Shown here one piece after another: positions 1 to 27,473 of a stretch of 27,473 bases of DNA. The DNA is from a virus. Positions within the stretch are counted from its first letter, which is position 1, and every line of letters starts with the position of its first letter. A program made the translations under genes and the position numbers. The notes under the pieces are model-generated. The model searched no databases. It was not told the DNA's origin and saw nothing but the letters and a program-made list of their open reading frames with translations. Location of the stretch: the IMG/VR virus record IMGVR_UViG_3300006810_000296, positions 1 to 27,473 of that record; one strand, written 5' to 3'.

Positions 1-13
1 AAGAGCGTGTGCG

Positions 14-307
14 TTAGGCTAGTCCCTTGCAGACTTTGCCAACGCACTCAGCTTCAATCTTCAGTGCTTGCTCCCAAGGTATGGATGGCAATTTTGGAAC
101 TTGCAAATCACGAAGCTTGTCTTCGACAACGGAGACAATCGTTCCCCAGAGCAGGTCAATTGCCCCAAGCGCGAGCATTTCAAGGAACGTGTTATCAATC
201 TCAGCGCGCACCCAGTCCTTGAACTCTTCAAGCTTGCCTTCAAGGCCGTCGACTCCCTGAGCCAGAGCCCAGCGAACTGCCATCGCGATCAAAAAATCTA
301 AGCTCAT
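14..307 (-). CDS. Hypothetical protein, 97 aa
   Basis: I do not recognise this protein. It starts in a 4-nt ATGA overlap with the stop of the upstream leftward gene (304-585), which supports both genes and the start. The N-terminal half is an amphipathic helical stretch rich in Leu, Ala, Glu and Lys. A more hydrophobic segment follows (LGAIDLLWGTIVSVV, about residues 46-60), then a Pro-containing tail with two Cys near the C-terminus. The hydrophobic stretch is short and broken by Asp, so it is not a clear membrane span. The gene is the second of a leftward pair that runs off towards the left edge. No function can be assigned. Confidence 0.65.
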   Translation of the reverse strand: MSLDFLIAMAVRWALAQGVDGLEGKLEEFKDWVRAEIDNTFLEMLALGAIDLLWGTIVSVVEDKLRDLQVPKLPSIPWEQALKIEAECVGKVCKGLA

Positions 308-585
308 TTCTTCACCGCATCGATGATGTCATAGGCAATGTCAATTCCAAGAGCGGTGACAAATTTTGCTTCTTCGCGGTCGAGGTCTGTAAGCTCACCA
401 GCGGCAGCGCCTGCATTTTCGATAGCAAGCTGCGCTTTCTGGACAAAAGCTTCATCGGTCAGAACTTTGGTCACAAGCGCGAAGAGGTCGTCGGTTCCGG
501 CTCCATCAGCCAAACGCTCAGCGGCAAACTTCACAATCTCACGAGCAAACGCACCAATCTCAGCGACTTCTTTGATTCCAGTCAT
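304..585 (-). CDS. Hypothetical small helical protein, 93 aa
   Basis: This is the first gene of the leftward pair. A good Shine-Dalgarno site (AGGAGA, reading leftward) lies 5-6 nt before the ATG. The product is almost entirely predicted helix, rich in Ala, Glu, Asp and Leu, with no membrane span or recognisable catalytic motif. It resembles in style the small Ala-rich accessory proteins common in phage late regions, but I cannot place it in a family. It is coupled to the following gene by an ATGA overlap. A GC-rich stem-loop at 607-630 lies between this gene and the divergent gene at 684. Confidence 0.7.
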   Translation of the reverse strand: MTGIKEVAEIGAFAREIVKFAAERLADGAGTDDLFALVTKVLTDEAFVQKAQLAIENAGAAAGELTDLDREEAKFVTALGIDIAYDIIDAVKK

Positions 586-606
586 TTCATTCTCCTGATT
601 TTTGAC

Positions 607-630
607 GGCCGAGGCCTCAACCGTTCGGCC
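607..630. promoter_or_regulatory. Inverted repeat between divergent genes
   Basis: GGCCGA (607-612) is followed by TCGGCC (625-630) with a 12-nt loop, in the 98-bp gap between a leftward gene (start 585) and a rightward gene (start 684). The repeat sits where divergent promoters or an operator would be expected. The neighbouring rightward gene encodes a small helix-turn-helix protein, so an operator is plausible. There is no T-run that would make it an intrinsic terminator. I found no convincing promoter pair in this gap. Confidence 0.35.
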
Positions 631-683
631 AGTTTACCAAAGAATGACTGCGGTGTAAGCTTTGCTGAAACGGAGGTAATGTT

Positions 684-932
684 TTGGCAAACACACGTAT
701 CATGGAGCAGGATTTCGAATTGCTCCAGATGAAGCTTTTGCAGGCTGCAAGAGTCCAGGCCGGAGGCAGATGGAGCGACCTTTGCCGGGAACTGCCAATC
801 TCGAGCAGTCATATGAGTCTGATTCGCAACGGCAAGAGCCGCGTTGGATCTGATATCCTGTGCAGGCTCCTCGAATACGTCGGAATCATGCCGACAGTAG
901 AGGCGATGATTGACGACAAGCTGGGGGTGTGA
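684..932 (+). CDS. Small helix-turn-helix DNA-binding protein, 82 aa
   Basis: The TTG start is chosen because GGAGG (672-676) lies about 7 nt before it; the nearby ATG at 679 is too close to the site and in another frame. Residues about 28-60 look like a Cro/XRE-type helix-turn-helix: a first helix (WSDLCREL), a turn (PISSS), a recognition helix (SHMSLIRNGKS) and a following helix. The short length suits a Cro-like phage regulator, or the antitoxin-like half of a gene pair. The downstream gene starts in a TGATG overlap, so the two are probably translated together. The family call rests on pattern only. Confidence 0.65.
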   Translation: MANTRIMEQDFELLQMKLLQAARVQAGGRWSDLCRELPISSSHMSLIRNGKSRVGSDILCRLLEYVGIMPTVEAMIDDKLGV

Positions 933-1447
933 TGCAAATCCGAATCAAGACGCGATGGGACAGCGCGAACCCTGGCTTGACGGTTTTTCGTCTGAATCAA
1001 GGCAGGCTTTGCGAGAGGATGCAAATTCTTCTCATGCAAGCGTGTGTCGATCTCGGGCTCGAGGTCGGCAACGACCCGCGAACCTCACTCGACATTGAGA
1101 TTGATTTCCCGCTGGACCCAGACCGCAAGGCCCGTTCGCGCGGTGCGCTTCTGCACAGTCAACACGTTGACACGAAAACAGCGGAAGCCATTGCGCATGA
1201 GATGAACAAATGGGGGCTTCAGTCTTCAGTGAGCTGGCACGAGTTCGCAGCGAAGGAGTGCGATTGGCTCAATCATTCTCTGCGGATTGTGCCTTTTTTC
1301 TTGGACGGGTTGGACGGGCATGTTTGCTATGCACGGCTGGAAAGCTTGGCTTACCGGATTGCTGAGAGCTTGCGTCAAAATCTTGGTCCTTCTGCTCGTC
1401 ACCAGATGATGCACGAGATTCCCCGGAAGGGGCGATCTGCTCAGTGA
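932..1447 (+). CDS. Hypothetical protein, 171 aa
   Basis: I do not recognise this protein. It begins at ATG 932, overlapping the stop of the helix-turn-helix gene by one base (TGATG); a GTG three bases earlier is an alternative start. The central part has several His, Cys and Trp residues (LLHSQHVDTKTAEAIAHEM; SWHEFAAKECDWLNHSL). The C-terminal 60 residues contain an amphipathic helix and a basic end. The last 179 nt lie antisense to the convergent gene at 1269-1622, so one of the two C-termini may be only loosely constrained. Coupling to a small DNA-binding protein suggests a two-gene unit, but a toxin-antitoxin role is not shown. Confidence 0.55.
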   Translation: MQIRIKTRWDSANPGLTVFRLNQGRLCERMQILLMQACVDLGLEVGNDPRTSLDIEIDFPLDPDRKARSRGALLHSQHVDTKTAEAIAHEMNKWGLQSSVSWHEFAAKECDWLNHSLRIVPFFLDGLDGHVCYARLESLAYRIAESLRQNLGPSARHQMMHEIPRKGRSAQ

Positions 1448-1622
1448 TGCCTAAATCTCTGTGGTGCCTTTTTAGCAATTCGCCAATGCCTGGACCCCAG
1501 GAGACAAGTTCTTCGAATACGTCCTTTGGATCTGCCATCTGGCGGGTGAGTGCATCGAGCTTAGAATAAATTGCGCGCGCTTTGTCTTCGATTGTCTGAT
1601 TTACCAGTCCCTGTAGGTCCAT
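1269..1622 (-). CDS. Hypothetical protein with disordered C-terminus, 117 aa
   Basis: This is the third gene of a leftward set. GGAG lies about 6 nt before the ATG. Residues 1-58 are predicted helical and well behaved (DKARAIYSKLDALTRQM, FEELVSWGPGIGELLK). Residues 60-117 are Ser, Gln, Asp, Lys and Pro-rich and look disordered. The start overlaps the end of the upstream gene by 62 nt, which is long for this compact genome. The disordered tail lies antisense to the end of the rightward gene at 932. No function is assigned. Confidence 0.55.
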   Translation of the reverse strand: MDLQGLVNQTIEDKARAIYSKLDALTRQMADPKDVFEELVSWGPGIGELLKRHHRDLGITEQIAPSGESRASSGDEQKDQDFDASSQQSGKPSFPAVHSKHARPTRPRKKAQSAEND

Positions 1623-1863
1623 AAATGACTCCGATTCGGTAAATGATATGAGGGTGAATGTGGTGCTTTTCTATGAAGTTTCGCACTTTGTCCGCGAAGA
1701 GATAGCCGCGTTTTTCGTCGGTGGGCCAGCAAGATTTGGGGGCTTCCCTGTCTGCAACTAGTCCTCGCTTCATGCCGCGAAGGAAGTTGTCCGCACGTGC
1801 AGCAGTCCAGCCCTTTTGAGGCTCGAACTCAAATTTCCCCACATATGGAATTGTGATGATCAC
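1561..1863 (-). CDS. Hypothetical protein ending in a P-loop-like motif, about 100 aa
   Basis: The preferred start is a GTG at 1863 in a 4-nt GTGA overlap with the stop of the 1860-2240 gene, with GGGA 9-10 nt upstream. A GTG at 1878 would add five residues. The first half has short beta-type segments (VIITIPYVGKFEFEP), then basic helices. The last 25 residues contain GVIYGPTGTGKS, a textbook Walker A sequence, just before the stop. That part is also read in another frame as the start of the next gene. No ATPase core follows the motif, so this is either a coincidence of overlapping frames or the remnant of a longer protein. Confidence 0.5.
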   Translation of the reverse strand: MIITIPYVGKFEFEPQKGWTAARADNFLRGMKRGLVADREAPKSCWPTDEKRGYLFADKVRNFIEKHHIHPHIIYRIGVIYGPTGTGKSDNRRQSARNLF

Positions 1864-2240
1864 TTTTCGAAATCCCACAGTTTCACATTTTCACTAGTGA
1901 CAGACACGCTATGCTGTGTCTTTTCGACGGTGCGCCGTTGTTTGCCTCCTTTGACGAATCCCAGGAGTGCTTTTGCGGCATCACATCTTACTTTATCCTC
2001 TTCAGTGCCGTTTGAGCAAATTTCTTTGAGGGTCGAAAGCGCCATGGAGATAGCCTCCGCCTCCAGGTGATTGTCAGTCGATTCATTGGCGTAGAACTCG
2101 GCCACCGCGTCGTGAATATGCTGCGGATCGTTCAATCCAGCCTTGCTTGCGGCAAGGTCTATCGTCTCACCGCGTGACAATCGGCGGTGAAAGTCCTCGA
2201 GCATCTGTTTGGGCAAACGTTTACTACCATTTTTCGCCAC
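1860..2240 (-). CDS. Possible terminase small subunit, 126 aa
   Basis: This protein has a GTG start, with GAGG about 11 nt upstream. Residues about 24-48 resemble the helix-turn-helix of small terminases (GETIDLAASKAGLNDPQHI). Residues about 64-98 give an amphipathic helical stretch (AISMALSTLKEI ... VRCDAAKALLGFVKGG) of the kind seen after that domain in many phage small terminases, which bind the packaging site and hand DNA to the large subunit. The length fits. The gene is leftward and back-to-back with the capsid gene, 52 nt away, and not beside the large terminase, which is unusual. An unrelated DNA-binding protein would look similar. Confidence 0.45.
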   Translation of the reverse strand: MAKNGSKRLPKQMLEDFHRRLSRGETIDLAASKAGLNDPQHIHDAVAEFYANESTDNHLEAEAISMALSTLKEICSNGTEEDKVRCDAAKALLGFVKGGKQRRTVEKTQHSVSVTSENVKLWDFEK

Positions 2241-2249
2241 GGCTACAAT
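2220..2249 (+). promoter_or_regulatory. Candidate sigma70-type promoter for capsid operon
   Basis: TTTACT (2220-2225) and TACAAT (2244-2249) are separated by 18 bp, matching 4 and 5 of 6 consensus bases. The predicted start lies near 2256, leaving a leader of about 36 nt before the capsid gene's AAGGA site and ATG at 2293. The promoter overlaps the start of the divergent leftward gene. Just downstream, AATTTCCT (2247-2254) can pair with AGGAATT (2281-2287) with one bulged base. Transcripts from this promoter would largely lack the first arm. Confidence 0.35.
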
Positions 2250-2292
2250 TTCCTCAGCAGTTTATTCAACGATAGCACAAAGGAATTAAAAA

Positions 2293-3573
2293 ATGGCAGG
2301 AGCATCAGTATCCGACGTTTACTCATTCGGAGCAGCCAAAGAGCTTTATTCTGACGACCGCGAATATCAATTGAACATCGCAAGCACCTTGTACAAGTAC
2401 ATCAACAAGGACAGCGGCCGTATCACGCTGGACGGAAACTACTTCAACATCGACTGCGAATTTCAGCGAAACGAGTCATATGCAGCAATCAATGACAGTG
2501 AGCCCCTTCCTCTCGCGGGTATTCCCAAGGACGTTTTTGCAAAGTATCGTTCCAAGAACCACTACGCAACAATCGAGATGACCACCAAGGCGGCGACTCG
2601 CGGTCATTCTGGTGGCCTTGTAGGTGGGAAATACCAGGACCGATTGGTCAAAGGCACTCTCCTGACCTTCATCTCCAACATCAACTTCGACTTGTACGGC
2701 AATGGACGCGGAAAACGAGCTGTCATCTCCAGCGCAACAGGCGGAGCCTCTAGCTTTGTCGTCGACTCAGCCGCTCGCATTCGTCCTGGAATGATTTTCG
2801 ATTGGTACGACAGCTCCCTTGCAACTCTTCGTGGCTCGATTCAAATCGGCGTGAAGGGCGTGGACCGAATGAGCCGAACTGTCTATGTCGATGGAACTTA
2901 TGGATCTGCCGCAGTTCCAGCGGGCGCGACAGCTGACGACGTTCTTGTCGTTAAAGGCTCACTCGACGCTGGAGAGCCTTCTGATGGTCGACACCTTGCA
3001 GGTCTGGAGCGAATCACAGACAACACCGTCTCCCTGGGTGAAATCAACCCCTCAACTTATGCTGAGTGGCAATCTGTGAATCAGAACCTGTCTAACGGTT
3101 CAATCACACAGCAGGCTCTTCAGATTCAGTTCGATTCGATGCACGACATCGCGGGATACTATCCTGACCGTTGCGCGTTCAACACGGCACAGAAGAGAAG
3201 CTACCTTTCTCAGTTCCTCAACCAACGTCGGTTCACATCGAACAGCTTCGACACAGGCGCAAGCTCACTGACTTTCGACCCGCTCAAAATGGGAGTGGAC
3301 GAAAAGAATCAGAGGCCTGGCGACATGATCATGATCGAAGACAAGGACTGCGATCCAGACGTTTGGTACTTCTGGTGCAATGAGCATCTTATTCTCGGCG
3401 AAGACTACTACGGACAACCAGCAATGGCGGACGAAGATGGTTCTGACTTCCGTTTCCGTCAGGGATTCGACAGTCTGCAAGGCTTCTACCGCTACTGGAC
3501 AAACACAGTGGTCGACAAGCGAAACTGCATCGGAAAAATCTACAACCTCGCAATCCCAAGCGGTGTACTCTAA
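2293..3573 (+). CDS. Major capsid protein, HK97-fold type, 426 aa
   Basis: This is the main shell protein of the phage head. The length, acidic N-terminus, a long central beta-rich region and a segment NGRGKRAVI (about residues 136-145) followed by beta hairpins fit HK97-fold capsid proteins of podoviruses. The C-terminal third carries aromatic and acidic strands (DPDVWYFWCNEHLILG, FRYWTNTVVDKRNCIGKIYN). A strong AAGGA site lies 8 nt upstream of the ATG. It is the first gene of the long rightward block and follows a candidate promoter, as expected for a highly expressed product. The family placement is by overall pattern; I am fairly sure of the capsid role because no other gene in the block fits it better. 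Confidence 0.85.
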   Translation: MAGASVSDVYSFGAAKELYSDDREYQLNIASTLYKYINKDSGRITLDGNYFNIDCEFQRNESYAAINDSEPLPLAGIPKDVFAKYRSKNHYATIEMTTKAATRGHSGGLVGGKYQDRLVKGTLLTFISNINFDLYGNGRGKRAVISSATGGASSFVVDSAARIRPGMIFDWYDSSLATLRGSIQIGVKGVDRMSRTVYVDGTYGSAAVPAGATADDVLVVKGSLDAGEPSDGRHLAGLERITDNTVSLGEINPSTYAEWQSVNQNLSNGSITQQALQIQFDSMHDIAGYYPDRCAFNTAQKRSYLSQFLNQRRFTSNSFDTGASSLTFDPLKMGVDEKNQRPGDMIMIEDKDCDPDVWYFWCNEHLILGEDYYGQPAMADEDGSDFRFRQGFDSLQGFYRYWTNTVVDKRNCIGKIYNLAIPSGVL

Positions 3574-3597
3574 GAGTGCGCCACGGGAGGGCATGAG

Positions 3598-3903
3598 ATG
3601 GAAGATTTTCAGTCACAGATAGAGCAGGCAATCAGGGCTCGCATTCTGGAGGAAATCAAAGCCGACAGACAAGCCCAGATCATCAACAACGTCTACGGCG
3701 GTGGGGCGCAATCCCCGCAGTCTGGCGGTTCTTCTGTTCGTGAGGCGATGGCGCAGTTTGACCCGAAGGACTACAATTACTTTGTAGACATCACTCGGGA
3801 AGACGTTCTGAATCCAGAGGGCGAGAAGATGGGCTGGAAAAAGCGCGTCAAACGCTACGCTGACCCGAAAGAACAGATGATTGAGGAGCTTTTCGGACAA
3901 TGA
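3598..3903 (+). CDS. Hypothetical small head-region protein, 101 aa
   Basis: The gene starts 24 nt after the capsid gene with GGGAGGG (3585-3591) six nt before the ATG. The N-terminus is a charged helix (IEQAIRARILEEIKADRQA), then a Gly/Ser linker, then an aromatic-acidic segment (FDPKDYNYFVDITRED). The C-terminus is basic, then acidic. There is no membrane span. It overlaps the next gene by 4 nt. Its place right after the capsid gene suggests a head accessory role, but I do not recognise the family. Confidence 0.7.
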   Translation: MEDFQSQIEQAIRARILEEIKADRQAQIINNVYGGGAQSPQSGGSSVREAMAQFDPKDYNYFVDITREDVLNPEGEKMGWKKRVKRYADPKEQMIEELFGQ

Positions 3904-4148
3904 GCATCAAAGAGAGCATGGGCGAGCAGACACCAGGCGGTGAACGAAGACAAATCACCTTCGAGGAGTTCATGCGTGCTGTTCTCAATGACATTGACCC
4001 GGCAAAGTATGCAGGCGAGGGGTGGTTTTCGACTGAGGAGTATGCGAGGCCCGAGGATATCCGCAACCCGTGGACCAGAGGCGAAGTGATGCGCGAAGGC
4101 GACTACTATCCAGGCCCTGATTTGATGCGAAAAATGAGAAACTACTAA
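3900..4148 (+). CDS. Hypothetical small acidic protein, 82 aa
   Basis: The start lies in an ATGA overlap with the preceding gene. The product is short, charged and rich in Trp, Tyr, Glu and Arg (EGWFSTEEYARPEDIRNPW), with no transmembrane stretch. It shares the aromatic-acidic style of the preceding protein, FDPKDYNYF there and IDPAKYAGEGWF here. The two may therefore bind the same partner or be distant relatives. Function unknown. Confidence 0.7.
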   Translation: MSIKESMGEQTPGGERRQITFEEFMRAVLNDIDPAKYAGEGWFSTEEYARPEDIRNPWTRGEVMREGDYYPGPDLMRKMRNY

Positions 4149-4159
4149 GGAGAATTGAA

Positions 4160-4480
4160 ATGGCAGGAATGGCGGCACTTAAGCAACTTCTTTCAAAGGG
4201 CGGAGACGAAGGCAAAGCGCTTTTGCAGGCTCTCGGATCCAAGGCTGATGACATGGGCGCAGGGCTTAAAGGCTTGGGCGCAGACGCAAAGCGAGCCGGT
4301 GAAAAAGGCTTGTTCGCTCTCGATCAGCAACTCGGAAAAGTCCCAGGCATGGCAGCCAAGCAGGACCCGCTCGCAATGACTGATGCATTCGCAGACCCAC
4401 GCAAGCGCAATGCGCTTCTTGCTGCTCTTGGCCTTGGTGGTGCTGGCGCAGGATTGGCCTACGGACTGGACGAGGACTAA
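4160..4480 (+). CDS. Small protein with glycine-rich C-terminal segment, 106 aa
   Basis: A strong AAGGAG site lies about 7 nt before the ATG. Residues 1-75 are Ala, Gly, Lys and Asp-rich helices (LLSKGGDEGKALLQALG). Residues about 87-102 form a hydrophobic glycine-zipper-like segment (ALLAALGLGGAGAGLAYGL) near the C-terminus, which could insert in a membrane. It sits with another glycine-zipper gene (4485) between the capsid and scaffold genes. A virion-borne membrane-active protein is plausible; no family is recognised. Confidence 0.7.
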   Translation: MAGMAALKQLLSKGGDEGKALLQALGSKADDMGAGLKGLGADAKRAGEKGLFALDQQLGKVPGMAAKQDPLAMTDAFADPRKRNALLAALGLGGAGAGLAYGLDED

Positions 4481-4484
4481 GAAA

Positions 4485-5027
4485 ATGGATCGGACTCAGG
4501 AAGAACGGCTCCGAGATTTGGCCCTTTCAGGCGGCATTGGCGGCGCACTCGTAGGAGGCGCAGCCGGTCTTTTGAGTCCCAAGATTACGAAGTTTTCGCA
4601 ACTTCTAAAGCCAGCTTTGACCGGCGGCGCCACATTTGGCGGAGTTGCAGCCGGTTCGGGATACATCGGTGACGAAATGCTGGGCGACCCTGAACAGGGT
4701 GAATCTAACCCCTACACGAAACGAACCGGACTGGGTGGTCTCGCAGTTGGTGGAGCTGGCGGAGGTCTCGCAGGTGCGCTCGTCGGAAGCGGAATCGCGA
4801 ACAAGGCCGCTCCAAAGGTGCTTGGTGATTCGTTTCTAGCCCGTAAAGCAATGGATTTTGTGGGCAAAGGCGGATTGTCAAAAGCAGGGAAGCTTGGCGC
4901 GATTGGCGCGCTTCTTGGTGCAGGGGCTAGCGGATTCATCGCAGCCGATGAGGGAATGCAGATGGATATGATCGAGAACGAGCGCAGGCGCAAACTCCTG
5001 GAGGATCTTGGCTATGGGAATCGTTGA
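4485..5027 (+). CDS. Glycine-zipper membrane-type protein, 180 aa
   Basis: ATG 4485, four nt after the previous stop, is preferred over an in-frame ATG at 4383 because the longer form would sit inside the upstream gene. Three Gly/Ala segments of 18-25 residues with GxxxG spacing (SGGIGGALVGGAAGLL; LGGLAVGGAGGGLAGALVG; LGAIGALLGAGASGFIAA) alternate with short charged linkers. Such repeats pack as membrane helices and occur in phage proteins that act during DNA entry and in small membrane proteins. The C-terminus is charged. The role is inferred only from composition and position between the capsid and scaffold genes. Confidence 0.7.
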   Translation: MDRTQEERLRDLALSGGIGGALVGGAAGLLSPKITKFSQLLKPALTGGATFGGVAAGSGYIGDEMLGDPEQGESNPYTKRTGLGGLAVGGAGGGLAGALVGSGIANKAAPKVLGDSFLARKAMDFVGKGGLSKAGKLGAIGALLGAGASGFIAADEGMQMDMIENERRRKLLEDLGYGNR

Positions 5028-5298
5028 ACAGATGATTCTAGCAGAGCGCAGCCTGGACGAGGGCGATATCGAGCGCCAATTGAACAATGTTATCGACCGT
5101 GGTTTAGAAACCTACATCCGCTTTATCGCGGCCAAAGGTCTTGCGGGTCAGTTTCTGGGTCTTGACACTCCCGTAGGGCAGGTCTCAGGAGTGCCTCTTG
5201 CCTCTGAATCTGTTCAGGGCGGCACTATAGAAAGTCTGTTTTCCGGTGGAGCGAAAACTTTGCTTGACGTACTGGCAAGGGGAAGACTTCCCTTTTGA
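5014..5298 (+). CDS. Hypothetical protein, 94 aa
   Basis: The ATG at 5014 is chosen because GGAGG (5000-5004) is 9 nt upstream; a TTG at 5008 is closer and less likely. It overlaps the previous gene by 14 nt. The N-terminal part is an acidic helix (AERSLDEGDIERQLNNVIDRG) and the middle is hydrophobic (YIRFIAAKGLAGQFLGL). No domain is recognised. After its stop comes a 38-nt untranslated gap holding a hairpin over the next gene's ribosome site. Confidence 0.65.
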   Translation: MGIVEQMILAERSLDEGDIERQLNNVIDRGLETYIRFIAAKGLAGQFLGLDTPVGQVSGVPLASESVQGGTIESLFSGGAKTLLDVLARGRLPF

Positions 5299-5304
5299 TT
5301 GAGT

Positions 5305-5334
5305 GATACTCTTTGGGCAAAAAGGGAGAGTATC
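5305..5334 (+). promoter_or_regulatory. RNA hairpin burying the scaffold-gene ribosome site
   Basis: GATACTCT (5305-5312) and AGAGTATC (5327-5334) are a perfect 8-bp inverted repeat. Two inner and one outer U-G pairs can extend it to about 11 pairs around a 10-nt loop. The Shine-Dalgarno GGGAGAG (5324-5330) lies mostly in the 3' arm, 6 nt before ATG 5337. The element lies between the stop at 5298 and the next start, so upstream ribosomes do not unfold it by translating through. No T-run follows, so it is not an intrinsic terminator. Confidence 0.6.
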
Positions 5335-5336
5335 GA

Positions 5337-6152
5337 ATGACCGACGCAGGACACGGCGAAACCAGCCAACAAGAAGCACCAGGCCAACAATCAGCAAACC
5401 AGGGAAATCAGCAGGAACTCGCACAACAAGAGCAGTTCTTGCAAGCTCTCAATGCGAAGTTTGCCGAGTATGACCAAAAGCTAGCTGGGGACAACGAAGA
5501 CAAAGAGACTCTGCAAAAGCTGAAACAGGCCTTCGGGAAGCAAGAAGAGCCGAAACAGAATCAAAAGTGGATCGACAAGCACCTCAGTACAATCCTTGAG
5601 GCCAGGCAAAAGGGGCAGCAAATGCCCATCACTGAGGACTTGGTTGTTGAGTTGCAAAAGCAGATGGACGAAACAAGCCAACTGAAGGCCGACCTTCTAA
5701 AAGCGCAGCAGGCCCTCCAGCGGATGCAGAATCCAGAAACGTGGCAGGACAATCAGATCTACTCTGATATGGACAACACCCTTTCGGGCGTTCTAGAAAA
5801 AGTCTACGGCCAGGAACACCCGCAGATGCATCAGCACGTCTCAGGGATGATTGCTGACAGGCTAAAGCAAGTGCGCAGTCAGGCTCCCGACGTGTGGTCG
5901 AAGATTCGCAATGACAAGACTCTCCAGCGCAAAATTGTCATGAAAGCAGTCGCCGATATCGTCCCGCCGCAGGCCATGCAAATGATGCGCCAGCAACACG
6001 AGGAGAATCAGCCGATCACACCCGAGCTTCTGAATCAAGCTTGGGAGGAGACCAGGCAAATCGAAGACCCCGAGCTGCGAGCAAAAGCAAAGGAGCTTTT
6101 AAGGCAGAAGCTTTTCAGTATGCGCTCACCCGTGAGGGCTCGCGGTGCTTGA
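5337..6152 (+). CDS. Probable capsid scaffolding protein, 271 aa
   Basis: A scaffold directs capsid shell assembly and then leaves. This protein has the usual profile: a very hydrophilic, Gln, Glu and Lys-rich chain that is almost wholly helical, with no Cys and few aromatics. It has a disordered N-terminus (residues 1-35) and long coiled-coil-like stretches (about 35-145), and ends in a basic C-terminus (LRQKLFSMRSPVRARG), as in scaffolds that bind capsid subunits through a basic tail. ATG 5337 is preferred over an in-frame TTG at 5313 that lies inside the upstream hairpin. It ends overlapping the large terminase start by 8 nt. An internal virion protein is the main alternative. Confidence 0.6.
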   Translation: MTDAGHGETSQQEAPGQQSANQGNQQELAQQEQFLQALNAKFAEYDQKLAGDNEDKETLQKLKQAFGKQEEPKQNQKWIDKHLSTILEARQKGQQMPITEDLVVELQKQMDETSQLKADLLKAQQALQRMQNPETWQDNQIYSDMDNTLSGVLEKVYGQEHPQMHQHVSGMIADRLKQVRSQAPDVWSKIRNDKTLQRKIVMKAVADIVPPQAMQMMRQQHEENQPITPELLNQAWEETRQIEDPELRAKAKELLRQKLFSMRSPVRARGA

Positions 6153-7431
6153 TTACTCGAGCCTAAAGCCGCTCCAGTCTCTCGTGACTGGGCTTTTCTT
6201 CCAGCACCGGCACATGATGCTCATGCTTCCGCGTCAGGAGGGAAAGACAGAACTCGGGGTGAGGCTCATGCACAATCTTATTTCGCATCCGACAGCCACA
6301 CGTCAGGGGCTCTTCTTGGCAAAATCAAAGCTTGCCGGAAAAAAGGCGACCAGAGAGAAGATGAGCCGCATCTTTGACAAGGACCAGTTCAAAGTAAACA
6401 CGATCGAAGTGGTCAACAAAGCCAACCCCAACGCGGTCTGCTTTATGGACTCGGTGGATAAGCAGCCGTCCAGACTTCGCGGAGGCTCCTATCATTTGGT
6501 CCATTGGTCGGAGGTGGCATTCTCTGAGTTTGACCACGGCGTGACAGTCGAGCACGTCTACAACACCGTATTGCAGCCAACCCAGCGAGCCACGCACGGC
6601 TACAGCTTTCTGGAGACCACGGCCAACGGAAAAAATGGATGGTACGACTTGTGGGAAAATGCCGAGGACTTCGGATTCTTTAAGCTGAGAATCAAACTCA
6701 GCCAGCTTGTAGACTGGGGTCTGGTCTCTGAAGAGGAGTTCTACCGACTGAAGGCCAAGATGCCGGATCTCGAGTTCGCCCAGGAGTACGAGTGCGAATT
6801 CGTCACATTCCAGGGGCTCACCTACGAAGAGATGCTTGAGGGGCACATCTGGGAGGATATGCCAGACCCTGAACCGTGGCAGGCGATTGCCTACGCAGTG
6901 GATTGGGGATGGCAGCCTTCAGCGACGTGTGTGTTGCTTGCCTACGTGCGCGACAATCGCGTGTGCATCTTCGACGAAATCTACGGCCAAAAGATTCGCC
7001 TGGAGGATCTAGCGACGCTCTTTCACGACAAGAAGTCTGACTATGGGCTTGGAAAGCTCTCAGGAGTCGGCGACCACGACCCAGACAAGATTGAAGAGCT
7101 GAACAGATGCGGCATCCCGTGCGCAAAGGCGGACAAGACGAACGTCCTTGCGCAGCGCATGAGAATCAAGACTCTGTTCAAGAATGACAGGCTCTACATC
7201 CACCCGAGATGCACGAATCTGATTCGTGACTTGCAGAGTGCTGTCTGGGACACGAAGAAAGAAGGCGAAATCGTCTATGCCAATTGTTCTTGGGGCCATT
7301 ACGACGGGGAAGCGGCACTGCGCTACCTGATTCGGCATCTCTCAGAGTTCGAGTCAAAGAATCCGACAGTCAAACTTCCGGCTACGTCGCAGGACAAGCG
7401 AGCTATGGCGATGAGTCGCGGGAGAGTTTGA
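6145..7431 (+). CDS. terL: Terminase large subunit, 428 aa
   Basis: This is the ATP-driven DNA packaging motor with a headful or cos nuclease. In the ATPase half, the variant Walker A motif is RQEGKT (residues 30-35), the arginine-rich loop is RLRGGS (110-115), and a Walker B-like YHLVHWSE ends at Glu123. The coupling motif is TTANG (158-162). The C-terminal RNase H-fold nuclease shows AVDWG with Asp253, GVGDHDP with Asp310 and GHYDGEAALRYL with Asp387. The GTG start has GAGGG six nt upstream and overlaps the preceding gene by 8 nt. The size is typical of shorter podovirus enzymes. Walker B carries Ser-Glu where most have Asp-Glu, as seen in some terminases. Confidence 0.93.
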   Translation: MLDYSSLKPLQSLVTGLFFQHRHMMLMLPRQEGKTELGVRLMHNLISHPTATRQGLFLAKSKLAGKKATREKMSRIFDKDQFKVNTIEVVNKANPNAVCFMDSVDKQPSRLRGGSYHLVHWSEVAFSEFDHGVTVEHVYNTVLQPTQRATHGYSFLETTANGKNGWYDLWENAEDFGFFKLRIKLSQLVDWGLVSEEEFYRLKAKMPDLEFAQEYECEFVTFQGLTYEEMLEGHIWEDMPDPEPWQAIAYAVDWGWQPSATCVLLAYVRDNRVCIFDEIYGQKIRLEDLATLFHDKKSDYGLGKLSGVGDHDPDKIEELNRCGIPCAKADKTNVLAQRMRIKTLFKNDRLYIHPRCTNLIRDLQSAVWDTKKEGEIVYANCSWGHYDGEAALRYLIRHLSEFESKNPTVKLPATSQDKRAMAMSRGRV

Positions 7432-7487
7432 GGAGCGAAATGAGTGGCGGACTTTGAGAGATGAGCATCAACAGAACTGCGCAGCCG

Positions 7488-7721
7488 CTAAACATTGGTT
7501 GATTCAAGCTTCTCTTCTTTTTTTTCTTTTGTAAGTAATCCGTAGGCTGCCAAGCCAAGAACGGCACCAGCGGCAGCCGGTGCTGCAATAGTCATAGCAG
7601 CTGTGCCGATCGCAGGAACAACGGCAGCAAAAGCGCCAGCAATAACAGGTTTTCCAAAGGCGAAGGCAGTAATTCCAGCCCCTCCGATAGCTCCAGTTAG
7701 GACAAAATCTTTCTTTTTCAT
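7488..7721 (-). CDS. Small Ala/Gly-rich membrane protein in reverse orientation, 77 aa
   Basis: The AAGGAA site lies 4-5 nt before the ATG. The protein has a basic N-terminus (MKKKD) and two to three hydrophobic Ala/Gly segments spanning residues 6-62 (VLTGAIGGAGITAFAFG; AGAFAAVVPAIGTAAM; AAAGAVLGLAAYGLL). It ends in a highly charged tail (KEKKEEK). It is the only leftward gene inside the 25-kb structural block, and a perfect palindrome lies just upstream, so it looks like an independently expressed insert (a moron). A holin, a superinfection-exclusion protein or another membrane accessory are all possible; the sequence does not decide. Confidence 0.65.
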   Translation of the reverse strand: MKKKDFVLTGAIGGAGITAFAFGKPVIAGAFAAVVPAIGTAAMTIAAPAAAGAVLGLAAYGLLTKEKKEEKLESTNV

Positions 7722-7736
7722 GGCATTCCTTTCTAT

Positions 7737-7770
7737 TTACCCAAAATGGGTAATCAATGGCTTAGGGTAA
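7737..7770 (-). promoter_or_regulatory. Palindromic TTACCC/GGGTAA element, likely operator
   Basis: TTACCC (7737-7742) and GGGTAA (7748-7753) are perfect inverted repeats around AAAAT. A third GGGTAA follows at 7765-7770. The element lies 16 nt upstream of the leftward membrane-protein ATG (7721) and about 100 nt before the rightward adaptor start (7853). The repeat spacing suggests a protein-binding operator more than an RNA structure. The rest of the 131-bp gap between the two genes holds no gene, and I see no clear promoter pair. Confidence 0.45.
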
Positions 7771-7852
7771 GGAAAAGCATGAGTCAAGCAAATTTCTCGC
7801 ATCGACTTAGGCAATGTTAAGCTGGAGCGAAAATGTTTTAAGGAGCCCACCA

Positions 7853-8506
7853 ATGGCTGTCGCATTGAGCACACTAGAAGCAAACGTCCTCCAGCTTTTA
7901 AGCAAGCAAAACACGTACCAAGGATTCTATTCTGACGATCAGATCAAGTTCGCGGTGAATGACTCCCTGGATTACGTCTACGCGAATATGATGTTCAACG
8001 GCGAAGGTTGGTTGACGACAATCGGAACTCTCGACACTGTGGCAGACACAGCGACCGTAGCTCTCCCAACCGACACGGTTGTGATCCACCAGGTCCGCTA
8101 TTTGCATGGTGATGTGTTCGTGCCTCTCCAGTACGATGACGATTTCGACCGGTATCAGTATTCTGGGGACCAGGAGACAGTCTACCCGACGACATACCGG
8201 CTCGTCGGCACGGATATCTACTTCAATCCAATCCCTTCAGTGGTTGGCACGGATCACGTTCAGATTGAATACTCCACATTCCCCGTGGAACTTGATATGG
8301 ATGCGGATCTTGCAAGTGCTCAAATCACGCGGGGCTTGCAACGCTTTGTCACGTACCGAGCAGCCAGCATTTGCCTAACGACTACCGATAGGGCAAACTC
8401 ACCCTGGAAAGAATATGAAATACAGTGGTGGCAATACTTGCAAGATTTGCTGAGCAAGCGCATCCGTGCGCCTCAGCCGATTAAGGACTTTCGGACGATA
8501 TACTGA
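7853..8506 (+). CDS. Head-tail adaptor / neck protein, 217 aa
   Basis: This protein likely sits under the portal and joins head to tail, as gp4 of P22 and gp11 of T7 do. The N-terminus is helical and recalls such adaptors (SDDQIKFAVNDSLDYVYANM). A beta-rich middle follows (TATVALPTDTVVIHQVRYL; VFVPLQYDDDFDRYQYSGD; TYRLVGTDIYFNPIPS), then a C-terminal helix pair. This helix-beta-helix order is common in podovirus adaptors. ATG 7853, with AAGGAG (7840-7845) seven nt upstream, is preferred over an in-frame ATG at 7814 without a ribosome site. The next gene overlaps by one nt. Confidence 0.65.
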   Translation: MAVALSTLEANVLQLLSKQNTYQGFYSDDQIKFAVNDSLDYVYANMMFNGEGWLTTIGTLDTVADTATVALPTDTVVIHQVRYLHGDVFVPLQYDDDFDRYQYSGDQETVYPTTYRLVGTDIYFNPIPSVVGTDHVQIEYSTFPVELDMDADLASAQITRGLQRFVTYRAASICLTTTDRANSPWKEYEIQWWQYLQDLLSKRIRAPQPIKDFRTIY

Positions 8507-8964
8507 TGACATACACGTACATGGACAGCCCCTTTACAGGCCCATACTATCAGTGGTTTTGCGACCTCGGATATCCCCAGTGTGATTTGCACGTTTTCGA
8601 GTCGGGAGAGTGGGCCATTCTCGAGATGATAAACGCACCTGTGGTCCCTTCGCTGACTCAGTGGAGATGGATAGCTAAGGGCTTTCGCAACATCGAGCCC
8701 AACCAGAGCCGAGTGAAGCGGATTCTCGAGCAGATCGACCCGCGCAAGAGGTGGATCTGGGAGCTGGAAGAGAAGCGCAGCCAGGAACTCGAAGCCCAGC
8801 AGAATGCCAGGGAAGAGCGAGCCGAAGAGCTTGCGACTGAGTGGACCGATTCAGTTGTGAGAAACCCTGACCTTATGGAGCGCATCGCGAAGAATGGCGC
8901 AGAGGAGCTTCTTCCGCACAAGATTGCCGAGAATATTCCCGACAGCAAACTGAAAGGCGTGTGA
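8506..8964 (+). CDS. Hypothetical structural-region protein, 152 aa
   Basis: The gene starts in a TGATG overlap with the adaptor gene. The N-terminal 60 residues are aromatic-rich (DSPFTGPYYQWFCDLGYP; TQWRWIAKGFRNIEP). The rest is a long charged coiled-coil-like helix (KRWIWELEEKRSQELEAQQN) with an acidic end. Translational coupling on both sides ties it to tail assembly. I do not recognise a family. Confidence 0.7.
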   Translation: MTYTYMDSPFTGPYYQWFCDLGYPQCDLHVFESGEWAILEMINAPVVPSLTQWRWIAKGFRNIEPNQSRVKRILEQIDPRKRWIWELEEKRSQELEAQQNAREERAEELATEWTDSVVRNPDLMERIAKNGAEELLPHKIAENIPDSKLKGV

Positions 8965-9629
8965 TGAGACAGAATCTAATCCTTTTGACAATGAGCCCAC
9001 TGGCCAAGATTTTCCTGAAGCGATTTCGCGTCCAGAACCCGGACGGATCCGAAACAATCGTCCGAGCTGAGGAGCTTCTTGATGACCCCAGCCGGATTTG
9101 GAAGGAAGAAAAGTTCTGTGTCCCGTTCACGACGTGCGCGGGCAATATTCCATTTTGGTCTGGGGTGCCTCTGCCGATTCAGGACCAACAACAGCGAGAC
9201 GTACTGATCGGAGGCCGCAGCGGATACGACGGCCAGGAAACTGACGAGACCGGACTTGTCCTTCTCGATGTTGAAATGGACGTGCTGAGCGGAATCTTTC
9301 AGGTCATGAGCGGCGGCAAGATGCCCGCAATCGAGAAGAAGATCAAAGAGGCGATGAAGCAGGCCCGCCAGGAATCCGATGCCAGGTGCATGGCCGCAGC
9401 CAGACGAGTTTTCCAGCGGATGCAGATGCAACGGCGCAGCATCGAAGAAGACGGGAATGACTCCTACACGCCCAGCACCACAGAGCGACTTGTAGCACTT
9501 GTGATGGAAAAAGAGGCAACCGCAGAAGTTCAGAGACAGAGTGCAAGAGACGAGTCCTTTGCTGCTACAATGGCAAGAATTGAAAAGGCCGGAGTGAAGA
9601 ATGCAGCACACGACGAGATTCGAAACTGA
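8964..9629 (+). CDS. Hypothetical structural-region protein, 221 aa
   Basis: The start at ATG 8964 overlaps the previous stop by one base; GTG 8961 and ATG 8991 are alternatives. Residues about 20-95 look beta-rich (KRFRVQNPDGSETIVRAEELL). From about 105 on the chain is helical and charged with many Met, Gln, Arg and Glu, probably coiled coil. The end overlaps the following large gene by 29 nt. It lies between the adaptor and nozzle-like genes, which suggests a tail or neck accessory role, but no family is recognised. Confidence 0.68.
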   Translation: MRQNLILLTMSPLAKIFLKRFRVQNPDGSETIVRAEELLDDPSRIWKEEKFCVPFTTCAGNIPFWSGVPLPIQDQQQRDVLIGGRSGYDGQETDETGLVLLDVEMDVLSGIFQVMSGGKMPAIEKKIKEAMKQARQESDARCMAAARRVFQRMQMQRRSIEEDGNDSYTPSTTERLVALVMEKEATAEVQRQSARDESFAATMARIEKAGVKNAAHDEIRN

Positions 9630-12600
9630 CGACTTCCGCAACGGGATTGTCGTCTCAAAGCGGAATATCAACCTAGATTTTACGCTAAGCCAGGAATCGG
9701 TAAATCTCTCAGCCGGAGGTTACGACGGTTGGGGGCCTAGAATCGGCATTGCTCCAATTCCCTATCAGAGCGTGTATGCGGCGGTAGCCAACTTCTTGGA
9801 GGCAGGAAGCGAGAGGACGAGCGAAGACAACAAAACCGGGACTTATCCAAGTCTGAACCGTAGGCGGCGAACCCTTGGAATCCTGGGCTTTGAAACACTC
9901 TTGAACGACAGCCTTGTCGCAAAGAGCACGAAGCGCGTCTATCTGATGATTTGCCAGGACTCCACAGACAAGATTCGCGTCGTACACACTGGCGAGCGCA
10001 CAACGAACGCGATTGACCCAAACTACAAGTGGGGCGGATACGCGCAAATCACGAGCGGCTATCCGACGGTTCTAGGCGGGAACTTCACCAGGCAAATCCC
10101 AGGCGGAACACTGGCCGAAGGGCTCGCAGCGCAGGATGATGAATGGAACAATGACGGGACGCGAGTTGATACCCGCGTTCGCTTGTCTTCAATGTGGCGC
10201 GTTGGTCCTGTGGACGACTTCCTAGACGTAGGTGAGGCTGTGAATTGGTCCAGTGTCAGCTTTCTGACAATCACAGGCCCGACATTTCGCATCCCTCAAC
10301 TTGTTGCCACAGTTGCGAGAACGAAAGCGCCAGAGGGCAACAGCGGGACAGGCAACGATACACCGGGTGACCTATGCCTGAGTCTTACGGGTAATCCGAA
10401 TGACTACTTTTACGAACTGAATCTGAACGAGCCACGCACAGGATTGACTTTTGTTGGGATGCAAGACGCATTTCCAGCGTGGCGCATCTACTACGAATGG
10501 AACTTCGACGAAGCAACAAACTTTGTTCGAGAAAATACCAAAGATTTTTACTGGAACGAGAAGCAGTATTCGCTCTCGAACGTCGGAACGGCGACCCTTC
10601 GGAGTTCTCCAAACACCACAACCGATATCGACCTTGTTTACATATACGACAATGCTTTCCGGCATCGCGCAGCGTACAAGTACATCGGCATCGCAGTTCA
10701 GAACAAGCCCTATATGTGCATTTGGCGCGATGATCACAACTCAATATCAGTCCACGCTTACGGCATCAGCTCTGCTTCGCCAGGATACGCAGACAACAAG
10801 GTTGAGTTTTTTGACGCAAACAACCTAGCATACTTCAAGCCAGCGCGAGCGACCACAGCAACGGCAGGCGGAAGTTACAAAGAAAATGACGCGGTGGTCT
10901 CCACAGTGTGGGCAAGGTGGCCGAGCTTCGATAGCTCAGCAGCAACAACCTTCCCAAGCTATTTGACTCTCGGAGCAGCAAACACCGGACTTCTTCGCGC
11001 AAATACAAACTACGAGTTCACCTACAGTGTTTTTGACAAGACTCTGAACTACGAAACAAACGTGGGAGTTCCTGCGAAGTTTCGAACCGGAGCTACTGAC
11101 AATGTTGCTCTTGTGATTCTTAAGGCAGTAGCTTCGGGTAGTTTTGTCATATGTCCAGAGGGACAGAATCTTATTGCAGATTCAACACAAACCTTCTCTG
11201 AAAGCTTTTTGCAGAACATTAACTTTCTTGAATACAGATTCTACTACAGGGAAATTGGTACGTTTGAATGGCTCCCAGCGGGACAGGTTCCAGCCGCAGA
11301 GTTCACCTATACAAGCGAAATCAACTCCTGGGAATTTTGTGCGACTGCAATAGCTAGCCTGCCTGGTGGACAGCCTGGCGGATTTGTCGACTACAGCCCG
11401 CTGCCGAACGAGGATTTTGTTGACAGTGTAAGCTTTCAAAACCGCGCCTACTGGCTTAGCCGAAGAAGTCTCTACTTTTCTCTGAGAAACAATCCTCTCG
11501 CCTATCCCGTGCGCAATGCCGTTCCTTGTCCTAGAGGCGAGTTCAGAGGGATGATCACTCACACATATCCCGGTGAAGCTGAACAAAGCTCCAGGCTTGT
11601 CATCTTCGGTTCAGAAGAAACTTACGCAGGTCGATTCGTCGTTGGAGCCGAGACACAACAGCGCGTGAGAGTCGGGCCAGACGATGCGGGAACTTTCCCG
11701 GTTGATGGGTCAAACTTTATCGTCGATGCCTGGACAAGCAACACGTCCTTTTCAGGGCGAAGCGCAGTTGTCGCGGAAGGCGTGCTTTACTTCTGGGGAC
11801 CACAGGGCATTTACAGAGACGATGGTGTCAGGCTCCCTCGCAAAATCAGCGACAATCTCGAGCCGTGGATTGATTCAATCTTCGACGCAAACAACACAGA
11901 CAAGATTCACGCAGTCTACAATCCGCAGACAGATGAGGTGATTTGGTTCTACCAGGCCCCACAGGACGCAAGCGGAGAAAAGGCGAGTCGTGCTCTCGTG
12001 TACCACACGAAGACAAGCGCATTTTACAGATGGGAATTTCGGGATCTCGTCGTTGATTGGGCCAGAGTGCTTGATGACGTTGTGACAGATGCGGACTTTC
12101 AGGGTCTGTCAGGAGCGCGAGTTGTTGCTGCGATTCGAGACCCAGGAACAACAATATCGCGAACAGTCTATTTTGATGAGATGGTCAGAGCTTGCGATAT
12201 GCAGGTCGACAGTCTGTACCTTGTCCAGCAGGTGCAACATCCCTCCGCGACCTCGAGGCGACTTGTCTTTGCAACTGGCCCAGCAAGTATTGCTAGCAAG
12301 ACGGGAACAGCGATTGTCCAGGGCTTCCAGAAATACACGGGCGACGAGACGACAAACCCCGACGGCATTTACACGATTACCGGAAGCGGAGCCAACTACA
12401 TTGACATTGAGCGGCAGAGTGCGTCTGCGGACTTTCCTGCGACAAGCTACAGTGTGGAGAACTACTTTCCTGTCTGGATTGCCGACGAGCACTCATTCGA
12501 TTGGAAGCTCGAGTCGCAGTATTGGGCTCCAGGCGGAATGCAGTTTTGGGGGAGGTGGCTCTATGCGCACTACAGCTACCAGGTAGACTTAACCTATGAC

Positions 12601-12867
12601 GGGCCTGGCGGATCGTATGATATCGCATGCCAATATTTCTCATTGCCTGGAACTGACAACAGTCCAACGACAACGGCACTTGCGGATAACAGTCGCGGAA
12701 ATTGCCAGATTCTGAACTCTATTCCCTTCACCAAAGACAATGCGAGTGGTCAGGCGTTAAGATTGGTCTTGTCAGGGACTCATTTGGCTGGAGAGTGGAA
12801 TTTGCAATATCTCGCCCTGGATGTGAGCCCACAGGACCGAGCAAATATCAGATTTTGGGAGGGTTAA
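9601..12867 (+). CDS. Large tail nozzle / stabilisation-like protein, 1088 aa
   Basis: This protein probably forms the distal short-tail tube, in the manner of T7 gp12 or P22 gp10. It is long, beta-strand rich and poor in Cys and Lys. The stretch from about residue 660 to 830 carries the blade-like signatures of that group (LVIFGSEETYAGRF; VVAEGVLYFWGPQGIYRDDG; LPRKISDNLEPWID; IHAVYNPQTDEVIWFYQ; LVYHTKTSAFYRWEF). At 1088 aa it is clearly longer than T7 gp12 (794 aa), so extra domains are likely in the middle and C-terminus (about residues 900-1088). ATG 9601 has GGAG seven nt upstream. Confidence 0.7.
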   Translation: MQHTTRFETDDFRNGIVVSKRNINLDFTLSQESVNLSAGGYDGWGPRIGIAPIPYQSVYAAVANFLEAGSERTSEDNKTGTYPSLNRRRRTLGILGFETLLNDSLVAKSTKRVYLMICQDSTDKIRVVHTGERTTNAIDPNYKWGGYAQITSGYPTVLGGNFTRQIPGGTLAEGLAAQDDEWNNDGTRVDTRVRLSSMWRVGPVDDFLDVGEAVNWSSVSFLTITGPTFRIPQLVATVARTKAPEGNSGTGNDTPGDLCLSLTGNPNDYFYELNLNEPRTGLTFVGMQDAFPAWRIYYEWNFDEATNFVRENTKDFYWNEKQYSLSNVGTATLRSSPNTTTDIDLVYIYDNAFRHRAAYKYIGIAVQNKPYMCIWRDDHNSISVHAYGISSASPGYADNKVEFFDANNLAYFKPARATTATAGGSYKENDAVVSTVWARWPSFDSSAATTFPSYLTLGAANTGLLRANTNYEFTYSVFDKTLNYETNVGVPAKFRTGATDNVALVILKAVASGSFVICPEGQNLIADSTQTFSESFLQNINFLEYRFYYREIGTFEWLPAGQVPAAEFTYTSEINSWEFCATAIASLPGGQPGGFVDYSPLPNEDFVDSVSFQNRAYWLSRRSLYFSLRNNPLAYPVRNAVPCPRGEFRGMITHTYPGEAEQSSRLVIFGSEETYAGRFVVGAETQQRVRVGPDDAGTFPVDGSNFIVDAWTSNTSFSGRSAVVAEGVLYFWGPQGIYRDDGVRLPRKISDNLEPWIDSIFDANNTDKIHAVYNPQTDEVIWFYQAPQDASGEKASRALVYHTKTSAFYRWEFRDLVVDWARVLDDVVTDADFQGLSGARVVAAIRDPGTTISRTVYFDEMVRACDMQVDSLYLVQQVQHPSATSRRLVFATGPASIASKTGTAIVQGFQKYTGDETTNPDGIYTITGSGANYIDIERQSASADFPATSYSVENYFPVWIADEHSFDWKLESQYWAPGGMQFWGRWLYAHYSYQVDLTYDGPGGSYDIACQYFSLPGTDNSPTTTALADNSRGNCQILNSIPFTKDNASGQALRLVLSGTHLAGEWNLQYLALDVSPQDRANIRFWEG

Positions 12868-14361
12868 ATGGTATCGCCATTACTGCTTGGATTTATACAA
12901 GATGACAAAGGTGAGGATTACTTTACCAAGTTTGACAAAAAATTCATCTCAGGCGACTGGGACGCACGAGCGCAGCGGAAGAAAGAGCAGAAGTCAGCAG
13001 CCGAGCAGTCTGCAAAGAGGCAAGAAGAGCTTATCGGTGGACAGGAAGAGCGCGGTACAGGCTACTTTCAAGATGAAAGCTTGAGAAACAAAGAACGCGA
13101 CATTGTCGACAATCGCTACCAGCGAAGCGCAGGCGAAAATATCGACGAAAACTATCGAAACGTCAGACGCTCGGAGGCAGACTACCGCGACGATTTGCGC
13201 CAAGCTGAAAACGTCTCAAATGAGAACATGCAGAACGCAAAGAGCGCCTATCAGACCCTGAGCCCTTATCACCGTGACGCGATGCAGAGCGCCAGGACAG
13301 AAGCAGATAGCGCAATGAGTCTGCAAGACTACATGGACCCAAACAATCAGGTGGCGAGTGGAGTCAGAGACCTCTACAACCAAGAAGGCGAAGGGATGTT
13401 CGGTCGATACGACCAGCAAGCCCAAAATATCCAACGACAAGGCCAGGCCAACTATGGAGTTTTGTCGTCTCTTGGCTCGCAGGCAGCAGCGCAGGCGATG
13501 GCGGGCCAAGGGCCGATGACGGTAGGACAACAGATGGCACAAATGGCTATGGCGAATCAGCAGGCTGGAGAGGCATACGCAAATACTCAGCGAAGAATGC
13601 AGCAGCTTCGAGACATGGGAATGAGTGGGCGCGAGGCTTTGCGCCAGGCCGGACTTGAACGCGGATTCGAGAGATCCGACCGTGCGTACGAAGCTGGCCG
13701 ACTGGCTAAAGAAGACCTTGCCCGAAGGATGAGCGACTACGAAGGATTTGAGGACCGAAACATTAACCGGACAAGCGGGATCTCGGATAGACTTGTCGGA
13801 CTCAGTGGCCAGGAGCTGGGAAGCCGAGGACGCGAAGAGCAGACACGGTTTGGCGGCCAGATGACCAAGGACACCCTGGCGCGAGACACTCCACTGCAAC
13901 GACTGGCCCGTGAAAGCGGATTAAGTCAGCAAGAGCTTGAATACTTCAACCAGCTAGACGCGTTGAAGATGGGCCGTGAGGATATCAATCTAGATCGCGT
14001 GCTTGGTCGGATGCAGGCAGAGGGTGCGCAGCAAGCAGCAGATGAAGCCGCTAGACGAGGACTTCTCACGGCTGGCATCTCAGCAGCCGGAACAATCGGC
14101 GGCGCAATGGCTGGAGGGCCAGCAGGCGCATCGCTTGGTGGACAAGCTGGACAGGTGATAGGCCAAGCAATGGGACCAACAACAGCGCCACCAGTGGCAT
14201 CGACACAACCTCCAGCGCAATCGGGATACACGAGCTTCGGGACTTCAAGCTACCAACCTCCGAGCTATCAGCAGCCGCAATATATGCAGATGTTTAACCA
14301 GCCACCTTATCAAGGCCCTTACCGGCCAACAGTCAATCCGGGGTATTCACAGTATGGATGA
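12868..14361 (+). CDS. Internal virion-type protein, Gln/Ala-rich, 497 aa
   Basis: The ATG directly follows the stop of the nozzle-like gene and has GGGAGG upstream. Residues 30-390 are charged, Gln, Glu, Arg and Ala-rich helices with coiled-coil character (RQEELIGGQEERGTGYFQ; MAQMAMANQQAGEAYANTQ). Residues about 392-430 are a glycine-zipper hydrophobic segment (AGISAAGTIGGAMAGGPAGA). The C-terminus is a low-complexity Pro, Gln, Tyr and Ser tail. This profile and its place after the nozzle gene fit the internal or ejection proteins of podoviruses, which leave the head before DNA. The assignment is by composition and order. Confidence 0.6.
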   Translation: MVSPLLLGFIQDDKGEDYFTKFDKKFISGDWDARAQRKKEQKSAAEQSAKRQEELIGGQEERGTGYFQDESLRNKERDIVDNRYQRSAGENIDENYRNVRRSEADYRDDLRQAENVSNENMQNAKSAYQTLSPYHRDAMQSARTEADSAMSLQDYMDPNNQVASGVRDLYNQEGEGMFGRYDQQAQNIQRQGQANYGVLSSLGSQAAAQAMAGQGPMTVGQQMAQMAMANQQAGEAYANTQRRMQQLRDMGMSGREALRQAGLERGFERSDRAYEAGRLAKEDLARRMSDYEGFEDRNINRTSGISDRLVGLSGQELGSRGREEQTRFGGQMTKDTLARDTPLQRLARESGLSQQELEYFNQLDALKMGREDINLDRVLGRMQAEGAQQAADEAARRGLLTAGISAAGTIGGAMAGGPAGASLGGQAGQVIGQAMGPTTAPPVASTQPPAQSGYTSFGTSSYQPPSYQQPQYMQMFNQPPYQGPYRPTVNPGYSQYG

Positions 14362-14686
14362 GAAGATAGTTGAGAGTATCGTTGAAAGAGCAGCCGAAGC
14401 AGCAGTGCGAAAGCTTCAGGAGCTGCCTAGGCAGGAAGTTCAGGTCGCGCAAGATCAAGAGCCAGCGAAGATTGAAGAATATGGCTTCGCAATTGAGCGC
14501 AGATGGTTTTGGGCAAGGCGGTACAAAGTTGTGGGTCATATGGAAGAGCGAGCCCAGAAGCTGGCCAGCGGTGAGATTGTGGAAATCAAGCCGCGCATGA
14601 TTTTGCAGATGAAAGACGGGACCAGGATTTGCATACCTGACATAGAATCCAAGAGCTTTCGGGTTTATCCTCTTCCCAGGGGGTGA
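14354..14686 (+). CDS. Hypothetical small protein, 110 aa
   Basis: The start overlaps the previous gene by 8 nt. The N-terminal helix is amphipathic (ESIVERAAEAAVRKLQEL), and the C-terminal half is basic and beta-rich (AIERRWFWARRYKVVGHM; IVEIKPRMILQMKDG). There is no membrane span. It lies between two large internal-virion-type genes and may be a partner of one of them. Function is not recognised. Confidence 0.7.
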   Translation: MDEKIVESIVERAAEAAVRKLQELPRQEVQVAQDQEPAKIEEYGFAIERRWFWARRYKVVGHMEERAQKLASGEIVEIKPRMILQMKDGTRICIPDIESKSFRVYPLPRG

Positions 14687-14688
14687 GT

Positions 14689-16131
14689 ATGGGATACCGC
14701 GTCACAGAAGAATATCAGCCACAATACAGGCAGGTCAGGCCCTACATGCAGACTGGCCCCTTGCCCGGCGACCGTTTCGACAAAATCCGGCAGCAGATTG
14801 CTGAAGAAGGCAGAGTTCGAGCGCAAGGGCTCCAGGACCTTGTCGAGAAGCCGATCGAGGCATGGCAAAAGGCCAGCGACAGGGCTTTGCAGCGTGGCGC
14901 GACAGAAGAAGCAATCGAGACCCAGCGCGCACAGCGGCAGCTTTCGGGACTTCAGCAACGAAAGGCGCAGCAGGACCTTGCACTTGCTGAAGAGTTTGGA
15001 CGAGCAGAGCGCGAAGCATCACTTGCGAGCACCCGCGAACAGATGGAAGCATCTCGAGTCCAGCGAGCCCTAGCAGAAGAACAGGCCGATATCATGCGCG
15101 AGGAGCTTCCGACGGGGCGCACGGTGATGCAAGAGCAGATTCTTGCGCCAATCGAAGCGAGCCAGCGCAGCGCACAGCTTGCAGAGCGGCAAATGAACAT
15201 CGCAGAGCGCAACGCGGTAGCCCAGGCGGAGAATTTGAGACTTCAGCGCAAAGTGACCCAGCTTGGAATCGACGAGCAGGAGCGAGCGGCGCGAGTTCGA
15301 GGGTTCCAAGCACAGATTGCAGCGGAGACGGACCCGCAGCAAAGAGCAGCACTGATTGACAATCTCAAAGAGCTAGGGACAGCAGACGAGATTGGTCAGG
15401 CAGTGTCAAATCTCAAGGCCGGAGAGCTTCAAAATGAAATGATGCGCCGCCTGATGATTCAGAGCGACCCAGTAGAACAGAACAGACTACAGCGCAGCGT
15501 GGAAGCGCAGCGAGCTTCACAGGTAGCCAATTCTGTGACGCAGGAGCTGGACCAGGCGATTGCAGACCTGTCATCGGCAGCGCCAGACAGTTCGGAAGCG
15601 CAGAGCGCAGCCTTGCGGATTGCACAGATTCTTGAACGCTATGGATACACGACCGAAGCGGAGTCGATGGGCAGCAAATGGGACTTTGAGCTTGGGAATG
15701 TGCTTCAGGGCAAGAATCCGGTCCAGTCTCGAACGCAGATTGCGAAAGAGGCAAGAGCTAAGCTCTACAGGCGCATTGCGGCAGATATAGAAGCCCAGTA
15801 CGGCGACTTTTCGAGCCAGAAGCAGTTTGCAGATCAACTCAGACGCAAAAGCTTGAACATGGGCGAGCAGATGTCGACGGGAAATCTGTTCCAGGCGCAG
15901 GGAGGCAATGCCATCCCGACAGTTCCAGGCATTTACAACCCAATCGCGCCCCAGCCTGGTCAGCAAATTCAACCTGCACAGACGCCGCAGTTTGAGAGAG
16001 CGCCGGACGGTTCAATCAGGCTTAAGCAGCCGAATCAACAGGCGGCGCAGAGTCAGCCGGGAATGTTGACGCCGCAAATGCTCGATATTCTCAAACAGGG
16101 ACGTCAGAGAACACAGGTGGGCGGACGATGA
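14689..16131 (+). CDS. Internal virion-type coiled-coil protein, 480 aa
   Basis: ATG 14689 is preferred because AGGGGG lies 5-6 nt upstream; a GTG at 14683 lies directly against that site. The protein is almost wholly helical and hydrophilic, with long Gln, Arg, Ala and Glu-rich coiled coils from about residue 20 to 310 (EEAIETQRAQRQLSGLQQRK; ALAEEQADIMREELP). It ends in a Pro/Gln-rich tail. This matches ejected internal core proteins in style and position. No lytic transglycosylase or other enzyme motif is visible in it. Confidence 0.6.
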   Translation: MGYRVTEEYQPQYRQVRPYMQTGPLPGDRFDKIRQQIAEEGRVRAQGLQDLVEKPIEAWQKASDRALQRGATEEAIETQRAQRQLSGLQQRKAQQDLALAEEFGRAEREASLASTREQMEASRVQRALAEEQADIMREELPTGRTVMQEQILAPIEASQRSAQLAERQMNIAERNAVAQAENLRLQRKVTQLGIDEQERAARVRGFQAQIAAETDPQQRAALIDNLKELGTADEIGQAVSNLKAGELQNEMMRRLMIQSDPVEQNRLQRSVEAQRASQVANSVTQELDQAIADLSSAAPDSSEAQSAALRIAQILERYGYTTEAESMGSKWDFELGNVLQGKNPVQSRTQIAKEARAKLYRRIAADIEAQYGDFSSQKQFADQLRRKSLNMGEQMSTGNLFQAQGGNAIPTVPGIYNPIAPQPGQQIQPAQTPQFERAPDGSIRLKQPNQQAAQSQPGMLTPQMLDILKQGRQRTQVGGR

Positions 16132-17672
16132 GCTACGAAATCGAAATTCAGGCGCAGGACGGAAGTACGGCGACCGTTCCCGCGAGTAAGGTCGTCTCAG
16201 ACCTTCAAAATGTGGGAGTCCAGGCGACTCTTTCCCCAGATGGTCAGATGCTCCAGTATGACTTAGAGGGGACTCCAATGGAGATGCCTCTAACTGATTT
16301 TGTCGAGCAGTCCATCGGGCCAGTGCTCTCACTTTCGTTCTTGCCGCAGGCTACAGACTTCACGACCGTCGATCCAGAACTCAGGCTCGGAATCGAGAAC
16401 CTTCCAAACGACAGCTTGCGGCGCAAGTATCTGGAGCTGAATCTTGAGAGCCAAGGGATTGAGAATCCGCAGCTTGTGGGCAAGGGCTCAGACTGGGCTC
16501 TTTTCGATCCGACCGACGGAACCTACAAAGCGTTGACAAACAAGCCTGGACTCGACCTCTCCGAACTCGGCCAAGTGGGCGCAATTGGAGCCCAGGCCAT
16601 TGGCTCGATCCTTGGCGGAGCTTTGGGAGCTGGCGCAGGCACAGCAGCAACACCAGGATTTGGATCATTCGCAGGCGGGGCAGCAGGTGCGGCACTTGGT
16701 GGCCAGCTCGGACGCGGCGCGGTGGATGCCTACCTTGCGGCAGCCCAGCCAGGATACAGAAACTTTCTCGGGAGTCTTGGGGGTGAAGAGTTCGCAGAGA
16801 TTGCAAATGAGCGAACCAGACAGGCCGCTCTTGATATGGCCTTTGGAGGTCTTGCGGGCGGTATCGGTGCACTTGTCCCAGCTCTGAGCAAGGGCGCAAT
16901 CACAAGAGGCGGCGCAGCGGCAGGGCTTGGACTCGAGAAAGCGGCAGGCGCAGGGCGCAAAGTGCTCGGTGCAGCCCAGAATCCACTTGGCCAACAGCTC
17001 GGCGCAGAACTTGCCTTCGGAACTGGACCGATTCAGCTCGGTGCGTGGCTCGCGCAGGCTCCAGCGTGGCTAACGAAGAAGGCTCCACAGTTGATGGGAT
17101 GGACGGGGCGCAAGACAGGCAGCGAGGGACTCGAGAATCTCGCAGAAGAGCTTGGGAAGCGAGTGCCAGGCGGCATTCCAGCCGACGATTTTGTCAGACA
17201 ATGGCAAGCGCGATTCGGCGGCGGCTTCAGACCAGGGCCAGGAATGCAGGAGGCTGGAGCCGAGGAGGTTCTAGGTCGCGCAGGCCGGAAGGTTGGGCAG
17301 AAGTTTGACCAATGGCGAAATGCCCGCAACGCAGCCAAGGAGCAAAAGGCTTGGGAGTTCGATATGGGAGTTCGAGGCAGGAAGCCGACAAATTTCCTGA
17401 ACGAGAATCTCGGCCCGTGGAGCGCACAGCAGGGGCTGGAATCTCTAGGTAAGAGTGTTGGGCGCGGCGCAGAGGCTATCGGTTCGATCGGTCGAGGAGT
17501 TGAGGGCGCAATTGAGCAGGGAATGCGAGGCGTGTACGGAGCGACTCGCGCAGGACTCTACCCAGTTGAGAAACTCGGCCAAGGAATGCGGGTCGGATTC
17601 GGACTTGCCCAACCCCTCGAGTATAGGACGTATGGCGCACTTGGCAGTAGACTGACAGAAGAACAATTTTAG
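16128..17672 (+). CDS. Internal virion-type glycine-rich protein, 514 aa
   Basis: The start lies in an ATGA overlap. Residues 1-60 form a small beta-rich domain (SYEIEIQAQDGSTATVPASK), followed by a helical region with a second small domain (KGSDWALFDPTDGTYKAL, about 119-136). Residues 150-280 are a run of glycine-zipper segments (IGAQAIGSILGGALGAGAG; GGAAGAALGGQLGRGA; GGLAGGIGALVPALS). The C-terminal half is basic with many Gly and Arg. Glycine-zipper stretches of this kind occur in ejected proteins that cross the host envelope. It is the third of three large genes of this kind in a row. Confidence 0.6.
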   Translation: MSYEIEIQAQDGSTATVPASKVVSDLQNVGVQATLSPDGQMLQYDLEGTPMEMPLTDFVEQSIGPVLSLSFLPQATDFTTVDPELRLGIENLPNDSLRRKYLELNLESQGIENPQLVGKGSDWALFDPTDGTYKALTNKPGLDLSELGQVGAIGAQAIGSILGGALGAGAGTAATPGFGSFAGGAAGAALGGQLGRGAVDAYLAAAQPGYRNFLGSLGGEEFAEIANERTRQAALDMAFGGLAGGIGALVPALSKGAITRGGAAAGLGLEKAAGAGRKVLGAAQNPLGQQLGAELAFGTGPIQLGAWLAQAPAWLTKKAPQLMGWTGRKTGSEGLENLAEELGKRVPGGIPADDFVRQWQARFGGGFRPGPGMQEAGAEEVLGRAGRKVGQKFDQWRNARNAAKEQKAWEFDMGVRGRKPTNFLNENLGPWSAQQGLESLGKSVGRGAEAIGSIGRGVEGAIEQGMRGVYGATRAGLYPVEKLGQGMRVGFGLAQPLEYRTYGALGSRLTEEQF

Positions 17673-17683
17673 GGAGACCAGCA

Positions 17684-18133
17684 ATGGCATTTGCATTGAC
17701 GGATGCGAATTTCGGGAAAATCGAAATTCCAACAGCAATCAAGAAAAGAGGGCTTCAGTACATTGAATTGAAGGTGACTCGCGGAGCCTCCGATACGGAT
17801 CTCGACATCGGCAACAGCGCAGGGACCTTTTGGACCGCAGCAATCGCAGATGGGACATATGGGACACTTGCGACAAACGCACTTCGTGAGTTCCAAAAAA
17901 TCGAAGACAAGATTGACGGAATTGTCAGCCTTGAGATTCTCGGCGCAAATGCCCCTCTCTTGCGTGTTGCGTCTGCATCTGCCGCGACGAACTACGACGT
18001 TTCAAACGGCGGAACTTATCCGCTCGTTGTGCCAGAAGTGACGCTATTCAATGACGCAGCCCCAGCAACGCTATCCGTGCGGCTTGTGGTATCTTTGACC
18101 GACGAAACAAACACAGTTGACTTCAGCTACTGA
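17684..18133 (+). CDS. Beta-rich structural protein, first of a tandem pair, 149 aa
   Basis: GGGAGA lies about 8 nt upstream of the ATG. The protein is beta-rich and acidic with no Cys. It shares a signature with the next gene: LELxxT-type strand, then TDLDIGNSAGTFWT here and VTLDIGDTSGTFWT there, at similar positions. Both begin MAF and end in a strand pattern typical of beta-sandwich virion proteins. The pair sits between the internal virion genes and the portal. Strong separate ribosome sites suggest many copies. A decoration or appendage role is possible but not shown. Confidence 0.7.
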   Translation: MAFALTDANFGKIEIPTAIKKRGLQYIELKVTRGASDTDLDIGNSAGTFWTAAIADGTYGTLATNALREFQKIEDKIDGIVSLEILGANAPLLRVASASAATNYDVSNGGTYPLVVPEVTLFNDAAPATLSVRLVVSLTDETNTVDFSY

Positions 18134-18145
18134 GGAGAATTTGAA

Positions 18146-18565
18146 ATGGCTTTCGGACTTTCATCAATCAAGGCATATGGCGTTCCTTCTTACGAGTACA
18201 GCGGCAACAAGTTCGTCCAACATCTGGAGCTTGAAATCACAGGCACCACAGCAGACGTTACTCTCGACATTGGCGACACAAGCGGGACATTCTGGACTGA
18301 CGTTTCGGACGCGGCAGCAGCCAAAGTGATCGACCAGATTTACGCGAAGGTCGAAAAGCACTTCTCCCTGAGCGTTCCCGAACTGCTCGCAAAGGTTCCA
18401 ATTGCTTCGGGTGACACTGTAGCGACCGGAGAGTACAAAGTTGCTTCGCCAGAGAGCACAAGCTTCGAAATCACTCTCTTCGCAAATGAGGGGCTCACAT
18501 CGTACAATCTCGCAATGAGCTGGAGCCTCCAAGACGGAGAGCTGCCAATTGAGTATGCTGGATGA
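18146..18565 (+). CDS. Beta-rich structural protein, second of a tandem pair, 139 aa
   Basis: A strong GAGGAGA site lies 7-8 nt before the ATG; the same GGAGAATT(T)GAAATGGC context precedes the gene at 4160. The protein is a divergent paralogue of the preceding one, with the clearest match over residues about 30-52 (LELEITGTTADVTLDIGDTS). The rest has diverged, though length and strand pattern are kept. It overlaps the following gene by 4 nt. A six-pair mini-hairpin (CTTCAG/CTGAGG) touches the ribosome site but spans the upstream stop codon, so upstream translation would disturb it. Confidence 0.7.
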   Translation: MAFGLSSIKAYGVPSYEYSGNKFVQHLELEITGTTADVTLDIGDTSGTFWTDVSDAAAAKVIDQIYAKVEKHFSLSVPELLAKVPIASGDTVATGEYKVASPESTSFEITLFANEGLTSYNLAMSWSLQDGELPIEYAG

Positions 18566-18822
18566 ATGATCTGACGAAACACTATCTGCTCCAGACGATT
18601 GAAGTTATGGAGCAGAATTTTTTGAGCCAACTCAAAGTGCTTCGGGGCACAATCCTTGCAAGTATGCCTGAAGAGGTGAAGGCCCCGACGCGAGTCGAAA
18701 TGAAGAGGAAGGAAGTTGACGCAAACGCGGAACTTGCCAAGTTCTTCGGCGACATCGAAGGCGTGAACGTAAGGGGAGCAGATGAGCGCAACATTCCAGC
18801 CAGCGAAACGGGAGACAAGTGA
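18562..18822 (+). CDS. Hypothetical small protein, 86 aa
   Basis: The start lies in an ATGA overlap with the previous gene. Residues 1-35 form an amphipathic helix (HYLLQTIEVMEQNFLSQLKV). The rest is charged and probably disordered. The end overlaps the portal gene by 41 nt, which is long for this window but leaves the portal start with a GGGG site. Its place just before the portal suggests a head role, but nothing more can be said. Confidence 0.65.
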   Translation: MNDLTKHYLLQTIEVMEQNFLSQLKVLRGTILASMPEEVKAPTRVEMKRKEVDANAELAKFFGDIEGVNVRGADERNIPASETGDK

Positions 18823-21235
18823 TCTTCCCTGGTGCGAAGATTCCGTAGAAAAGCTGGGATCGACCGTCTCCACTTTCGTCGAAAAGAACGAAAGCTATAT
18901 CGGCGAATGGGGCAAACGTTGGTACGAGAATTTTCAGTTCATCTACGGCAATCAGTCGGTGATGTGGAATGAGAAATACGGCGTACCCGTAGACTATGAC
19001 TTCCTTCGCCAGCAAACACCGTCAGTCAATCAGCAGAGTCAGACCAACGTCAGCCGAACCATTTTCGAGGCTTTGAAGGCTCTGATTTTCTCCTCTATGC
19101 CTGACTGGGACGTAGCGACTGAAGAAGAGAGCCACAGACAAGGCAAACGCTTCCAGAAGATTTGCCAGAAGCTTTTGGATTGCTACAGCGAGCGCCTGAA
19201 CCTCGAAGAGCAGCTTGACGACGCAGCAGGAATCTTTACCGGATTCGGAATGGTCGCAGGCAAAGTCTCTTGGGACAAGGCGCGCGGTGGTGTGCGCACA
19301 GTGCCAAAGATGGTCGAGAAAGAAATCACAGTCCAGACAACCGAGTATATCGAAACCCCTCAGGGGATTGTTGAAGTCCCAACAGTCGCGCTTGATGAAA
19401 ACGGTGATCCAGTCGTTGAAACGCGGTTGGTTGAAGCTCGCGATTCAAGCGGTGCTGTCATCACTGAGACGAAATGGGAAGGTGATGCCAGGTTAGACAT
19501 TCTGACACCGTTTGAATACCGGCGCGACCCGACGTCTCACGACGGTAACGACGCAAAATACTATCAGCACTTGCGAATCCTCGACTTTGATGACTTCTTG
19601 CGCGAGTACGACGAGCACGAGGGACGGACGAGATTCTACAAAGACATTCGCCCAGGACTTTTCGAAGGCGAGCGGTGCTATCGCTACGCTCTGCGCCATT
19701 ACATGAGAATGGTCTTTGTCACTCCCGTCGTCGACGATAGACGCGGTGGAGTTGGGACAATGAGCCGAGTCAAGCGCGACTTGCAGGATCACAAACTGCT
19801 CGTCATCGAACACTATGACAAGCCATGCCCCGAGAAGTGGCCAGAGGGTCGCAAGCTTGTCATCGTCAACGGCTACTGCACGCACGTTCACAAGCCGCAG
19901 TTTACGACCAAGAAGCCAGGCGGATGGCATCCGTTCTGCGAGGCCAACTGGCTGAAACTCAGACCAAGCCCGATGGCAACCTCTGCCATGAACGATGTGA
20001 CAGCAAAGAATCGCGAGCTGAACAGACTGGACAGCTTGATTGACACGAGCACTATGCGGAACCTGGGCTCTATGCTCCTCGTCAAAACAGGCGCAGGACT
20101 GGACCCACAGCGCATCTTTGGCGAGCCTGGGCAGATACACGAAGTCAACAACGTCATGGACGTGGCGCGGTGGGTCAGGGATGACCAGCCGGTGCCGAAT
20201 GTGCTGGACAAGCTTCGGGAACAAAAGAAGCAGGACAGCTACGAAATCTCTGGAGCCCAGGACGCTCTGAGAGGCGACCGTACCAAGGGCGTGACATCTG
20301 GATATATGCTTAAGATGCTCCAGGAGAGAGAAGAAGCGAGACTTTCACCCGCAAGGCGCAGATTTGAACGCTGGGTCTCGACATTGGGTGAGAAGATGAT
20401 CGCTTGCGTCCGCTCCAATGCTGAGAATCTTGGAGAGGACATTTTCGGGACTCTGAAGCGCAGTGCAGCGGGAGAGTTCACAGCAAGCGACATTCAGACA
20501 TTCTTGCGGACTCCTCTTGATTTCGGAGTCGATATTCGAGTGGAACCAGGTTCAATGATTGCCAAGAGCAAGGCGAGCATCCAGGCGACCTTGCTTGATG
20601 TAGTGCAGAAAACTCCAGCGGGTGCGAGACTCGAGAATCCCGCAGTGCTGGACAAGTTCTTGAAGTTCTTCGACGCCGACTTGCTCAGAGACCAGAGCGC
20701 GATGCACAGGGACCGCGCAGAGAAAGAGAACGAAAAGTTTGCAGACTTGGGACAGCTTGGACCGAGTGCGAAGGGTGTTAACATGCCTATGGTGATGCCT
20801 ATCGACGATGACGCCTTGCACATCCAAGAGCACGAGGCGGACATGATCGAGAAGGCCGAAGAGCTTCAGGCGAATCCGTTCGAGCTCGAAATGCGGCTTT
20901 TCCATATCGAGATGCACCGGATTGCAGCGAAAGAGAAGAAGGGCGAGCTTGTGCCAGGCTCTATCAACACCTTCCCGCAGACCTACGAGCAGTACAAATC
21001 TCTGGGAGCGCCAACAGCGGGCCAAGTCGTTCAAGGTCAGGTCCAGACCGACCAGGCGAAGAAGATGCAGCCTCCTCCGCCTCCGCAGCAGCCAAACGGA
21101 GCCACAGCGCAGCCAAAACCGCCACAGGCCCCTACAGGACAGCAGCCAGCGCCAGGCATGGCAGGACCGCCACTTAAGCAGCCAAGTGCGCCAGCGGCGA
21201 ACACTCCACCGGCAGCGCAGGGAGGCCCGACATGA
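18782..21235 (+). CDS. Portal protein, P22-like, 817 aa
   Basis: The portal is the dodecameric ring through which DNA enters and leaves the head. The length, the N-terminal pattern (WGKRWYENFQFIYGNQSV), and a core segment with GDRTKGVTSGYMLKMLQER followed by ARRRFERWVSTLGEKM match the P22/podovirus portal type (P22 gp1 is 725 aa). The C-terminal 100 residues are Gln, Pro and Ala-rich and probably disordered. ATG 18782 follows AAGGGGAG. The gene lies 11 kb downstream of the large terminase, whereas in most tailed phages the two are close. It overlaps the next gene by 4 nt. Confidence 0.8.
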   Translation: MSATFQPAKRETSDLPWCEDSVEKLGSTVSTFVEKNESYIGEWGKRWYENFQFIYGNQSVMWNEKYGVPVDYDFLRQQTPSVNQQSQTNVSRTIFEALKALIFSSMPDWDVATEEESHRQGKRFQKICQKLLDCYSERLNLEEQLDDAAGIFTGFGMVAGKVSWDKARGGVRTVPKMVEKEITVQTTEYIETPQGIVEVPTVALDENGDPVVETRLVEARDSSGAVITETKWEGDARLDILTPFEYRRDPTSHDGNDAKYYQHLRILDFDDFLREYDEHEGRTRFYKDIRPGLFEGERCYRYALRHYMRMVFVTPVVDDRRGGVGTMSRVKRDLQDHKLLVIEHYDKPCPEKWPEGRKLVIVNGYCTHVHKPQFTTKKPGGWHPFCEANWLKLRPSPMATSAMNDVTAKNRELNRLDSLIDTSTMRNLGSMLLVKTGAGLDPQRIFGEPGQIHEVNNVMDVARWVRDDQPVPNVLDKLREQKKQDSYEISGAQDALRGDRTKGVTSGYMLKMLQEREEARLSPARRRFERWVSTLGEKMIACVRSNAENLGEDIFGTLKRSAAGEFTASDIQTFLRTPLDFGVDIRVEPGSMIAKSKASIQATLLDVVQKTPAGARLENPAVLDKFLKFFDADLLRDQSAMHRDRAEKENEKFADLGQLGPSAKGVNMPMVMPIDDDALHIQEHEADMIEKAEELQANPFELEMRLFHIEMHRIAAKEKKGELVPGSINTFPQTYEQYKSLGAPTAGQVVQGQVQTDQAKKMQPPPPPQQPNGATAQPKPPQAPTGQQPAPGMAGPPLKQPSAPAANTPPAAQGGPT

Positions 21236-21756
21236 TCGCAAAAATCATCAATCTCGCAGAGGCTCGTGGATGGAAGGCTTTAGAAAAGGCTCTGAAGAGA
21301 GATCAATATCTCGAATCGGTTACGAAAACCAATAACCCAGTATATTTTGCAGACAAGTATGACGCAGGGAATAAAGCCATTGGGCGGGGTATGGAGCTTG
21401 TTGCCGTGGCAAAACCTAAAAGCCAAAGCGAAGGCATTCCAACATTCTGGCGCGACTTGTTCAGGGAGGATATGCCTGGCTTCCATGTTGCTGACGCATT
21501 CAAGGGCAATCGCAAAGGCGGGGGCGTTGTCAGTCAAAACCAAAGAGCCATGCAAATCTACGGCCCGACCAACGATGAATACTGGAAGATTCGGGAAAGA
21601 AGAGGACTGAGCGCCGACCCTTCAAAGTGGACACCTGAAAACTTAAGAGAGGGGCACACGCGAACTGACCGAACTCTTTCTGAGTTGATGCTAGATTTTA
21701 CCGTCAATCGACGTGAGAAGCCTTCAATCTTCTTTGCAGATGGAACGACGCTATGA
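21232..21756 (+). CDS. Hypothetical protein, 174 aa
   Basis: The start lies in an ATGA overlap with the portal stop. The N-terminus is a basic helix (EARGWKALEKALKRDQYLES). The middle is Gly, Arg and Lys-rich, and the C-terminal part contains IYGPTNDEYWKIRERRGLS and an ordered end (LSELMLDFTVNRREKPSIFF). It is basic overall, unlike the acidic genes that follow. No enzyme motif or membrane span is visible. Coupling to the portal suggests a head function. Confidence 0.7.
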   Translation: MIAKIINLAEARGWKALEKALKRDQYLESVTKTNNPVYFADKYDAGNKAIGRGMELVAVAKPKSQSEGIPTFWRDLFREDMPGFHVADAFKGNRKGGGVVSQNQRAMQIYGPTNDEYWKIRERRGLSADPSKWTPENLREGHTRTDRTLSELMLDFTVNRREKPSIFFADGTTL

Positions 21757-22214
21757 ACGATGTGCAGCGCAGACAAAAGGCATTGGCAGTTGTGAGGGAC
21801 ATGGACACTGACGCAATCGTTGAGATGATTCAGCTTGCGCCAGAGGGCAAAATTCCAACCCCTGCTTTTGACGAGCTGATGCAGACTCTAGCTAAGGAAG
21901 AGGAGACTCCGGATCTTGATGCAGAACTCTTCATGAACGAGCGGACGCCAGACCTCGAAATCACAGAAATCGACCGGTCCATGCCGCAGCCAGGCTTGAG
22001 AGCTTCTGAGGTCATTTCTCAAAAATTCGTACTGGGCCAAGGTCCCTTGGAGCCGGACAAATCGCGTATCATGTTCGCAGGGCCAGGAAAGATGGAGGCC
22101 GAGAAGCTTTCGCTTGATGACTTGGACACTCCAGACGCGGAGTATCTAGGCAAGCTCTACGAGTCCGACGGAAGCGACAGAGAAAACTACTCAGACGACG
22201 AGAGCTGGATATGA
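21753..22214 (+). CDS. Hypothetical strongly acidic protein, 153 aa
   Basis: The start lies in an ATGA overlap. The chain is rich in Asp and Glu, especially the C-terminal 40 residues (SLDDLDTPDAEYLGKLYESD). It has a short N-terminal helix (VVRDMDTDAIVEMIQL) and little hydrophobic core, so much of it may be disordered. Acidic, flexible proteins beside portals can act as assembly chaperones or DNA mimics, but there is no direct support here. It overlaps the next gene by 4 nt. Confidence 0.68.
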   Translation: MNDVQRRQKALAVVRDMDTDAIVEMIQLAPEGKIPTPAFDELMQTLAKEEETPDLDAELFMNERTPDLEITEIDRSMPQPGLRASEVISQKFVLGQGPLEPDKSRIMFAGPGKMEAEKLSLDDLDTPDAEYLGKLYESDGSDRENYSDDESWI

Positions 22215-22441
22215 GCATTTTGGACAGGATGAAAAGCGACGATGAGCGGCTAGCGGCAATCATGCAGCGGGTAGGGAGTTCGTTTGACCCTGCGACCATG
22301 CCTCCAGACATGCGCATTGAACACATCGAACTCAAGCGCAAGAAGCCCAGGCTAAGCAAGATTCTAGGTGACGCCAATCCGCTCAAGGCTGAAGATGCTG
22401 AGCTTTTGCGCGAGTATTTTAGACTGACGAAGGGGAGCTGA
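22211..22441 (+). CDS. Hypothetical small charged protein, 76 aa
   Basis: The start lies in an ATGA overlap. Helical ends (ILDRMKSDDERLAAIMQRVG; AEDAELLREYFRL) flank a basic centre (IELKRKKPRLSKIL). There is no membrane span. It is part of the coupled run 18146-22441 around the portal. Function unknown. Confidence 0.68.
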   Translation: MSILDRMKSDDERLAAIMQRVGSSFDPATMPPDMRIEHIELKRKKPRLSKILGDANPLKAEDAELLREYFRLTKGS

Positions 22442-22443
22442 GA

Positions 22444-22926
22444 ATGGAAAGCTATGTTGTTCAAATCGACAACGTAATCGACAACACAGGGGTTCTGACT
22501 CAGATTTACCCCGATTGGATGACAGCAGGATCAGCGCCAGCCGCAGGGGTGGAGATTCGCCAGCCGGTCGACGGCATTCTTTACGAAATGGCAATCTACC
22601 CGGACGATGCTCAAGGCGGAATCCTCGAAGTCTACGACATCGCAGGCGAGAAGAGCGGGTCGAATGATGTGAATACCGCAACAGACATCACAGCTGCCTA
22701 TCTAGCTGCACAGCTTGCAAGAGACGAGCCCAGAGCGAAGCTCATTTGGAAGCAAGAGTTCAAAGCAGACCCAGGACTGACGACGAAGAAGTTCACGCAG
22801 CGGACTAAGATTCATTTCGGGCTTGCGGTTCGGTGGATTACAGCGGGCGTGACGACGGACACAAAGACGGCGAGCCTGAACATCACTTCAGAGGGTCTTT
22901 ACCGAAAAATTTCAGTTCAGGGGTAA
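22444..22926 (+). CDS. Beta-rich structural protein, 160 aa
   Basis: The start is 2 nt after the previous stop with GGGGAG upstream. The chain is beta-rich with alternating short strands (YVVQIDNVIDNTGVLTQIYP; ILYEMAIYPDDAQGGILEVY) and a C-terminal strand pair (TKTASLNITSEGLYRKISV). This looks like a beta-sandwich virion protein. It opens the appendage group that includes the next two genes. No specific family is recognised. Confidence 0.65.
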   Translation: MESYVVQIDNVIDNTGVLTQIYPDWMTAGSAPAAGVEIRQPVDGILYEMAIYPDDAQGGILEVYDIAGEKSGSNDVNTATDITAAYLAAQLARDEPRAKLIWKQEFKADPGLTTKKFTQRTKIHFGLAVRWITAGVTTDTKTASLNITSEGLYRKISVQG

Positions 22927-22929
22927 GCG

Positions 22930-23574
22930 ATGCCAACAACCTTACGCGAGTTCATCCAGAACAAGGCAAGCGACGACCAGGACGTAACGGTTGGCGTAGT
23001 CTTTTCCGTTGCTGGAACTGACGGCAAACTCTACGTGCTTGAAACGAACCCAGCCGACCCGACCTTGCCTACGGGTGCAGCACTCACATACGACCGTGAC
23101 GGAACACCGCAAACCCCGACTTACGACACGACGACGCCAGGCAATATTAGGCCCCTTCCAGTGATTCAAACGCTGGACGGCGCAGAGATTGACTACAACT
23201 CAGGAAACGCAGGCGCAGGTACACAGAGAGTTGTGCTTGCTTCCGACTCTCCAGCAATCCCTACGACAAGCGGCGAAACAGTCAGCGAGTTTGCGATAAA
23301 TGACAACAGCTCAACCAACATCACCACAGGCGGATATGTGGAGCTTATTGCATCTACAAGTGCGGATACTGTGGCGATTGAAATCTGGGACACCGGCGGA
23401 CGGTGGTACTATCTGGCAACGGGAGCGGCAGCCTCTGAAACGGATGTGCTCGTCATTCCGCCAGGCGGACAGGGAAAAATTCCATTAACCATTGCCTCAG
23501 GCACTCGTCTATCGGTTAAGGCCATTGATGGCACCGCAGACGCTGGATATTTGGGAATTAACACATATGCCTAA
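22930..23574 (+). CDS. Beta-rich virion/appendage protein, 214 aa
   Basis: The gene starts 3 nt after the previous stop. Residues about 96-110 hold GAGTQRVVLASDSPAIP, a motif I know from many phage structural proteins. The C-terminal 90 residues form a beta-sandwich-like domain (GGYVELIASTSADTVAIEIW; LVIPPGGQGKIPLTIASGTR) of a kind often found at the end of phage surface proteins. It lies directly before the fibre gene and overlaps it by 8 nt, so a tail-tip or head-surface role is likely. Confidence 0.65.
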   Translation: MPTTLREFIQNKASDDQDVTVGVVFSVAGTDGKLYVLETNPADPTLPTGAALTYDRDGTPQTPTYDTTTPGNIRPLPVIQTLDGAEIDYNSGNAGAGTQRVVLASDSPAIPTTSGETVSEFAINDNSSTNITTGGYVELIASTSADTVAIEIWDTGGRWYYLATGAAASETDVLVIPPGGQGKIPLTIASGTRLSVKAIDGTADAGYLGINTYA

Positions 23575-25525
23575 CTCACCTGTGATTTATCGTGGCAACA
23601 ATGCTTTCAACTTAAAGGACAATATCCAGTCTCAAACCTTTGGAGCGCTAGCAAGCAGTAATCAGATCTTATTAAATGGGACGGGCGGCGGAAGCACGAC
23701 GATAAGCGCAAACTTTAGCACTGCGCGCACGGTAACTTTTCCCGATATTGGAGCAGATTATAATCTTGTTCCTGCTAGCGGAAATACGGCAATCGCTGGA
23801 ACGAAAACGTTCACAAGCCCAGTCTATTGCACCACTGCGACGGCTGGTTTTTACGCAAACTCAAGCGGAGCTGCCGGACAAGCTTTCTTCAGGATGCAAA
23901 ACACGACGCAGTCATGGTCATGGATCATGAACAGTGACACAACCAACGGCGTTACTTTGTACGACTGGACAAACACCACAAGCCGCTACAAGTTTGGTTT
24001 AGATGGTATTTTTGATATTTTTGCGACAAGCAATCAGATACGGTTCGGCACAACCAACACCACGACAATCTCAGCCACAGCGCCGAGCAGTTCACTGACG
24101 CTGACGATTCCAGATGCTGGGACAAATGCGAATTTTGTCTTGTCGGAATCAGCGCAGACGATTGCAGGAGCATTGACTCTCAGTAGTGCGCTTACAATCA
24201 CACCGACGACAAATCAGCTCGTTCTTGGCACCACAAACACGACCACAATCAGCGCTACAGCTCCTTCTAGCTCGCTCGTCTACACGATGCCAGACGTTGG
24301 CGGTAATGCTGATTTTGTCATGACAGCCGGAGCCCAGACGATTGGCGGGGCGAAGACGTTTAGCTCTCCAGTCTCTATCAGTGATTCAACAACAAATGCA
24401 GCTTTGAATATTACGAGTCAAAGCACGATAGTAAATAACAATGATTTATTTGGTGCTATCAATTTTGTCTCCAGCGATGCGAGCGCAGGAGCATCGGGGA
24501 CCAGAGTTAAAGTGACTGGTCAGGCTTCTGATTCTGCCGGTGGAATTGGAGCAGGCGCTTTTGTTGTTCAGGTAACAGATGCCAGCACTACAACACTGAC
24601 TGAAGTTTTTCGAGCGCAGTCAACCGGATCCGGAAATTTTGAATCCTACTTTTTGAACGGCAACGTCGGCATAGGGACGGCGAGCCCAACTGCTAAGCTA
24701 CATGTTTCAGAAGATTCTGCTAATGCATACATTAATCTCACTAGAACTGGCACCACTCCTCACCGTCTACTACTCGGAGCAGAAAACAGTGGTTGTAAAC
24801 TTTATGCTAGAACCACAGGCACCACAGCCGGACCGATGGCTTTCCTTTCGGGAACAACACAAGCAATTGCATATGATACAGCAGGAGCCGTCACGCTAGG
24901 GCCGAGTGGGGCTGCTCTTAGACATAATGTAAATGGAGAAATAAGGGCTACCTACAATATAAATGCCGCCCCCGCAATAGAAATACTAAATACCAATTCC
25001 GGGACTTCTTCTGCTGCGAGAATGCTTTTAACCTCTAACGGGGGAACCGGAGTAATTGTAAAAAACTCCACTACAAATACAGCCGCTCCAGGGGCTGATA
25101 GGCTCGGCGTTATTAATGAAAGTGGGGGAGTATACCTTGCTCCCGGAGGCACTTCTTGGACAGCTATCTCCGACATGCGTCACAAAACTAAAATTTCTGA
25201 CTTAGGGCAAGTTCTTCAGGGACTTCTAGGACTCTCTGTCTTCACTTACCAAACAGATGAGTCAGTAGCAGCAGGTAAAGCCCCGATTGAACTTGGCCTC
25301 TCTGCTCAAGAAATGCTCAACGTTGCTCCTGAGGTTGTAACAGGCTCTGAAGAAACTCAATATGGTATTTCCTATGACCGCCTCTCTGTTGTCGCAATCA
25401 AAGCAATCCAGGAGCTTGCTTCGCTGCGCTCCAGCGATGCTGACCGCATCGAGAAACTTACAGCCAAACTAGAAGCCGCAGAGGCAGAGATTGAAGCACT
25501 GAAAGGAGCCTCCCATGCCCTCTAA
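23567..25525 (+). CDS. Tail fibre/spike with C-terminal S74 autoprocessing chaperone, 652 aa
   Basis: This is a receptor-contacting trimeric fibre. ATG 23567 overlaps the previous stop by 8 nt. The N-terminal third contains three 60-residue repeats. The middle carries GNVGIGTASPTAKLHVSE, a common fibre sequence. From residue 535 comes a Peptidase S74 intramolecular chaperone: ISDMRHKTKI with the conserved Ser535-Asp536 cleavage dyad, then FTYQTD, GLSAQEMLNVAPEVV and YDRLSVVAIKAIQEL, ending in a coiled coil. Family knowledge says this domain drives trimer folding and then cuts itself off at the Ser-Asp, freeing about 118 residues. Codon use and AT content shift inside the gene, notably at 24.39-24.48 and 24.94-25.13 kb. 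Confidence 0.88.
   Translation: MPNSPVIYRGNNAFNLKDNIQSQTFGALASSNQILLNGTGGGSTTISANFSTARTVTFPDIGADYNLVPASGNTAIAGTKTFTSPVYCTTATAGFYANSSGAAGQAFFRMQNTTQSWSWIMNSDTTNGVTLYDWTNTTSRYKFGLDGIFDIFATSNQIRFGTTNTTTISATAPSSSLTLTIPDAGTNANFVLSESAQTIAGALTLSSALTITPTTNQLVLGTTNTTTISATAPSSSLVYTMPDVGGNADFVMTAGAQTIGGAKTFSSPVSISDSTTNAALNITSQSTIVNNNDLFGAINFVSSDASAGASGTRVKVTGQASDSAGGIGAGAFVVQVTDASTTTLTEVFRAQSTGSGNFESYFLNGNVGIGTASPTAKLHVSEDSANAYINLTRTGTTPHRLLLGAENSGCKLYARTTGTTAGPMAFLSGTTQAIAYDTAGAVTLGPSGAALRHNVNGEIRATYNINAAPAIEILNTNSGTSSAARMLLTSNGGTGVIVKNSTTNTAAPGADRLGVINESGGVYLAPGGTSWTAISDMRHKTKISDLGQVLQGLLGLSVFTYQTDESVAAGKAPIELGLSAQEMLNVAPEVVTGSEETQYGISYDRLSVVAIKAIQELASLRSSDADRIEKLTAKLEAAEAEIEALKGASHAL
23651..24382 (+). 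repeat. Three 180-nt (60-residue) coding repeats in the fibre
   Basis: Copies lie at 23651-23830, 24023-24202 and 24203-24382, all in frame. Copies two and three are directly adjacent and match at about 38 of 60 residues (shared core GTTNTTTISATAPSSSL). The first copy is more diverged (NQILLNGTGGGSTTISA, then TFPDIGADYNLV, then IAGTKTF). The shared pattern is NQ-L-G-TTTISA, then a strand, PD-G-NA-FV, AQTI-GA and a final strand. Modular repeats of this kind set fibre shaft length. Confidence 0.75.
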
Positions 25526-25655
25526 ATCCCCAGCACAGAAGAAGCTGATGCAAGCAGCTGCGAACAATCCAGCGTTTGCGAAAGTCGTAGGCATTCCGCA
25601 GTCTGTGGCGCGTGAGTTTGTTGCAGCGGATAAGAAGCAAAAGCCCAAGAAGTAG
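25515..25655 (+). CDS. Small basic phage protein, 46 aa
   Basis: This is a short gene overlapping the fibre stop by 11 nt, with AAAGGAG 5-7 nt before the ATG. The protein is basic at both ends and contains PAFAKVVGIPQSVAREFVAA. I recognise this pattern from many small (about 45-60 aa) phage proteins with the form SKAQ..LM.A.AHNP.FAKKVGIPQSVAKDFVAADK. Their function is not known to me. Lys is abundant at the C-terminus (ADKKQKPKK). The strong family resemblance makes a chance open frame unlikely. Confidence 0.75.
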   Translation: MPSKSPAQKKLMQAAANNPAFAKVVGIPQSVAREFVAADKKQKPKK

Positions 25656-25680
25656 ACATCCCACAGTCTCCTGATAGAAT
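25653..25680 (+). promoter_or_regulatory. Candidate sigma70 promoter inside the gap before 25707
   Basis: TAGACA (25653-25658) and TAGAAT (25675-25680) are separated by 16 bp, and each matches 5 of 6 consensus bases. The first begins at the stop codon of the small gene. The predicted start, near 25687, falls in the loop of the hairpin at 25664-25704. Transcripts from here would lack the 5' arm and have a free ribosome site. Confidence 0.4.
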
Positions 25681-25704
25681 GCCGGTTCAGCAAAAAGGAG
25701 ACTG
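25664..25704 (+). promoter_or_regulatory. RNA hairpin burying the ribosome site of the 25707 gene
   Basis: CAGTCTCCT (25664-25672) and AGGAGACTG (25696-25704) are perfect 9-bp complements around a 23-nt loop. The 3' arm contains the whole AGGAG site and ends 2 nt before ATG 25707. The element lies in a 51-nt untranslated gap after the stop at 25655. No T-run follows, so it is unlikely to terminate transcription. Confidence 0.65.
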
Positions 25705-25706
25705 AT

Positions 25707-26006
25707 ATGAAGTATGATTTTTCAGCAAAGATTCTCAATCACCTGGGCGAAGCTATCAAGACAGAAGAAGACAAAGAGCTGACTCTAAAGGACGTCATCT
25801 TCGCTCTTGGCGGCATTCAGTACCAAGGCCAGAGCCCAGACGAGAAAGCCAAAATCGGCGCGGCATGCTGGAAAGCAGCAGCGGGCGACGACTTGACTTC
25901 CGAAGAAGTCTCAGCTCTTAAAAATGCCGCCAAGCAAGTGTACAATCCCATTGTCGTTACCGCAGTGACAAAAGCATTCGAACAGGAGGCCGCTGCCTCC
26001 AAGTAA
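25707..26006 (+). CDS. Hypothetical small helical protein, 99 aa
   Basis: The AGGAG site is 6 nt before the ATG but buried in a 9-bp hairpin. The protein is wholly helical and acidic at first (LGEAIKTEEDKELTLKDVIF), then Ala and Lys-rich (IGAACWKAAAGDDLTSEEVS). It has no membrane span or recognised motif. Its size and composition recall the 93-aa leftward protein at 304-585, but I see no clear alignment. It is followed after 10 nt by a large virion protein gene. Confidence 0.7.
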   Translation: MKYDFSAKILNHLGEAIKTEEDKELTLKDVIFALGGIQYQGQSPDEKAKIGAACWKAAAGDDLTSEEVSALKNAAKQVYNPIVVTAVTKAFEQEAAASK

Positions 26007-26011
26007 GGAGG
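25985..26011 (+). promoter_or_regulatory. Mutually exclusive pairing at the 26017 ribosome site
   Basis: GGAGGC (25985-25990), GCCTCC (25995-26000) and GGAGG (26007-26011) follow one another. The middle element can pair with the upstream one (6 bp, 4-nt loop) or with the ribosome site of the next gene (5 bp, 6-nt loop), but not both. The stop codon of the upstream gene (26004-26006) lies in the second loop. Ribosomes finishing that gene would therefore decide which pair forms. This is a structural inference only. Confidence 0.35.
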
Positions 26012-26016
26012 AAGCA

Positions 26017-27138
26017 ATGACGAATCTTGTTCTACCGGATTCATCGACGACAACGCCGCTCGCTGGCGATGCCACTTACACAGGACCCTGGGAAGATGTG
26101 AGCAGCTATCCAGGAATCGCGGTTGCTGCTTTTTCGGACGTCAGCGGCACTCTTTACGTTGACTATTCTACTGACGCTTCAAACGTTGACAGCACTCTGA
26201 CCTACGACGTTGCCGCCTCGACTCCTGAGCAGCATAGACTCGTAACTCTTAGACAGTACATGCGCATCCGCTACGTGAATGATTCGACACCACAGACAGA
26301 GTTCAGGCTGGAAGTGATTGCGGGAAATTTTGCAGCCCTGTCAGCGCCGCTCAACGCCGTAATTGCCCGCGATGCTGACGCGGGAATTGTCCGCTCCTAT
26401 CCTGACTTCCTAGAAGTAGCAACGAACAAGTTCACCGGAGTCCAGGTAAACAACAAATCCGGGCGCAACGGCGACATCGACACCGCAACAGTGCCAGAAT
26501 TCATTTGGGAAGCGGGAGGGCTGTACACAGGATTCCCGACGACTTCAGGCGAACTGATTGAGGTCGTGTCGACGGATGCGAACGACACGGCAGCAGGCAC
26601 AGGGGCACGCGAAATCACAGTTTATGGACTTGATGCAAACGGACTCGTCCAAAGCGACACTTTCGCCACCAATGGCACGAGCGCGGGCGTGTCGAATCTT
26701 GTCTTCACGCGAGTCCATTCCGCTTTTGTTTCTGCCGCTGGCTCAGGAGGAGTCAATGCCGGAACTTTGACAATCCGACACAACACGACAACAGCGAACG
26801 TGTTCTTGACGATCGTCATTGGTCGTAATCAATCAAACGCGGCGGTCTTCACAGTTCCCTCAGGCAAGCGCGGAATCATCACGCGGATTCAGATTGAAGT
26901 TGACCGCGCTAATGTTTCGAGCATCGCAGGATTCCTCTGGACCAGAGCGCCAGGCGGAGACCCGGTGCGCTATCGCAGGCCATGGTCAGCTTCGAGCTCA
27001 AGCATTCATTCAGAAAAGCCCTACGGCGGTCTTGTCTTTCCAGCTTTGACAGACTTGGGGCTAATCGTAACCTCCTGTTCAGCGAATAACACAGCCGTTT
27101 ATGGAAGCTTTGATATTGTGAACGTAGACGATGACTAA
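26017..27138 (+). CDS. Virion structural protein, beta-rich, 373 aa
   Basis: A strong AAGGAGGAA site lies 5 nt before the ATG. The N-terminal region (residues 1-115) is a beta-domain (WEDVSSYPGIAVAAFSDVSG, TLYVDYSTDASN, MRIRYVNDS). The central part (about 150-270) carries a pattern I know from many phage structural proteins: EFIWEAGGLYTGFPT, REITVYGLDANGLVQSDTF, then ATNGTSAGVSNLVFTRVHSA and GGVNAGTLTIRHN. A C-terminal beta-domain follows. It is probably a surface or tail appendage component expressed late. The exact location in the virion cannot be read from sequence. Confidence 0.7.
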   Translation: MTNLVLPDSSTTTPLAGDATYTGPWEDVSSYPGIAVAAFSDVSGTLYVDYSTDASNVDSTLTYDVAASTPEQHRLVTLRQYMRIRYVNDSTPQTEFRLEVIAGNFAALSAPLNAVIARDADAGIVRSYPDFLEVATNKFTGVQVNNKSGRNGDIDTATVPEFIWEAGGLYTGFPTTSGELIEVVSTDANDTAAGTGAREITVYGLDANGLVQSDTFATNGTSAGVSNLVFTRVHSAFVSAAGSGGVNAGTLTIRHNTTTANVFLTIVIGRNQSNAAVFTVPSGKRGIITRIQIEVDRANVSSIAGFLWTRAPGGDPVRYRRPWSASSSSIHSEKPYGGLVFPALTDLGLIVTSCSANNTAVYGSFDIVNVDDD

Positions 27139-27146
27139 TCATGCTA

Positions 27147-27171
27147 ATCTCTTACATTGGAGGTAAGAGAT
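27147..27171 (+). promoter_or_regulatory. RNA hairpin over start codon of the last gene
   Basis: ATCTCTTAC (27147-27155) and GTAAGAGAT (27163-27171) are perfect 9-bp complements around a 7-nt loop. The 3' arm includes the first two bases of ATG 27170, and the ribosome site GGAGG (27159-27163) is in the loop and stem edge. It lies in the 31-nt gap after the stop at 27138. Of the three such hairpins this has the tightest loop. No T-run follows. Confidence 0.65.
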
Positions 27172-27473
27172 GAGCAAAGAATCAATTACATATGCAACTG
27201 ATATGATTGTGAAATTGCTCATAGCAGTCTGCACAATTCTGATCGGGCTTGCACAGAATCAACTTGAGAAAATGAGCGACGATATCAGCCGACTGACTCT
27301 TGCCGTCGCAGAAGTCTCAAAGGATGCGTCGCTTGCCACTCACGCGATTCAACGCATGGACCGGCAACTGTCAGCCAATGAGAACAAGGACGCGCAGGAA
27401 CACAAGGAACTCCACATCACTTTGCGAAAGCTCAGGGAGTCGATTGATGAAGCGCGTCAGAAGTCTGGCCTTG
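27170..27473 (+). CDS. Partial membrane-anchored coiled-coil protein, lysis candidate
   Basis: The gene is cut by the right edge after 101 codons with no stop. Residues about 12-28 form one hydrophobic span (MIVKLLIAVCTILIGLA), and the rest is a charged helix with heptad-like spacing (LEKMSDDISRLTLAVAEVSK; EHKELHITLRKLRESID). One N-terminal span plus a coiled coil is the layout of holin-associated XhlA-like proteins and inner-membrane spanins. A late position after the structural genes and a hairpin over its start codon fit a lysis protein whose timing must be limited. The specific family is not established. Confidence 0.6.
   Translation, partial: MSKESITYATDMIVKLLIAVCTILIGLAQNQLEKMSDDISRLTLAVAEVSKDASLATHAIQRMDRQLSANENKDAQEHKELHITLRKLRESIDEARQKSGL

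Follow-up and report, generated by a model that had tools for sequence, protein, structure and literature searches.

A conserved late-gene block with the portal far behind the terminase in a little-known lineage of podovirus-type phages

We conclude with considerable confidence that the 27,473-nt stretch analysed here (IMG/VR record IMGVR_UViG_3300006810_000296, a metagenomic contig, hereafter the window) comes from a podovirus-type genome of ~38–44 kb, in which the late genes form one co-directional block of fixed order, and that it belongs to a little-known lineage. The window runs from a small-terminase candidate on the minus strand through capsid, scaffold candidate, large terminase, adaptor, tail and ejection-type genes to the portal, with 11,350 bp between the terminase stop and the portal start. 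A sequence-only reading had described a portal displaced to ~11 kb 3' of the terminase, behind tail and internal-protein genes, and a capsid followed by a scaffold candidate and the large terminase; both orders were borne out, with the ORFs at the coordinates it gave, the scaffold identity standing as a candidate. The distance between portal and terminase is inherited and unusual, yet paralleled in other phages.

Order of the late block and its conservation

Single-protein scans gave nothing, and relatives were found only with alignments. They number 11. Nine are IMG/VR contigs and one comes from an Armatimonadota bin; the last is the GenBank record ctKpZ937 (MW202458.1), an uncultivated member of the Caudoviricetes from Manatee Spring. 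Deposited as a complete circular genome, it is the sole close relative with a name and the sole circular record from GenBank. Loci L006–L009 were left out of the comparison, while L010 and L011 (G009 and G010) were checked for shared families only and gave weak matches. The features of the window are as follows.

1860..2240, minus strand: small-terminase candidate (126 aa), oriented away from the capsid gene, the two starts lying 52 bp apart
2293..3573, plus strand: major capsid protein, 426 aa; phrog_14242 (major head protein), E 5.6e-30
3598..3903, plus strand: small conserved gene a, in 11/11 relatives
3900..4148, plus strand: small conserved gene b, in 10/11 relatives
4383..5027, plus strand: conserved glycine-rich gene c, in 11/11 relatives
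5313..6152, plus strand: scaffold candidate, 279 aa, directly 5' of the large terminase; same place in 11/11 relatives
6145..7431, plus strand: large terminase subunit, 428 aa; phrog_2, E 1.6e-19
7814..8506, plus strand: head-tail adaptor; Pfam SU10_adaptor, E 7.5e-9, above cut-off; in 11/11 relatives
8506..8964, plus strand: conserved gene d, in 11/11 relatives
8961..9629, plus strand: conserved gene e, in 11/11 relatives
9601..12867, plus strand: large tail protein, 1088 aa; phrog_8094 (tail appendage), E 8e-8; in 11/11 relatives
12868..14361, plus strand: putative ejection-type (internal protein) gene, in 11/11 relatives by profile
14354..14686, plus strand: putative ejection-type gene, in 8/11 relatives by profile
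14683..16131, plus strand: putative ejection-type gene, in 0/11 relatives by profile
16128..17672, plus strand: putative ejection-type gene, in 11/11 relatives by profile
17684..18133, plus strand: tandem paralogue h1, family in 11/11 relatives
18146..18565, plus strand: tandem paralogue h2, family in 11/11 relatives
18562..18822, plus strand: small gene overlapping the portal start; in 12/12 genomes the portal ORF has a small ORF overlapping or directly adjoining it
18782..21235, plus strand: portal protein, 817 aa; phrog_156, E 1.1e-14; family in 11/11 relatives
22444..22926, plus strand: conserved gene i, after the portal, in 11/11 relatives
22930..23574, plus strand: conserved gene j, after the portal, in 11/11 relatives

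Homologues of the capsid, large terminase, adaptor, large tail protein and portal occur in every one of the 11 relatives, and ten of these carry 16–17 of the 17 shared families, all on the same strand and arranged as in the window, ctKpZ937 being the exception. In the common order the capsid is followed by two to three small genes, the scaffold candidate and the large terminase; next come the adaptor, two further small genes, the tail gene and the ejection-type proteins, and the block closes with the small gene plus portal and then genes i and j. Such recurrence excludes chance and means that the order is inherited by the lineage, not an accident of the window contig. It can be read whole on a single uncut contig in four of the ten (G001, G002, G003 and G006); in the other six (G004, G005, G007, G008, G011 and G012) the contig ends inside the block and the order needs end-joining, with terminal repeats in only two of them (G004 and G007). 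From terminase start to portal start, the window and its ten same-order relatives measure 12.4–15.7 kb, compared with 3.6 kb in ctKpZ937. As G003, G006 and G007 are closely related, with two of the three almost identical, about eight independent lineages bear the order besides the window.

The window groups with these three genomes in both the terminase and the portal tree (96/98 and 95/98), and the histories of the two genes are therefore not in conflict there; in the tree of 11 joined families the window has no starred partner. ctKpZ937 resembles the window in sequence, in its capsid-terminase-adaptor order and in the divergent gene before the capsid. It differs in having the portal 2.3 kb after the terminase, the tail gene beyond the portal, and the ejection-type genes on the minus strand in another order. 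A grouping of the other 11 genomes as one clade, to the exclusion of ctKpZ937, was not rejected (p-AU 0.11, 0.14 and 0.60; 0.43 for the 11 joined families), and the trees are not decisive as to whether the ctKpZ937 order is derived.

It is possible, if somewhat doubtful, that ctKpZ937 keeps the older order and that the other 11 acquired their common order a single time, following its split. A portal close behind the terminase is also the order of distant relatives, and the tests are compatible with ctKpZ937 as sister to the rest. Against this, its inverted and re-ordered ejection genes and its moved tail gene mean that ctKpZ937 is itself rearranged, and the capsid tree nests it in a set with seven others that excludes the window's side (98/96, 96/98). 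We consider it improbable that the ctKpZ937 order is a misassembly, which would leave the lineage with no known exception: this is one genome of 11, and each shared family is present about once, as a false join would leave it, but the record was deposited as complete and circular, and a single change of order and strand would not suffice. An assembly chimera of the window itself is scarcely credible: the window is a metagenomic fragment and has no end repeats, but independent false joins would have to coincide in ten of 11 relatives, and the whole order on the uncut contigs of four of these rules the artefact out.

Inheritance of the order within a lineage thus stands as our reading, and the suggestion that it may mark a distinct phage lineage is supported by its presence in 10/11 relatives and by the different order of the distant relatives Jasmine, Shocker and MW202795. 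The nearest relatives do not form a well described group with this order: among 50,697 phage records ctKpZ937 was the one close relative, and that one differs in order, while no paper on the lineage or naming ctKpZ937 was found in the literature collections searched. The lineage is nearly uncharacterised and podovirus-type (short-tailed).

Identities of the late genes

The capsid also matches the NCBIfam model capsid_maj_Podo (E 9.6e-21; 74.3 bits, below the cut-off of 80) and is 57% identical to the annotated capsid of MW202458.1. The large terminase matches Pfam Terminase_6N (24.9 bits, above the cut-off of 22) and shares 47.6% identity with the annotated terminase of that genome. The large tail protein has a second match to phrog_3287 (virion structural, E 8.1e-7).

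The gene at 18782 is firmly a portal by its PHROG match, its annotated homologue in MW202458.1 (46% identity over 88% of its length) and its predicted fold. Structure prediction, which might have contradicted the call, gave a model that folds like portals (best Z 23.0), with the N4 portal as top Foldseek match and with portals or portal, neck, tail and vertex complexes as all of the 50 PDB matches listed for each method. Mean confidence of the model is limited (pLDDT 63.7, 276/817 residues <50), and Foldseek TM-scores are only 0.2–0.35 over the query; the portal profile had no match among PDB sequences. Outside the lineage, known portals match only weakly in sequence (22–25% identity), which would suit a true portal lying near the terminase instead, but the strength of the phrog_156 match, the structural matches of both methods and the failure to name a second portal-like gene in a PHROG scan of 20 window genes make this practically untenable, and a wrong portal call is ruled out by family and fold.

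The small ORF before the portal is recovered by profile: one built without ctKpZ937 picks up the ORF before the ctKpZ937 portal (E 0.015), and the pre-portal ORF of G005 is matched at E 3.7e-7. The window copy used alone matched 0/11 relatives.

The small-terminase candidate was rightly placed on the other strand by the sequence-only reading, while its identity is a candidate one, with no firm family match and assigned mainly by position. In 11/12 genomes (not G005) the capsid gene is immediately preceded by a minus-strand gene of comparable size and pattern, the relatives' copies being 17–32% identical to that of the window. PHROG small-terminase families are matched in a few of ten members (phrog_2538, E 4.4e-4; phrog_4102, E 0.0039; phrog_641, E 0.023, this last by the window copy). 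PDB sequence matches are mostly to designed repeat proteins. An identification by structure was dropped: the model is all-helical with a pLDDT of 61.5 and had no significant match in the PDB, where the Sf6 small terminase ranked 7–9 (E about 3).

The gene at 5313–6152 is a scaffold candidate by position and make-up; it falls in no known family and had no scaffold match in PHROGs or the PDB. Homology to the pre-capsid gene of Jasmine and Shocker was discarded at an hhalign probability of 0.4%, which leaves unsupported a tblastn hint against Shocker (39% over 36 aa, E 0.045). The genes at 12868–17672 are probably ejection-type, judging from place and make-up, and those at 12868–18565 had no match in the PHROG and Pfam libraries. 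Within the window, the h1 and h2 profiles recover one another (E 5e-32 and 1e-29). The true start of gene c is probably further in, because its ORF overlaps 4160–4480.

Packaging, expression and host

The window contig is a fragment and has no end repeats, whereas terminal direct repeats of 114–127 bp are present in four of the 12 genomes (G002, G004, G006 and G007), and contig starts vary in position relative to the capsid gene. Since the relatives' assemblies are circular and cut at differing points, the genomes probably lack fixed ends, as would fit headful packaging of terminally redundant, circularly permuted DNA. For the same reason, the description of the capsid as first gene is partly an effect of where the contig starts.

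The proteins themselves would act in the usual manner: the small and large terminase subunits would bring the DNA to the portal of a procapsid built from capsid and scaffold, adaptor and tail would then close the head, and the ejection proteins would leave together with the DNA. The order itself may have originated when capsid and scaffold were moved to a place before the terminase, and the tail and ejection genes to one between terminase and portal.

A late-operon logic, in which selection keeps the order, expression declines along the message between capsid and portal, and the small terminase is produced earlier, is an idea to which we give little credence. About 400 capsid subunits are needed per 12 portal subunits, and a capsid gene first and a portal gene last on one long transcript could set such a ratio; an earlier, divergent transcript could make the small terminase, parting DNA recognition in time from motor and portal, and ctKpZ937 might represent a change to a different means of keeping these parts in balance. 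A promoter-like site at 2220–2249, in the divergent region between capsid and small-terminase candidate, is no more than chance would give. Promoter-like sites numbered 7 against 7.5 expected in 1–13700 and 9 against 6.3 in 13700–27473; terminator-like sites numbered 10 against 14.6 and 21 against 14.1, respectively. The window had no Rfam match and no tRNA.

The presence of the G008 contig in an Armatimonadota bin points weakly to Armatimonadota as host, because the ends of this contig fall within the late block, as they would in a free phage genome, and it may be misbinned.

Portal and terminase genes are often neighbours, and annotation and prophage finding can lean on their adjacency. A lineage in which they lie at least 11 kb apart in 10/11 relatives, with one member rearranged, offers a case for studying what holds head-gene order. 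Nine IMG/VR contigs and one bin contig also gain named late genes by which they can be recognised.

Comparison with known phages

The order terminase, portal, scaffold, capsid, taken as usual in the sequence-only reading, is only one among several; a portal positioned after tail genes is also seen in N4, phi29 and T4-like phages. The P22-type order (terminase, portal, scaffold, capsid, adaptor, tail, ejection), with the portal adjoining the terminase and scaffold and capsid after the portal, as in P22 and phiEco32, is absent from the window. Less usual is the run of capsid, scaffold candidate and terminase together with a divergent small-terminase candidate.

The capsid, portal and terminase of Arthrobacter phage Jasmine and Microbacterium phage Shocker, podovirus-type actinophages, are distantly homologous to those of the window, as are those of MW202795, and Jasmine has an adaptor homologue as well (E 1.5e-5). 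In all three the terminase and portal precede the capsid, and Jasmine and Shocker differ from the window in the full order terminase, portal, scaffold-position gene, capsid, tail. The terminal repeats of Jasmine are 1,330 bp long (PMC5513430). phiEco32 (Kuravirus / SU10-like) likewise differs in its terminase-portal-scaffold-capsid order, and the tie of the window to SU10 is through the adaptor alone, by Pfam family name.

Bacillus phage phi29 resembles the window in having capsid and tail genes before the portal, but its scaffold precedes the capsid, its packaging ATPase lies at the far end and its genome is 19 kb. In T4-like phages the terminase is followed by the tail sheath and tube genes and then the portal, according to PMC10783043. 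They share with the window the tail genes between terminase and portal, and differ in their contractile tail and in a capsid gene placed after the portal.

In Enterobacteria phage N4 (Schitoviridae) the portal also lies behind tail genes, about 9.65 kb from gp68, which we take to be the large terminase, a function not given in the sequence record; the capsid, unlike that of the window, comes after the portal. A giant virion RNA polymerase gene is the defining trait of the Schitoviridae. That of N4 is 10.5 kb, whereas the longest ORF in the 12 lineage genomes encodes 1,127 aa, a length to be read with three of the 12 contigs (the window, G001 and G003) looking incomplete. The separation of portal and terminase by tail genes that the window and N4 have in common is a likeness of layout only.

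Late genes of the window and the identity of the portal

The window, 27,473 bases long, is an entire IMG/VR record. Profile searches identified its capsid, large terminase, adaptor and portal genes and, less strongly, the tail gene. The genes at 12868-18565 had no library match and are probably of ejection type, judging by their location ahead of the portal and their make-up. The late region is laid out as follows.

1860-2240, minus strand: small-terminase candidate
2293-3573: capsid
5313-6152: scaffold candidate
6145-7431: large terminase
7814-8506: adaptor
8506-8964 and 8961-9629: genes d and e
9601-12867: tail
12868-17672: ejection-type genes
17684-18133 and 18146-18565: tandem paralogues
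18782-21235: portal

The sequence-only reading had placed capsid, scaffold candidate and large terminase first and the portal 11 kb later, behind the tail and internal-protein genes. This order is confirmed, with 11,350 bp between the large terminase stop and the portal start. Evidence that the gene at 18782 encodes a portal comes from a match to phrog_156 (E 1.1e-14) and from 46% identity (88% covered) to the portal-annotated gene of MW202458.1; a search of PDB sequences with the portal profile gave no match. An AlphaFold2 model computed from an alignment of 11 rows had a mean pLDDT of 63.7; 276 of its 817 residues scored below 50. Compared with the PDB by Foldseek, it gave 65 matches at E <= 0.001, among which the N4 portal ranked first (E 2.2e-12), the best 50 of the 65 being portals or portal/neck/tail/vertex complexes at low whole-chain TM-scores. 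The highest-scoring VIA-align 2 match was the Pan3 portal (Z 23.0, 339 residues, 4.4 A), and the 50 matches listed were portals or portal-containing complexes. Structure prediction thus gave no sign that the gene is something other than a portal, the outcome that the sequence-only reading had named as refuting.

The tandem paralogues ahead of the portal seem variable in copy number: ctKpZ937 has a single copy and the window a pair, while three are labelled in G012. A fibre-like protein of 677 aa is encoded at 23492-25525. It matches BppL_N and, close to its end, the chaperone domain Peptidase_S74 (E 3.3e-7); by profile it had no relative in the 11 related genomes.

Relatives and conservation of the gene order

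Scans of IMG/VR with single proteins gave no relatives, and two-row and nine-row alignments yielded nine IMG/VR contigs (G001-G007, G011 and G012) as well as G008, a contig from a bin labelled Armatimonadota. Together with the GenBank record MW202458.1 (ctKpZ937), this makes 11 relatives, whose aligned rows are ~50-61% identical to the window in the capsid and 42-46% in the portal. Among 50,697 phage records, in searches that may omit very near records, the portal matched 14, at a coverage of at least 80% only in ctKpZ937, which was also the sole match for adaptor and tail. The capsid matched 11 records, ten of them actinophages (24-28%), and the terminase 460, the matches listed besides ctKpZ937 being at ~24%.

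Iterated profiles built from window genes were run on every ORF of the 12 genomes. Ten relatives carry 16 or 17 of the 17 families on a single strand and in the window order throughout, which, with some correction, supports the earlier suggestion that this order may mark a lineage. The ten represent ~8 lineages, since there is hardly any difference between G006 and G007, and G003 is closely related. G001, G002, G003 and G006 each show the entire order on an uncut contig. The other six contigs end inside the late block, with the terminase-to-portal stretch uncut in G004, G008 and G012 and the capsid-to-terminase stretch uncut in G005, G007 and G011; terminal repeats are present in G004 and G007 and absent from G005, G008, G011 and G012. 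Terminal direct repeats of 114-127 bp occur in four genomes and contig starts relative to the capsid differ, which would fit genomes without fixed ends; no end repeat was found at the window termini. Among ten proteins scanned from the rest of G006 and G004 were lysozyme, primase-polymerase, helicases, a DnaB-like helicase, VRR-NUC, ERF and a glycosyl hydrolase domain.

A minus-strand gene lies directly upstream of the capsid in 11 of 12 genomes. In the sequence-only reading, too, the small-terminase candidate was on the other strand. PHROG small-terminase families match weakly in a few members, and unknown-function families score equally (phrog_2109, E 5.9e-4). The copies are strongly diverged (17-32% to that of the window), and a profile from the window copy alone found none of the 11 relatives. 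By eye, several copies have in common a helix-turn-helix-like start and an end with tryptophan or phenylalanine; G002 lacks this start, and G003, G006 and G007 deviate. A passage in PMC10386132 offers a precedent for assigning a small terminase from position alone. The scaffold candidate, directly ahead of the terminase in all 11 relatives, matched nothing known.

Some window genes had no profile counterpart in the 11 relatives: a glycine- and alanine-rich ORF of 77 aa between terminase and adaptor (7488-7721, minus strand), and 14683-16131 (482 aa), where the neighbours are conserved and relatives have other genes in its place. A 93-aa ORF (304-585, minus strand) weakly matches (26%, E 4e-4) a plus-strand gene of ctKpZ937 (3119-3373), on the opposite side of the capsid gene.

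Differing gene order of ctKpZ937 and relative age of the orders

The remaining relative, ctKpZ937, has 16 of the 17 families in a different order, some on the opposite strand, and its terminase and portal starts are 3.6 kb apart, versus 12.4-15.7 kb in the other 11 genomes. There is no change in the position of capsid, terminase, adaptor, or of genes d and e. The tail gene lies past the portal (18.5-21.7 kb), and the ejection-type genes are on the minus strand (25.8-30.8 kb), with the 16128-like gene read before the 12868-like gene, the reverse of the arrangement elsewhere; more than one change is therefore needed. A small ORF abuts or overlaps the portal in all 12 genomes, that of ctKpZ937 being matched at E 0.015 by a profile built without it (one training row was wrong), which suggests that the two genes travel as a unit. 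At 1155-2796, ctKpZ937 has several adjacent glycine-rich ORFs, alike by eye, in the position that a single such gene takes in the window.

Because ctKpZ937 is scrambled in several ways, we tentatively lean towards its order being derived. The capsid tree grouped it with seven others (98/96, 96/98); the terminase and portal trees did not resolve its placement. A constraint holding the other 11 genomes together was not rejected for capsid (p-AU 0.11), portal (0.14), terminase (0.60) or 11 joined families (0.43). Arthrobacter phage Jasmine, Microbacterium phage Shocker and MW202795, which are distantly related and whose capsid, portal and terminase are homologous, have terminase, portal, scaffold-position gene and capsid in this order, so that the whole lineage has probably shifted the capsid ahead of the terminase.

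Comparison with other phages

The textbook order, which the window lacks, is found in P22 and phiEco32, and T7 (portal, scaffold, capsid, tail, internal proteins, terminase), read circularly, has that of P22. The combination of a late portal with capsid, scaffold candidate and terminase in succession was seen in none of the annotated genomes compared, a handful rather than a survey. In N4, tail and lysis genes separate gp68, which we take to be the large terminase, from the portal, and in phi29 the portal follows capsid and tail. Passages in PMC10783043 give terminase, tail, portal, capsid for T4-like phages, and PMC7302621 and PMC5513430 describe actinophages in which terminase and portal lie many genes apart. 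Given the orders in N4, phi29 and T4-like phages, a portal behind the tail genes is not in itself new.
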